Source: Saccoglossus kowalevskii (lineage: Eukaryota; Hemichordata; Enteropneusta; Harrimaniidae). Taken from it: 64,000 nt of DNA. The notes below the pieces were generated by a model. The model was not told the DNA's origin. It searched no databases and worked only from the letters and a program-made list of their open reading frames with translations. The stretch covers positions 1-64,000 of the forward strand of contig NW_003134803.1 in NCBI RefSeq assembly GCF_000003605.2, in the 5' to 3' direction. Shown here piece by piece: positions 1 through 64,000 of this stretch. The position numbers and the translations under genes were made by a program. The first letter of the stretch is position 1. Every line of letters begins with the position of its first letter.

Positions 1-215
1 CACACCTGTTTTAGATTCCTGGTCAGGTGAACATCGCAGCTTGTATAAAATGCTCATAGACAATTTAAAAAAAATATATAAATTGCCCTTTCGTATTTGT
101 TGCCTTATTACAAGAGAATATATAATACACGACGTGCAGTTCATGTCACAAGCATCCGATTGTATGCCATACTCGTGATTTCCCGATAAATAGGAAACGC
201 TTTCAAATGTCAACG
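1..215 (+). repeat. partial unit at left edge (spacer only)
   Basis: Spacer of a unit whose tRNA lies just outside the window, including its T4 terminator. Near-identical to the sequence starting at 41,394. No gene seen. Confidence 0.85.
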
Positions 216-242
216 TCCCATATGGTCTAGTGGTTAGGATTT
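216..242 (+). pseudogene. truncated tRNA-Glu stub
   Basis: First ~27 nt of the gene joined directly to the late spacer; unit is 110 bp. Confidence 0.8.
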
Positions 243-325
243 TGTGCAGTTCATGTCACAAGCATCCGATTGTATGCCGTACTTGTGTTTTCCCGATAAA
301 TAGGAAACGCCTTCATACGACAACG

Positions 326-397
326 TCCCATATGGTCTAGTGGTTAGGATTTGGCGCTTTCACCGCCAAGGCCCGGGTTCAATTACCGGTGTGGGAA
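326..397 (+). tRNA. tRNA-Glu(UUC)
   Basis: F; C60A opens the top T-stem pair. Confidence 0.8.
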
Positions 398-610
398 CAC
401 CTGTTTTAGATTCCTGGTCAGTTGAACATCGCAGCTTGTATAAAATGCTCATAGACAATTTAATAAAAATATGTAAATTGCCCTCTCGTATTTGTTGCCT
501 TATTACAAGAGAATATATAATACACGGCTTGCAGTTCATGTCACAAGCATCCGATTGTATGCCATACTTGTGTCTTCCCGATAAATAGGAAACGCCTTCA
601 AATGTCAACG

Positions 611-682
611 TCCCATATGGTTTAGTGGTTAGGATTTGTCGCATTCACCGCCAAGGCCCGGGTTCAATTCCAGGTGTGGGAA
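611..682 (+). pseudogene. tRNA-Glu-like, U33 lost
   Basis: F; C12T, G29T, T33A, C62A. Loss of the universal U33 argues against decoding. Confidence 0.7.
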
Positions 683-895
683 CACCTGTTTTAGATTCCT
701 GGACAGTTGAACATCGCAGCTTGTATAAAATGCTCATAGACAATTTAATTAAAAGATATAAATTGGCCTCTCGTATTTGTTGCCTTATTACAAGAGAATA
801 TATAATACACCACGTGCAGTTCATGTCACAAGTATCCTATTATATGCCTTATTTGTGTTTTCCCGATAAATAGGAAACGCCTTCATTCGACAACG

Positions 896-967
896 TCCCA
901 TATGGTATAGTGGTTAGGATTTGGCGCTTTCACCGCCAAGGCCCGGGTTCAATTCCCGGTGTGGGAA
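896..967 (+). tRNA. tRNA-Glu(UUC)
   Basis: F; C12A only. Confidence 0.82.
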
Positions 968-1179
968 TACCTGTTTTAGATTCCTGGTCAGTTGAACATC
1001 GCAGCTTGTATAAAATTCTCAAAGACAATTTAATTAAAAGATATAAATTGGGCCTCTCGTATTTGTTGCCTTATTACAGAGATATATAATACACGACTTG
1101 CATTTCATGTCACAAGCATCCGATTTGTATGCCATACTTGTGTTTTCCCGATAATAGGAAACGCCTTCAAATGTCAACG

Positions 1180-1251
1180 TCCCATATGGTTTAGTGGTTA
1201 GGATTTGTCGCTTTCACCGCCAAGGCTCGGGTTCAATTCCCGGTGTGAGAA
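1180..1251 (+). tRNA. tRNA-Glu(UUC)
   Basis: F; C12T, G29T, C48T, G69A. Mismatches in anticodon and acceptor stems. Confidence 0.65.
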
Positions 1252-1464
1252 CACCCGTTTTAGATTCCTGGTCAATTGAACATCGCAGCATGTACAAAAT
1301 TCTCAAAGACAATTTAATTAAAAGATATAAATTGGCCTCTCGTATTTGTTGCCTTATTACAAGAAAATATATAATACACGACGTGCAGTTCATGTCACAA
1401 GTATCCTATTATATGCCTTACTTGTGTTTTCCCGATAAATAGGAAACGCCTTCATACGTCAACG

Positions 1465-1535
1465 TCCCATATGTCTAGTGGTTAGGATTTGGCGCTTTCA
1501 CCGCCAAGGCCCGGGTTCAATTCCAGGTGTGGGAA
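1465..1535 (+). tRNA. tRNA-Glu(UUC), dG9
   Basis: dG9; C62A. Confidence 0.7.
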
Positions 1536-1748
1536 CACCTGTTTTAGATTCCTGGACAGTTGAACATCGCAGCTTGTATAAAATGCTCATAGACAATTTA
1601 ATTAAAAGATATAAATTGGCCTCTCGTATTTGTTGCCTTATTACAAGAGAATATATAATACACGACGTGCAGTTCATGTCACAAGTATTCTATTATATGC
1701 CTTACTTGTGTTTTCCCGATAAATAGGAAACGCCTTCATACGACAACG

Positions 1749-1820
1749 TCCCATATGGTCTAGTGGTTAGGATTTGTCGCTTTCACCGCCAAGGCTCGGG
1801 TTCAATTCCCGGTGTGAGAA
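1749..1820 (+). tRNA. tRNA-Glu(UUC)
   Basis: F; G29T, C48T, G69A. Confidence 0.65.
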
Positions 1821-2033
1821 CACCCGTTTTAGATTCCTGGTCAATTGAACATCGCAGCTTGTACAAAATGCTCATAGGCAATTTAATTAAAATATATAAA
1901 TTGGCCTGTCGTATTTGTTGCCTTATTTCAAGAGAATATATAATACCCGACGTGCAGTTCATGTCACAAGTATCCAATTATATGCCTTACTTGAGTTTTC
2001 CCGATAAATAGGAAACGCCTTCATACGACAAGG

Positions 2034-2105
2034 TCCCATATGGTCTAGTGGTTAGGATTTGGCGCTTTCACCGCCAAGGCCCGGGTTCAATTCCCGGTGT
2101 TGAAA
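2034..2105 (+). pseudogene. tRNA-Glu-like, broken acceptor
   Basis: F; G68T and G70A break two acceptor pairs. Confidence 0.65.
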
Positions 2106-2318
2106 TACCTGTTTTAGATTCCTGGTCAGTTGCACATCGCAGCTTGTATAAAATTCTCAAAGACAATTTAATTAAAAGATATAAATTGGCCACTCATATT
2201 TGTTGCCTTATTACAAGAGAATATATAATACACGACTTGCATTTCATGTCACAAGCATCCGATTGTATGCCATACTTGTGTTTTCCCGATAAATAGGAAA
2301 CGCCTTCAAATGTCAACG

Positions 2319-2390
2319 TCCCATATGGTTTAGTGGTTAGGATTTGTCGCTTTCACCGCCAAGGCTCGGGTTCAATTCCCGGTGTGAGAA
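2319..2390 (+). tRNA. tRNA-Glu(UUC)
   Basis: F; C12T, G29T, C48T, G69A; same set as 1180. Confidence 0.65.
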
Positions 2391-2610
2391 CACCCGTTTT
2401 AGATTCCTGGTCAATTGAACATCGCAGCTTGTACAAAATTCTCAAAGACAATTTAAATAAAAGATATAAATTGGCCTCTCGTATTTGTTGCCTTATTACA
2501 AGAGAATATATAATACACGACGTGCAGTTCATGTCACAAGTATCCTATTATATGCCTTCCTTGTGTTTTCCCGATAAATAGGAAACGCCTTCATACGACA
2601 ACGTCCCATA

Positions 2611-2621
2611 TGGTCTAGTGG
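2611..2621 (+). promoter_or_regulatory. internal A box (representative)
   Basis: TGGTCTAGTGG fits the eukaryotic Pol III A-box pattern TRGYNNARNNG. The dG9 copies lose one G here, which should weaken or shift the box. Confidence 0.75.
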
Positions 2622-2653
2622 TTAGGATTTGGCGCTTTCACCGCCAAGGCCCG

Positions 2654-2664
2654 GGTTCAATTCC
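2654..2664 (+). promoter_or_regulatory. internal B box (representative)
   Basis: GGTTCAATTCC fits the B-box pattern GGTTCRANNCC. It is kept in most copies; C55T, T53A or A57T changes damage it in some. Confidence 0.8.
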
Positions 2665-2681
2665 CGGTGTGGGAATACCTG

Positions 2682-2685
2682 TTTT
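2682..2685 (+). terminator. Pol III T4 terminator (representative)
   Basis: TTTT begins 7 nt after the discriminator base, the expected place for Pol III termination. It recurs in most units; interrupted versions follow the copies at 11644, 12497, 14204, 17624, 18193, 22737, 34567, 34851, 45446, 48071, 50569, 51138, 51417, 52853 and 53132. Confidence 0.75.
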
Positions 2686-2791
2686 AGATTCCTGGTCAGT
2701 TGAACATCGCAGCTTGAATAAAATTCTCAAAGACAATTTAATTAAAAGATATAAATTGGCCTCTCGTATTTGTTGCCTTATTACAAGAGAA

Positions 2792-2798
2792 TATATAA
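2792..2798 (+). promoter_or_regulatory. TATATAA motif in spacer (representative)
   Basis: Sits 91-97 nt upstream of the next tRNA start and recurs in nearly every unit. That is farther than the usual TATA position for Pol III genes, so a promoter role is only possible. Confidence 0.25.
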
Positions 2799-2851
2799 TA
2801 CACGACGTGCAGTTCATGTCACAAGTATCCTATTATATGCCTTACTTGTGT

Positions 2852-2870
2852 TTTCCCGATAAATAGGAAA
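2852..2870 (+). other. short inverted repeat upstream of each tRNA (representative)
   Basis: TTTCC and GGAAA form a 5-bp stem around a 9-nt loop, 19-37 nt upstream of the next tRNA. It is present in almost every unit. Function unknown; conservation may only reflect homogenisation. Confidence 0.35.
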
Positions 2871-2888
2871 CGCCTTCATACGTCAACG

Positions 2889-2959
2889 TACCATATGTCT
2901 AGTGGTTAGGATTTGGCGCTTTCACCGCCAAGGCCCGGGTTCAATTCCAGGTGTGGGAA
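2889..2959 (+). tRNA. tRNA-Glu(UUC), dG9
   Basis: dG9; C2A, C62A. Confidence 0.6.
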
Positions 2960-3172
2960 CACCTGTTTTAGATTCCTGGACAGTTGAACAAAGCAGCTTG
3001 TATAAAATGCTCATAGACAATTTTATTAAAAGATATAAATTGGCCTCTCGTATTTGTTGCCTTATTACAAGAGAATATATAATACACAAATTGCATTTCA
3101 TGTCACAAGCATCCGATTGTATGCCATACTTGTGTTTTCCCGATAAATAGGAAACGCCTTCAAATGTCAACG

Positions 3173-3244
3173 TCCCATATGGTTTAGTGGTTGGGATTTG
3201 TCGCTTTCACCGTCAAGGCTCGGGTTCAATTCCCGGTGCGGGAA
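3173..3244 (+). tRNA. tRNA-Glu(UUC)
   Basis: F; C12T, A21G, G29T, C41T, C48T, T67C. Confidence 0.55.
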
Positions 3245-3457
3245 CACCCGTTTTAGATTCCTGGTCAATTGAACATCGCAGCTTGTACAAAATTCTCAAA
3301 GACAATTTAATTAAAAGATATAAATTGGCCTCTCGTATTTGTTGCCTCATTTCAAGAGAATATATAATACACGACTTGCAGTTCATGTCACAAGCATCCG
3401 ATTGTATGCCATACTTGTGTCTTCCCGACAAATAGGAAACGCCTTCATACGTCAACG

Positions 3458-3529
3458 TCCCATATGGTCTAGTGGTTAGGATATGGCGCTTTCACCGCCA
3501 AGGCATGGGTTCAATTCCCGGTGTGAGAA
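3458..3529 (+). tRNA. tRNA-Glu(UUC)
   Basis: F; T26A, C48A, C49T, G69A. Confidence 0.65.
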
Positions 3530-3742
3530 CACCCGTTTTAGAACTCTGGTCAGTTGAACATCGCAGCTTGTATAAAATGCTCATAGGCAATTTAATTAAA
3601 ATATATAAATTGGCCTGTCGTATTTGTTGCCTTATTTCAAGAGAATATATAATACACGACGTGCAGTTCATGTCACAAGCATCCGATTGTATGCCATACT
3701 CGTATTTTCCCGATAAATAGGCAACGCTTTCAAATGTCAACG

Positions 3743-3769
3743 TCCCATATGGTCTAGTGGTTAGGATTT
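3743..3769 (+). pseudogene. truncated tRNA-Glu stub
   Basis: 27-nt stub, 110-bp unit; matches 61670. Confidence 0.8.
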
Positions 3770-3852
3770 TGTGCAGTTCATGTCACAAGCATCCGATTGT
3801 ATGCCGTACTTGTGTTTTCCCGATAAATAGGAAACGCCTTCATACGACAACG

Positions 3853-3924
3853 TCCCATATGGACTAGTGGTTAGGATTTGGCGCTTTCACCGCCAAGGCC
3901 CGGGTTCAATTCCCGGTGTGGGAA
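3853..3924 (+). tRNA. tRNA-Glu(UUC)
   Basis: F; T11A only. Confidence 0.8.
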
Positions 3925-4137
3925 CACCTGTTTTAGATTCCTGGTCAGGTGTACATCGCAGCTAGTATAAAATGCTCATAGACAATTTAATTAAAATATA
4001 TAAATTGCCCTCTCGTATTTGTTGCCTTATTACAAGAGAATATATAATACACGACGTGCAGTTTATGTCACAAGCATCCGATTGTATGCCATACTTGTGT
4101 TTTCCCGATAAATAGGAAACGCCTTCATACGACAACG

Positions 4138-4208
4138 TCCCATATGTCTTGTGGTTAGGATTTGGCGCTTTCACCGCCAAGGCCTGGGTTCAATTCTCGG
4201 TGTGAGAA
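4138..4208 (+). tRNA. tRNA-Glu(UUC), dG9
   Basis: dG9; A14T, C49T, C61T, G69A. Confidence 0.6.
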
Positions 4209-4421
4209 CACCCGTTTTAGAACTCTGGTCAGTTGAACATCGCAGCATGTATAAAATGCTCATAGGCAATTTAATTAAAATATATAAATTGGCCTGTCGT
4301 ATTTGTTGCCTTATTTCAAGAGAATATATAATACACGACGTGCATTTCATGTCACAAGCATCCGATTATATGCCATACTTGTGTTTTCCCGATAAATAGG
4401 AAACGCCTTCAAATGTCAACG

Positions 4422-4493
4422 TCCCATATGGTCTAGTGGTTAGGATTTGGCGCTTTCACCGCCAAGGCCTGGGTTCAATTCCCGGTGTGAGAA
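4422..4493 (+). tRNA. tRNA-Glu(UUC)
   Basis: F; C49T, G69A. Confidence 0.72.
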
Positions 4494-4706
4494 CACCCGT
4501 TTTAGAACTCTGGTCAGTTGAACATCGCAGCTTGTATAAAATGCTCATAGGCAATTTAATTAAAATATATAAATTGGCCTCTCGTATTTGTTGCCTCATT
4601 TCAAGAGAATATATAATACACGACTTGCAGTTCATGTCACAAGCATCCGATTGTATGCCATACTTGTGTCTTCCCGACAAATAGGAAACGCCTTCATACG
4701 TCAACG

Positions 4707-4778
4707 TCCCATATGGTCTAGTGGTTAGGATTTGGCGCTTTCACCGCCAAGGACCGGGTTCAATTCCCGGTGTGGGAA
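4707..4778 (+). tRNA. tRNA-Glu(UUC)
   Basis: F; C47A in the variable region only; all stems intact. Confidence 0.88.
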
Positions 4779-4991
4779 CACCTGTTTTAGATTCCTAGTC
4801 AGTTGAACATCGCAGCTTGTATAAAATGCTCATAGACAATTTAATTAAAATATATATATTGGCCGCTCGTATTTGTTGCCTTATTACAAGAGAATATATA
4901 ACACACGACGTGCAGTTCATGTCACAAGCATCCGATTGTATGCCATACTTGTTTTTTCCCGATAAATAGGAAACGCCTTCATACGAAAACG

Positions 4992-5063
4992 TCCCATATG
5001 GTCTAGTGGTTAGGATTTGGTGCTTTCACTGCCAATGCCTGGGTTCAATTTCCGGTGTGGGAT
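4992..5063 (+). tRNA. tRNA-Glu(UUC), wobble-stem form
   Basis: F; C30T and C39T turn two anticodon-stem pairs into U-G and G-U; also G45T, C49T, C60T, A72T (discriminator changed). Confidence 0.65.
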
Positions 5064-5276
5064 GACCTGTTTTAGATTCCTGGTCAGTTGAACATCGCAG
5101 CTTGTATAAAATTCTCAAAGACAATTTAATTAAAAGATATAAATTGGCTTCTCGTATTTGTTGCCTTATTACAAGAGAATATATAATACACGACGTGCAG
5201 TTCATGTCACAGGCATCCGATTGTATGCCATACTTGTGTTTTCCCGATAAATAGGAAACACCTTCATACGACAACG

Positions 5277-5347
5277 TCCCATATGTCATGTGGTTAGGAT
5301 TTGGCGCTTTCACCGCCAAGGCCCGGGTTCAATTCCCGGTGTGGGAA
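5277..5347 (+). tRNA. tRNA-Glu(UUC), dG9
   Basis: dG9; T13A, A14T; rest consensus. Confidence 0.7.
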
Positions 5348-5560
5348 CACCTGTTTTAGATTCCTGGTCAGTTGAACATCGCAGCTTGTACAAAATTGTC
5401 AAGGACAATTTAATTAAAAGATATAAATTGGCCTCTCGTATTTGTTGCCTTATTACAAGAGAATATATAATACACAACGTGTAGTTCATGTCACAAGCAT
5501 CCGATTGTATGCCATTCTTGTGATTTCCCGATAAATAGGAAACGCCTTCATACGACAACG

Positions 5561-5631
5561 TCCCATATGTCTTGTGGTTAGGATTTGGCGCTTTCACCGC
5601 CAAGGCCCGGGTTCATTTCCCGGTGTGGGAA
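5561..5631 (+). tRNA. tRNA-Glu(UUC), dG9
   Basis: dG9; A14T, A57T (B box damaged). Confidence 0.6.
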
Positions 5632-5843
5632 CACCTGTTTTAGGTTCCTGGTCAGTTGAACATCGCAGTTTGTAAAAATTCTCAAAGACAATTTAAATAA
5701 AAGATATAAATTGGCCTCTCATATTTGTTGCCTTATTACAAGAGAATATATAATACACGACGTGCAGTTCATGTCACAAGTATCGTATTATATGCCTTAC
5801 TTGTGTTTTCCCGATAAATAGGAAACGCCTTCTTACGACAACG

Positions 5844-5915
5844 TCCCTTATGGTCTAGTGGTTAGGATTTGGTGCTTTCACTGCCAAGGCCCGGGTTCAA
5901 TTTCCGGTGTGGGAT
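5844..5915 (+). tRNA. tRNA-Glu(UUC), wobble-stem form
   Basis: F; A5T, C30T, C39T, C60T, A72T. Confidence 0.6.
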
Positions 5916-6128
5916 GACCTGTTTTAGATTCCTGGTCAGTTGAACATCGCAGCTTGTATAAAATTCTCAAAGACAATTTAATTAAAAGACATAAATTGGC
6001 CTCTCGTATTTGTTGCCTTATTACAAGAGAATATATAATACACGACGTGCAGTTCATGTCACAGGCATCCGATTGTATGCCATACTTGTGTTTTCCCGAT
6101 GAATAGGAAACGCCTTCATACGACAACG

Positions 6129-6199
6129 TCCCATATGTCATGTGGTTAGGATTTGGCGCTTTCACCGCCAAGGCCCGGGTTCAATTCCCGGTGTGGAAA
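6129..6199 (+). tRNA. tRNA-Glu(UUC), dG9
   Basis: dG9; T13A, A14T, G70A. Confidence 0.6.
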
Positions 6200-6413
6200 C
6201 ACCTGTTTTAGATTCCTAGTCAGTTGAACATCGCAGCTTGTATAAAATGCTCATAGACAATTTAATTAAAATATATATATTGGCCGCTCGTATTTGTTGC
6301 CTTATTACAAGAGAATATATAACACACGACGTGCAGTTCATGTCACAAGCATCCGATTGTATGCCATACTTGTTTTTTTCCCGATAAATAGGAAACGCCT
6401 TCATACGAAAACG

Positions 6414-6485
6414 TCCCATATGGTCTAGTGGTTAGGATTTGGTGCTTTCACTGCCAATGCCTGGGTTCAATTTCCGGTGTGGGAT
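6414..6485 (+). tRNA. tRNA-Glu(UUC), wobble-stem form
   Basis: F; same changes as 4992, 1,422 bp upstream. Confidence 0.65.
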
Positions 6486-6698
6486 GACCTGTTTTAGATT
6501 CCTGGTCAGTTGAACATCGCAGCTTGTATAAAATTCTCAAAGACAATTTAATTAAAAGATATAAATTGGCCTCTCGTATTTGTTGCCTTATTACAAGAGA
6601 ATATATAATACACGACGTGCAGTTCATGTCACAGGCATCCGATTGTATGCCATACTTGTGTTTTCCCGATAAATAGGAAACACCTTCATACGACAACG

Positions 6699-6769
6699 TC
6701 CCATATGTCATGTGGTTAGGATTTGGCGCTTTCACCGCCAAGGCCCGGGTTCAATTCCCGGTGAGGGAA
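6699..6769 (+). tRNA. tRNA-Glu(UUC), dG9
   Basis: dG9; T13A, A14T, T67A. Confidence 0.62.
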
Positions 6770-6982
6770 CACCTGTTTTAGATTCCTGGTCAGTTGAACA
6801 TCGCAGCTTGTACAAAATTGTCAAGGACAATTTAATTAAAAGATATAAATTGGCCTCTCGTATTTGTTGCCTTATTACAAGAGAATATATAATACACAAC
6901 GTGTAGTTCATGTCACAAGCATCCGATTGTATGCCATACTTGTGATTTCCCGATAAATAGGAAACGCCTTCATACGACAACG

Positions 6983-7053
6983 TCCCATATGTCTTGTGGT
7001 TAGGATTTGGCGCTTTCACCGCCAAGGCCCGGGTTCATTTCCCGGTGTGGGAA
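6983..7053 (+). tRNA. tRNA-Glu(UUC), dG9
   Basis: dG9; A14T, A57T. Confidence 0.6.
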
Positions 7054-7266
7054 CACCTGTTTTAGGTTCCTGGTCAGTTGAACATCGCAGTTTGTAAAAA
7101 ATTCTCAAAGACAATTTAATTAAAAGATATAAATTGGCCTCTCATATTTGTTGCCTTATTACAAGAGAATATATAATACACGACGTGCAGTTCATGTCAC
7201 AAGTATCGTATTACATGCCTTACTTGTGTTTTCCCGATAAATAGGAAACGCCTTCTTACGACAACG

Positions 7267-7338
7267 TCCCTTATGGTCTAGTGGTTAGGATTTGGCTCTT
7301 TCACCGCCAAGGCTCGGGTTCAATTCCAGGTGTGGGAA
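7267..7338 (+). tRNA. tRNA-Glu(UUC)
   Basis: F; A5T, G31T, C48T, C62A. Confidence 0.6.
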
Positions 7339-7551
7339 CACCCGTTTTAGATTCCTGGTCAGTTGAACATCGCAGGTTGTACAAAATTCCCAAAGACAAT
7401 TTAATTAAAAGATATAAATTGGCCTCTCGTATTTGTTGCTTTATTACAAGAGAATATATAATACAGGACGTGCAGTTGATGACACAAGTATCGTATTATA
7501 TGCCTTACTTGTGTTTTCAAGATAAATAGGAAACGCCTTCATACGACAACG

Positions 7552-7622
7552 TCCCATGTGTCTAGTGATTAGGATTTGGCGCTTTCACCGCCAAGGCCCG
7601 GGTTCAATTCCCGGTGTGGGAA
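7552..7622 (+). tRNA. tRNA-Glu(UUC), dG9
   Basis: dG9; A7G, G18A. Confidence 0.62.
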
Positions 7623-7835
7623 CACCTGTTTTAGATTCCTGGTCAGTTGAACATCGCAGCTTGTATAAAATTAGCATAGACAATTTAATTAAAAGATATA
7701 AATTGGCGTCTCGTATTTGTTGCCTTATTGCAAGAGAATATATAATACACGACGTGCAGTTCATGTCACAAGTATCCTATTATATGCCTTACTTGTGTTT
7801 TCCCGATAAATAGGAAACGCTTTCATACGACAACG

Positions 7836-7906
7836 TCCCATATGTCTAGTGGTTAGGATTTGGCGCTTTCACCGCCAAGGCACGGTTTCAATTCCCGGTG
7901 TGGGAA
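7836..7906 (+). tRNA. tRNA-Glu(UUC), dG9
   Basis: dG9; C48A, G52T. Confidence 0.6.
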
Positions 7907-8119
7907 TACCTGTTTTAGATTCCTGGTCAGTTGAACATCGCAGTTTGTATAAAATTCACAAAGACAATTTAATTAAAAGATATAAATTGGCCTCTCGTAT
8001 TTATTGCCTTATTTCAAGAGAATATATAATACACGACGTACAGTTTATGTCACAATCATTAGATTGTATGCCATACTTGTGTTTTCCCGATAAATAGGAA
8101 ACGCCTTCAAATGTCAACG

Positions 8120-8191
8120 TCCCATATGGTCTAGTGGTTAGGATTTGGCGCTTTCACCGCCAAGGCCCGGGTTCAATTCCCGGTGTTGGAA
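8120..8191 (+). tRNA. tRNA-Glu(UUC)
   Basis: F; G68T only, one acceptor mismatch. Confidence 0.78.
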
Positions 8192-8403
8192 CAGCTATTT
8201 TAGATTCCTGGTCAGTGAACATCGCTGCTTGTATAAAATGCTCATAGACAATTTAATTCAAAGATATAAATTGGCGTCTCGTATTTGTTGCCTTATTACA
8301 AGAGAATATATAATACACGACGTGCAGTTCATGTCACAAGTATCCTATTATATGCCTTACTTGTGTTTTCCCGATAAATGGGAAACGCTTTCATACGACA
8401 ACG

Positions 8404-8487
8404 TCCCATATGTCTTGTGGTTAGGATTTGGCGCTTTCACCGCCAAGGCCCGGGATCAATTCCCGGGTTCAATTCCCGGTGTGGGAA
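8404..8487 (+). pseudogene. tRNA-Glu-like with duplicated T-arm
   Basis: dG9, A14T; a 13-nt tandem duplication repeats the T-loop and B box, giving 84 nt. Confidence 0.75.
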
Positions 8488-8699
8488 CAGCTATTTTAGA
8501 TTCCTGGTCAGTGAACATCGCTGCTTGTATAAAATGCTCATAGACAATTTAATTCAAAGAAATAAATTGGCGTCTCGCATTTGTTGCCTTATTACAAGAG
8601 AATATATAATACACGACGTGCAGTTCATGTCACAAGTATCCTATTATATGCCTTACTTGTGTTTTCCCGATAAATAGGAAACGCTTTCATACGACAACG

Positions 8700-8770
8700 T
8701 CCCATATGTCTTGTGGTTAGGATTTGGCGCTTTCACCGCCAAGGCCCGGGATCAATTCCCGGTGTGGGAA
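8700..8770 (+). tRNA. tRNA-Glu(UUC), dG9
   Basis: dG9; A14T, T53A (first T-loop base and B box changed). Confidence 0.6.
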
Positions 8771-8983
8771 CACCTGTTTTATATTCCTGGTCAGTTGAAC
8801 ATCGCAGCTTGTATAAAATGCTCATAGACAATTTAATTAAAAGATATAAATCGGCCTCTCGTATTTATTGCCTTATTACAAGAGAATATATAATACACGA
8901 CGTGCAGTTCATGTCACAAGCATCCGATTGTATGCCATACTTGTGTTTTCCCGATAAATAGGAAACGCTTTCAAATGACAACG

Positions 8984-9054
8984 TGCCATATGTTCTAGTG
9001 GTTAGGATTTGGCGCTTTCACCGCCAAGGCCCGGGTTCAATTCTCGGTGTGGAA
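8984..9054 (+). pseudogene. tRNA-Glu-like, broken acceptor
   Basis: 71 nt; C2G, G10T, C61T and one G lost from 68-70. Confidence 0.6.
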
Positions 9055-9267
9055 CATCTGTTTTAGATTCCTGGTCAGGTGAACATCGCAGCTTGTATAA
9101 AATGCTCATAGACAATTTAATAAAAATATATAAATTGCCCTCTCGTATTTGTTGCCTTATTACAAGAGAATATATAATACACGACGTGCAGTTCATGTCA
9201 CAAGCATCCGATTGTATGCCATACTTGTGTTTTCCCGATAAATAGGAAACGCCTTCATACGACAACG

Positions 9268-9347
9268 TCCCATATGTCTTGTGGTTAGGATTTGGCGCTT
9301 TCAACGCTTTCACCGCCAAGGCCCGGGTTCAATTCCCGGTGTCGGAA
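9268..9347 (+). pseudogene. tRNA-like with duplicated anticodon loop
   Basis: dG9; 9-nt tandem duplication gives two TTC loops in a row; A14T, G68C; 80 nt. Confidence 0.75.
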
Positions 9348-9560
9348 CACCTGTTTTAGATTCCTGGTCAGTTGAACATCGCAGCTTGTACAAAATTCTC
9401 AAAGACAATTTAATTAAAAGATATAAATTGGCCTCTCGTATTTGTTGCCTTATTACAAGAGAATATATAATACACGACTTGCAGTTCATGTCACAAGCAT
9501 CCGATTGTATGCCATACTTGTGTCTTCCCGATAAATAGGAAACACCTTCAAACGTCAACG

Positions 9561-9632
9561 TCCCATATGGTCTATTGGTTAGCATTTGGCGCTTTCACCG
9601 CCAAGGCCAGGGTTCAATTCCAGGTGTGAGAA
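9561..9632 (+). tRNA. tRNA-Glu(UUC)
   Basis: F; G15T, G23C, C49A, C62A, G69A. C49A opens the 49-63 pair. Confidence 0.55.
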
Positions 9633-9845
9633 CACCTGTTTTAGCTTCCTGGTTAGTTGAACATCGCAGCTTGTATAAAATGCTCATAGACAATTTAATT
9701 AAAATATATAAATTGGCCTGTCGTATTTGTTGCCTTATTTCAAGAGAATATATAATACACGACGTGCAGTTCATGTCACAAGCATCCGATTGTATGCCAT
9801 ACTCGTGTTTTCCCGATAAATAGGAAACGCTTTCAAATGTCAACG

Positions 9846-9872
9846 TCCCATATGGTCTAGTGGTTAGGATTC
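9846..9872 (+). pseudogene. truncated tRNA-Glu stub
   Basis: Shortest unit, 84 bp: it also lacks part of the late spacer. Confidence 0.8.
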
Positions 9873-9929
9873 TGTGCAGTTCATGTCACAAGCATCCGTT
9901 TGTATGCCGTACGCCTTCATACGACAACG

Positions 9930-10001
9930 TCCCATATGGTCTAGTGGTTAGGATTTGGCGCTTTCACCGCCAAGGCCCGGGTTCAATTCCCGGTGTGGGA
10001 A
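9930..10001 (+). tRNA. tRNA-Glu(UUC), consensus copy
   Basis: Exact consensus with a T4 terminator; one of three such copies. It follows the 84-bp unit. Confidence 0.93.
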
Positions 10002-10214
10002 CACCTGTTTTAGATTCCTGGTCAGGTGAACATCGCAGCTTGTATAAAATGCTCATAGACAATTTAATAAAAATATATAAATTGCCCTCTCGTATTTGTT
10101 GCCTTATTACAAGAGAATATATAATACACGACGTGCAGTTCATGTCACAAGCATCCGATTGTATGCCATACTTGTGTTTTCCCGATAAATAGGAAACGCC
10201 TTCATACGACAACG

Positions 10215-10294
10215 TCCCATATGTCTTGTGGTTAGGATTTGGCGCTTTCACCGCTTTCACCGCCAAGGCCCGGGTTCAATTCCCGGTATCGGAA
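10215..10294 (+). pseudogene. tRNA-like with duplicated anticodon loop
   Basis: dG9; 9-nt duplication, A14T, G66A, G68C. Confidence 0.75.
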
Positions 10295-10506
10295 CACCTG
10301 TTTTAGTTCCTGGTCAGTTGAACATCGCAGCTTGTACAAAATTCTCAAAAACAATTTAATTAAAAGATATAAATTGGCCTCTCGTATTTGTTGCCTTATT
10401 ACAAGAGAATATATAATACACGACTTGCAGTTCATGTCACAAGCATCCGATTGTATGCCATACTTGTGTCTTCTCGATAAATAGGAAACGCCATCAAACG
10501 TCAACG

Positions 10507-10578
10507 TCCCATATGGTCTAGTGGTTAGCATTTGGCACTTTCACCGCCAAGGCCAGGGTTCAATTCCAGGTGTGAGAA
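10507..10578 (+). tRNA. tRNA-Glu(UUC)
   Basis: F; G23C, G31A, C49A, C62A, G69A. Confidence 0.55.
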
Positions 10579-10791
10579 CATCTGTTTTAGCTTCCTGGTT
10601 AGTTGAACATCGCATCTTGTATAAAATGCTCATAGACAATTTAATTAAAATATATAAATTGGCCTGTCGTATTTGTTGCCTTATTTCAAGAGAATATATA
10701 ATACACGACGTGCAGTTCATGTCACAAGCATCCGATTGTATGCCTTACTTGTGTTTTCCCGATAAATAGGAAACGGCTGCATACGACAACG

Positions 10792-10862
10792 TCCCATATG
10801 GTCTAGTGGTTAGATTTGGCGCTTTCACCGCCAAGGCCCGGGTTCAATTCCTGGTGTGGGAA
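10792..10862 (+). tRNA. tRNA-Glu(UUC), dG22
   Basis: dG22; C62T. Followed by the divergent GGCTTGATTACAAG spacer. Confidence 0.65.
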
Positions 10863-11076
10863 CACCTGTTTTAGATTCCTGGTCAGTTGAACATCGCAGC
10901 TTGTATAAAATTATCATTGACAATTTAATTAAAAGATATAAATTAGCTTCTCGTATTTGTTGGCTTGATTACAAGATAATATATAATATTCGACATTCAG
11001 TTCATGTCACAAGCATCCGATTGTATGCCATACTTGTGTTTTCCCGATAAATAGGAAACGCCTTCATACGACAACG

Positions 11077-11146
11077 TACCATATGTCTAGTGGTTAGGAT
11101 TTGGCGCTTACACCGCCAAGGCCGGGTTCAATTCCCGGTGTGGGAA
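11077..11146 (+). tRNA. tRNA-like, anticodon UAC
   Basis: dG9; T35A makes the anticodon TAC (would read GUA, Val); C2A and one C lost from 47-49. Probably an inert variant. Confidence 0.6.
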
Positions 11147-11359
11147 CACCTGTTTTAGATTCCTGGTCAGTTGAACATCGCAGCTTTTACAAAATTCTCA
11201 AAGACAATTTAAATAAAAAACATAAATTGGCCTCTCGTATTTGTTGCCTTAATACAAGAGAATATATAATACACGACGTGCTGTTCATGTCACAAGTATC
11301 GTATTATATGCCTTACTTGTGTTATCCCGATAAATAGGAAACGTCTTCATACGACAACG

Positions 11360-11430
11360 TCCAATATGTCTTGTGGTTAGGATTTGGCGCTTTCACCGCC
11401 AAGGCCCGGCTTTAATTCCCGGCGTGGGAA
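11360..11430 (+). pseudogene. tRNA-Glu-like, B box broken
   Basis: dG9; C4A, A14T, G52C, C55T, T65C. Confidence 0.65.
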
Positions 11431-11643
11431 CACCTGTTTTAGATTCCTGGTCAGTTGAACATCACAGCTTGTATAAAATGCTCATAGACAATTTAATTAA
11501 AATACATAAATTGGCCTCTCGTCTTTGATGCCTTATTACAAGAGAATATATAATACAAGACGTGCAGTTTATGTCACAAGTATCCGATTGCATGCCATAC
11601 TTGTGTTTTCCCGATAAATAGGAAACGCCGTCAAATGTCATCG

Positions 11644-11715
11644 TCCCATATAGTCCAGTGGTTAGGATTTGGCGCTTTCACCGCCACGGCCCGGGTTCAA
11701 TTCCTGGTGTGGGAA
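11644..11715 (+). tRNA. tRNA-Glu(UUC)
   Basis: F; G9A, T13C, A44C, C62T. Terminator reads TTTC. Confidence 0.65.
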
Positions 11716-11928
11716 CACCTGTTTCAGATTCCTGGTCAGTTGAACATAGCAGCTTTTACAAAATTCTCAAAGACAATTTAAATAAAAGATATAAATTGGC
11801 CTCTCGTATTTGTTGCCTTATTACAAGAGAATATATAATACACGACGTGCAGTTCATGTCACAAGCATCCGATTGTAAGCCATACTTGTGTTTTCCCGAT
11901 AAATAGGAAACGCCTTCATACGACAACG

Positions 11929-11999
11929 TCCCATATGGTTTAGTGGTTAGATTTGGCGCTTTCACCGCCAAGGCCCGGGTTCAATTCCCGGTGTGGGAA
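11929..11999 (+). tRNA. tRNA-Glu(UUC), dG22
   Basis: dG22; C12T. Confidence 0.7.
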
Positions 12000-12212
12000 C
12001 ACCTGTTTTAGATTCCTGGTCAGTAGAACATCGCTGCTTGTATAATATGCTCATAGACAATTTAATTAAAAGATATAAATTGGCCTCTCGTATTTGTTGC
12101 CTTATTACAAGAGAATATATAATACACGACGTGCTGTTCATGTCACAAGTATCGTATTATATGCCTTACTTGTGTTATCCCGATAAATAGGAAACGTCTT
12201 CATACGACAACG

Positions 12213-12283
12213 TCCAATATGTCTTGTGGTTAGGATTTGGCGCTTTCACCGCCAAGGCCCGGCTTTAATTCCCGGCGTGGGAA
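12213..12283 (+). pseudogene. tRNA-Glu-like, B box broken
   Basis: dG9; as 11360, 853 bp earlier. Confidence 0.65.
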
Positions 12284-12496
12284 CACCTGTTTTAGATTCC
12301 TGGTCAGTTGAACATCACAGCTTGTATAAAATGCTCATAGACAATTTAATTAAAATACATAAATTGGCCTCTCGTCTTTGATGCCTTATTACAAGAGAAT
12401 ATATAATACAAGACGTGCAGTTTATGTCACAAGTATCCGATTGCATGCCATACTTGTGTTTTCCCGATAAATAGGAAACGCCGTCAAATGTCATCG

Positions 12497-12568
12497 TCCC
12501 ATATAGTCCAGTGGTTAGGATTTGGCGCTTTCACCGCCACGGCCCGAGTTCAATTCCTGGTGTGGGAA
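12497..12568 (+). tRNA. tRNA-Glu(UUC)
   Basis: F; G9A, T13C, A44C, G51A, C62T; TTTC terminator. Confidence 0.6.
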
Positions 12569-12781
12569 CACCTGTTTCAGATTCCTGGTCAGTTGAACAT
12601 AGCAGCTTTTACAAAATTCTCAAAGACAATTTAAATAAAAGATATAAATTGGCCTCTCGTATTTGTTGACTTATTACAAGAGAATATATAATACACGACG
12701 TGCAGTTCATGTCACAAGCATCCGATTGTATGCCATACTTGTGTTTTCCCGATAAATAGGAAACGCCTTCATACGACAACG

Positions 12782-12852
12782 TCCCATATGGTTTAGTGGT
12801 TAGATTTGGCGCTTTCACCGCCAAGGCCCGGGTTCAATTCCCGGTGTGGGAA
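12782..12852 (+). tRNA. tRNA-Glu(UUC), dG22
   Basis: dG22; C12T. Confidence 0.7.
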
Positions 12853-13065
12853 CACCTGTTTTAGATTCCTGGTCAGTAGAACATCGCTGCTTGTATAATA
12901 TGCTCATAGACAATTTAATTAAAAGATATAAATTGGCCTCTCGTATTTGTTGCCTTATTACAAGAGAATATATAATACACGACGTGCAGTTCATGTCACA
13001 AATATCCTATTATATGCCTTACTTGTGTTTTCCCGATAAATAGGAAACGGCTTCATACGACAACG

Positions 13066-13136
13066 TCCCATATGGTCTAGTGGTTAGATTTGGCGCTTTC
13101 ACCGCCAAGGCCCGGGTTCAATTTCCGGTGTGGGAA
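13066..13136 (+). tRNA. tRNA-Glu(UUC), dG22
   Basis: dG22; C60T. Confidence 0.7.
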
Positions 13137-13349
13137 CACCTGTTTTAGATTCCTGGTCAGTTGAACATCGCAGCTTGTATAAAATTCTCATAGACAATTT
13201 AATTAAAAGATATAAATTGGCCTCTCGTATTTGTTGCCTTATTACAAGAGAATATATAATACACGACGTGCAGTTCATGTCACAAATATCGTATTATATG
13301 CCTTACTTGTGTTTTCCCGATAAATATGTATCGCCTTCATACGGGAACG

Positions 13350-13421
13350 ACCCATATGGTCTAGTGGTTAGGATTTGGCGCTTTCACCGCCGAGGCCCGG
13401 GTTCAATTCCCGGTGTGGGAA
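13350..13421 (+). tRNA. tRNA-Glu(UUC), T1A form
   Basis: F; T1A (first acceptor pair lost), A43G. Linked to the divergent GGCTTGATTACAAG spacer. Confidence 0.72.
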
Positions 13422-13635
13422 CACCTGTTTTAGATTCCTGGTCAGTTGAACATCGCAGCTTGTATAAAATTATCATTGACAATTTAATTAAAAGATATAA
13501 ATTAGCTTCTCGTATTTGTTGGCTTGATTACAAGATAATATATAATATTCGACATTCAGTTCATGTCACAAGCATCCGATTGTATGCCATACTTGTGTTT
13601 TCCCGATAAATAGGAAACGCCTTCATACGACAACG

Positions 13636-13706
13636 TACCATATGTCTAGTGGTTAGGATTTGGCGCTTTCACCGCCATAGCCCGGGTTCAATTCCCGGTA
13701 TGGGAA
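13636..13706 (+). tRNA. tRNA-Glu(UUC), dG9
   Basis: dG9; C2A, A44T, G45A, G66A (turns U6-G66 into U-A). Confidence 0.6.
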
Positions 13707-13919
13707 CACCTGTTTTAGATTCCTGGTCAGTTGAACATCGCAGCTTGTATAATATGCTCATAGACAATTTAATTAAAAGATATAAATTGGCCTCTCGTAT
13801 TTGTTGCCTTAATACAAGAGAATATATAATACACGACGTGCAGTTCATGTCACAAATATCCTATTATATGCCTTACTTGTGTTTTCCCGATAAATAGGAA
13901 ACGGCTGCATACGACAACG

Positions 13920-13990
13920 TCCCATATGGTCTAGTGGTTAGATTTGGCGCTTTCACCGCCAAGGCCCGGGTTCAATTCCCGGTGTGGGAA
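13920..13990 (+). tRNA. tRNA-Glu(UUC), dG22
   Basis: dG22; otherwise consensus. Confidence 0.72.
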
Positions 13991-14203
13991 CACCTGTTTT
14001 AGATTCCTGGTCAGTTGAACATCGCAGCTTGTATAAAATTCTCATAGACAATTTAATTAAAAGATATAAATTGGCCTCTCGTATTTGTTGCCTTATTACA
14101 AGAGAATAAATAATACACGACGTGCAGTTCATGTCACAAATATCCCATTATATGCCTTACTTGTGTTTTCCCGATAAATATGTATCGCCTTCATACGGTA
14201 ACG

Positions 14204-14275
14204 ACCCATATGGTCTAGTGGTTAGGATTTGGCGCTTTCACCGCCGAGGCCCGGGTTCAATTCCTGGTGTGGGAA
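14204..14275 (+). tRNA. tRNA-Glu(UUC), T1A form
   Basis: F; T1A, A43G, C62T, TTTC terminator and a normal spacer: looks recombinant. Confidence 0.68.
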
Positions 14276-14488
14276 CACCTGTTTCAGATTCCTGGTCAGT
14301 TGAACATCGCAGCTTGTATAACATTCTCATAGACAATTTAATTAAAAGATATAAATTGGCCTCTCGTATTTGTTGCCTTATTACAAGAGAATATATAATA
14401 CACGACGTGCAGTTCATGTCACAAATATCCTATTATATGCCTTACTTGTGTTTTCCCGATAAATAGGAAACGGCTTCATACGACAACG

Positions 14489-14559
14489 TCCCATATGGTC
14501 TAGTGGTTAGATTTGGCGCTTTCACCGCCAAGGCCCGGGTTCAATTTCCGGTGTGGGAA
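14489..14559 (+). tRNA. tRNA-Glu(UUC), dG22
   Basis: dG22; C60T; repeats 13066 at +1,423 bp. Confidence 0.7.
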
Positions 14560-14772
14560 CACCTGTTTTAGATTCCTGGTCAGTTGAACATCGCAGCTTG
14601 TATAAAATTCTCATAGACAATTTAATTAAAAGATATAAATTGGCCTCTCGTATTTGTTGCCTTATTACAAGAGAATATATAATACACGACGTGCAGTTCA
14701 TGTCACAAATATCGTATTATATGCCTTACTTGTGTTTTCCCGATAAATATGTATCGCCTTCATACGGGAACG

Positions 14773-14844
14773 ACCCATATGGTCTAGTGGTTAGGATTTG
14801 GCGCTTTCACCGCCGAGGCCCGGGTTCAATTCCCGGTGTGGGAA
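14773..14844 (+). tRNA. tRNA-Glu(UUC), T1A form
   Basis: F; T1A, A43G. Confidence 0.72.
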
Positions 14845-15058
14845 CACCTGTTTTAGATTCCTGGTCAGTTGAACATCGCAGCTTGTATAAAATTATCATT
14901 GACAATTTAATTAAAAGATATCAATTAGCTTCTCGTATTTGTTGGCTTGATTACAAGATAATATATAATATTCGACATTCAGTTCATGTCACAAGCATCC
15001 GATTGTATGCCATACTTGTGTTTTCCCGATAAATAGGAAACGCCTTCATACGACAATG

Positions 15059-15129
15059 TACCATATGTCTAGTGGTTAGGATTTGGCGCTTTCACCGCCA
15101 TAGCCCGGGTTCAATTCCCGGTATGGGAA
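15059..15129 (+). tRNA. tRNA-Glu(UUC), dG9
   Basis: dG9; C2A, A44T, G45A, G66A. Confidence 0.6.
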
Positions 15130-15342
15130 CACCTGTTTTAGATTCCTGGTCAGTTGAACATCGCAGCTTGTATAATATGCTCATAGACAATTTAATTAAA
15201 AGATATAAATTGGCCTCTCGTATTTGTTGCCTTAATACAAGAGAATATATAATACACGACGTGCAGTTCATGTCACAAATATCCTATTATATGCCTTACT
15301 TGTGTTTTCCCGATAAATAGGAAACGGCTGCATACGACAACG

Positions 15343-15414
15343 TCCCATATGGTCTAGTGGTTAGGATTTGGCGCTTTCACTGCCAAGGCCCGGATTCAAT
15401 TCCCGGGGTGGGAA
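15343..15414 (+). tRNA. tRNA-Glu(UUC)
   Basis: F; C39T, G52A, T65G. Confidence 0.65.
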
Positions 15415-15626
15415 CACCTGTTTTAGATTCCTGGTCAGTTGAACATCGCAGCTTGTATAAAATGCTCATAGACAATTTAATTAAAATATATAAATTGGCC
15501 GCTCGTCTTTGTTGCCTATTACAAGAGAATATATAATACACGACGTGCAGTTCATGTCACAACTATCCGATTGCATGCCATACTTGTGTTTTCCCGATAA
15601 ATAGGAAACGCCTTCAAATGTCATCG

Positions 15627-15698
15627 TCCCATATGGTCTAGTGATTAGGATTTGGCGCTTTCAACGCCAAGGCTCGGATTCAATTCCCGGTGTGGGAA
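15627..15698 (+). tRNA. tRNA-Glu(UUC)
   Basis: F; G18A, C38A, C48T, G52A. Confidence 0.6.
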
Positions 15699-15912
15699 CA
15701 CCTGTTTTAGATTCCTGGTCAGTTGAACATCGCAGCTTTTACAAAATTCTCAAAGACAATTTAAATAAAAGATATAAATTGCCCTCTCGTATTTGTTGCC
15801 TTATTACAAGAGAATATATAATACACGACGTGCTGTTCATGTCACAAGTATCGTATTATATGCCTTACTTGTGTTTTCCCGATAAATAGGAAAACGTCTT
15901 CATACGACAACG

Positions 15913-15984
15913 TCCAATATGTCTTGTGGTTAGGATTTGGCGCTTTCACCGCCAAGGCCCAGGTTTAATTCCCGGTGTGGGGAA
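15913..15984 (+). tRNA. tRNA-Glu(UUC), dG9
   Basis: dG9 with an extra G in 68-70; C4A, A14T, G50A, C55T. Confidence 0.5.
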
Positions 15985-16196
15985 CACCTGTTTTAGATTC
16001 CTGGTCAGTTGAACATCGCAGCTTGTATAAATGCTCATAGATAATTTAATTAAAAGATATAAATTGGCCTCTCGTATTTGTTGCCTTATTACAAGAGAAT
16101 ATATAATACACGACGTGCAGTTCATGTCACAAGTATCCTATTATATGCCTTACTTGTGTTTTCCCGATAAATAGGAAACGCCTTCATACGACAACG

Positions 16197-16267
16197 TCCC
16201 ATATGTCTTGTGGTTAGGATTTGGCGCTTTCACCGCCAAGGCTGGGGTTCAATTCCCGGTGTGGGAA
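16197..16267 (+). tRNA. tRNA-Glu(UUC), dG9
   Basis: dG9; A14T, C48T, C49G. Confidence 0.6.
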
Positions 16268-16486
16268 CACCTGTTTTAGATTCCTGGTCAGTTGAACATC
16301 GCAGCTTGTATAAAATTCTCATAGACAATTTAATTAAAAAAATATAAACTGGCCTCTCGTATTTGTTGCATTATTACAAGAGAATATAAAATACTCGACA
16401 TTCAGTTCATTTCACGTCACAAGCATCCGATTGTATGCCATACTTGTGTTTTCCCGATAAATAGGAAACGCCTTCATATGACAACA

Positions 16487-16558
16487 TCCCATATAGTCTA
16501 GTGGTTAGGATTTGGCGCTTTCACCGCCAACGCCCGGGTCCAATTCCCGGTGTGGGAA
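16487..16558 (+). tRNA. tRNA-Glu(UUC)
   Basis: F; G9A, G45C, T54C (T-loop). Confidence 0.62.
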
Positions 16559-16771
16559 CACCTGTTTTAGATTCCTGGTCAGTTGAACATCGCAGCTTGT
16601 TCAAAATTCTCAAAGACAATTTAAATAAAAGATATAAATTGGCCTCTCGTATTTGTTGCCTTATTACAAGAGAATATATAATACACGACGTGCAGTTCAT
16701 GTCACAAGTATCGTATTATATGCCTTACTTGTGTTTTCCCGATAAATAGGAAACGCCTTCATACGACAACG

Positions 16772-16842
16772 TCCCATATGTCTAGTGGTTTAGGATTTGG
16801 CGCTTCCACCGCCAAGCCCGGGTTCAATTCCCGGTGTGGGAA
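16772..16842 (+). tRNA. tRNA-like, anticodon UCC
   Basis: dG9; T35C makes the anticodon TCC (would read GGA, Gly); an extra T in the D-loop, one G lost at 45-46. Terminator is T5. Probably inert. Confidence 0.55.
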
Positions 16843-17056
16843 CACCTGTTTTTATATTCCTGGTCAGTTGAACATCGCAGCTTGTATAAAATGTTCATAG
16901 ACAATTTAATTAAAAGATATAAATTGGCCTCTCGTATTTGTTGCCTTATTACAAGAGAATATATAATACACGACGTGCAGTTCATGTCACAATTATCCTA
17001 TTATATGCCTTACTTGTGTTTTCCTGATAAATAGGAAACGCCTTCATACGACAACG

Positions 17057-17126
17057 TACCATATGTCTAGTGGTTAGGATTTGGCGCTTACACCGCCAAG
17101 GCCGGGTTCAATTCCCGGTGTGGGAA
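17057..17126 (+). tRNA. tRNA-like, anticodon UAC
   Basis: dG9; C2A, T35A, one C lost; same as 11077 (+5,980 bp). Confidence 0.6.
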
Positions 17127-17339
17127 CACCTGTTTTAGATTCCTGGTCAGTTGAACATCGCAGCTTTTACAAAATTCTCAAAGACAATTTAAATAAAAAA
17201 CATAAATTGGCCTCTCGTATTTGTTGCCTTATTACAAGAGAATATATAATACACGACGTGCTGTTCATGTCACAAGTATCGTATTATATGCCTTACTTGT
17301 GTTATCCCGATAAATAGGAAACGTCTTCATACGACAACG

Positions 17340-17410
17340 TCCAATATGTCTTGTGGTTAGGATTTGGCGCTTTCACCGCCAAGGCCCGGCTTTAATTCCC
17401 GGCGTGGGAA
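17340..17410 (+). pseudogene. tRNA-Glu-like, B box broken
   Basis: dG9; C4A, A14T, G52C, C55T, T65C. Confidence 0.65.
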
Positions 17411-17623
17411 CACCTGTTTTAGATTCCTGGTCAGTTGAACATCACAGCTTGTATAAAATGCTCATAGACAATTTAATTAAAATACATAAATTGGCCTCTC
17501 GTCTTTGATGCCTTATTACAAGAGAATATATAATACAAGACGTGCAGTTTATGTCACAAGTATCCGATTGCATGCCATACTTGTGTTTTCCCGATAAATA
17601 GGAAACGCCGTCAAATGTCATCG

Positions 17624-17695
17624 TCCCATATAGTCCAGTGGTTAGGATTTGGCGCTTTCACCGCCATGGCCCGGGTTCAATTCCTGGTGTGGGAA
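17624..17695 (+). tRNA. tRNA-Glu(UUC)
   Basis: F; G9A, T13C, A44T, C62T; TTTC terminator. Confidence 0.62.
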
Positions 17696-17908
17696 CACCT
17701 GTTTCAGATTCCTGGTCAGTTGAACATAGCAGCTTTTACAAAATTCTCAAAGACAATTTAAATAAAAGATATAAATTGGCCTCTCGTATTTGTTGCCTTA
17801 TTACAAGAGAATATATAATACACGACGTGCAGTTCATGTCACAAGCATCCGATTGTATGCCATACTTGTGTTTTCCCGATAAATAGGAAACGCCTTCATA
17901 CGACAACG

Positions 17909-17979
17909 TCCAATATGTCTTGTGGTTAGGATTTGGCGCTTTCACCGCCAAGGCCCGGCTTTAATTCCCGGCGTGGGAA
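17909..17979 (+). pseudogene. tRNA-Glu-like, B box broken
   Basis: dG9; as 17340. Confidence 0.65.
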
Positions 17980-18192
17980 CACCTGTTTTAGATTCCTGGT
18001 CAGTTGAACATCACAGCTTGTATAAAATGCTCATAGACAATTTAATTAAAATACATAAATTGGCCTCTCGTCTTTGATGCCTTATTACAAGAGAATATAT
18101 AATACAAGACGTGCAGTTTATGTCACAAGTATCCGATTGCATGCCATACTTGTGTTTTCCCGATAAATAGGAAACGCCGTCAAATGTCATCG

Positions 18193-18264
18193 TCCCATAT
18201 AGTCCAGTGGTTAGGATTTGGCGCTTTCACCGCCACGGCCCGGGTTCAATTCCTGGTGTGGGAA
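18193..18264 (+). tRNA. tRNA-Glu(UUC)
   Basis: F; G9A, T13C, A44C, C62T; TTTC terminator. Confidence 0.62.
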
Positions 18265-18477
18265 CACCTGTTTCAGATTCCTGGTCAGTTGAACATAGCA
18301 GCTTTTACAAAATTCTCAAAGACAATTTAAATAAAAGATATAAATTGGCCTCTCGTATTTGTTGACTTATTACAAGAGAATATATAATACACGACGTGCA
18401 GTTCATGTCACAAGCATCCGATTGTATGCCATACTTGTGTTTTCCCGATAAATAGGAAACGCCTTCATACGACAACG

Positions 18478-18548
18478 TCCCATATGGTTTAGTGGTTAGA
18501 TTTGGCGCTTTCACCGCCAAGGCCCGGGTTCAATTCCCGGTGTGGGAA
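18478..18548 (+). tRNA. tRNA-Glu(UUC), dG22
   Basis: dG22; C12T. Confidence 0.7.
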
Positions 18549-18761
18549 CACCTGTTTTAGATTCCTGGTCAGTAGAACATCGCTGCTTGTATAATATGCT
18601 CATAGACAATTTAATTAAAAGATATAAATTGGCCTCTCGTATTTGTTGCCTTATTACAAGAGAATATATAATACACGACGTGCAGTTCATGTCACAAGTA
18701 TCCTATTATATGCCTTACTTGTGTTTTCCCGATAAATAGGAAACGACTTCATACGACAACG

Positions 18762-18832
18762 TCCCATATGGTCTAGTGGTTAGATTTGGCGCTTTCACCG
18801 CCAAGGCCCGGGTTCAATTCCTGGTGTGGGAA
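18762..18832 (+). tRNA. tRNA-Glu(UUC), dG22
   Basis: dG22; C62T. Confidence 0.68.
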
Positions 18833-19045
18833 CACCTGTTTTAGATTCCTGGTCAGTTGAACATCGCAGCTTGTATAAAATGCTCATAGACAATTTAATT
18901 AAAATATATAAATTGGCCTCTCGTATTTGTTGCCTTATTACAAGGGAATATATAATACACGACGTGCAGTTCATGTCACAAATATCCGATTATATGCCTT
19001 ACTTGTGTTTTCCCGATAAATAGGAAACGCCTTCATACGTCAACG

Positions 19046-19116
19046 TCCCATATGTCTTGTGGTTAGGATTTGGCGCTTTCCCCGCCAAGGCCCGTGTTCA
19101 ATTCCCGGTGTGGGAA
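19046..19116 (+). tRNA. tRNA-Glu(UUC), dG9
   Basis: dG9; A14T, A37C (base next to the anticodon), G51T. Confidence 0.55.
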
Positions 19117-19329
19117 CACCTGTTTTAGATTCCTGGTCAGTTGAACATCGCAGCTTGTATAAAATGTTCATAGACAATTTAATTAAAAGATATAAATTGG
19201 CCTCTCGTATTTGTTGCCTTATTACAAGAGAATATATAATACACGACGTGCAGTTCATGTCACAATTATCCTATTATATGCCTTACTTGTGTTTTCCTGA
19301 TAAATAGGAAACGCCTTCATACGACAACG

Positions 19330-19400
19330 TACCATATGTCTAGTGGTTAGGATTTGGCGCTTACACCGCCAAGGCCCGGATTCAATTCCCGGTGTGGGAA
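19330..19400 (+). tRNA. tRNA-like, anticodon UAC
   Basis: dG9; C2A, T35A, G52A. Confidence 0.58.
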
Positions 19401-19613
19401 CACCTGTTTTAGATTCCTGGTCAGTTGAACATCGCAGCTTTTACAAAATTCTCAAAGACAATTTAAATAAAAAACATAAATTGGCCTCTCGTATTTGTTG
19501 CCTTATTACAAGAGAATATATAATACACGACGTGCTGTTCATGTCACAAGTATCGTATTATATGCCTTACTTGTGTTATCCCGATAAATAGGAAACGTCT
19601 TCATACGACAACG

Positions 19614-19684
19614 TCCAATATGTCTTGTGGTTAGGATTTGGCGCTTTCACCGCCAAGGCCCGGCTTTAATTCCCGGCGTGGGAA
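19614..19684 (+). pseudogene. tRNA-Glu-like, B box broken
   Basis: dG9; C4A, A14T, G52C, C55T, T65C. Confidence 0.65.
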
Positions 19685-19897
19685 CACCTGTTTTAGATTC
19701 CTGGTCAGTTGAACATCACAGCTTGTATAAAATGCTCATAGACAATTTAATTAAAATACATAAATTGGCCTCTCGTCTTTGATGCCTTATTACAAGAGAA
19801 TATATAATACACGACGTGCAGTTCATGTCACAAGTATCCTATTATATGCCTTACTTGTGTTTTCCCGATAAATAGGAAACGCCTTCATACGACAACG

Positions 19898-19968
19898 TCC
19901 CATATGGTCTAGTGGTTAGATTTGGCGCTTTCACCGCCAAGGCCCGGGTTCAATTCCTGGTGTGGGAA
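19898..19968 (+). tRNA. tRNA-Glu(UUC), dG22
   Basis: dG22; C62T. Confidence 0.68.
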
Positions 19969-20181
19969 CACCTGTTTTAGATTCCTGGTCAGTTGAACAT
20001 CGCAGCTTGTATAAAATGCTCATAGACAATTTAATTAAAATATATAAATTGGCCTCTCGTATTTGTTGCCTTATTACAAGGGAATATATAATACACGACG
20101 TGCAGTTCATGTCACAAGTATCCGATTATATGCCTTACTTGTGTTTTCCCGATAAATAGGAAACGCCTTCATACGTCAACG

Positions 20182-20252
20182 TCCCATATGTCTTGTGGTT
20201 AGGATTTGGCGCTTTCCCCGCCAAGGCCCGGGTTCAATTCCCGGTGTGGGAA
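20182..20252 (+). tRNA. tRNA-Glu(UUC), dG9
   Basis: dG9; A14T, A37C. Confidence 0.6.
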
Positions 20253-20465
20253 CAGCTATTTTAGATTCCTGGTCAGTTGAACATCGCAGCTTGTATAAAA
20301 TGTTCATAGACAATTTAATTCAAAGAAATAAATTGGCGTCTCGCATTTGTTGCCTTATTACAAGAGAATATATAATACACGACGTGCAGTTCATGTCACA
20401 AGTATCCTATTATATGCCTTACTTGTGTTTTCCCGATAAATAGGAAACGCTTTCATACGACAACG

Positions 20466-20536
20466 TCCCATATGTCTTGTGGTTAGGATTTGGCGCTTTC
20501 ACCGCCAAGGCCCGGGATCAATTCCCGGTGTGGGAA
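20466..20536 (+). tRNA. tRNA-Glu(UUC), dG9
   Basis: dG9; A14T, T53A. Confidence 0.6.
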
Positions 20537-20749
20537 CACCTGTTTTATATTCCTGGTCAGTTGAACATCGCAGCTTGTATAAAATGCTCATAGACAATTT
20601 AATTAAAAGATATAAATCGGCCTCTCGTATTTATTGCCTTATTACAAGAGAATATATAATACACGACGTGCAGTTCATGTCACAAGTATCCTATTACATG
20701 CCTTACTTGTGTTTTCCCGATAAATAGGAAACGACTTCAAATGTCAACG

Positions 20750-20821
20750 TCCCATATGGTCTAGTGGTTAGAATTTGGCGCTTTCACCGCCGAGGCTCGG
20801 GTTCAATTCCCGGTGTGTGAA
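20750..20821 (+). tRNA. tRNA-Glu(UUC)
   Basis: F; G23A, A43G, C48T, G69T. Confidence 0.6.
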
Positions 20822-21034
20822 CACCTCTTTTAGATTCCTGGTCAGTTGAACATCGCAGCTTGTACAAAATTCTCAAAGACAATTTGAATAAAAGATATAA
20901 ATTGGCCTCTCGTATTTGTTGCTTTATTACAAGAGAATATATAATACAGGACGTGCAGTTGATGACACAAGTATCGTATTATATGCCTTACTTGTGTTTT
21001 CAAGATAAATAGGAAACGCCTTCATACGACAACG

Positions 21035-21105
21035 TCCCATGTGTCTAGTGATTAGGATTTGGCGCTTTCACCGCCAAGGCCCGGGTTCAATTCCCGGTGT
21101 GGGAA
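21035..21105 (+). tRNA. tRNA-Glu(UUC), dG9
   Basis: dG9; A7G, G18A; same as 7552. Confidence 0.62.
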
Positions 21106-21318
21106 CACCTGTTTTAGATTCCTGGTCAGTTGAACATCGCAGCTTGTATAAAATTAGCATAGACAATTTAATTAAAAGATATAAATTGGCCTCTCGTATT
21201 TGTTGCCTTATTGCAAGAGAATATATAATACACGACGTGCAGTTCATGTCACAAGTATCCTATTATATGCCTTACTTGTGTTTTCCCGATAAATAGGAAA
21301 CGCTTTCATACGACAACG

Positions 21319-21389
21319 TCCCATATGTCTTGTGGTTAGGATTTGGCGCTTTCACCGCCAAGGCCCGGGATCAATTCCCGGTGTGGGAA
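21319..21389 (+). tRNA. tRNA-Glu(UUC), dG9
   Basis: dG9; A14T, T53A. Confidence 0.6.
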
Positions 21390-21602
21390 CACCTGTTTTA
21401 TATTCCTGGTCAGTTGAACATCGCAGCTTGTATAAAACGCTCATAAACAATTTAATTAAACTATATAAATTGACCTCTCCTATTTGTTGCCTGATTACAA
21501 GAGAATATATAATACACGACGTGCAGTTCATGTCACAAGCATCCGATTGTATGCCATACTTGTGTTTTCCCGATAAATATGAAACGCCTTCATACGACAA
21601 CG

Positions 21603-21673
21603 TCCCATATGTCTTGTGGTTAGGATTTGGCGCTTTCACCGCCAAGGCCCGGGTTCAATTCCCGGTGTGGGAA
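21603..21673 (+). tRNA. tRNA-Glu(UUC), dG9
   Basis: dG9; A14T only. Confidence 0.72.
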
Positions 21674-21885
21674 CACCTGTTTTAGATTCCTGGTCAGTTG
21701 AACATCGCAGCTTGTACAAAATTCTCAAAGACAATTTAAATAAAAGATATAAATTGGCCTCTCGTATTTGTTGCCTCATTACAAGAGAATATATAATACA
21801 CGACGTGCAGTTCATGTCACAAGTATCGTATTATATGCCTTACTTGTGTTTTCCCGATAAATAGGAAACGCTTCATACGACAACG

Positions 21886-21956
21886 TCCCATATGTCTATT
21901 GGTTAGGATTTGGCGCTTTCACCGCCAAGGCCCGGGTTCAATTCCCGGTGTGGGAA
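21886..21956 (+). tRNA. tRNA-Glu(UUC), dG9
   Basis: dG9; G15T. Confidence 0.68.
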
Positions 21957-22168
21957 CACCAGTTTTAGATTTCTGGTCAGTTGAACATCGCAGCTTGTAT
22001 AAAATGCTCATAGACAATTTAATTAAAAGATATAAATTGGCGTCTATATTTGTTGCCTTATTACAAGAGAATATATAATGCACGACGTGCAGTTCATGTC
22101 ACAATTATCGTATTATATTCCTTACTTGTGTTTTCCCGATAAATAGGAAACGCCTTCATACGACAACG

Positions 22169-22239
22169 TCCCATATGTCTTGTGGTTAGGATTTGGCGCT
22201 TTCACCGCCAAGGCCCGTGATCAATTTCCGGTGTGGGAA
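22169..22239 (+). tRNA. tRNA-Glu(UUC), dG9
   Basis: dG9; A14T, G51T, T53A, C60T; T-arm weak. Confidence 0.5.
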
Positions 22240-22452
22240 CACCCGTTTTAAATTCCTGGTCAGTTGAACATCGCAGCTTGTTTAAAATGCTCATAGACAA
22301 TTTAATTAAAAGATATAAATTGGCCTCTCGTATTTGTTGCCTCATTACAAGAGAATATATAATACACGACGTGCAGTTCATGTCACAAGCATCCGATTGT
22401 ATGCCATACTTGTGTTTTCCCGATAAATAGGAAACGCCTTCATACGACAACG

Positions 22453-22523
22453 TCCCATATGTCTTGTGGTTAGGATTTGGCGCTTTCACCGCCAAGGCCC
22501 GGGTTCAATTCCCGGTGTGGGAA
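22453..22523 (+). tRNA. tRNA-Glu(UUC), dG9
   Basis: dG9; A14T only. Confidence 0.72.
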
Positions 22524-22736
22524 CACCTGTTTTAGGTTCCTGGTCAGTTGAACATCGCAGCTTGTACAAAATTCTCAAAGACAATTTAAATAAAAGATAT
22601 AAATTGGCCTCTCGTATTTGTTGCCTTATTACAAGAGAATATATAATACACGACGTGCAGTTCATGTCACAAGTATCCTATTATATGCCTTACTTGTGTT
22701 TTCCCCATAAATAGGATACGCCTTCATACGACAACG

Positions 22737-22808
22737 TCCCATATGGTCTAGTGGTTAGGATTTGGCGCTTTCACCGCCAAGGCCCGGGTTCAATTCCCGG
22801 TGTGACAA
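22737..22808 (+). pseudogene. tRNA-Glu-like, broken acceptor
   Basis: F; G69A, G70C; TTTC terminator. Confidence 0.6.
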
Positions 22809-23021
22809 CACCTGTTTCAGATTCCTGGTCAGTTGAACATCGCAGTTTGTACAAAATTCTCAAAGACAATTTAAATAAAAGATATAAATTGGCCTCTCGT
22901 ATTTGTTGCCTTATTACAAGAGAATATATAATACACGACGTGCAGTTCATGTCACAAGTATCATATTATATGCCTTACTTGTGTTTTCCCGATAAATAGG
23001 AAACGCCTTCATACGACAACG

Positions 23022-23092
23022 TCCCATATGTCTTGTGGTTAGGATTTGGCGCTTTCACCGCCAAGGCCCGGGTTCAATTCCCGGTGTGGGAA
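23022..23092 (+). tRNA. tRNA-Glu(UUC), dG9
   Basis: dG9; A14T only. Confidence 0.72.
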
Positions 23093-23306
23093 CACCTGTT
23101 TTAGATTCCTGGACAGTTGAACATCGCAGCTTGTATAAAATGTTCATAGACAATTTAATTAAAAGATATAAATTGGCCTCTCGTATTTGTTGCCTTATTA
23201 CGAGAGAATATATAATACACGACGTGCAGTTCATGTAACAAGCATCCGATTGTTATGCCATACTTGTGTTTTCCCGATAAATAGGAAACACCTTCATACG
23301 ACAACG

Positions 23307-23376
23307 TCCCATATGTCATGTGGTTAGGATTTGGCGCTTCACCGCCAAGGCCCGGGTTCAATTCCCGGTGAGGGAA
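23307..23376 (+). pseudogene. tRNA-Glu-like, short anticodon loop
   Basis: dG9; one T lost from the anticodon loop (6 nt); T13A, A14T, T67A. Confidence 0.6.
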
Positions 23377-23589
23377 CACCTGTTTTAGATTCCTGGTCAG
23401 TTGAACATCGCAGCTTGTACAAAATTGTCAAGGACAATTTAATTAAAAGATATAAATTGGCCTCTCGTATTTGTTGCCTTATTACAAGAGAATATATAAT
23501 ACACAACGTGTAGTTCATGTCACAAGCATCCGATTGTATGCCATACTTGTGATTTCCCGATAAATAGGAAACGCCTTCATACGACAACG

Positions 23590-23660
23590 TCCCATATGTC
23601 TTGTGGTTAGGATTTGGCGCTTTCACCGCCAAGGCCCGGGTTCATTTCCCGGTGTGGGAA
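23590..23660 (+). tRNA. tRNA-Glu(UUC), dG9
   Basis: dG9; A14T, A57T. Confidence 0.6.
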
Positions 23661-23873
23661 CACCTGTTTTAGGTTCCTGGTCAGTTGAACATCGCAGTTT
23701 GTAAAAAATTCTCAAAGACAATTTAATTAAAAGATATAAATTGGCCTCTCATATTTGTTGCCTTATTACAAGAGAATATATAATACACGACGTGCAGTTC
23801 ATGTCACAAGTATCGTATTACATGCCTTACTTGTGTTTTCCCGATAAATAGGAAACGCCTTCTTACGACAACG

Positions 23874-23945
23874 TCCCTTATGGTCTAGTGGTTAGGATTT
23901 GGCTCTTTCACCGCCAAGGCTCGGGTTCAATTCCCGGTGTGGGAA
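23874..23945 (+). tRNA. tRNA-Glu(UUC)
   Basis: F; A5T, G31T, C48T. Confidence 0.62.
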
Positions 23946-24158
23946 CACCCGTTTTAGATTCCTGGTCAGTTGAACATCGCAGGTTGTACAAAATTCCCAA
24001 AGACAATTTAATTAAAAGATATAAATTGGCCTCTCGTATTTGTTACCTTATTACAAGAGAATATATAATACACAACGTGTAGTTCATGTCACAAGCATCC
24101 GATTGTATGCCATACTTGTGATTTCCCGATAAATAGGAAACGCCTTCATACGACAACG

Positions 24159-24229
24159 TCCCATATGTCTTGTGGTTAGGATTTGTCGCTTTCACCGCCA
24201 AGGCCCAGGTTCAATTCCCGGTGTGGGAA
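24159..24229 (+). tRNA. tRNA-Glu(UUC), dG9
   Basis: dG9; A14T, G29T, G50A. Confidence 0.58.
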
Positions 24230-24442
24230 CACCTGTTTTAGGTTCCTGGTCAGTTGAACATCGCAGTTTGTAAAAAATTCTCAAAGACAATTTAAATAAA
24301 AGATATAAATTGGCCTCTCATATTTGTTGCCTTATTACAAGAGAATATATAATACACGACGTGCAGTTCATGTCACAAGTATCGTATTATATGCCTTACT
24401 TGTGTTTTCCCGATAAATAGGAAACGCCTTCATACGACAACG

Positions 24443-24513
24443 TCCCATATGTCTAGTGGTTAGGATTTGGCGCTTTCACCGCCAAGGCCCGTGTTCAATT
24501 CCCGGTGTGGGAA
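24443..24513 (+). tRNA. tRNA-Glu(UUC), dG9
   Basis: dG9; G51T. Confidence 0.65.
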
Positions 24514-24723
24514 CACTCGTTTTAGATTCCTGGTCAGTTGAACATCGCAGCTTGTATAAAATGCTCATAGACAATTTAATTAAAAGATATAAATTGGCGT
24601 CTCGTATTTGTTGCCTTATTACAGAGATATATAATGCACGACGTGAAGTCATGTCACAAGTATCCTATTAAATGCCTTACTTGTGTTTTCCCGATAAATA
24701 GGAAACGCCTTCATACGACAACG

Positions 24724-24795
24724 TCCCATAAAGTCTTGTGGTTAATATTTGGCGCTTTCACCGTCAAGGCCCGCGTTCAATTCCCGGTGTGGGAA
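24724..24795 (+). pseudogene. tRNA-Glu-like, decayed
   Basis: F length; T8A, G9A, A14T, G22A, G23T, C41T, G51C; D-arm lost. Confidence 0.65.
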
Positions 24796-25008
24796 TACCT
24801 GTTTTAGATTCCTGGTCAGTTGAACATCGCAGCTTGTATAAAATTCTCAAAGACAATTTAATTAAAAGATATAAATTGTCCTCTCGTATTTGTTTCCTTA
24901 TTACAAGAGAATATATAATACCCGACTTGCAGTTCATGTCACAAGCATCCGATTGTATGCCATACTTGTGTTTTCCCGATAAATAGGAAACGCCTTCAAA
25001 TGTCAACG

Positions 25009-25080
25009 TCCCATATGCTCTAGTGGTTAGGATTTGGCGCTTTCACCGCCAAGGCTCGGGTTCAATTCCCGGTGTGGGAA
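25009..25080 (+). tRNA. tRNA-Glu(UUC)
   Basis: F; G10C, C48T. Confidence 0.68.
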
Positions 25081-25293
25081 CACCCGTTTTAGATTCCTGG
25101 TCAGTTGAACATCGCAGCTTGTACAACATTCTCAAAGACAATTTAAATAAAAGATATAAATTGGCCTCTCGTATTTGTTGCCTTATTACAAGAGAATATA
25201 TAATACACGACGTGCAGTTCATGTCACAAGTATCCTATTATATGCCTTACTTGTGTTTTCCCAATAAATAGGATACGCCTTCATACGACAACG

Positions 25294-25365
25294 TCCCATA
25301 TGGTCTTGTGGTTAGGATTTGGCGCTTTCACCGCCAAGGCCCCGGTTCAATTCCCGGATTGGGAA
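25294..25365 (+). tRNA. tRNA-Glu(UUC)
   Basis: F; A14T, G50C, T65A, G66T; two acceptor pairs lost. Confidence 0.5.
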
Positions 25366-25578
25366 CATCCGTTTTAGATTCCTGGTCAGTTGAACATCGC
25401 AGCTTGTATAAAATGCTCATAGACAATTTAATTAAAATATATATATTGGCCGCTCGTATTTGTTGCCTTATTACAAGAGAATATATAACACACGACGTGC
25501 AGTTCATGTCACAAGCATCCGATTGTATGCCATACTTGTTTTTTCCCGATAAATAGGAAACGCCTTCATACGAATACG

Positions 25579-25650
25579 TCCCATATGGTCTAGTGGTTAG
25601 GATTTGGTGCTTTCACTGCCAATGCCTGGGTTCAATTTCCGGTGTGGGAT
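25579..25650 (+). tRNA. tRNA-Glu(UUC), wobble-stem form
   Basis: F; C30T, C39T, G45T, C49T, C60T, A72T. Confidence 0.65.
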
Positions 25651-25863
25651 GACCTGTTTTAGATTCCTGGTCAGTTGAACATCGCAGCTTGTATAAAATT
25701 CTCAAAGACAATTTAATTAAAAGATATAAATTGGCCTCTCGTATTTGTTGCCTTATTACAAGAGAATATATAATACACGACGTGCAGTTCATGTCACAGG
25801 CATCCGATTGTATGCCATACTTGTGTTTTCCCGATAAATAGGAAACACCTTCATACGACAACG

Positions 25864-25934
25864 TCCCATATGTCATGTGGTTAGGATTTGGCGCTTTCAC
25901 CGCCAAGGCCCGGGTTCAATTCCCGGTGTGGGAA
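25864..25934 (+). tRNA. tRNA-Glu(UUC), dG9
   Basis: dG9; T13A, A14T. Confidence 0.7.
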
Positions 25935-26147
25935 CACCTGTTTTAGATTCCTGGTCAGTTGAACATCGCAGGTAGTACAAAATTCTCAAAGACAATTTAA
26001 TTAAAAGATATAAATTGGCCTCTCGTATTTGTTACCTTATTACAAGAGAATATATAATACACAACGTGTAGTTCATGTCACAAGCATCCGATTGTATGCC
26101 ATACTTGTGATTTCCCGATAAATAGGAAACGCCTTCATACGACAACG

Positions 26148-26218
26148 TCCCATATGTCTTGTGGTTAGGATTTGTCGCTTTCACCGCCAAGGCCCAGGTT
26201 CAATTCCCGGTGTGGGAA
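26148..26218 (+). tRNA. tRNA-Glu(UUC), dG9
   Basis: dG9; A14T, G29T, G50A. Confidence 0.58.
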
Positions 26219-26430
26219 CACCTGTTTTAGGTTCCTGGTCAGTTGAACATCGCAGTTTGTAAAAAATTCTCAAAGACAATTTAAATAAAAGATATAAATT
26301 GGCCTCTCATATTTGTTGCCTTATTACAAGAGAATATATAATACACGACGTGCAGTTCATGTCACAAGTATCGTATTATATGCCTTACTTGTGTTTCCCG
26401 ATAAATAGGAAACGCCTTCATACGACAACG

Positions 26431-26502
26431 TCCCATATGGTCTTGTGGTTAGGATTTGGCGCTTTCACCGCCAAGGCCCCGGTTCAATTCCCGGATTGGG
26501 AA
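26431..26502 (+). tRNA. tRNA-Glu(UUC)
   Basis: F; A14T, G50C, T65A, G66T. Confidence 0.5.
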
Positions 26503-26715
26503 CATCTGTTTTAGATTCCTGGTCAGTTGAACATCGCAGCTTGTATAAAATTCTCAAAGACAATTTAATTAAAATATATAAATTGGCCTCTCGTATTTGT
26601 TGCCTTATTACAAGAGAATATATAATACACGACGTGCAGTTCATGTCACAAGCATCCGATTGTATGCCATACATGTGTTTTCCCGATAAATAGGAAACGC
26701 TTTCAAATGATAACG

Positions 26716-26787
26716 TCCCATATGTTCTAGTGGTTAGGAATTGGCGCTTTCACCGCCAAAGCCCGGGTTCAATTCCTGGCGTGGGAA
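26716..26787 (+). tRNA. tRNA-Glu(UUC)
   Basis: F; G10T, T25A, G45A, C62T, T65C. Confidence 0.58.
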
Positions 26788-27002
26788 CACATCTGTTTTA
26801 GATTCCTGGTCAGTTGAACATCGCAGCTTGTATAAAACGCTCATAGACAATTTAATTAAAAGATATAAATTGGCCTCTCGTATTTGTTGCCTTATTAAAA
26901 GAGAATATATAATACACGACGTGCAGTTCATGTCACAAACATCTGATTGTATGCCATACTTGTGTTTTCCCGATAAATAGGAAACGCCTTCATACGACAA
27001 CG

Positions 27003-27074
27003 TCCCATATGGTCTAGTGGTTTGGATTTGGCGCTTTCACCGCCAAGGCCCCGGTTCAATTCCCGGATTGGGAA
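27003..27074 (+). tRNA. tRNA-Glu(UUC)
   Basis: F; A21T, G50C, T65A, G66T. Confidence 0.5.
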
Positions 27075-27287
27075 CATCTGTTTTAGATTCCTGGTCAGTT
27101 GAACATCGCAGCTTGTATAAAATTCTCAAAGACAATTTAATTAAAAGATATAAATTGGCCTCTCGTATTTGTTGTCTTATTACAAGAGAATATATAACAC
27201 ACGACGTGCAGTTCATGTCACAAGAATCCGATTGTATGCCATACATGTGTTTTCCCGATAAATAGGAAACGCTTTCAAATGATAACG

Positions 27288-27359
27288 TCCCTTATGGTCT
27301 AGTGGTTAGGATTTGGTGCTTTCACTGCCAAGGCCCGGGTTCAATTTCCCGTGTGGGAT
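27288..27359 (+). tRNA. tRNA-Glu(UUC), wobble-stem form
   Basis: F; A5T, C30T, C39T, C60T, G63C, A72T. Confidence 0.55.
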
Positions 27360-27572
27360 GACCTGTTTTAGATTCCTGGTCTGTTGAACATCGCAGCTTG
27401 TATAAAATTCTCAAAGACAATTTAATTAAAAGATATAAATTGGCCTCTCGTATTTGTTGCCTTATTACAAGAGAATATATAATACACGACGTGCAGTTCA
27501 TGTCACAGGCATCCGATTGTATGCCATACTTGTGTTTTCCCGATGAATAGGAAACGCCTTCATACGACAACG

Positions 27573-27643
27573 TCCCATATGTCATGTGGTTAGGATTTGG
27601 CGCTTTCACCGCCAAGGCCCGGGTTCAATTCCCGGTGTGGGAA
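27573..27643 (+). tRNA. tRNA-Glu(UUC), dG9
   Basis: dG9; T13A, A14T. Confidence 0.7.
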
Positions 27644-27856
27644 CACCTGTTTTAGATTCCTGGTCAGTTGAACATCGCAGCTTGTATAAAATTCTCAAAG
27701 ACAATTTAATTAAAAGATATAAATTGGCCTCTCGTATTTGTTGCCTTATTACAAGAGAATATATAATACACGACTTGCAGTTCATGTCCCAAGAATCCGA
27801 TTGTATGCCATACTTCTGTTTTCCCGATAAATAGGAAACGCCTTCAAATGTCAACG

Positions 27857-27928
27857 TCCCATATGCTCTAGTGGTTAGGATTTTGCGCTTTCACCGCCAA
27901 GGCTCGGGTTCAATTCCCGGTGTGGGAA
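27857..27928 (+). tRNA. tRNA-Glu(UUC)
   Basis: F; G10C, G28T, C48T. Confidence 0.6.
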
Positions 27929-28141
27929 CACCCGTTTTAGATTCCTGGTCAGTTGAACATCGCAGGTTGTACAAAATTCTCAAAGACAATTTAATTAAAA
28001 GATATAAATTGGCCTCTCGTATTTGTTACCTTATTACAAGAGAATATATAATACACAACGTGTAGTTCATGTCACAAGCATCCGATTGTATGCCATACTT
28101 GTGATTTCCCGATAAATAGGAAACGCCTTCATACGACAACG

Positions 28142-28212
28142 TCCCATATGTCTTGTGGTTAGGATTTGGCGCTTTCACCGCCAAGGCCCAGGTTCAATTC
28201 CCGGTGTGGGAA
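28142..28212 (+). tRNA. tRNA-Glu(UUC), dG9
   Basis: dG9; A14T, G50A. Confidence 0.65.
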
Positions 28213-28425
28213 CACCTGTTTTAGGTTCCTGGTCAGTTGAACATCGCAGTTTGTAAAAAATTCTCAAAGACAATTTAAATAAAAGATATAAATTGGCCTC
28301 TCATATTTGTTGCCTTATTACAAGAGAATATATAATACACGACGTGCAGTTCATGTCACAAGTATCGTATTATATGCCTTACTTGTGTTTTCCCGATAAA
28401 TAGGAAACGCCTTCATACGACAACG

Positions 28426-28496
28426 TCCCATATGTCTAGTGGTTAGGATTTGGCGCTTTCACCGCCAAGGCCCGTGTTCAATTCCCGGTGTGGGAA
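28426..28496 (+). tRNA. tRNA-Glu(UUC), dG9
   Basis: dG9; G51T. Confidence 0.65.
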
Positions 28497-28709
28497 CACT
28501 CGTTTTAGATTCCTGGTCAGTTGAACATCGCAGCTAGTATAAAATGCTCATAGACAATTTAATAAAAATATATAAATTGCCCTCTCGTATTTGTTGCCTT
28601 ATTACAAGAGAATATATAATACACGACGTGCAGTTCATGTCACAAGCATCCGATTGTATGCCATACTTGTGTTTTCCCGATAAATAGGAAACGCCTTCAT
28701 ACGACAACG

Positions 28710-28789
28710 TCCCATATGTCTTGTGGTTAGGATTTGGCACTTTCACCGCTTTCACCGCCAAGGCCCGGGTTCAATTCCCGGTGTGGGAA
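28710..28789 (+). pseudogene. tRNA-like with duplicated anticodon loop
   Basis: dG9; 9-nt duplication; A14T, G31A in the first copy of the duplication. Confidence 0.75.
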
Positions 28790-29002
28790 CACCTGTTTTA
28801 GATTCCTGGTCAGTTGAACATCGCAGCTTGTGCAAAATTCTCAAAGACAATTTAATTAAAAGATATAAATTGGCCTCTCGTATTTGTTGCCTTATTACAA
28901 GAGAATATATAATACACGACTTGCAGTTCATGTCACAAGCATCCGATTGTATGCCATACTTGTGTCTTTCCGATAAATAGGAAACGCCTTCATACGTCAA
29001 CG

Positions 29003-29074
29003 TCCCATATGGTCTAGTGGTTAGGATTTGGCGCTTTCACCGCCAAGGCCTGGGTTCAATTCACGGTGTGAGAA
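29003..29074 (+). tRNA. tRNA-Glu(UUC)
   Basis: F; C49T, C61A, G69A. Its spacer carries the 48-bp duplication. Confidence 0.65.
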
Positions 29075-29335
29075 CACCCGTTTTAGAACTCTGGTCAGTT
29101 GAACATCGCAGCTTGTATAAAATGCTCATAGACAATTTAATTAAAATATATAAATTGGCCTGACGTATTTGTTGCCTTATTTCAAGAGAATATATAATAC
29201 ACTACGTGCAGTTCATGTCACAAGCATCCGATTGTATGCCATACTTGTGTTTTCTCGATAAATAGGAATAAGTATCCTATCATATGCCTTACATGTGTTT
29301 TCCCGATAAATAGGAAACGCCTTCATACGACTACG

Positions 29336-29407
29336 TCCCATATGGTCTAGTGGTTTGGATTTGGCGCTTTCACCGCCAAGGCCCTGGTTCAATTCCCGGT
29401 GTGGGAA
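29336..29407 (+). tRNA. tRNA-Glu(UUC)
   Basis: F; A21T, G50T. Confidence 0.7.
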
Positions 29408-29620
29408 TACCTGTTTTAGATTCCTGGTCAGTTGAACATCGCAGCTTGTATAAAATTCTCAAAGACAATTTAATTAAAAGACATAAATTGGCCTCTCGTA
29501 TTTGTTGCCTTATTACAAGAGAATATATAATACACGACTTGCAGTTCATGTCACAAGCATCCGATTGTATGTCATACTTGTGTCTTCCCGATAAATAGGA
29601 AACGCCTTCAAACGTCAACG

Positions 29621-29647
29621 TCCCATATGGTGTAGTGGGTAGGATTT
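29621..29647 (+). pseudogene. truncated tRNA-Glu stub
   Basis: 27-nt stub, 110-bp unit. Confidence 0.8.
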
Positions 29648-29730
29648 TGTGCAGTTCGTGTCACAAGCATCCGATTGTATGACGTACTTGTGTTTTCCCG
29701 ATAAATAGGAAACGCCTTCATACGACAACT

Positions 29731-29802
29731 TCCCATATGGTCTAGTGGTTGGGATTTGGCGCTTTCACCGCCAAGGCCCGGGTTCAATTCCCGGTGTGGG
29801 AA
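29731..29802 (+). tRNA. tRNA-Glu(UUC)
   Basis: F; A21G only; all stems intact. Confidence 0.82.
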
Positions 29803-30015
29803 CACTTGTTTTAGATTCCTGGTCAGGTGTACATCGCAGCTAGTATAAAATGCTCATAGACAATTTAATAAAAATATATAAATTGCCCTCTCGTATTTGT
29901 TGCATTATTACAAGAGAATATATAATACACGACGTGCAGTTCATGTCACAAGCATCCTATCATATGCCTTACTTGTGTTTTCCCGATAAATAGGAAACGC
30001 CTTCATACGACAACG

Positions 30016-30087
30016 TCCCATATGGTCTAGTGGTTTGGATTTGGCGCTTTCACCGCCAAGGCCCTGGTTCAATTCCCGGTGTGGGAA
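30016..30087 (+). tRNA. tRNA-Glu(UUC)
   Basis: F; A21T, G50T. Confidence 0.7.
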
Positions 30088-30300
30088 TACCTGTTTTAGA
30101 TTCCTGGTCAGTTGAACATCGCAGCTTGTATAAAATTCTCAAAGACAATTTAATTAAAAGACATAAATTGGCCTCTCGTATTTGTTGCCTTATTACAAGA
30201 GAATATATAATACACGACGTGCAGTTCATGTCACAAGCATCCGATTGTATGCCATACTCGTGTTTTCCCGATAAATAGGAAACGCTTTCAAATGTCAACG

Positions 30301-30327
30301 TCCCATATGGTCTAGTGGTTAGGATTT
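30301..30327 (+). pseudogene. truncated tRNA-Glu stub
   Basis: 27-nt stub, 110-bp unit. Confidence 0.8.
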
Positions 30328-30410
30328 TGTGCAGTTCATGTCACAAGCATCCGATTGTATGCCGTACTTGTGTTTTCCCGATAAATAGGAAACGCCTTCA
30401 TACGACAACG

Positions 30411-30482
30411 TCCCATATGGTCTAGTGGTTGCGATTTGGCGCTTTCACCCCCAAGGCCCGTGTTCAATTCCCGGTGTGGGAA
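30411..30482 (+). tRNA. tRNA-Glu(UUC)
   Basis: F; A21G, G22C, G40C, G51T. Confidence 0.58.
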
Positions 30483-30695
30483 CACCTGTTTTAGATTCCT
30501 GGTCAGGTGAACATCGCAGCTTGTATACAATGCTCATAGACAATTTAATTAAAAGATATAAATTGGCCTCTCGTATTTGTTGCCTTATTACAAGAGAATA
30601 TATAATACACGACTTGCAGTTCATGTCACAAGCATCCGATTGTATGCCATACTTGTGTCTTCCCGATAAATAGGAAACGCCTTCATACGTCAACG

Positions 30696-30767
30696 TCCCA
30701 TATGGTCTAGTGGTTAGGATTTGGCGCTTTCACCGCCAAGGCCTGGGTTCAATTCACGGTGTGAGAA
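30696..30767 (+). tRNA. tRNA-Glu(UUC)
   Basis: F; C49T, C61A, G69A; 48-bp spacer duplication follows. Confidence 0.65.
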
Positions 30768-31028
30768 CACCCGTTTTAGAACTCTGGTCAGTTGAACATC
30801 GCAGCTTGTATAAAATGCTCATAGACAATTTAATTAAAATATATAAATTGGCCTGTCGTATTTGTTGCCTTAATTCAAGAGAATATATAATACACGACGT
30901 GCAGTTCATGTCACAAGCATCCGATTGTATGCCATACTTGTGTTTTCCCGATAAATAGGAATAAGTATCCTATCATATGCCTTACTTGTGTTTTCCCGAT
31001 AAATAGGAAAAGCCTTCATACGACAACG

Positions 31029-31100
31029 TCCCATATGGTCTAGTGGTTTGGATTTGGCGCTTTCACCGCCAAGGCCCTGGTTCAATTCCCGGTGTGGGAA
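31029..31100 (+). tRNA. tRNA-Glu(UUC)
   Basis: F; A21T, G50T. Confidence 0.7.
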
Positions 31101-31313
31101 CACCTGTTTTAGGTTCCTGGTCAGTTGAACATCGCAGCTTGTACAAAATTCTCAAAGACAATTTAAATAAAAGATATAAATTGGCCTCTCGTATTTGTTG
31201 CCTTATTACAAGAGAATATATAATACACGACGTGCAGTTCATGTCACAAGCATCCGATTGTATGCCATACTCGTGTTTTCCCGATAAATAGGAAACGCTT
31301 TCAAATGTCAACG

Positions 31314-31340
31314 TCCCATATGGTCTAGTGGTTAGGATTT
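31314..31340 (+). pseudogene. truncated tRNA-Glu stub
   Basis: 27-nt stub, 110-bp unit. Confidence 0.8.
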
Positions 31341-31423
31341 TGTGTAGTTCATGTCACAAGCATCCGATTGTATGCCGTACTTGTGTTTTCCCGATAAATA
31401 GGAAACGCCTTCATACGACAACG

Positions 31424-31495
31424 TCCCATATGGTCTAGTGGTTGGGATTTGGCGCTTTCACCGCCAAGGCCCGGGTTGAATTCCCGGTGTGGGAA
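31424..31495 (+). tRNA. tRNA-Glu(UUC)
   Basis: F; A21G, C55G (T-loop, B box). Confidence 0.65.
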
Positions 31496-31708
31496 CACTT
31501 GTTTTAGATTCCTGTTCAGGTGTACATCGCAGCTAGTATAAAATGCTCATAGACAATTTAATAAAAATATATAAATTGCCCTCTCGTATTTGTTGCTTTA
31601 TTACAAGAGAATATATAATACACGACGTGCAGTTCATGTCACAAGCATCCGATTGTATGCCATACTTGTGTTTTCCCGATAAATAGGAAACGCCTTCATA
31701 CGACAACG

Positions 31709-31788
31709 TCCCATATGTCTTGTGGTTAGGATTTGGCACTTTCACCGCTTTCACCGCCAAGGCCCGGGTTCAATTCCCGGTGTGGGAA
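31709..31788 (+). pseudogene. tRNA-like with duplicated anticodon loop
   Basis: dG9; 9-nt duplication, A14T, G31A; same as 28710 (+2,999 bp). Confidence 0.75.
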
Positions 31789-32001
31789 CACCTGTTTTAG
31801 ATTCCTGGTCAGTTGAACATCGCAGCTTGTGCAAAATTCTCAAAGACAATTTAATTAAAAGATATAAATTGGCCTCTCGTATTTGTTGCCTTATTACAAG
31901 AGAATATATAATACACGACTTGCAGTTCATGTCACAAGCATCCGATTGTATGCCATACTTGTGTCTTCCCGATAAATAGGAAACGCCTTCATACGTCAAC
32001 G

Positions 32002-32073
32002 TCCCATATGGTCTAGTGGTTAGGATTTGGCGCTTTCACCGCCAAGGCCTGGGTTCAATTCACGGTGTGAGAA
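32002..32073 (+). tRNA. tRNA-Glu(UUC)
   Basis: F; C49T, C61A, G69A. Confidence 0.65.
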
Positions 32074-32286
32074 CACCCGTTTTAGAACTCTGGTCAGTTG
32101 AACATCGCAGCTTGTATAAAATGCTCATACACAATTTAATTAAAATATATAAATTGGCCTGTCGTATTTGTTGCCTTAATTCAAGAGAATATATAATACA
32201 CGACGTGCAGTTCATGTCACAAGCATCCGATTGTATGCCATACATGTGTTTTCCCGATAAATAGGAAACGCTTTCAAATGATAACG

Positions 32287-32358
32287 TCCCATATGTTCTA
32301 GTGGTTAGGAATTGGCGCTTTCGCCGCCAAAGCCCGGGTTCAATTCCTGGCGTGGGAA
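32287..32358 (+). tRNA. tRNA-Glu(UUC)
   Basis: F; G10T, T25A, A37G, G45A, C62T, T65C. Confidence 0.52.
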
Positions 32359-32573
32359 CACATCTGTTTTAGATTCCTGGTCAGTTGAACATCGCAGCTT
32401 GTATAAAACGCTCATAGACAATTTAATTAAAAGATATAAATTGGCCTCTCGTATTTGTTGCCTTATTAAAAGAGAATATATAATACACGACGTGCAGTTC
32501 ATGTCACAAACATCTGATTGTATGCCATACTTGTGTTTTCCCGATAAATAGGAAACGCCTTCATACGACAACG

Positions 32574-32645
32574 TCCCATATGGTCTAGTGGTTTGGATTT
32601 GGCGCTTTCACCGCCAAGGCCCCGGTTCAATTCCCGGATTGGGAA
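32574..32645 (+). tRNA. tRNA-Glu(UUC)
   Basis: F; A21T, G50C, T65A, G66T. Confidence 0.5.
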
Positions 32646-32858
32646 CATCTGTTTTAGATTCCTGGTCAGTTGAACATCGCAGCTTGTATAAAATTCTCAA
32701 AGACAATTTAATTAAAAGATATAAATTGGCCTCTCGTATTTGTTGTCTTATTACAAGAGAATATATAACACACGACGTGCAGTTCATGTCACAAGAATCC
32801 GATTGTATGCCATACATGTGTTTTCCCGATAAATAGGAAACGCTTTCAAATGATAACG

Positions 32859-32930
32859 TCCCTTATGGTCTAGTGGTTAGGATTTGGTGCTTTCACTGCC
32901 AAGGCCCGGGTTCAATTTCCCGTGTGGGAT
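32859..32930 (+). tRNA. tRNA-Glu(UUC), wobble-stem form
   Basis: F; as 27288 (+5,571 bp). Confidence 0.55.
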
Positions 32931-33143
32931 GACCTGTTTTAGATTCCTGGTCTGTTGAACATCGCAGCTTGTATAAAATTCTCAAAGACAATTTAATTAA
33001 AAGATATAAATTGGCCTCTCGTATTTGTTGTCTTATTACAAGAGAATATATAACACACGACGTGCAGTTCATGTCACAAGAATCCGATTGTATGCCATAC
33101 ATGTGTTTTCCCGATAAATAGGAAACGCTTTCAAATGATAACG

Positions 33144-33215
33144 TCCCATATGTTCTAGTGGTTAGGAATTGGCGCTTTCACCGCCAAGGCCCGGGTTCAA
33201 TTCCTGGTGTGGGAA
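33144..33215 (+). tRNA. tRNA-Glu(UUC)
   Basis: F; G10T, T25A, C62T. Confidence 0.62.
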
Positions 33216-33430
33216 CACATCTATTTTAGATTCCTGGTCAGTTGAACATCGCAGCTTGTATAAAACGCTCATAGACAATTTAATTAAAAGATATAAATTG
33301 GCCTCTCGTATTTGTTGCCTTATTACAAGAGAATATATAATACACGACGTGCAGTTCATGTCACAGGCATCCGATTGTATGCCATACTTGTGTTTTCCCG
33401 ATAAATAGGAAATACCTTCATACGACAACG

Positions 33431-33501
33431 TCCCATATGTCATGTGGTTAGGATTTGGCGCTTTCACCGCCAAGGCCCGGGTTCAATTCCCGGTGTGGGA
33501 A
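33431..33501 (+). tRNA. tRNA-Glu(UUC), dG9
   Basis: dG9; T13A, A14T. Confidence 0.7.
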
Positions 33502-33714
33502 CACCTGTTTTAGATTCCTGGTCAGTTGAACATCGCAGCTTGTACAAAATTCTCAAGGACAATTTAATTAAAAGATATAAATTGGCCTCTCGTATTTGTT
33601 GCCTTATTACAAGAGAATATATAATACACGACGTGCAGTTCATGTCACAGGCATCCGATTGTATGCCATACTTGTGTTTTCCCGATAAATAGGAAACGCC
33701 TTCATACGACAACG

Positions 33715-33785
33715 TCCCATATGTCATGTGGTTAGGATTTGGCGCTTTCACCGCCAAGGCCCGGGTTCAATTCCCGGTGTGGGAA
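33715..33785 (+). tRNA. tRNA-Glu(UUC), dG9
   Basis: dG9; T13A, A14T. Confidence 0.7.
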
Positions 33786-33998
33786 CACCTGTTTTAGATT
33801 CCTGGTCAGTTGAACTACGCAGCTTGTATAAAACGCTCATAGACAATTTAATTAAAAGATTTAAATTGGCCTCTCGTATTTGTTGCCTTATTAAAAGAGA
33901 ATATATAATACACGACGTGCAGTTCATGTCACAAGTATCCTATTATATGCCTTACTTGTGTTTTCCCGATAAATAGGAAACGCCTTCATACGACAACG

Positions 33999-34069
33999 TC
34001 CCATATGTCTAGTGGTTAGGATTTGGCGCTTTCACCGCCAAGGCCCTGGTTCAATTCCCGGTGTGGGAA
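33999..34069 (+). tRNA. tRNA-Glu(UUC), dG9
   Basis: dG9; G50T. Confidence 0.65.
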
Positions 34070-34282
34070 CACCTGTTTTAGATTCCTGGTCAGTTGAACA
34101 TCGCAGCTTGTACAAAATTCTCAAAGACAATTTAAATAAAAGATATAAATTGGCCTCTCGTATTTGTTGCCTTATTACAAGAGAATATATAATACACGAC
34201 GTGCAGTTCATGTCACAAGTATCGTATTATATGCCTTACTTGTGTTTTCCCGATAAATAGGAAACGCCTTCATACGACAACG

Positions 34283-34353
34283 TCCCATATGTCCAGTGGT
34301 TAGGATTTGGCGCTTTCACCGCCAAGGCCCGGGTTCAATTCCCGGTGTGGGAA
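34283..34353 (+). tRNA. tRNA-Glu(UUC), dG9
   Basis: dG9; T13C. Confidence 0.7.
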
Positions 34354-34566
34354 CACCTGTTTTAGATTCCTGGTCAGTTGAACTACGCAGCTTGTATAAA
34401 ACGCTCATAGACAATTTAATTAAAAGATTTAAATTGGCCTCTCGTATTTGTTGCCTTATTAAAAGAGAATATATAATACACGACGTGCAGTTCATGTCAC
34501 AAGTATCCTATTATATGCCTTACTTGTGTTTTCCCGATAAATAGGAAACGCCTTCATACGACAACG

Positions 34567-34637
34567 TCCCATATGTCTAGTGGTTAGGATTTGGCGCTTT
34601 CACCGCCAAGGCCCTGGTTCAATTCCCGGTGTGGGAA
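34567..34637 (+). tRNA. tRNA-Glu(UUC), dG9
   Basis: dG9; G50T; TTTC terminator. Confidence 0.62.
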
Positions 34638-34850
34638 CACCTGTTTCAGATTCCTGGTCAGTTGAACATCGCAGCTTGTACAAAATTCTCAAAGACAATT
34701 TAAATAAAAGATATAAATTGGCCTCTCGTATGTGTTGCCTTATTACAAGAGAATATATAATACACGACGTGCAGTTCATGTCACAAGTATCGTATTATAT
34801 GCCTTACTCGTGTTTTCCCGATAAATAGGAAACGCCTTCATACGACAACG

Positions 34851-34921
34851 TCCCATATGTCTAGTGGTTAGGATTTGGCGCTTTCACCGCCAAGGCCCGT
34901 GTTCAATTCCCGGTGTGGGAA
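34851..34921 (+). tRNA. tRNA-Glu(UUC), dG9
   Basis: dG9; G51T; terminator reduced to TTT. Confidence 0.6.
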
Positions 34922-35134
34922 CACCCGTTTAAGATTCCTGGTCAGTTGAACATCGCAGCTTGTATAAAATGCTCATAGACAATTTAATTAAAAGATATAA
35001 ATTGGCGTCTCGTATTTGTTGCCTTATTACAAGAGAATATATAATGCACGACCTGCAGTTCATGTCACAAGTATCCTATTAAATGCCTTACTTGTGTTTT
35101 CCCGATAAATAGGAAACGCCTTCAAATGTCAACG

Positions 35135-35206
35135 TCCCATATGCTCTAGTGGTTAGGATTTGGCGCTTTCGCCGCCAAGGCCCGGGTTCAATTCCCGGTG
35201 TGGGAA
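35135..35206 (+). tRNA. tRNA-Glu(UUC)
   Basis: F; G10C, A37G. Confidence 0.62.
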
Positions 35207-35419
35207 CACCTGTTTTAGATTCCTGGACAGTTGAACATCGCAGCTTGTATAAAATTCTCAAAGACAATTTAAATAAAAGATATAAATTGGCCTCTCGTAT
35301 TTGTTGCCTTATTACAAGAGAATATATAATACACGACGTGCAGTTCATGTCACAAGCATCCGATTGTATGCTATACTTTTGTTTTCCCGATAAATAGGAA
35401 ACGCCTTCATACGACAACG

Positions 35420-35490
35420 TCCCATATGTCTTGTGGTTAGGATTTGGCGCTTTCACCGCCAAGGCCCGGGTTCAATTCCCGGTGTGGGAA
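35420..35490 (+). tRNA. tRNA-Glu(UUC), dG9
   Basis: dG9; A14T only. Confidence 0.72.
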
Positions 35491-35703
35491 CACCGGTTTT
35501 AGGTTCCTGGTCAGTTGAACATCGCAGCTTGTACAAAATTCTCAAAGACAATTTAAATAAAAGATATAAATTGGCCTCTCGTATTTGTTGCCTTATTACA
35601 AGAGAATATATAATACACGACGTGCAGTTCATGTCACAAGTATCGTATTATATGCCTTAATTGTGTTTTCCCGATAAATAGGAAACGCCTTCATACGACA
35701 ACG

Positions 35704-35774
35704 TCCCATATGTCTAGTGGTTAGGATTTGGCGCTTTCACCGCCAAGGCCCGTGTTCAATTCCCGGTGTGGGAA
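35704..35774 (+). tRNA. tRNA-Glu(UUC), dG9
   Basis: dG9; G51T. Confidence 0.65.
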
Positions 35775-35987
35775 CACCCGTTTTAGATTCCTGGTCAGTT
35801 GAACATCGCAGCTTGTATAAAATGCCCATAGACAATTTAATTAAAAGATATAAATTGGCGTCTCGTATTTGATGAATGATTACAAGAGAATATATAATGC
35901 ACGACGTGCAGTTCATGTCACAAGTATCCTATTAAATGCATTACTTGTGTTTTCCCGATAAATAGGAAACCCCTTCAAATGTCAACG

Positions 35988-36059
35988 TCCCATATGCTAT
36001 AGTGGTTAGGATTTGGCGCTTTCACCGCCAAGGCTCGGGTTCAATTCCCGGTGTGGGAA
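35988..36059 (+). tRNA. tRNA-Glu(UUC)
   Basis: F; G10C, C12A, C48T. Confidence 0.6.
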
Positions 36060-36272
36060 CACCCTTTTTAGATTCCTGGTCAGTTGAACATCGCAGCTTG
36101 TACAAAATTCTCAAAGACAATTTAAATAAAAGATATAAATTGGCCTCTCGTATTTGTTGCCTTATTACAAGAGAATATATAATACACGACGTGCAGTTCA
36201 TGTCACAAGAATCCTATTATATGCCTTACTTGTGTTTTCCCGATAAATAGGATACGCCTTCATACGACAACG

Positions 36273-36343
36273 TCCCATATGTCTTGTGGATAGGATTTGG
36301 CGCTTTCACCGCCAAGGCACGGGTTCAATTCCCGGTGTGGGAA
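36273..36343 (+). tRNA. tRNA-Glu(UUC), dG9
   Basis: dG9; A14T, T19A, C48A. Confidence 0.6.
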
Positions 36344-36556
36344 CACCAGTTTTAGGTTCCTGGTCAGTTGAACATCGCAGCTTGTACAAAATTCTCAAAG
36401 ACAATTTAAATAAAAGATATAAATTGGCCTCTCGTATTTGTTGCCTTATTACCAGAGAATATATAATACACGACGTGCAGTTCATGTCACAAGCATCCGA
36501 TTGTATGCCATACTTGTGTTTTCCCGATAAATAGGAAACGCTTTCAAATGATAACG

Positions 36557-36628
36557 CCCCATATGTTCTAGTGGTTAGGATTTGGCGCTTTCACCGCCAA
36601 GGCCTGGGTTCAATTCCCGGTGTGGGAA
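36557..36628 (+). tRNA. tRNA-Glu(UUC)
   Basis: F; T1C, G10T, C49T. Confidence 0.6.
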
Positions 36629-36841
36629 CACCTGTTTTAGATTCCTGGTCAGTTGAACATCGCAGCTTGTATAAAACGCTCATAGACAATTTAATTAAAC
36701 TATATAAATTGGCCTCTCGTATTTGTTGCCTTATTACAAGAGAATATATAATACACGACGTGCAGTTCATGTCACAAACATCTGATTGTATGCCATACTT
36801 GTGTTTTCCCGATAAATAGGAAACGCCTTCATACGACAACG

Positions 36842-36913
36842 TCCCATATGCTCCAGTGGTTAGGATTTTGCGCTTTCACCGCCAAGGCTCGGGTTCAATT
36901 CCCGGTGTGGGAA
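36842..36913 (+). tRNA. tRNA-Glu(UUC)
   Basis: F; G10C, T13C, G28T, C48T. Confidence 0.55.
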
Positions 36914-37125
36914 CACCCGTTTTAGATTCCTGGTCAGTTGAACATCGCAGCTTGTACAAAATTCTCAAAGACAATTTAAACAAAAGATATAAATTGGCCT
37001 CTCGTATTTGTTGCCTTATTACAAGAGAATATATAATACACGACGTGCAGTTCATGTCACAAGTATCGTATTATATGCCTTACTTGTGTTTTCCCGATAA
37101 ATAGAAAACGCTTCATACGACAACG

Positions 37126-37196
37126 TCCCATATGTCTATTGGTTAGGATTTGGCGCTTTCACCGCCAAGGCCCGGGTTCAATTCCCGGTGTGGGAA
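37126..37196 (+). tRNA. tRNA-Glu(UUC), dG9
   Basis: dG9; G15T. Confidence 0.68.
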
Positions 37197-37409
37197 CACC
37201 TGTTTTAGATTCCTGGTCAGTTGAACATCGCAGCTTGTATAAAATGCTCATAGACAATTTAATTAAAAGATTTAAATTGGCCTCTCGTATTTGTTGCCTT
37301 ATTACAAGAGAATATATAATACACGACGTGCAGTTCATGTCACAAGCATCCGATTGTATGCCATACTTGTGTTTTCCCGATAAATAGGAAACGCTTTCAA
37401 ATGATAACG

Positions 37410-37481
37410 TCCCATATGTTCTAGTGGTTAGGATTTGGCGCTTTCACCGCCAAGGCCCGGGTTCAATTCCCGGTGTGGGAA
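37410..37481 (+). tRNA. tRNA-Glu(UUC)
   Basis: F; G10T only. Confidence 0.75.
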
Positions 37482-37694
37482 CACCTGTTTTAGATTCCTG
37501 GTCAGTTGAACATCGCAGCTTGTATAAAATTCTCAAAGACTATTTAATTAAAAGATATAAATTGGCCTCTCGTATTTGTTGCCTTATTACAAAAGAATAT
37601 ATAATACACGACGTGCAATTCATGTCACAAGCATCCGATTGTATGCCATACTTGTGTTTTCCCGATAAATAGGAAACGCTTTCAAATGATAACG

Positions 37695-37766
37695 TCCCAT
37701 ATGTTCTAGTGGTTAGGATTTGGCGCTTTCACCGCCAAGGCCTGGGTTCAATTCCCGGTGTGGGAA
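37695..37766 (+). tRNA. tRNA-Glu(UUC)
   Basis: F; G10T, C49T. Confidence 0.7.
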
Positions 37767-37979
37767 CACCTGTTTTAGATTCCTGGTCAGTTGAACATCG
37801 CAGCTTGTATAAAACGCTCATAAACAATTTAATTAAACTATATAAATTGACCTCTCGTATTTGTTGCCTGATTACAAGAGAATATATAATACACGACGTG
37901 CAGTTCATGTCACAAGCATCCGATTGTATGCCATACTTGTGTTTTCCCGATAAATATGAAACGCCTTCATACGACAACG

Positions 37980-38050
37980 TCCCATATGTCTTGTGGTTAG
38001 GATTTGGCGCTTTCACCGCCAAGGCCCGGGTTCAATTCCCGGTGTGGGAA
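37980..38050 (+). tRNA. tRNA-Glu(UUC), dG9
   Basis: dG9; A14T only. Confidence 0.72.
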
Positions 38051-38262
38051 CACCTGTTTTAGATTCCTGGTCAGTTGAACATCGCAGCTTGTACAAAATT
38101 CTCAAAGACAATTTAAATAAAAGATATAAATTGGTCTCTCGTATTTGTTGCTTATTACCAGAGAATATATAATACACGACGTGCAGTTCATGTCACAAAC
38201 ATCCGATTGTATGCCATACTTGTGTTTTCCCGATAAATAGGAAACGCATTCAAATGATAACG

Positions 38263-38334
38263 TCCCATATGTTCTAGTGGTTAGGTATTGGCGCTTTCAC
38301 CGCCAAGGCCTGGGTTCAATTCCCGGTGTGGGAA
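38263..38334 (+). tRNA. tRNA-Glu(UUC)
   Basis: F; G10T, A24T, T25A, C49T; D-stem weak. Confidence 0.58.
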
Positions 38335-38547
38335 CACCTGTTTTAGATTCCTGGTCAGTTGAACATCGCAGCTTGTGCAAAATTCTCAAAGACAATTTAA
38401 ATAAAAGATATAAATTGGCCTCTCGTATTTGTTGCCTTATTACAAGAGAATATATAATACACGACGTGCAGTTCATGTCACAAGTATTCTGTTATATGCC
38501 TTACTTGTGTTTTCCCGATAAATAGGAAACGCCTTTATAAGACCACG

Positions 38548-38619
38548 TCCCATATGGTCTATCAGTTAGGATTTGGCGCTTTCACCGCCAAGGCCCGGGT
38601 TCAATTCCTGGTGTGGGAA
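38548..38619 (+). tRNA. tRNA-Glu(UUC)
   Basis: F; D-loop changes G15T, T16C, G17A; C62T. Confidence 0.58.
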
Positions 38620-38832
38620 CACCTGTTTTAGGTTCCTGGTCAGTTGAACATCGCAGCTTGTACAAAATTCTGAAAGACAATTTAAATAAAAGATATAAAT
38701 TGGCCTCTCGTATTTGTTGCCTTATTACAAGAGAATATATAATACATGACGTGCAGTTCATGTCACAAGTATTCTGTTATATGCCTTACTTGTGTTTTCC
38801 CGATAAATAGGAAACGCCTTCATACGACAACG

Positions 38833-38904
38833 TCCCATATGGTCTAGTGGTTAGGATTTGGCGATTTCACCGCCAAGGTCCGGGTTCAATTCCCGGTGTG
38901 GGAA
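38833..38904 (+). tRNA. tRNA-Glu(UUC)
   Basis: F; C32A, C47T. Confidence 0.7.
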
Positions 38905-39117
38905 CACCTGTTTTAGATTCCTGGTCAGTTGAACATCGCAGCTTGTATACAATGCTCATAGACAATTTAATTAAAATATATATATTGGCCTCTCGTATTT
39001 GTTGCCTTATTACAAGAGAATATATAATACACGACGTGCAGTTCATGTCACAAGTATCCTATTGTATGCCATACTTGTGTTTTCCCGATAAATAGGAAAC
39101 GCCTTCAAATGTCAACG

Positions 39118-39189
39118 TCCCATATGGTTTAGTGGTTAGGATTTGTCGCTTTCACCGCCAAGGCTCGGTTTCAATTCCCGGTGTGAGAA
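39118..39189 (+). tRNA. tRNA-Glu(UUC)
   Basis: F; C12T, G29T, C48T, G52T, G69A. Confidence 0.55.
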
Positions 39190-39402
39190 CACCCGTTTTA
39201 GATTCCTGGTCAATTGAACATCACAGCTTGTACAAAATTCTCAAAGACAATTTAAATAAAAGATATAAATTGGCCTCTCGTATTTGTTGCCTTATTACAA
39301 GAGAATATATAATACACGACGTGCAGTACATGTCACAAGTATCCTATTATATGCCTTACTTGTGTTTTCCCGATAAATAGGAAACGCCTTCATACGACAA
39401 CG

Positions 39403-39474
39403 TCCCATATGGTCTAGTGGTTAGGATTTGGCGCTTTCACCGCCACGGTCCGGGTTCAATTCCCAGTGTGGGAA
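39403..39474 (+). tRNA. tRNA-Glu(UUC)
   Basis: F; A44C, C47T, G63A. Confidence 0.68.
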
Positions 39475-39687
39475 TACCTGTTTTAGATTCCTGGTCAGTT
39501 GAACATCGCAGCTTGAATAAAATTCTCAAAGACAATTTAATTAAAAGATATAAATTGGCCTCTCGTATTTGTTGCCTTATTACAAGAGAATATATAATAC
39601 ACGACGTGCAGTTCATGTCACAAGTATCCTATTATATGCCTTACTTGTGTTTTCCCGATAAATAGGAAACGCCTTCATACGACAACG

Positions 39688-39759
39688 TCCCATATGGTCT
39701 AGTGGTTAGGATTTGGCGCTTTCACCGCCAAGGCCCGGGTTCAATTTCCGGTGTGGGAA
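39688..39759 (+). tRNA. tRNA-Glu(UUC)
   Basis: F; C60T only (G-U pair in T-stem). Confidence 0.82.
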
Positions 39760-39971
39760 TACCTGTTTTAGATTCCTGGTCAGTTGAACATCGCAGCTTG
39801 AATAAATTCTCAAAGACAATTTGAATAAAAGATATAAATTGGCCTCTCGTATTTGTTGCTTTATTACAAGAGAATATATAATACAGGACGTGCAGTTCAT
39901 GTCACAAGTATCCTCTTATATGCCTTACTTGTGTTTTCCCGATAAATAGGAAACGCCTTCATACGACAACG

Positions 39972-40043
39972 TCCCATATGTCTTTGTGGCTAGGATTTGG
40001 CGCTTTCACCGCCAAGGCTCGGGATCAATTCCCAGTGTGGGAA
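39972..40043 (+). tRNA. tRNA-Glu(UUC), dG9 with extra T
   Basis: dG9 plus an extra T near 13-14; T19C, C48T, T53A, G63A. Divergent spacer with a short deletion follows. Confidence 0.5.
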
Positions 40044-40250
40044 CACCTGTTTTATATTCCTGGTCAGTTGAACATCGCAGCTTGTATAAAATTAGCATAG
40101 ACAATTTAATTAAAAGATATAAATTAGCTTCTCGTATTTGTTGGCTTGATTACAAGATAATATTCGACATTCAGATCATGTCACAAGCATCCGATTGTAT
40201 GCCATACTTGTGTTTTCCCGATAAATAGGAAACGCTTTCATACGACAACG

Positions 40251-40321
40251 TCCCATATGTCTTTTGGTTAGGATTTGGCGCTTTCACCGCCAAGGCCCGG
40301 GATCAATTCCCGGTGTGGGAA
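40251..40321 (+). tRNA. tRNA-Glu(UUC), dG9
   Basis: dG9; A14T, G15T, T53A. Confidence 0.58.
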
Positions 40322-40534
40322 CACCTGTTTTATATTCCTGGTCAGTTGAACATCGCAGCTTGTATAAAATGCTCATAGACAATTTAATTAAAAGATATAA
40401 ATCGGCCTCTCGTATTTATTGCCTTATTACAAGAGAATATATAATACACGACGTGCAGTTCATGTCACAAGTATCCTATTACATGCCTTACTTGTGTTTT
40501 CCCGATAAATAGGAAAAGCCTTCAAAGGTCAACG

Positions 40535-40606
40535 TCCCTTATGGTCTAGTGGTTAGGATTTGGCGCTTTCACCGCCTAGGCTCGGGTTTCAATTCTCGGT
40601 GTGGAA
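40535..40606 (+). pseudogene. tRNA-Glu-like, indels in T-arm and acceptor
   Basis: A5T, A43T, C48T, extra T in the T-loop, C61T, one G lost from 68-70. Confidence 0.6.
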
Positions 40607-40819
40607 CATCTGTTTTAGATTCCTGGTCAGTTGAACATCGCAGCTTGTATAAAATGCTCATAGACAATTTAATTAAAAGATATAAATTGGCCTCTCGTAT
40701 TTGATGCCTTATTACAAGAGAATATATAATACACGACGTGCAGTTCATGTCACAAGCATCCGATTGTATGCCATACTTGTGTTTTCCCGATAAATAGGAA
40801 ACGCCTTCATACGACAACG

Positions 40820-40891
40820 TCCCATATGGTCTAGTGGTTAGGATTTGGTGCTTTCTCTGCCAAGGCCCGGGTTCAATTTCCGGTGTGGGAA
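40820..40891 (+). tRNA. tRNA-Glu(UUC), wobble-stem form
   Basis: F; C30T, A37T, C39T, C60T; discriminator A kept. Confidence 0.58.
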
Positions 40892-41104
40892 CACCTCTTT
40901 TAGATTCCTGGTCAGTTGAACATCGCAGCTTGTATAAAATTCTCAAGGACAATTTAATTAAAAGATATAAATTGGCCTCTCGTATTTGTTGCCTTATTAC
41001 ATGAGAATATATAATACACGACGTGCAGTTCATGTCACAAGCATCCGATTGTATGCCATACTCGTGTTTTCCCGATAAATAGGAAACGCTTTCTAATGCC
41101 AACG

Positions 41105-41131
41105 TCCCATATGGTCTAGTGGTTAGGATTG
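41105..41131 (+). pseudogene. truncated tRNA-Glu stub
   Basis: First of two consecutive stubs; 110-bp unit. Confidence 0.8.
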
Positions 41132-41214
41132 TGTGCAGTTCATGTCACAAGCATTCGATTGTATGCCATACTTGTGTTTTCCCGATAAATAGGAAACGCT
41201 TTCAAATGTCAACG

Positions 41215-41241
41215 TCCCATATGGTCTTGTGGTTAGGATTT
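41215..41241 (+). pseudogene. truncated tRNA-Glu stub
   Basis: Second consecutive stub; 109-bp unit. Confidence 0.8.
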
Positions 41242-41323
41242 TGTGCAGTTCATGTCAAATCATCCGATTGTATGCCATACTTGTGTTTTCCTGATAAATA
41301 GGAAACGATTTCAAATGACAACG

Positions 41324-41395
41324 TCCCATATGGTCTAGTGGTTAGGATTTGGCGCTTTCACCGCCATGGCCCGGGTTCAATTCCCGGTGTGGGAA
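41324..41395 (+). tRNA. tRNA-Glu(UUC)
   Basis: F; A44T only; all stems intact. Confidence 0.86.
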
Positions 41396-41608
41396 CACCT
41401 GTTTTAGATTCCTGGTCAGGTGAACATCGCAGCTTGTATAAAATGCTCATAGACAATTTAAAAAAAATATATAAATTGCCCTTTCGTATTTGTTGCCTTA
41501 TTACAAGAGAATATATAATACACGACGTGCAGTTCATGTCACAAGCATCCGATTGTATGCCATACTCGTGATTTCCCGATAAATAGGAAACGCTTTCAAA
41601 TGTCAACG

Positions 41609-41635
41609 TCCCATATGGTCTAGTGGTTAGGATTT
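41609..41635 (+). pseudogene. truncated tRNA-Glu stub
   Basis: 27-nt stub, 110-bp unit; matches 216. Confidence 0.8.
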
Positions 41636-41718
41636 TGTGCAGTTCATGTCACAAGCATCCGATTGTATGCCGTACTTGTGTTTTCCCGATAAATAGGAAA
41701 CGCCTTCATACGACAACG

Positions 41719-41790
41719 TCCCATATGGTCTAGTGGTTAGGATTTGGCGCTTTCACCGCCAAGGCCCGGGTTCAATTACCGGTGTGGGAA
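41719..41790 (+). tRNA. tRNA-Glu(UUC)
   Basis: F; C60A; matches 326. Confidence 0.8.
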
Positions 41791-42003
41791 CACCTGTTTT
41801 AGATTCCTGGTCAGTTGAACATCGCAGCTTGTATAAAATGCTCATAGACAATTTAATAAAAATATGTAAATTGCCCTCTCGTATTTGTTGCCTTATTACA
41901 AGAGAATATATAATACACGGCTTGCAGTTCATGTCACAAGCATCCGATTGTATGCCATACTTGTGTCTTTCCGATAAATAGGAAACGCCTTCATACGTCA
42001 ACG

Positions 42004-42075
42004 TCCCATATGGTCTAGTGGTTAGGATTTGGCGCTTTCACCGCCAAGGCCTGGGTTCAATTCACGGTGTGAGAA
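42004..42075 (+). tRNA. tRNA-Glu(UUC)
   Basis: F; C49T, C61A, G69A; 48-bp spacer duplication follows. Confidence 0.65.
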
Positions 42076-42336
42076 CACCCGTTTTAGAACTCTGGTCAGT
42101 TGAACATCGCAGCTTGTATAAAATGCTCATAGACAATTTAATTAAAATATATAAATTGGCCTGACGTATTTGTTGCCTTATTTCAAGAGAATATATAATA
42201 CACTACGTGCAGTTCATGTCACAAGCATCCGATTGTATGCCATACTTGTGTTTTCTCGATAAATAGGAATAAGTATCCTATCATATGCCTTACTTGTGTT
42301 TTCCCGATAAATAGGAAACGCCTTCATACGACAACG

Positions 42337-42408
42337 TCCCATATGGTCTAGTGGTTTGGATTTGGCGCTTTCACCGCCAAGGCCCTGGTTCAATTCCCGG
42401 TGTGGGAA
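42337..42408 (+). tRNA. tRNA-Glu(UUC)
   Basis: F; A21T, G50T. Confidence 0.7.
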
Positions 42409-42621
42409 TACCTGTTTTAGATTCCTGGTCAGTTGAACATCGCAGCTTGTATAAAATTCTCAAAGACAATTTAATTAAAAGACATAAATTGGCCTCTCGT
42501 ATTTGTTGCCTTATTACAAGAAAATATATAATACACGACGTGCAGTTCATGTCACAAGCATCCGATTGTATGCCATACTCGTGTTTTCCCGATAAATAGG
42601 AAACGCTTTCAAATGTCAACG

Positions 42622-42648
42622 TCCCATATGGTCTAGTGGTTAGGATTT
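42622..42648 (+). pseudogene. truncated tRNA-Glu stub
   Basis: 27-nt stub, 110-bp unit. Confidence 0.8.
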
Positions 42649-42731
42649 TGTGCAGTTCATGTCACAAGCATCCGATTGTATGCCGTACTTGTGTTTTCCC
42701 GATAAATAGGAAACGCCTTCATACGACAACG

Positions 42732-42803
42732 TCCCATATGGTCTAGTGGTTGCGATTTGGCGCTTTCACCCCCAAGGCCCGTGTTCAATTCCCGGTGTGG
42801 GAA
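42732..42803 (+). tRNA. tRNA-Glu(UUC)
   Basis: F; A21G, G22C, G40C, G51T; as 30411. Confidence 0.58.
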
Positions 42804-43016
42804 CACCTGTTTTAGATTCCTGGTCAGGTGAACATCGCAGCTTGTATACAATGCTCATAGACAATTTAATTAAAAGATATAAATTGGCCTCTCGTATTTG
42901 TTGCCTTATTACAAGAGAATATATAATACACGACTTGCAGTTCATGTCACAAGCATCCGATTGTATGCCATACTTGTGTCTTCCCGATAAATAGGAAACG
43001 CCTTCATACGTCAACG

Positions 43017-43088
43017 TCCCATATGGTCTAGTGGTTAGGATTTGGCGCTTTCACCGCCAAGGCCTGGGTTCAATTCACGGTGTGAGAA
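43017..43088 (+). tRNA. tRNA-Glu(UUC)
   Basis: F; C49T, C61A, G69A; 48-bp spacer duplication follows. Confidence 0.65.
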
Positions 43089-43349
43089 CACCCGTTTTAG
43101 AACTCTGGTCAGTTGAACATCGCAGCTTGTATAAAATGCTCATAGACAATTTAATTAAAATATATAAATTGGCCTGTCGTATTTGTTGCCTTAATTCAAG
43201 AGAATATATAATACACGACGTGCAGTTCATGTCACAAGCATCCGATTGTATGCCATACTTGTGTTTTCCCGATAAATAGGAATAAGTATCCTATCATATG
43301 CCTTACTTGTGTTTTCCCGATAAATAGGAAAAGCCTTCATACGACAACG

Positions 43350-43421
43350 TCCCATATGGTCTAGTGGTTTGGATTTGGCGCTTTCACCGCCAAGGCCCTG
43401 GTTCAATTCCCGGTGTGGGAA
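43350..43421 (+). tRNA. tRNA-Glu(UUC)
   Basis: F; A21T, G50T. Confidence 0.7.
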
Positions 43422-43634
43422 CACCTGTTTTAGGTTCCTGGTCAGTTGAACATCGCAGCTTGTACAAAATTCTCAAAGACAATTTAAATAAAAGATATAA
43501 ATTGGCCTCTCGTATTTGTTGCCTTATTACAAGAGAATATATAATACACGACGTGCAGTTCATGTCACAAGCATCCGATTGTATGCCATACTCGTGTTTT
43601 CCCGATAAATAGGAAACGCTTTCAAATGTCAACG

Positions 43635-43661
43635 TCCCATATGGTCTAGTGGTTAGGATTT
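43635..43661 (+). pseudogene. truncated tRNA-Glu stub
   Basis: 27-nt stub, 110-bp unit. Confidence 0.8.
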
Positions 43662-43744
43662 TGTGCAGTTCATGTCACAAGCATCCGATTGTATGCCGTA
43701 CTTGTGTTTTCCCGATAAATAGGAAACGCCTTCATACGACAACG

Positions 43745-43816
43745 TCCCATATGGTCTAGTGGTTGGGATTTGGCGCTTTCACGGCCAAGGCCCGGGTTCA
43801 ATTCCTGATGTGGGAA
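43745..43816 (+). tRNA. tRNA-Glu(UUC)
   Basis: F; A21G, C39G, C62T, G64A. Confidence 0.58.
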
Positions 43817-44029
43817 CACGTGTTTTAGATTCCTGGTCAGGTGAACATCGCAGCTTGTATACAATGCTCATAGACAATTTAATTAAAAGATATAAATTGG
43901 CCTCTCGTATTTGTTGCCTTATTACAAGAGAATATATAATACACGACTTGCAGTTCATGTCACAAGCATCCGATTGTATGCCATACTTGTGTCTTCCCGA
44001 TAAATAGGAAACGCCTTCATACGTCAACG

Positions 44030-44101
44030 TCCCATATGGTCTAGTGGTTAGGATTTGGCGCTTTCACCGCCAAGGCCTGGGTTCAATTCACGGTGTGAGA
44101 A
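44030..44101 (+). tRNA. tRNA-Glu(UUC)
   Basis: F; C49T, C61A, G69A; 48-bp spacer duplication follows. Confidence 0.65.
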
Positions 44102-44362
44102 CACCCGTTTTAGAACTCTGGTCAGTTGAACATCGCAGCTTGTATAAAATGCTCATAGACAATTTAATTAAAATATATAAATTGGCCTGTCGTATTTGTT
44201 GCCTTAATTCAAGAGAATATATAATACACGACGTGCAGTTCATGTCACAAGCATCCGATTGTATGCCATACTTGTGTTTTCCCGATAAATAGGAATAAGT
44301 ATCCTATCATATGCCTTACTTGTGTTTTCCCGATAAATAGGAAACGCCTTCATACGACAACG

Positions 44363-44434
44363 TCCCATATGGTCTAGTGGTTTGGATTTGGCGCTTTCAC
44401 CGCCAAGGCCCAGGTTCAATTCCAGGTGTGGGAA
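44363..44434 (+). tRNA. tRNA-Glu(UUC)
   Basis: F; A21T, G50A, C62A. Confidence 0.65.
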
Positions 44435-44647
44435 TACCTGTTTTAGATTCCTGGTCAGTTGAACATCGCAGCTTGTATAAAATTCTCAAAGACAATTTAA
44501 TTAAAAGACATAAATTGGCCTCTCGTATTTGTTGCCTTATTACATGAGAATATATAATACACGACGTGCAGTTCATGTCACAAGCATCCGATTGTATGCC
44601 ATACTCGTGTTTTCCCGATAAATAGGAAACGCTTTCAAATGTCAACG

Positions 44648-44674
44648 TCCCATATGGTCTAGTGGTTAGGATTT
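44648..44674 (+). pseudogene. truncated tRNA-Glu stub
   Basis: 27-nt stub, 110-bp unit. Confidence 0.8.
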
Positions 44675-44757
44675 TGTGCAGTTCGTGTCACAAGCATCCG
44701 ATTGTATGCCGTACTTGTGTTTTCCCGATAAATAGGAAACGCCTTCATACGACAACG

Positions 44758-44829
44758 TCCCATATGGTCTAGTGGTTGGGATTTGGCGCTTTCACCGCCA
44801 AGGCCCGGGTTCAATTCCCGGTGTGGGAA
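44758..44829 (+). tRNA. tRNA-Glu(UUC)
   Basis: F; A21G only. Confidence 0.82.
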
Positions 44830-45042
44830 CACTTGTTTTAGATTCCTGGTCAGGTGTACATCACAGCTAGTATAAAATGCTCATAGACAATTTAATAAAA
44901 ATATGTAAATTGCCCTCTCGTATTTGTTGCCTTATTACAAGAGAATATATAATACACGACGTGCAGTTCATGTCACAAGCATCCGATTGTATGCCATACT
45001 TGTGTTTTCCCGATAAATAGGAAACGCCTTCATACGACAACG

Positions 45043-45122
45043 TCCAATATGTCTTGTGGTTAGGATTTGGCACTTTCACCGCTTTCACCGCCAAGGCCCG
45101 GGTTCAATTCCCGGTGTGGGAA
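45043..45122 (+). pseudogene. tRNA-like with duplicated anticodon loop
   Basis: dG9; 9-nt duplication, C4A, A14T, G31A. Confidence 0.75.
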
Positions 45123-45335
45123 TACCTGTTTTAGATTCCTGGTCAGTTGAACATCGCAGCTTGTATAAAATTCCCAAAGACAATTTAATTAAAAGACATA
45201 AATTGGCCTCTCGTATTTGTTGCCTTATTACATGAGAATATATAATACACGACGTGCAGTTCATGTCACAAGCATCCGATTGTATGCCATACTCGTGTTT
45301 TCCCGATAAATAGGAAACGCTTTCAAATGTCAACG

Positions 45336-45362
45336 TCCCATATGGTCTAGTGGTTAGGATTT
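45336..45362 (+). pseudogene. truncated tRNA-Glu stub
   Basis: 27-nt stub, 110-bp unit. Confidence 0.8.
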
Positions 45363-45445
45363 TGTGCAGTTCATGTCACAAGCATCCGATTGTATGCCGT
45401 ACTTGTGTTTTCCCGATAAATAGGAAACGCCTTCATACGACAACG

Positions 45446-45517
45446 TCCCATATGGTCTAGTGGTTAGGATTTGACGCTTTCACCGCCAAGGCCCGGGTTC
45501 AATTCACGGTGTGGGAA
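45446..45517 (+). tRNA. tRNA-Glu(UUC)
   Basis: F; G29A, C61A; terminator broken (TTGT). Confidence 0.6.
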
Positions 45518-45730
45518 CACCTGTTGTAGATTCCTGGTCAGGTGTACATCGCAGCTAGTATAAAATGCTCATAGACAATTTAATAAAAATATATAAATTG
45601 CCCTCTCGTATTTGTTGCCTTATTACAAGAGAATATATAATACACGACGTGCAGTTCATGTCACAAGCATCCGATTGTATGCCATACTTGTGTTTTCCCG
45701 ATAAATAGGAAACGCCTTCATACGACAACG

Positions 45731-45801
45731 TCCCATATGTCTTGTGGTTAGGATTTGGCGCTTTCACCGCCAAGGCCCGGGTTCAATTCCAGGTGTGGGA
45801 A
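45731..45801 (+). tRNA. tRNA-Glu(UUC), dG9
   Basis: dG9; A14T, C62A. Confidence 0.66.
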
Positions 45802-46014
45802 CACCTGTTTTAGATTCCTGGACAGTGGAACATCGCAGCTTGTATAAAATGCTCATAGACAATTTAATTAAAAGATATAAATTGGCTTCTCGTATTTGTT
45901 GCCTTATTACAAGAGAATATATAATACACGACGTGCAGTTCATGTCACAAGTATCCTATTATATGCCTTACTTGTGTTTTCCCGATAAATAGGAAACGCC
46001 TTCATACGACATCA

Positions 46015-46086
46015 TCCCATATGGTCTAGTGGTTACGATTTGGCGCTTTCACCGCTAAGGCCCGGGTTCAATTCTCGGTGTGGGAA
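46015..46086 (+). tRNA. tRNA-Glu(UUC)
   Basis: F; G22C, C42T, C61T. Confidence 0.65.
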
Positions 46087-46299
46087 TACCTGTTTTAGAT
46101 TCCTGGTCAGTTGCACATCGCAGCTTGTATAAAATTCTCAAAGACAATTTAATCAAAAGATATAAATTGGCCACTCGTATTTGTTGCCTTATTACAAGAG
46201 AATATATAATACACGACTTGCATTTCATGTCACAAGCATCCGATCGTATGCCATACTTGTGTTTTCCCGATAAATAGGAAACGCCTTCAAATGTCAACG

Positions 46300-46371
46300 T
46301 CCCATATGGTTTAGTGGTTAGGATTTGTCGCTTTCACCGCCAAGGCTCGGGTTCAATTCCCGGTGTGAGAA
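46300..46371 (+). tRNA. tRNA-Glu(UUC)
   Basis: F; C12T, G29T, C48T, G69A. Confidence 0.62.
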
Positions 46372-46584
46372 CACCCGTTTTAGATTCCTGGTCAATTGAA
46401 CATCGCAGCTTGTACAACATTCTCAAAGACAATTTAAATAAAAGACATAAATTCGCCTCTCGTATTTGTTGCCTTATTACATGAGAATATATAATACACG
46501 ACGTGCAGTTCATGTCACAAGCATCCGATTGTATGCCATACTCGTGTTTTCCCGATAAATAGGAAACGCTTTCAAATGTCAACG

Positions 46585-46611
46585 TCCCATATGGTCTAGT
46601 GGTTAGGATTT
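46585..46611 (+). pseudogene. truncated tRNA-Glu stub
   Basis: 27-nt stub, 110-bp unit. Confidence 0.8.
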
Positions 46612-46694
46612 TGTGCAGTTCGTGTCACAAGCATCCGATTGTATGCCGTACTTGTGTTTTCCCGATAAATAGGAAACGCCTTCATACGACAACG

Positions 46695-46766
46695 TCCCAT
46701 ATGGTCTAGTGGTTGGGATTTGGCGCTTTCACCGCCAAGGCCCGGGTTCAATTCCCGGTGTGGGAA
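46695..46766 (+). tRNA. tRNA-Glu(UUC)
   Basis: F; A21G only. Confidence 0.82.
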
Positions 46767-46979
46767 CAGTTGTTTTAGATTCCTGGTCAGGTGTACGTCG
46801 CAGCTAGTATAAAATGCTCATAGACAATTTAATAAAAATATATAAATTGCCCTCTCGTATTTGTTGCCTTATTACAAGAGAATATATAATACACGACGTG
46901 CAGTTCATGTCACAAGCATCCGATTGTATGCCATACTTGTGTTTTCCCGATAAATAGGAAACGCCTTCATACGACAACG

Positions 46980-47059
46980 TCCAATATGTCTTGTGGTTAG
47001 GATTTGGCACTTTCACCGCTTTCACCGCCAAGGCCCGGGTTCAATTCCCGGTGTGGGAA
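46980..47059 (+). pseudogene. tRNA-like with duplicated anticodon loop
   Basis: dG9; 9-nt duplication; as 45043. Confidence 0.75.
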
Positions 47060-47272
47060 TACCTGTTTTAGATTTCTGGTCAGTTGAACATCGCAGCTTG
47101 TATAAAATTCCCAAAGACAATTTAATTAAAAGACATAAATTGGCCTCTCGTATTTGTTGCCTTATTACATGAGAATATATAATACACGACGTGCAGTTCA
47201 TGTCACAAGCATCCGATTATATGCCATACTCGTGTTTTCCCGATAAATAGGAAACGCTTTCAAATGTCAACG

Positions 47273-47299
47273 TCCCATATGGTCTAGTGGTTAGGATTT
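47273..47299 (+). pseudogene. truncated tRNA-Glu stub
   Basis: 27-nt stub, 110-bp unit. Confidence 0.8.
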
Positions 47300-47382
47300 T
47301 GTGCAGTTCATGTCACAAGCATCCGATTGTATGCCGTACTTGTGTTTTCCCGATAAATAGGAAACGCCTTCATACGACAACG

Positions 47383-47454
47383 TCCCATATGGTCTAGTGG
47401 TTGGGATTTGGCGCTTTCACCGCCAAGGCCCGGGTTCAATTCCCGGTGTGGGAA
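47383..47454 (+). tRNA. tRNA-Glu(UUC)
   Basis: F; A21G only. Confidence 0.82.
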
Positions 47455-47667
47455 CACTTGTTTTAGATTCCTGGTCAGGTGTACATCGCAGCTAGTATAA
47501 AATGCTCATAGACAATTTAATAAAAATATATAAATTGCCCTCTCGTATTTGTTGCCTTATTACAAGAGAATATATAATACACGACGTGCAGTTCATGTCA
47601 CAAGCATCCGATTGTATGCCATACTTGTGTTTTCCCGATAAATAGGAAACGCCTTCATACGACAACG

Positions 47668-47747
47668 TCCAATATGTCTTGTGGTTAGGATTTGGCACTT
47701 TCACCGCTTTCACCGCCAAGGCCCGGGTTCAATTCCCGGTGTGGGAA
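47668..47747 (+). pseudogene. tRNA-like with duplicated anticodon loop
   Basis: dG9; 9-nt duplication; as 45043 (+2,625 bp). Confidence 0.75.
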
Positions 47748-47960
47748 TACCTGTTTTAGATTCCTGGTCAGTTGAACATCGCAGCTTGTATAAAATTCCC
47801 AAAGACAATTTAATTAAAAGACATAAATTGGCCTCTCGTATTTGTTGCCTTATTACATGAGAATATATAATACACGACGTGCAGTTCATGTCACAAGCAT
47901 CCGATTGTATGTCATACTCGTGTTTTCCCGATAAATAGGAAACGCTTTCAAATGTCAACG

Positions 47961-47987
47961 TCCCATATGGTCTAGTGGTTAGGATTT
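47961..47987 (+). pseudogene. truncated tRNA-Glu stub
   Basis: 27-nt stub, 110-bp unit. Confidence 0.8.
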
Positions 47988-48070
47988 TGTGCAGTTCATG
48001 TCACAAGCATCCGATTGTATGCCGTACTTGTGTTTTCCCGATAAATAGGAAACGCCTTCATACGACAACG

Positions 48071-48142
48071 TCCCATATGGTCTAGTGGTTAGGATTTGAC
48101 GCTTTCACCGCCAAGGCCCGGGTTCAATTCACGGTGTGGGAA
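48071..48142 (+). tRNA. tRNA-Glu(UUC)
   Basis: F; G29A, C61A; broken terminator (TTGT). Confidence 0.6.
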
Positions 48143-48355
48143 CACCTGTTGTAGATTCCTGGTCAGGTGTACATCGCAGCTAGTATAAAATGCTCATAGA
48201 CAATTTAATAAAAATATATAAATTGCCCTCTCGTATTTGTTGCCTTATTACAAGAGAATATATAATACACGACGTGCAGTTCATGTCACAAGCATCCGAT
48301 TGTATGCCATACTTGTGTTTTCCCGATAAATAGGAAACGCCTTCATACGACAACG

Positions 48356-48426
48356 TCCCATATGTCTTGTGGTTAGGATTTGGCGCTTTCACCGCCAAGG
48401 CCCGGGTTCAATTCCAGGTGTGGGAA
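48356..48426 (+). tRNA. tRNA-Glu(UUC), dG9
   Basis: dG9; A14T, C62A. Confidence 0.66.
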
Positions 48427-48639
48427 CACCTGTTTTAGATTCCTGGACAGTTGAACATCGCAGCTTGTATAAAATGCTCATAGACAATTTAATTAAAAGA
48501 TATAAATTGGCTTCTCGTATTTGTTGCCTTATTACAAGAGAATATATAATACACGACGTGCAGTTCATGTCACAAGTATCCTATTATATGCCTTACTTGT
48601 GTTTTCCCGATAAATAGGAAACGCCTTCATACGACATCA

Positions 48640-48711
48640 TCCCATATGGTCTAGTGGTTACGATTTGGCGCTTTCACCGCTAAGGCCCGGGTTCAATTCT
48701 CGGTGTGGGAA
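48640..48711 (+). tRNA. tRNA-Glu(UUC)
   Basis: F; G22C, C42T, C61T. Confidence 0.65.
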
Positions 48712-48924
48712 TACCTGTTTTAGATTCCTGGTCAGTTGCACATCGCAGCTTGTATAAAATTCTCAAAGACAATTTAATCAAAAGATATAAATTGGCCACT
48801 CGTATTTGTTGCCTTATTACAAGAGAATATATAATACACGACTTGCATTTCATGTCACAAGCATCCGATCGTATGCCATACTTGTGTTTTCCCGATAAAT
48901 AGGAAACGCCTTCAAATGTCAACG

Positions 48925-48996
48925 TCCCATATGGTTTAGTGGTTAGGATTTGTCGCTTTCACCGCCAAGGCTCGGGTTCAATTCCCGGTGTGAGAA
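48925..48996 (+). tRNA. tRNA-Glu(UUC)
   Basis: F; C12T, G29T, C48T, G69A. Confidence 0.62.
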
Positions 48997-49209
48997 CACC
49001 CGTTTTAGATTCCTGGTCAATTGAACATCGCAGCTTGTACAACATTCTCAAAGACAATTTAAATAAAAGACATAAATTCGCCTCTCGTATTTGTTGCCTT
49101 ATTACATGAGAATATATAATACACGACGTGCAGTTCATGTCACAAGCATCCGATTGTATGCCATACTCGTGTTTTCCCGATAAATAGGAAACGCTTTCAA
49201 ATGTCAACG

Positions 49210-49236
49210 TCCCATATGGTCTAGTGGTTAGGATTT
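49210..49236 (+). pseudogene. truncated tRNA-Glu stub
   Basis: 27-nt stub, 109-bp unit. Confidence 0.8.
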
Positions 49237-49318
49237 TGTGCAGTTCATGTCAAAGCATCCGATTGTATGCCATACTTGTGTTTTCCTGATAAATAGGAAA
49301 CGATTTCAAATGACAACG

Positions 49319-49390
49319 TCCCATATGGTCTAGTGGTTAGGATTTGGCGCTTTCACCGCCATGGCCCGGGTTCAATTCCCGGTGTGGGAA
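49319..49390 (+). tRNA. tRNA-Glu(UUC)
   Basis: F; A44T only; all stems intact. Confidence 0.86.
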
Positions 49391-49603
49391 CACCTGTTTT
49401 AGATTCCTGGTCAGGTGAACATCGCAGCTTGTATAAAATGCTCATAGACAATTTAATAAAAATATATAAATTGCCCTTTCGTATTTGTTGCCTTATTACA
49501 AGAGAATATATAATACACGACGTGCAGTTCATGTCACAAGCATCCGATTGTATGCCATACTCGTGTTTTCCCGATAAATAGGAAACGCTTTCAAATGTCA
49601 ACG

Positions 49604-49630
49604 TCCCATATGGTCTAGTGGTTAGGATTT
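49604..49630 (+). pseudogene. truncated tRNA-Glu stub
   Basis: 27-nt stub, 110-bp unit. Confidence 0.8.
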
Positions 49631-49713
49631 TGTGCAGTTCATGTCACAAGCATCCGATTGTATGCCGTACTTGTTTTTTCCCGATAAATAGGAAACGCCT
49701 TCATACGACAACG

Positions 49714-49785
49714 TCCCATATGGTCTAGTGGTTAGGATTTGTCGCTTTCACCGCCAAGGCCCGGGTTCAATTACCGGTGTGGGAA
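49714..49785 (+). tRNA. tRNA-Glu(UUC)
   Basis: F; G29T, C60A. Confidence 0.65.
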
Positions 49786-49998
49786 CACCTGTTTTAGATT
49801 CCTGGTCAGTTGAACATCGCAGCTTGTATAAAATGCTCATAGACAATTTAATAAAAATATGTAAATTGCCCTCTCGTATTTGTTGCCTTATTACAAGAGA
49901 ATATATAATACACGACGTGCAGTTCATGTCACAAGTATCCTATTATATGCCTTACTTGTGTTTTCCCGATAAATAGGAAACGCCTTCATACGACAACG

Positions 49999-50070
49999 TC
50001 CCATATGGTCTGGTGGTTAGGATTTGGCGCTTTCACCGCAAATGACAGGGTTCAATTCCCGGTGTGGGAA
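49999..50070 (+). pseudogene. tRNA-Glu-like, decayed T-stem
   Basis: F; A14G, C42A, G45T, C47A, C49A. Confidence 0.55.
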
Positions 50071-50283
50071 CACCTGTTTTAGATTCCTGGTCAGTTGAAC
50101 ATCGCAGCCTGTATAAAATGCTCATAGACAATTTAATTAAAATATATAAATTGGCCTCTCGTATTTGTTGCCTTATTACAAGAGAATATATAATACACGG
50201 CTTGCAGTTCATGTCACAAGCATCCGATTGTATGCCATACTTGTGTCTTCCCGATAAATAGGAAACGCCTTCAAATGTCAACG

Positions 50284-50355
50284 TCCCATATGGTTTAGTG
50301 GTTAGGATTTGTCGCATTCACCGCCAAGGCCCGGGTTCAATTCCAGGTGTGGGAA
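50284..50355 (+). pseudogene. tRNA-Glu-like, U33 lost
   Basis: F; C12T, G29T, T33A, C62A; same as 611. Confidence 0.7.
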
Positions 50356-50568
50356 CACCTGTTTTAGATTCCTGGACAGTTGAACATCGCAGCTTGTATA
50401 AAATGCTCATAGACAATTTAATTAAAAGATATAAATTGGCCTCTCGTATTTGTTGCCTTATTACAAGAGAATATATAATACACCACGTGCAGTTCATGTC
50501 ACAAGTATCCTATTATATGCCTTACTTGTGTTTTCCCGATAAATAGGAAACGCCTTCATTCGACAACG

Positions 50569-50640
50569 TCCCATATGGTCTAGTGGTTAGGATTTGGCGC
50601 TTTCACCGCCAATGCCCGTGTTCAATTCCCGGTGTGGGAA
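50569..50640 (+). tRNA. tRNA-Glu(UUC)
   Basis: F; G45T, G51T; terminator broken (TTAT). Confidence 0.6.
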
Positions 50641-50853
50641 TACCTGTTATAGATTCCTGGTCAGTTGAACATCGCAGCTTGTATAAAATTCTCAAAGACA
50701 ATTTAATTAAAAGATATAAATTGGCCTCTCGTATTGGTTGCTTTATTACAAGAGAATATATAATACACGACGTGCAGTTCATGTCACAAGTATCCTATTA
50801 TATGCCTTACTTGTGTTTTCCCGATAAATAGGAAACGCTTTCATACGACAACG

Positions 50854-50924
50854 TCCCATATGTCTTGTGGTTAGGATTTGGCGCTTTCACCGCCAAGGCC
50901 CGGGATCAATTCCCGGTGTGGGAA
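50854..50924 (+). tRNA. tRNA-Glu(UUC), dG9
   Basis: dG9; A14T, T53A. Confidence 0.6.
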
Positions 50925-51137
50925 CACCTGTTTTATATTCCTGGTCAGTTGAACATCGCAGCTTGTATAAAATGCTCATAGACAATTTAATTAAAAGATA
51001 TAAATTGGTGTCTCGCATTTGTTGCCTTATTACAAGAGAATATATAATACACGACGTGCAGTTCATGTTACAAGTATCCGATTGTATGCCATACTTGTGT
51101 TTTCCCGATAAGTAGGAAACGCCTTCATACGACAACG

Positions 51138-51209
51138 TCCCAAATGGTCTAGTGATTAGGATTTGGCGCTTTCACCGCCAAGGCCCGGGTTCAATTCCCG
51201 GTGTGGGAA
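51138..51209 (+). tRNA. tRNA-Glu(UUC)
   Basis: F; T6A, G18A; terminator broken (TTAT). Confidence 0.62.
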
Positions 51210-51416
51210 CACCTGTTATAGATTCCTGGTCAGTTAAACATCGCAGCTTGTATAAAATTATCATAGACAATTTAATTAAAAGATATAAATTAGCTTCTCG
51301 TATTTGTTGGCTTGATTACAAGATAATATTCGACATTCAGATCATGTCACAAGCATCCGATTGTATGCCATACTTGTGTTTTCCCGATAAATATTAAACG
51401 CCTTCATTCGACAACG

Positions 51417-51488
51417 TCCCATATATTCTAGTGGTTAGGATTTGGCGCTTTCACCGCCAAGGCCCGGGTTCAATTCCCGGTGTGGGAA
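51417..51488 (+). tRNA. tRNA-Glu(UUC)
   Basis: F; G9A, G10T; terminator broken (CTTT). Confidence 0.62.
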
Positions 51489-51701
51489 CACCTGCTTTAG
51501 ATTCCTGGTCAGTTGAACATCGCAGCCTGTATAAAATGCGCATAGACAATTTAATTAAAATATATAAATTGGCGTCTCGTATTTGTTGCCTTATTACTTG
51601 TGAATATATAATACACGACGTGCAGTTTATGTCACAATCATTAGATTATATGCCATACTTGTGTTTTCCCGATAAATAGGAAACGCCTTCAAATGTCAAC
51701 G

Positions 51702-51786
51702 TCCCATATGGTCTAGTGATTAGGATGTGGCGCTTTCACCGCCAAGGCCCGGGTTCAATTCCCGGGTTCAATTCCCGGTGTGTAAA
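51702..51786 (+). pseudogene. tRNA-Glu-like with duplicated T-arm
   Basis: 13-nt T-loop/B-box duplication (85 nt); G18A, T26G, G69T, G70A. Confidence 0.75.
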
Positions 51787-51999
51787 CACTTCTTTTAGAT
51801 TCCTGGTCAGTTGAACATCGCAGCTTGTACAAAATTCTCAAAGACAATTTGAATAAAAGATATAAATTGGCCTCTCGTATTTGTTGCTTTATTACAAGAG
51901 AATATATAATACAGGACGTGCAGTTGATGACACAAGTATCGTATTATATGCCTTACTTGTGTTTTCAAGATAAATAGGAAACGCCTTCATACGACAACG

Positions 52000-52070
52000 T
52001 CCTATGTGTCTAGTGATTAGGATTTGGCGCTTTCACCGCCAAGGCCCGGGTTCAATTCCCGGTGTGGGAA
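52000..52070 (+). tRNA. tRNA-Glu(UUC), dG9
   Basis: dG9; C4T, A7G, G18A. Confidence 0.55.
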
Positions 52071-52283
52071 CACCTGTTTTAGATTCCTGGTCAGTTGAAC
52101 ATCGCAGCATGTATAAAATTAGCATAGACAATTTAATTAAAAGATATAATTTGGCCTCTCGTATTTGTTGCCTTATTGCAAGAGAATATATAATACACGA
52201 CGTGCAGTTCATGTCACAAGTATCCTATTATATGCCTTACTTGTGTTTTCCCGATAAATAGGAAACGCTTTCATACGACAACG

Positions 52284-52354
52284 TCCCATATGTCTTGTGG
52301 TTAGGATTTGGCGCTTTCACCGCCAAGGCCCGGGATCAATTCCCGGTGTGGGAA
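52284..52354 (+). tRNA. tRNA-Glu(UUC), dG9
   Basis: dG9; A14T, T53A. Confidence 0.6.
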
Positions 52355-52567
52355 CACCTGTTTTATATTCCTGGTCAGTTGAACATCACAGCTTGTATAA
52401 AATGCTCATAGACAATTTAATTAAAAGATATAAATCGGCCTCTCGTATTTATTGCCTTATTACAAGAGAATATATAATACACGACGTGCAGTTCATGTCA
52501 CAAGTATCCTATTACATGCCTTACTTGTGTTTTCCCGATAAATAGGAAACGACTTCTAATGTCAACG

Positions 52568-52639
52568 TCCCATATGGTCTAGTGGTTAGAATTTGGCGCT
52601 TTCACCGCCAAGGCCCGGGATCAATTCCCGGTGTGGGAA
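52568..52639 (+). tRNA. tRNA-Glu(UUC)
   Basis: F; G23A, T53A. Confidence 0.62.
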
Positions 52640-52852
52640 CACCTGTTTTATATTCCTGGTCAGTTGAACATCGCAGCTTGTATAAAATGCTCATAGACAA
52701 TTTAATTAAAAGATATAAATTGGTGTCTCGCATTTGTTGCCTTATTACAAGAGAATATATAATACACGACGTGCAGTTCATGTTACAAGTATCCGATTGT
52801 ATGCCATACTTGTGTTTTCCCGATAAGTAGGAAACGCCTTCATACGACAACG

Positions 52853-52924
52853 TCCCAAATGGTCTAGTGATTAGGATTTGGCGCTTTCACCGCCAAGGCC
52901 CGGGTTCAATTCCCGGTGTGGGAA
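52853..52924 (+). tRNA. tRNA-Glu(UUC)
   Basis: F; T6A, G18A; broken terminator; as 51138. Confidence 0.62.
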
Positions 52925-53131
52925 CACCTGTTATAGATTCCTGGTCAGTTAAACATCGCAGCTTGTATAAAATTATCATAGACAATTTAATTAAAAGATA
53001 TAAATTAGCTTCTCGTATTTGTTGGCTTGATTACAAGATAATATTCGACATTCAGATCATGTCACAAGCATCCGATTGTATGCCATACTTGTGTTTTCCC
53101 GATAAATATTAAACGCCTTCATTCGACAACG

Positions 53132-53203
53132 TCCCATATATTCTAGTGGTTAGGATTTGGCGCTTTCACCGCCAAGGCCCGGGTTCAATTCCCGGTGTGG
53201 GAA
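53132..53203 (+). tRNA. tRNA-Glu(UUC)
   Basis: F; G9A, G10T; broken terminator; as 51417. Confidence 0.62.
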
Positions 53204-53416
53204 CACCTGCTTTAGATTCCTGGTCAGTTGAACATCGCAGCCTGTATAAAATGCGCATAGACAATTTAATTAAAATATATAAATTGGCGTCTCGTATTTG
53301 TTGCCTTATTACTTGTGAATATATAATACACGACGTGCAGTTCATGTCACAAGTATCCTATTATATGCCTTACTTGTGTTTTCCCGATAAATAGGAAACG
53401 CTTTCATACGACAACG

Positions 53417-53487
53417 TCCCATATGTCTAGTGGTTAGGATTTGGCGCTTTCACCGCCAAGGCACGGTTTCAATTCCCGGTGTGGGAA
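53417..53487 (+). tRNA. tRNA-Glu(UUC), dG9
   Basis: dG9; C48A, G52T. Confidence 0.6.
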
Positions 53488-53700
53488 TACCTGTTTTAGA
53501 TTCCTGGTCAGTTGAACATCGCAGTTTGTATAAAATTCACAAAGACAATTTAATTAAAAGATATAAATTGTCCTCTCGTATTTATTGCCTTATTTCAAGA
53601 GAATATATAATACACGACGTGCAGTTCATGTCACAAGTATCGTATTATATGCCTTACTTGTGTTTTCCCGATAAATAGGAAACGCCTTCATACGACAACG

Positions 53701-53771
53701 TCCCATATGTCCAGTGGTTAGGATTTGGCGCTTTCACCGCCAAGGCCCGGGTTCAATTCCCGGTGTGGGAA
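53701..53771 (+). tRNA. tRNA-Glu(UUC), dG9
   Basis: dG9; T13C. Confidence 0.7.
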
Positions 53772-53984
53772 CACCTGTTTTAGATTCCTGGTCAGTTGAA
53801 CTACGCAGCTTGTATAAAACGCTCATAGACAATTTAATTAAAAGATTTAAATTGGCCTCTCGTATTTGTTGCCTTATTAAAAGAGAATATATAATACACG
53901 ACGTGCAGTTCATGTCACAAGTATCCTATTATATGCCTTACTTGTGTTTTCCCGATAAATAGGAAACGCCTTCATACGACAACG

Positions 53985-54055
53985 TCCCATATGTCTAGTG
54001 GTTAGGATTTGGCGCTTTCACCGCCAAGGCCCTGGTTCAATTCCCGGTGTGGGAA
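53985..54055 (+). tRNA. tRNA-Glu(UUC), dG9
   Basis: dG9; G50T. Confidence 0.65.
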
Positions 54056-54266
54056 CACCTGTTTTAGATTCCTGGTCAGTTGAACATCGCAGCTTGTACA
54101 AAATTCTCAAAGACAATTTAAATAAAAGATATAAATTGGCCTCTCGTATTTGTTGCCTTATTACAAGAGAATATATAATACACGACGTGCAGTTCATGTC
54201 ACAAGTATCGTATTATATGCCTTACTTGTGTTTTCCCGATAAATAGGAACGCCTTCATACGACACG

Positions 54267-54339
54267 TCCCATATGGTCTAGTGGATTAGGATTTGGCGCT
54301 TTCACCGCCAAGGCCCGGATTCAATTCCCGGTGTGGGAA
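54267..54339 (+). tRNA. tRNA-Glu(UUC), 73-nt form
   Basis: Extra A in the D-loop; G52A. Confidence 0.65.
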
Positions 54340-54552
54340 TACCTGTTTTAGATTCCTGGTCAGTTGAACATCGCAGCTTGTATAAAATTCTCAAAGACAA
54401 TTTAATTAAAAGATATAAATTGGCCTCTCGTATTTGTTGCCTTATTACAAGAGAATATATAATACACGACTTGCAGTTCTTGTCCCAAGCATCCGATTGT
54501 ATGCCATACTTGTGTTTTCCCGATAAATATGTATCGCCTTCATACGGCAACG

Positions 54553-54624
54553 ACCCATATGGTCTAGTGGTTAGGATTTGGCGCTTTCACCGCCGAGGCC
54601 CGGGTTCAATTCCCGGTGTGGGAA
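54553..54624 (+). tRNA. tRNA-Glu(UUC), T1A form
   Basis: F; T1A, A43G; divergent spacer follows. Confidence 0.72.
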
Positions 54625-54838
54625 CACCTGTTTTAGATTCCTGGTCAGTTGAACATCGCAGCTTGTATAAAATTATCATTGACAATTTAATTAAAAGATA
54701 TAAATTAGCTTCTCGTATTTGTTGGCTTGATTACAAGATAATATATAATATTCGACATTCAGTTCATGTCACAAGCATCCGATTGTATGCCATACTTGTG
54801 TTTTCCCGATAAATAGGAAACGCCTTCATACGACAACG

Positions 54839-54909
54839 TACCATATGTCTAGTGGTTAGGATTTGGCGCTTTCACCGACATAGCCCTGGTTCAATTCCCA
54901 GTATGGGAA
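54839..54909 (+). pseudogene. tRNA-Glu-like, dG9, decayed
   Basis: dG9; C2A, C41A, A44T, G45A, G50T, G63A, G66A. Confidence 0.55.
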
Positions 54910-55122
54910 CACCTGTTTTAGATTCCTGGTCAGTTGAACATCGCAGCTTGTATAATATGCTCATAGACAATTTAATTAAAAGATATAAATTGGCCTCTCG
55001 TATTTGTTGCCTTATTACAAGAGAATATATAATACACGACGTGCAGTTCATGTCACAACTATCCGATTGCATGCCTTACTTGTGTTTTCCCGATAAATAG
55101 GAAACGCCTTCAAATGTCATCG

Positions 55123-55194
55123 TCCCATATGGTCTAGTGATTAGGATTTGGTGCTTTCAACGCCAAGGCTCGGATTCAATTCCCGGTGTGGGAA
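55123..55194 (+). tRNA. tRNA-Glu(UUC)
   Basis: F; G18A, C30T, C38A, C48T, G52A. Confidence 0.58.
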
Positions 55195-55407
55195 CACCTG
55201 TTTTAGATTCCTGGTCAGTTGAACATCGCAGCTTTTACAAAATTCTCAAAGACAATTTAAATAAAAGATATAAATTGCCCTCTCGTATTTGTTGCCTTAT
55301 TACAAGAGAATATATAATACACGACGTGCTGTTCATGTCACAAGTATCGTATTATATGCCTTACTTGTGTTTTCCCGATAAATAGGAAACGTCTTCATAC
55401 GACAACG

Positions 55408-55478
55408 TCCAATATGTCTTGTGGTTAGGATTTGGCGCTTTCACCGCCAAGGCCCAGGTTTAATTCCCGGTGTGGGAA
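55408..55478 (+). tRNA. tRNA-Glu(UUC), dG9
   Basis: dG9; C4A, A14T, G50A, C55T. Confidence 0.52.
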
Positions 55479-55691
55479 CACCTGTTTTAGATTCCTGGTC
55501 AGTTGAACATCGCAGCTTGTATAAAATGCTCATAGATAATTTAATTAAAAGGTATAAATTGGCCTCTCGTATTTGTTGCCTTATTACAAGAGAATATATA
55601 ATACACGACGTGCAGTTCATGTCACAAGTATCCTATTATATGCCTTACTTGTGTTTTCCCGATAAATAGGAAACGCCTTCATACGACAACG

Positions 55692-55762
55692 TCCCATATG
55701 GTCTAGTGGTTAGATTTGGCGCTTTCAACGCCAAGGCCCGGATTCAATTCCTGGTGTGGGAA
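55692..55762 (+). tRNA. tRNA-Glu(UUC), dG22
   Basis: dG22; C38A, G52A, C62T. Confidence 0.6.
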
Positions 55763-55975
55763 CACCTGTTTTAGATTCCTGGTCAGTTGAACATCGCAGC
55801 TTGTAAAAAATGCTCAGAGTCAATTTAATTAAAAGATATAAATTGGCCTCTCGTATTTGTTGCCTTATTACAAGAGAATATATAATACACAACGTGCAGT
55901 TCATGTCACAAGTATCCTATTATATGCCTTACTTGTGTTTTCCCGATAAATAGGAAACGCCTTCATACGACAACG

Positions 55976-56046
55976 TCCCATATGGTCTAGTGGTTAGATT
56001 TGGCGCTTTCACCGTCAAGGCTCGGGTTCAATTCCCGGTGTGGGAA
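55976..56046 (+). tRNA. tRNA-Glu(UUC), dG22
   Basis: dG22; C41T, C48T. Confidence 0.65.
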
Positions 56047-56259
56047 CATCTGTTTTAGATTCCTGGTCAGTTGAACATCGCAGCTTTTACAAAATTCTCA
56101 AAGACAATTTAAATAAAAGATATAAATTGGCCTCTCGTATTTGTTGCCTTATTACAAGAGAATATATAATACACGACGTGCATTTCATGTCACAAGCATC
56201 CGATTGTATGCCATACTTGTTTTTTCCTGATAAATAGGAAACGCCTTCATACGACAACA

Positions 56260-56330
56260 TCCCATATGTCTTGTGGTTAGGATTTGGCGCTTTCACCGCC
56301 AAGGCTCGGGTTCAATTCCCGGTGTGGGAA
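56260..56330 (+). tRNA. tRNA-Glu(UUC), dG9
   Basis: dG9; A14T, C48T. Confidence 0.66.
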
Positions 56331-56543
56331 CACCTGTTTTAGATTCCTGGTCAGTTGAACATCGCAGCTTGTACAACATTCTCAAAGACAATTTAAATAA
56401 AAGATATAAATTGGCCTCTCGTATTTGTTGCCTTATTACAAGAGAATATATAATACACGACGTGCAGTTCATGTCACAAGTATCCTATTATATGCCTTAC
56501 TTGGGTTTTCCCGATAAATAGGAAACGCCTTCAAATGTCGTCG

Positions 56544-56615
56544 TCCCATATGGTCTAGTGGTTAGGATTTGGCGCTTTCACTGCCAAGGCCCGGATTCAA
56601 TTCCTGGGGTGGGAA
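56544..56615 (+). tRNA. tRNA-Glu(UUC)
   Basis: F; C39T, G52A, C62T, T65G. Confidence 0.6.
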
Positions 56616-56828
56616 CACCTGTTTTAGATTCCTGGTCAGTTGAACATCGCAGCTTGTATAAAATGCTCATAGACAATTTAATTAAAATATATAAATTGGC
56701 CGCTCGTCTTTGTTGCCTTATTACAAGAGAATATATAATACACGACGTGCAGTTCATGTCACAACTATCCGATTGCATGCCATACTTGTGTTTTCCCGAT
56801 AAATAGGAAACGCCTTCAAATGTCATCG

Positions 56829-56900
56829 TCCCATATGGTCTAGTGATTAGGATTTGGCGCTTTCAACGCCAAGGCTCGGATTCAATTCCCGGTGTGGGAA
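56829..56900 (+). tRNA. tRNA-Glu(UUC)
   Basis: F; G18A, C38A, C48T, G52A. Confidence 0.6.
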
Positions 56901-57113
56901 CACCTGTTTTAGATTCCTGGTCAGTTGAACATCGCAGCTTTTACAAAATTCTCAAAGAAAATTTAAATAAAAGATATAAATTGCCCTCTCGTATTTGTTG
57001 CCTTATTACAAGAGAATATATAATACACGACGTGCTGTTCATGTCACAAGTATCGTATTATATGCCTTACTTGTGTTTTCCCGATAAATAGGAAACGTCT
57101 TCATACGACAACG

Positions 57114-57184
57114 TCCAATATGTCTTGTGGTTAGGATTTGGCGCTTTCACCGCCAAGGCCCGGGTTCAATTCCTGGTGTGGGAA
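57114..57184 (+). tRNA. tRNA-Glu(UUC), dG9
   Basis: dG9; C4A, A14T, C62T. Confidence 0.58.
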
Positions 57185-57397
57185 CACCTGTTTTAGATTC
57201 CTGGTCAGTTGAACATCGCAGCTTGTATAAAATGCTCATAGACAATTTAATTAAAATATATAAATTGGCCTCTCGTATTTGTTGCCTTATTACAAGGGAA
57301 TATATAATACACGACGTGCAGTTCATGTCACAAATATCCGATTATATGCCTTACTTGTGTTTTCCCGATAAATAGGAAACGCCTTCATACGTCAACG

Positions 57398-57468
57398 TCC
57401 CATATGTCTTGTGGTTAGGATTTGGCGCTTTCCCCGCCAAGGCCCGTGTTCAATTCCCGGTGTGGGAA
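57398..57468 (+). tRNA. tRNA-Glu(UUC), dG9
   Basis: dG9; A14T, A37C, G51T. Confidence 0.55.
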
Positions 57469-57681
57469 CACCTGTTTTAGATTCCTGGTCAGTTGAACAT
57501 CGCAGCTTGTATAAAATGCTCATAGACAATTTAATTAAAAGATATAAATTGGCCTCTCGTATTTGTTGCCTTATTACAAGAGAACATATAATACACGACG
57601 TGCAGTTCATGTCACAAATATCCTATTATATGCCTTACTTGTGTTTTCCCGATAAATAGGAAACGCCTTAATACGACAACG

Positions 57682-57754
57682 TCCCATATGGTCTAGTGGA
57701 TTAGGATTTGGCGCTTTCACCGCCAAGGCCCGGATTCAATTCCCGGTGTGGGAA
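57682..57754 (+). tRNA. tRNA-Glu(UUC), 73-nt form
   Basis: Extra A in the D-loop; G52A; as 54267. Confidence 0.65.
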
Positions 57755-57967
57755 TACCTGTTTTAGATTCCTGGTCAGTTGAACATCGCAGCTTGTATAA
57801 AATTCTCAAAGACAATTTAATTAAAAGATATAAATTGGCCTCTCGTATTTGTTGCCTTATTACAAGAGAATATATAATACACGACTTGCAGTTCATGTCC
57901 CAAGCATCCGATTGTATGCCATACTTGTGTTTTCCCGATAAATATGTATCGCCTTCATACGGCAACG

Positions 57968-58039
57968 ACCCATATGGTCTAGTGTTTAGGATTTGGCGCT
58001 TTCACCGCCGAGGCCCGGGTTCAATTCCCGGTGTGGGAA
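57968..58039 (+). tRNA. tRNA-Glu(UUC), T1A form
   Basis: F; T1A, G18T, A43G. Confidence 0.65.
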
Positions 58040-58252
58040 CACCTGTTTTAGATTCCTGGTCAGTTGAACATCGCAGCTTGTATAAAATTATCATTGACAA
58101 TTTAATTAAAAGATATAAATTAGCTTCTCGTATTTGTTGGCTTGATTACAAGATAATATATAATATTCGACATTCAGTTCATGTCACAATCATCCGATTG
58201 TATGCCATACTTGTGTTTTCCGATAAATAGGAAACGCCTTCATACGACAACG

Positions 58253-58323
58253 TACCATATATCTAGTGGTTAGGATTTGGCGCTTTCACCGACATAGCCC
58301 TGGTTCAATTCCCGGTATGGGAA
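58253..58323 (+). pseudogene. tRNA-Glu-like, dG9, decayed
   Basis: One G of 9-10 lost and the other is A; C2A, C41A, A44T, G45A, G50T, G66A. Confidence 0.55.
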
Positions 58324-58536
58324 CACCTGTTTTAGATTCCTGGTCAGTTGAACATCGCAGCTTGTATAATATGCTCATAGACAATTTAATTAAAAGATAT
58401 AAATTGGCCTCTCGTATTTGTTGCCTTATTACAAGAGAATATATAATACACGACGTGCAGTTCATGTCACAAATATCCTATTATATGCCTTACTTGTGTT
58501 TTCCCGATAAATAGGAAACGGCTTCATACGACAACG

Positions 58537-58607
58537 TCCCATATGGTCTAGTGGTTAGATTTGGCGCTTTCACCGCCAAGGCCCGGGTTCAATTCCCGGT
58601 GTGGGAA
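58537..58607 (+). tRNA. tRNA-Glu(UUC), dG22
   Basis: dG22; otherwise consensus. Confidence 0.72.
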
Positions 58608-58820
58608 CACCTGTTTTAGATTCCTGGTCAGTTGAACATCGCAGCTTGTATAAAATTCTCATAGACAATTTAATTAAAAGATATAAATTGGCCTCTCGTA
58701 TTTGTTGCCTCATTACAAGAGAATATATAATACACGACTTGCAGTTCATGTCCCAAGCATCCGATTGTATGCCATACTTGTGTTTTCCCGATAAATATGT
58801 ATCGCCTTCATACGGCAACG

Positions 58821-58892
58821 ACCCATATGGTCTAGTGGTTAGGATTTGGCGCTTTCACCGCCGAGGCCCGGGTTCAATTCCCGGTGTGGGAA
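58821..58892 (+). tRNA. tRNA-Glu(UUC), T1A form
   Basis: F; T1A, A43G. Confidence 0.72.
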
Positions 58893-59106
58893 CACCTGTT
58901 TTAGATTCCTGGTCAGTTGAACATCGCAGCTTGTATAAAATTATCATTGACAATTTAATTAAAAGATATAAATTAGCTTCTCGTATTTGTTGGCTTGATT
59001 ACAAGATAATATATAATATTCGACATTCAGTTCATGTCACAAGCATCCGATTGTATGCCATACTTGTGTTTTCCCGATAAATAGGAAACGCCTTCATACG
59101 ACAACG

Positions 59107-59177
59107 TACCATATGTCTAGTGGTTAGGATTTGGCGCTTTCACAGACATAGCCCTGGTTCAATTCCCGGTATGGGTA
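59107..59177 (+). pseudogene. tRNA-Glu-like, dG9, decayed
   Basis: dG9; C2A, C39A, C41A, A44T, G45A, G50T, G66A, A71T. Confidence 0.55.
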
Positions 59178-59390
59178 CACCTGTTTTAGATTCCTGGTCA
59201 GTTGAACATCGCAGCTTGTATAATATGCTCATAGACAATTTAATTAAAAGATATAAATTGGCCTCTCGTATTTGTTGCCTTATTACAAGAGAATATATAA
59301 TACACGACGTGCAGTTCATGTCACAAGTATCCTATTATATGCCTTACTTGTGTTTTCCCGATAAATAGGAAACGCCTTCATACGACAACG

Positions 59391-59461
59391 TCCCATATGG
59401 TCTAGTGGTTAGATTTGGCGCTTTCACCGTCAAGGCTCGGGTTCAATTCCCGGTGTGGGAA
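59391..59461 (+). tRNA. tRNA-Glu(UUC), dG22
   Basis: dG22; C41T, C48T. Confidence 0.65.
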
Positions 59462-59674
59462 CATCTGTTTTAGATTCCTGGTCAGTTGAACATCGCAGCT
59501 TTTACAAAATTCTCAAAGACAATTTAATTAAAAGATATAAATTGGCCTCTCGTATTTGTTGCCTTATTACAAGAGAATATATAATACACGACTTGCAGTT
59601 CATGTCCCAAGCATCCGATTGTATGCCATACTTGTGTTTTCCCGATAAATATGTATCGCCTTCATACGGCAACG

Positions 59675-59746
59675 ACCCATATGGTCTAGTGGTTAGGATT
59701 TGGCGCTTTCACCGCCGAGGCCCGGGTTCAATTCCCGGTGTGGGAA
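59675..59746 (+). tRNA. tRNA-Glu(UUC), T1A form
   Basis: F; T1A, A43G. Confidence 0.72.
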
Positions 59747-59960
59747 CACCTGTTTTAGATTCCTGGTCAGTTGAACATCGCAGCTTGTATAAAATTATCA
59801 TTGACAATTTAATTAAAAGATATAAATTAGCTTCTCGTATTTGTTGGCTTGATTACAAGATAATATATAATATTCGACATTCAGTTCATGTCACAAGCAT
59901 CCGATTGTATGCCATACTTGTGTTTTCCCGATAAATAGGAAACGCCTTCATACGACAACG

Positions 59961-60031
59961 TACCATATATCTAGTGGTTAGGATTTGGCGCTTTCACCGA
60001 CATAGCCCTGGTTCAATTCCCGGTATGGGAA
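59961..60031 (+). pseudogene. tRNA-Glu-like, dG9, decayed
   Basis: Same changes as 58253 (+1,708 bp). Confidence 0.55.
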
Positions 60032-60244
60032 CACCTGTTTTAGATTCCTGGTCAGTTGAACATCGCAGCTTGTATAATATGCTCATAGACAATTTAATTA
60101 AAAGATATAAATTGGCCTCTCGTATTTGTTGCCTTATTACAAGAGAATATATAATACACGACGTGCAGTTCATGTCACAAATATCCTATTATATGCCTTA
60201 CTTGTGTTTTCCCGATAAATAGGAAACGGCTTCATACGACAACG

Positions 60245-60315
60245 TCCCATATGGTCTAGTGGTTAGATTTGGCGCTTTCACCGCCAAGGCCCGGGTTCAA
60301 TTCCCGGTGTGGGAA
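60245..60315 (+). tRNA. tRNA-Glu(UUC), dG22
   Basis: dG22; otherwise consensus. Confidence 0.72.
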
Positions 60316-60528
60316 CACCTGTTTTAGATTCCTGGTCAGTTGAACATCGCAGCTTGTATAAAATTCTCATAGACAATTTAATTAAAAGATATAAATTGGC
60401 CTCTCGTATTTGTTGCCTCATTACAAGAGAATATATAATACACGACTTGCAGTTCATGTCCCAAGCATCCGATTGTATGCCATACTTGTGTTTTCCCGAT
60501 AAATATGTATCGCCTTCATACGGCAACG

Positions 60529-60600
60529 ACCCATATGGTCTAGTGGTTAGGATTTGGCGCTTTCACCGCCGAGGCCCGGGTTCAATTCCCGGTGTGGGAA
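60529..60600 (+). tRNA. tRNA-Glu(UUC), T1A form
   Basis: F; T1A, A43G. Confidence 0.72.
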
Positions 60601-60814
60601 CACCTGTTTTAGATTCCTGGTCAGTTGAACATCGCAGCTTGTATAAAATTATCATTGACAATTTAATTAAAAGATATAAATTAGCTTCTCGTATTTGTTG
60701 GCTTGATTACAAGATAATATATAATATTCGACATTCAGTTCATGTCACAAGCATCCGATTGTATGCCATACTTGTGTTTTCCCGATAAATAGGAAACGCC
60801 TTCATACGACAACG

Positions 60815-60885
60815 TACCATATGTCTAGTGGTTAGGATTTGGCGCTTTCACAGACATAGCCCTGGTTCAATTCCCGGTATGGGAA
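60815..60885 (+). pseudogene. tRNA-Glu-like, dG9, decayed
   Basis: dG9; C2A, C39A, C41A, A44T, G45A, G50T, G66A. Confidence 0.55.
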
Positions 60886-61098
60886 CACCTGTTTTAGATT
60901 CCTGGTCAGTTGAACATCGCAGCTTGTATAATATGCTCATAGACAATTTAATTAAAAGATATAAATTGGCCTCTCGTATTTGTTGCCTTATTACAAGAGA
61001 ATATATAATACACGACGTGCAGTTCATGTCACAAATATCCTATTATATGCCTTACTTGTGTTTTCCCGATAAATAGGAAACGGCTTCATACGACAACG

Positions 61099-61169
61099 TC
61101 CCATATGGTCTAGTGGTTAGATTTGGCGCTTTCACCGCCAAGGCCCGGGTTCAATTTCCGGTGTGGGAA
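61099..61169 (+). tRNA. tRNA-Glu(UUC), dG22
   Basis: dG22; C60T. Confidence 0.7.
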
Positions 61170-61382
61170 CACCTGTTTTAGATTCCTGGTCAGTTGAACA
61201 TCGCAGCTTGTATAAAATTCTCATAGACAATTTAATTAAAAGATATAAATTGGCCTCTCGTATTTGTTGCCTTATTACAAGAGAATATATAATACACGAC
61301 GTGCAGTTCATGTCACAAATATCGTATTATATGCCTTACTTGTGTTTTCCCGATAAATATGTATCGCCTTCATACGGGAACG

Positions 61383-61454
61383 ACCCATATGGTCTAGTGG
61401 TTAGGATTTGGCGCTTTCACCGCCGAGGCCCGGGTTCAATTCCCGGTGTGGGAA
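61383..61454 (+). tRNA. tRNA-Glu(UUC), T1A form
   Basis: F; T1A, A43G. Confidence 0.72.
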
Positions 61455-61669
61455 CACCTGTTTTAGATTCCTGGTCAGTTGAACATCGCAGCTTGTATAA
61501 AATTATCATTGACAATTTAATTAAAAGATATAAATTAGCTTCTCGTATTTGTTGGCTTGATTACAAGATAATATATAATATTCGACATTCAGTTCATGTC
61601 ACAAGCATCCGATTGTATGCCATACTCGTGTTTTCCCTGATAAATAGGCAACGCTTTCAAATGTCAACG

Positions 61670-61696
61670 TCCCATATGGTCTAGTGGTTAGGATTT
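61670..61696 (+). pseudogene. truncated tRNA-Glu stub
   Basis: 27-nt stub, 110-bp unit. Confidence 0.8.
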
Positions 61697-61779
61697 TGTG
61701 CAGTTCATGTCACAAGCATCCGATTGTATGCCGTACTTGTGTTTTCCCGATAAATAGGAAACGCCTTCATACGACAACG

Positions 61780-61851
61780 TCCCATATGGTCTAGTGGTTA
61801 GGATTTGGCGATTTCACCGCCAAGGTCCGGGTTCAATTCCCGATGTGGGAA
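61780..61851 (+). tRNA. tRNA-Glu(UUC)
   Basis: F; C32A, C47T, G64A. Confidence 0.65.
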
Positions 61852-62064
61852 CACCTGTTTTAGATTCCTGGTCAGGTGTACATCGCAGCTAGTATAAAAT
61901 GCTCATAGACAATTTAATAAAAATATATAAATTGCCCTCTCGTATTTGTTGCCTTATTACAAGAGAATATATAATACACGACGTGCAGTTCATGTCACAA
62001 GCATCCGATTGTATGCCATACTTGTGTTTTCCCGATAAATAGGAAACGCCTTCACACGACAACG

Positions 62065-62135
62065 TCCCATATGTCTTGTGGTTATGATTTGGCGCTTTCA
62101 CCGCCAAGGCCCGGGTTCAATTCCAGGTGTGGGAA
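62065..62135 (+). tRNA. tRNA-Glu(UUC), dG9
   Basis: dG9; A14T, G22T, C62A. Confidence 0.6.
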
Positions 62136-62348
62136 CACCTGTTTTAGATTCCTGGACAGTTGAACATCGCAGCTTGTATAAAATGCTCATAGACAATTTA
62201 ATTAAAAGATATAAATTGGCCTCTCGCATTTGTTGCCTTATTACAAGAGAATATATAATACACGACGTGCAGTTCATGTCACAAGTATCCTATTGTATGC
62301 CATACTTGTGTTTTCCCGATAAATAGGAAACGCCTTCAAATGTCAACG

Positions 62349-62420
62349 TCCCATATGGTTTAGTGGTTAGGATTTGTCGCTTTCACCGCCAAGGCTCGGG
62401 TTCAATTCCCGGTGTGAGAA
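62349..62420 (+). tRNA. tRNA-Glu(UUC)
   Basis: F; C12T, G29T, C48T, G69A. Confidence 0.62.
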
Positions 62421-62633
62421 CACCCGTTTTAGATTCCTGGTCAATTGAACATCGCAGCTTGTACAAAATTCTCAAAGACAATTTAAATAAAAGATATAAA
62501 TTGGCCTCTCGTATTTGTTGCCTTATTACAAGAGAATATATAATACACGACGTGCAGTACATGTCACAAGTATCCTATTATATGCCTTACTTGTGTTTTC
62601 CCGATAAATAGGAAACGCCTTCATACGACAACG

Positions 62634-62705
62634 TCCCATATGGTCTAGTGGTTAGGATTTGGCGCTTTCACCGCCAAGGCCCGGGTTCAATTCCCGGTGT
62701 GGGAA
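62634..62705 (+). tRNA. tRNA-Glu(UUC), consensus copy
   Basis: Exact consensus with a T4 terminator; counterpart of 2604 at +60,030 bp. Confidence 0.93.
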
Positions 62706-62918
62706 TACCTGTTTTAGATTCCTGGTCAGTTGAACATCGCAGCTTGAATAAAATTCTCATAGACAATTTTATTAAAAGATATAAATTGGCCTCTCGTATT
62801 TGTTGCCTTATTACAAGAGAATATATAATACACGACGTGCAGTTCATGTCACAAGTATCCTATTATATGCCTTACTTGTGTTTTCCCGATAAATAGGAAA
62901 CGCCTTCATACGTCAACG

Positions 62919-62989
62919 TACCATATGTCTAGTGGTTAGGATTTGGCGCTTTCACCGCCAAGGCCCGGGTTCAATTCCAGGTGTGGGAA
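62919..62989 (+). tRNA. tRNA-Glu(UUC), dG9
   Basis: dG9; C2A, C62A. Confidence 0.6.
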
Positions 62990-63202
62990 CACCTATTTTA
63001 GATTCCTGGACAGTTGAACATCGCAGCTTGTATAAAATGCTCATAGACAATTTTATTAAAAGATATAAATTGGCCTCTCGTATTTGTTGCCTTATTACAA
63101 GAGAATATATAATACACAACTTGCATTTCATGTCACAAGCATCCGATTGTATGCCATACTTGTGTTTTCCCGATAAATAGGAAACGCCTTCAAATGTCAA
63201 CG

Positions 63203-63274
63203 TCCCATATGGTTTAGTGGTTAGGATTTGTCGCTTTCACCGTCAAGGCTCGGGTTCAATTCCCGGTGCGGGAA
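63203..63274 (+). tRNA. tRNA-Glu(UUC)
   Basis: F; C12T, G29T, C41T, C48T, T67C. Confidence 0.55.
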
Positions 63275-63487
63275 CACCTGTTTTAGATTCCTGGTCAATT
63301 GAACATCGCAGCTTGTACAAAATTCTCAAAGACAATTTAAATAAAAGATATAAATTGGCCTCTCGTATTTGTTGCCTTATTACAAGAGAATATAGAATAC
63401 ACGACGTGCAGTTCATGTCACAAGTATCCTATTATATGCCTTACTTGTGTTTTCCCGATAAATAGGAAACGCCTTCATACGACAACG

Positions 63488-63559
63488 TCCCACATGGTCT
63501 AGTGGTTAGGATTTGGCGCTTTCACCGCCAAGGCCCGGGTTCAATTCCCGGTGTGGGAA
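63488..63559 (+). tRNA. tRNA-Glu(UUC)
   Basis: F; T6C only, which turns the U6-G66 wobble into a C-G pair; a fully paired acceptor. Confidence 0.88.
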
Positions 63560-63772
63560 TACCTGTTTTAGATTCCTGGTCAGTTGAACATCGCAGCTTG
63601 TATACAATTCTCAAAGACAATTTAATTAAAAGATATAAATTGGCCTCTCGTATTTGTTGCCTCATTACAAGAGAATATATAATACACGACTTGCAGTTCA
63701 TGTCACAAGCATCCGATTGTATGCCATACTTGTGTCTTCCCGACAAATAGGAAACGCCTTCATACGTCAACG

Positions 63773-63844
63773 TCCCATATGGTCTAGTGGTTAGGATATG
63801 GCGCTTTCACCGCCAAGGCCTGGGTTCAATTCCCGGTGTGAGAA
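63773..63844 (+). tRNA. tRNA-Glu(UUC)
   Basis: F; T26A, C49T, G69A. Its spacer is cut by the window end. Confidence 0.68.
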
Positions 63845-64000
63845 CACCCGTTTTAGAACTCTGGTCAGTTGAACATCGCAGCTTGTATAAAATGCTCATA
63901 GGCAATTTAATTAAAATATATAAATTGGCCTGTCGTATTTGTTTCCATATTTCAAGAGAATATATAATACACGACGTGCAGTTCATGTCACAAGCATCCG
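63845..64000 (+). repeat. partial spacer at right edge
   Basis: Terminator and first part of a spacer; no other feature seen. Confidence 0.85.

Follow-up and report, generated by a model that had tools for sequence, protein, structure and literature searches.

Tandem arrays of tRNA genes comparable to the one considered here have already been published from Hydractinia, Phytophthora infestans, Entamoeba, zebrafish and Xenopus. In Hydractinia, arrays in which tens to hundreds of tRNA copies recur at even spacing, their spacers being repeated as well, are described for all 20 amino acids, together with arrays of rRNA and snRNAs, and the copies are characterized as nearly identical or highly similar (PMC11067881). 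The oomycete P. infestans is reported to carry long single-isotype arrays, many of them on unplaced contigs (in one example, 271 tRNA-Cys copies repeat at a unit length of 513 nt), and its monomeric arrays located on a single chromosome are presented as nearly identical in sequence (PMC9584435). Tandem arrays are described as a genome-wide arrangement in the amoeba Entamoeba, where some tRNA genes are dispersed, a unit may contain as many as five of them, and copies are mostly uniform within an isolate (PMC2652664). Zebrafish chromosome 4 and the oocyte arrays of Xenopus are accounts of repetitive tRNA sets alongside dispersed copies that are backed by developmental expression (PMC11417395, PMC11500080). 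The human 1q23.3 tRNA VNTR, likewise a tandem repeat containing tRNA-Glu, is described with a 7.3-kb GC-rich unit harboring five tRNAs and a CTCF site, present in 9-43 units of 98% identity (PMC4041453). A literature search conducted without the species name returned no paper naming the present array, although we do not claim its absence from print.

The window, i.e. the whole 64,000-bp stretch of Saccoglossus kowalevskii DNA analyzed, is entirely occupied by a head-to-tail tRNA-Glu repeat of ~285 bp (TRF period 284/285) that continues through all of contig NW_003134803.1 (129,187 bp). It is thus a long array of one tRNA with a common spacer, in the manner of isotype-specific tandem tRNA arrays. 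A 43-mer taken from the tRNA matched the genome 670 times with up to 2 mismatches and its reversed control not once, which excludes a chance origin of the repeat. ARAGORN called 203 tRNA genes in the window, all on the + strand, and the contig contains 432 tRNA 3′ ends on + and none on −, with neighbors never more than 578 bp apart; Rfam returned 204 tRNA matches above the gathering score, 150 of which were listed. The edge-to-edge period and the single orientation noticed in the sequence-only reading were thereby confirmed. Its estimate of about 235 units agrees with the 234 that could be anchored, except that only 216 of these are full (mostly ~285 bp), the other 18 being ~110-bp truncations that retain the 5′ half of the tRNA only. 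The claim that nothing is inserted was nearly correct, six longer spacings being found among the anchored units and unit sizes of 333 and 369 bp occurring. Of the two open ends proposed, the right one does run on as array to the far end of the contig, whereas the left edge is simply the contig end. Coordinates are collected in Table 1.

Table 1. Features of the tRNA-Glu array, in window coordinates.
Position	Strand	Feature	Evidence
1..64000	+	Tandem tRNA-Glu array of 234 anchored units, 216 of them full and 18 truncated; its left edge coincides with the contig start	ARAGORN, TRF, Rfam
134..243	+	Truncated unit of ~110 bp (example), with the tRNA 5′ half fused to spacer	Sequence, TRF
326..397	+	Leftmost complete tRNA-Glu(UUC) copy in the window (72 nt)	Sequence, ARAGORN, Rfam
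398..610	+	Example of a spacer (~213 bp) separating two tRNA copies	Sequence
404..407	+	TTTT, candidate Pol III terminator, 7-10 nt past the first complete tRNA	Sequence
2604..2675	+	tRNA copy equal to the array consensus	Consensus comparison
9930..10001	+	tRNA copy equal to the array consensus, within a 369-bp unit	Consensus comparison
11077..11147	+	Copy with anticodon TAC, called Val	ARAGORN
16772	+	Gly call (TCC)	ARAGORN
17057; 19330	+	Further Val-type calls	ARAGORN
44615..50500	+	Duplicated-block region: 9 units from 44615 reappear 11 units on; end approximate	
62634..62705	+	tRNA copy equal to the array consensus	Consensus comparison

The tRNA itself is far from being the same in every unit, as had been supposed: the 216 full units of the window encode 130 distinct tRNA sequences, and an indel is present in 103 of them and absent from 113. 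Glu does account for 198 of the 203 ARAGORN calls, the remainder being three Val, one Gly and one undefined, and across the contig 425 of 431 copies have TTC as their anticodon. As the energy minimum predicted for the consensus tRNA folded as a single RNA is not a cloverleaf (z −1.65), pairing was scored at standard tRNA positions. Twenty-four of the 216 units were indel-free with all 21 pairs and a Glu anticodon, and 12 additionally possessed an A box, a B box and TTTT, making them fully intact; over the whole contig, 40 of 431 copies were structurally perfect with both boxes and a T-run. In 201 of the 216 units, a T-run follows the tRNA at a distance of no more than 25 nt.

Statistics of substitution indicate that single copies decay in the manner of a satellite, since rare, and hence recent, substitutions affect the tRNA and the spacer about equally often (tRNA/spacer ratios of 1.16, 1.07 and 1.28 at matched composition) and stem mispairs in indel-free copies (338) are close to the 347.8 expected if the two sides of a stem mutate independently. 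Indel-free copies carry a mean of 2.86 substitutions with a variance of 2.52, and 17 of them are unmutated, against a Poisson expectation of 14.9. When all substitutions are counted, the tRNA/spacer ratio at matched composition is 0.77 in the window, 0.75 in the contig and 0.67 in contig C983, and equally low values are found in 55, 43 and 35, respectively, of 285 windows around the unit; weak selection on the tRNA may underlie this deficit of common variants. Apart from that weak deficit, the locus behaves as a long array evolving free of selection on its single copies. Decay driven by methylation was considered and is unsupported, transitions at CpG amounting to 0.028 in the tRNA, where other C/G sites show 0.023, and to 0.024 in the spacer, where those sites show 0.034.

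Monomers across the contig are 92.65% identical on average, and 375 of the 414 full ones are distinct. Adjacent monomers are barely more alike than distant ones, and no regular higher-order repeat was found among them beyond a small excess at lag 3 and a few duplicated blocks. The many distinct monomers and the scant extra likeness of neighbors speak against artificial expansion of a short array during assembly, as do related arrays in eight contigs besides that of the window and the arrays of other isotypes described below. Such an artefact is accordingly very unlikely, even though the six array contigs read whole are all devoid of non-array flanks and the contigs may represent alternative haplotypes.

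Comparison with tRNA-Glu genes elsewhere in the genome pointed to the probable origin of the unit. Five dispersed genes with the UUC anticodon share one sequence, which departs from the array consensus at 13 of 72 sites. Of five CUC genes listed as dispersed, the two that were read are in contrast equal over 72 nt to the consensus of a sister CUC array, with unrelated flanks. The consensus tRNAs of the CUC and UUC arrays differ at the wobble base alone, and their spacers by 13 substitutions and two indels; contig C1449, whose consensus lacks the motif used to locate the tRNA, was left out of this comparison. Judged from these sequences, the window array is an amplified tRNA-Glu of the CUC lineage that bears a UUC anticodon. 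The array spacer was absent from all seven dispersed genes read (two CUC and five UUC), which argues against a SINE-like retroposon turned tandem. The unit does consist of a tRNA head and an unrelated tail, and SINE-derived tandem repeats have reportedly been described (PMC10702118). The unit nevertheless contains a complete tRNA gene with a T-run, and the CUC sister consensus equals dispersed genes, leaving a retroposon origin very improbable.

Separate arrays were identified from sequence for Glu-UUC, Glu-CUC, Arg, Cys, Trp and Thr among eight anticodons sampled, those of iMet and Lys being indicated by match spacing only. Among the tRNA genes sampled, arrayed and dispersed copies coexist. 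Several isotypes thus each have their own array, as in the Hydractinia and P. infestans type, and this genome shares with the former, as described, an animal host and regular arrays with repeated spacers (PMC11067881). It departs from the near-identity reported there in that its Glu copies are mostly broken, at the mean identity given above, and carry a switched anticodon. The wording "highly similar" used for Hydractinia is looser, so that this departure affects only the strict form of membership (PMC11067881). Long single-isotype arrays on contigs recall P. infestans, and the divergent copies, mostly one tRNA per unit, set the locus apart from the Entamoeba arrays as described (PMC2652664).

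A role in chromatin, as a boundary or structural component, had been suggested at first beside a source of tRNA fragments; binding of TFIIIC or Pol III would then count for more than the tRNA product. The human 1q23.3 repeat reportedly binds CTCF and has been implicated in boundary function (PMC4041453), and the B box equals the consensus in 145 of the 216 window units and the A box in 104. The A box is, however, broken in the other 112, and in a comparison of one unit per isotype the spacers of different arrays shared no common element, only tRNA homology and short matches at chance level, so we regard this role as improbable.

Given the arrays of other tRNAs and the ordinary copies elsewhere, we read the locus as a tRNA-gene satellite, perhaps a germline bank. 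That it is a satellite, composed mostly of pseudogenes with an intact minority, is probable; a tRNA-derived satellite had been among the roles first suggested, and the lack of detectable selection on the tRNA, divergent monomers and normal tRNA-Glu genes elsewhere lend it good support. Set beside the observed anatomy and decay, the kinship with dispersed CUC genes, the separate set of dispersed UUC genes and the arrays of other isotypes, the following history is proposed. A tRNA-Glu(CUC) gene would, together with its flanks, have turned into a tandemly repeated unit some 285-291 bp long, and in one branch the wobble base C34 would have changed to U, most plausibly in that direction, yielding the UUC array. 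Unequal exchange may then have expanded and reshuffled the units, producing the duplicated block, the 110-bp deletion units and subfamilies. Single copies would subsequently mutate, with no selection discernible on the tRNA fold, until most became pseudogenes and the structurally perfect minority counted above was left, which may be transcribed by Pol III. The probable founder, the daughter array with its switched anticodon and the decay of that array's copies are all legible in one genome, which adds one more animal to those with isotype-specific tRNA arrays and in which treating array copies as genes would swell tRNA gene counts many-fold. In the mitochondrial genes COX1, COX2 and ND1 on contig C4830 of this assembly, TGA falls at tryptophan positions, AGA at serine-like positions (two codons, both in ND1) and AAA at conserved lysines, a usage that speaks against the vertebrate, tunicate, echinoderm and flatworm codes.

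An amplified gene bank, also among the first suggestions, is a possible role for the intact copies only. In its oocyte form, arrays would supply the egg and early embryo and dispersed genes the soma, a reading we hold as possible but doubtful. Zebrafish maternal tRNAs are reported to lie in repetitive regions and later isodecoders in isolated copies (PMC11417395), and the arrayed and dispersed sets differ in sequence here for tRNA-Glu (UUC) and tRNA-Cys, the Glu-CUC consensus being, unlike these, indistinguishable from its dispersed genes. Against it stand the small number of intact window units (12 of 216) and the decay of copies with no selection on them detected. The oocyte and satellite readings are compatible provided that intact copies alone are used. 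More speculatively, and rather unlikely, the arrays may form a second tRNA set that spans isotypes and serves germline or egg, the dispersed set serving the soma; the CUC-type body with a UUC anticodon would then be an array-specific isodecoder, most of whose copies have since died, and would show such a bank in the course of turnover. The zebrafish and Xenopus arrays are tied to developmental expression and the present one is known from sequence (PMC11417395, PMC11500080); its array-specific bases make egg supply directly testable, and if the arrays do supply the egg, separate tRNA sets for germline and soma would not be confined to those two animals. Also in favor of an oocyte bank, the tRNA is clearly better conserved than the spacer in the sampled Cys units (0.050 vs 0.098). 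Thus, not every array decays freely.

The sequence-only reading had described the window as an edge-to-edge, one-strand array of tRNA-Glu units, and this was borne out by ARAGORN, Rfam and TRF. ARAGORN predicted 203 tRNA genes in the window (198 Glu, three Val, one Gly and one undefined), all on the + strand, 204 Rfam tRNA matches (150 of these listed) lay above the gathering score, and TRF returned a repeat period of 284/285 bp. The window starts at the first base of its contig (C2654; 129,187 bp, in a 572-Mb assembly of 4830 contigs), and the array spans the whole of it, with 432 tRNA 3' ends on the + strand, 0 on the - strand, and intervals between them of at most 578 bp.

Units were scored using A box, B box and stem definitions that we take to be the standard tRNA positions. 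The window comprises 216 full and 18 truncated units, the latter ~110 bp long and retaining the tRNA 5' half alone, together with six longer spacings of 333 or 369 bp; the T-run lies at +7 to +10 in both the first copy and the consensus. The tRNA was free of indels in 113/216 full units, 24 of which combined a complete set of 21 stem pairs with a Glu anticodon, and 12 of these 24 also had an A box, a B box and TTTT. The corresponding series for the entire contig was 431, 259, 57 and 40. A single deletion without insertion, frequently the loss of an A box G, was found in 84/216 window units. The window has 130 distinct tRNA sequences and the whole contig 240, and the anticodon is TTC in 425 of the contig's 431 full copies. 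The array is probably a satellite of tRNA genes in which a minority of copies remain structurally intact.

We read the diversity, mutation counts, stem mispairs and substitution ratios of the array as showing no detectable selection on single copies. Per-site diversity across 210 full window units was 0.079 for the tRNA as compared with 0.075 for the spacer, and a significant tRNA diversity deficit was sought but not seen in four other array contigs (C983, C103, C742 and C1197). Substitutions from consensus in the 259 indel-free copies had a mean of 2.86 and a variance of 2.52, with 17 unmutated copies observed against a Poisson expectation of 14.9 (C983: 11 against 6.6). Independent mutation of the two stem sides would predict 347.8 mispairs, and 338 were counted (C983: 92 counted, 95.3 predicted; CUC contigs: 223 counted, 220.3 predicted). 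At matched composition, the tRNA/spacer ratio of rare substitutions was 1.16, 1.07 and 1.28 in the window, C2654 and C983, respectively. For all substitutions the tRNA was lower (0.77, 0.75 and 0.67), and among 285 windows placed around the unit, 55, 43 and 35 had ratios as low. A weak filter on array tRNA copies is possible.

Full monomers of the contig had a mean identity of 92.65%, almost constant at every distance but slightly higher at lag 3 (93.5%), and 375/414 were distinct. Three duplicated blocks of at least five units were present, the biggest comprising 9 units from 44.6 kb repeated 11 units on. This monomer pattern is consistent with an old array in which unequal exchange proceeds slowly, and speaks against an expansion introduced by the assembly.

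Six contigs read whole (ARAGORN covering the first 10 kb each of C983, C1197 and C1449) account for 572/670 genome matches of a 43-mer from the array tRNA-Glu; non-array flank was sought in all six and found in 0/6. C2654, C983 and C1449 are mostly UUC arrays, and C103, C742 and C1197 are mixed CUC and UUC arrays with a ~291-bp unit. C3505 and C4635 are also arrays (4 tRNA-Glu apiece in the 1.2 kb read), and C3111 has nine matches, from which alone its array status was judged. Some array contigs may be alternative haplotypes. The wobble base is the sole difference between the UUC and CUC consensus tRNAs; their spacers differ by 13 substitutions and two indels.

A canonical tRNA-Glu pattern search of the genome yielded five dispersed genes. 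All five were read and proved to be one identical 72-nt tRNA-Glu(UUC) with 13/72 sites different from the array consensus; their contigs measure 31 to 921 kb, and their flanks matched neither array consensus. Two of them lie 1.1 kb apart in C2367 and have flanks resembling each other. A wider pattern gave 597 genome matches (2 for the control); among the 100 listed, five lay outside known array contigs (two in C166 and one each in C257, C354 and C409). The two copies read, from C166 and C257, equal the CUC array consensus at 72/72 nt and have unrelated flanks. The UUC array consensus occurs in 57 exact copies, each of them on an array contig (C3111 being classed as such from its matches only). 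In the simplest history, whose direction we infer, the arrays would go back to a CUC gene and the UUC branch to a change of its wobble base.

Published work describes anticodon shifts between tRNA genes in flies (PMC7884595), and tRNA tandem arrays in Hydractinia, with Nematostella named too (PMC11067881), Entamoeba (PMC2652664), Phytophthora infestans (PMC9584435) and human 1q23.3 (PMC4041453). Such arrays are already known; what is distinctive here is an anticodon-switched, largely dead one. Other reports give high tRNA counts for zebrafish and Xenopus (PMC9858662) and place maternally deposited zebrafish tRNAs in regions that are highly repetitive, with tRNAs of later stages in isolated copies (PMC11417395). 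By analogy with these two animals, the intact minority might conceivably be transcribed or serve the germline, although we regard this as rather unlikely.

Arrays of other isotypes were found in a genome-wide tRNA search in which 63/25,204 first-look candidates were scored.

Units and coordinates of tRNA arrays and related features (C, contig; L, stretch sampled from a contig)
Feature	Unit	Location	Strand	Basis
Glu array unit	72-nt tRNA, then T-run, then ~213 bp spacer	window	+	
Arg-UCG array	~565 bp	C237:1-3500 (L034), L037, L038		sampled stretches
Cys-GCA array	~238 bp	L035, L036, L042		sampled stretches
Trp-CCA array	~466 bp			sampled stretches
Thr-UGU array	581 and 680 bp, three copies	C4103:95001-97000 (L039)		sampled stretches
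Isolated tRNA-Cys		C3532:52201-53200 (L045)		
Lys-CUU matches		C4166:869-129253		

Across 27 sampled Cys units from three contigs, variation was 0.050 in the tRNA and 0.098 in the spacer (2/167 windows as low); with the tRNA-Cys half as variable as its spacer, the Glu array may therefore be the more decayed. Corresponding values were 0.020 and 0.038 for 11 sampled Arg units (47/492 windows as low) and 0.035 and 0.045 for 5 sampled Trp units (194/392). A Cys 41-mer had 235 genome matches at ≤3 mismatches, one being isolated among the 100 listed, and one isolated tRNA-Arg gene was present in the sampled stretches, in C3484. For iMet and Lys-CUU, isotypes picked beforehand, there were 242 (100 listed) and 48 genome matches; those in C341 and C4166 lie mostly near multiples of 603 and 527 bp, respectively, a match spacing that defines two putative arrays, and a few matches were isolated elsewhere (for iMet, among those listed). 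The Lys-CUU matches in C4166 span 128 kb, with a gap from ~62.5 to 128.2 kb holding none.

The Arg unit includes a second, decayed tRNA-Arg (~76% over 99 bp), which makes it look like an old dimer. In the Thr array, CCA stands one base past the 72-74-nt gene in 3/3 copies, and the unit also includes several degenerate tRNA-Thr pieces. The tRNA-Cys acceptor pair 5-68 is G-C in the isolated gene and A-T in the array, by eye a paired change. In a mitochondrial piece, C4830 (L033), ND1 and COX2 share one strand and COX1 lies on the other; between COX1 and COX2 sit tRNAs Cys, Gln, Ala, Asn and Tyr.
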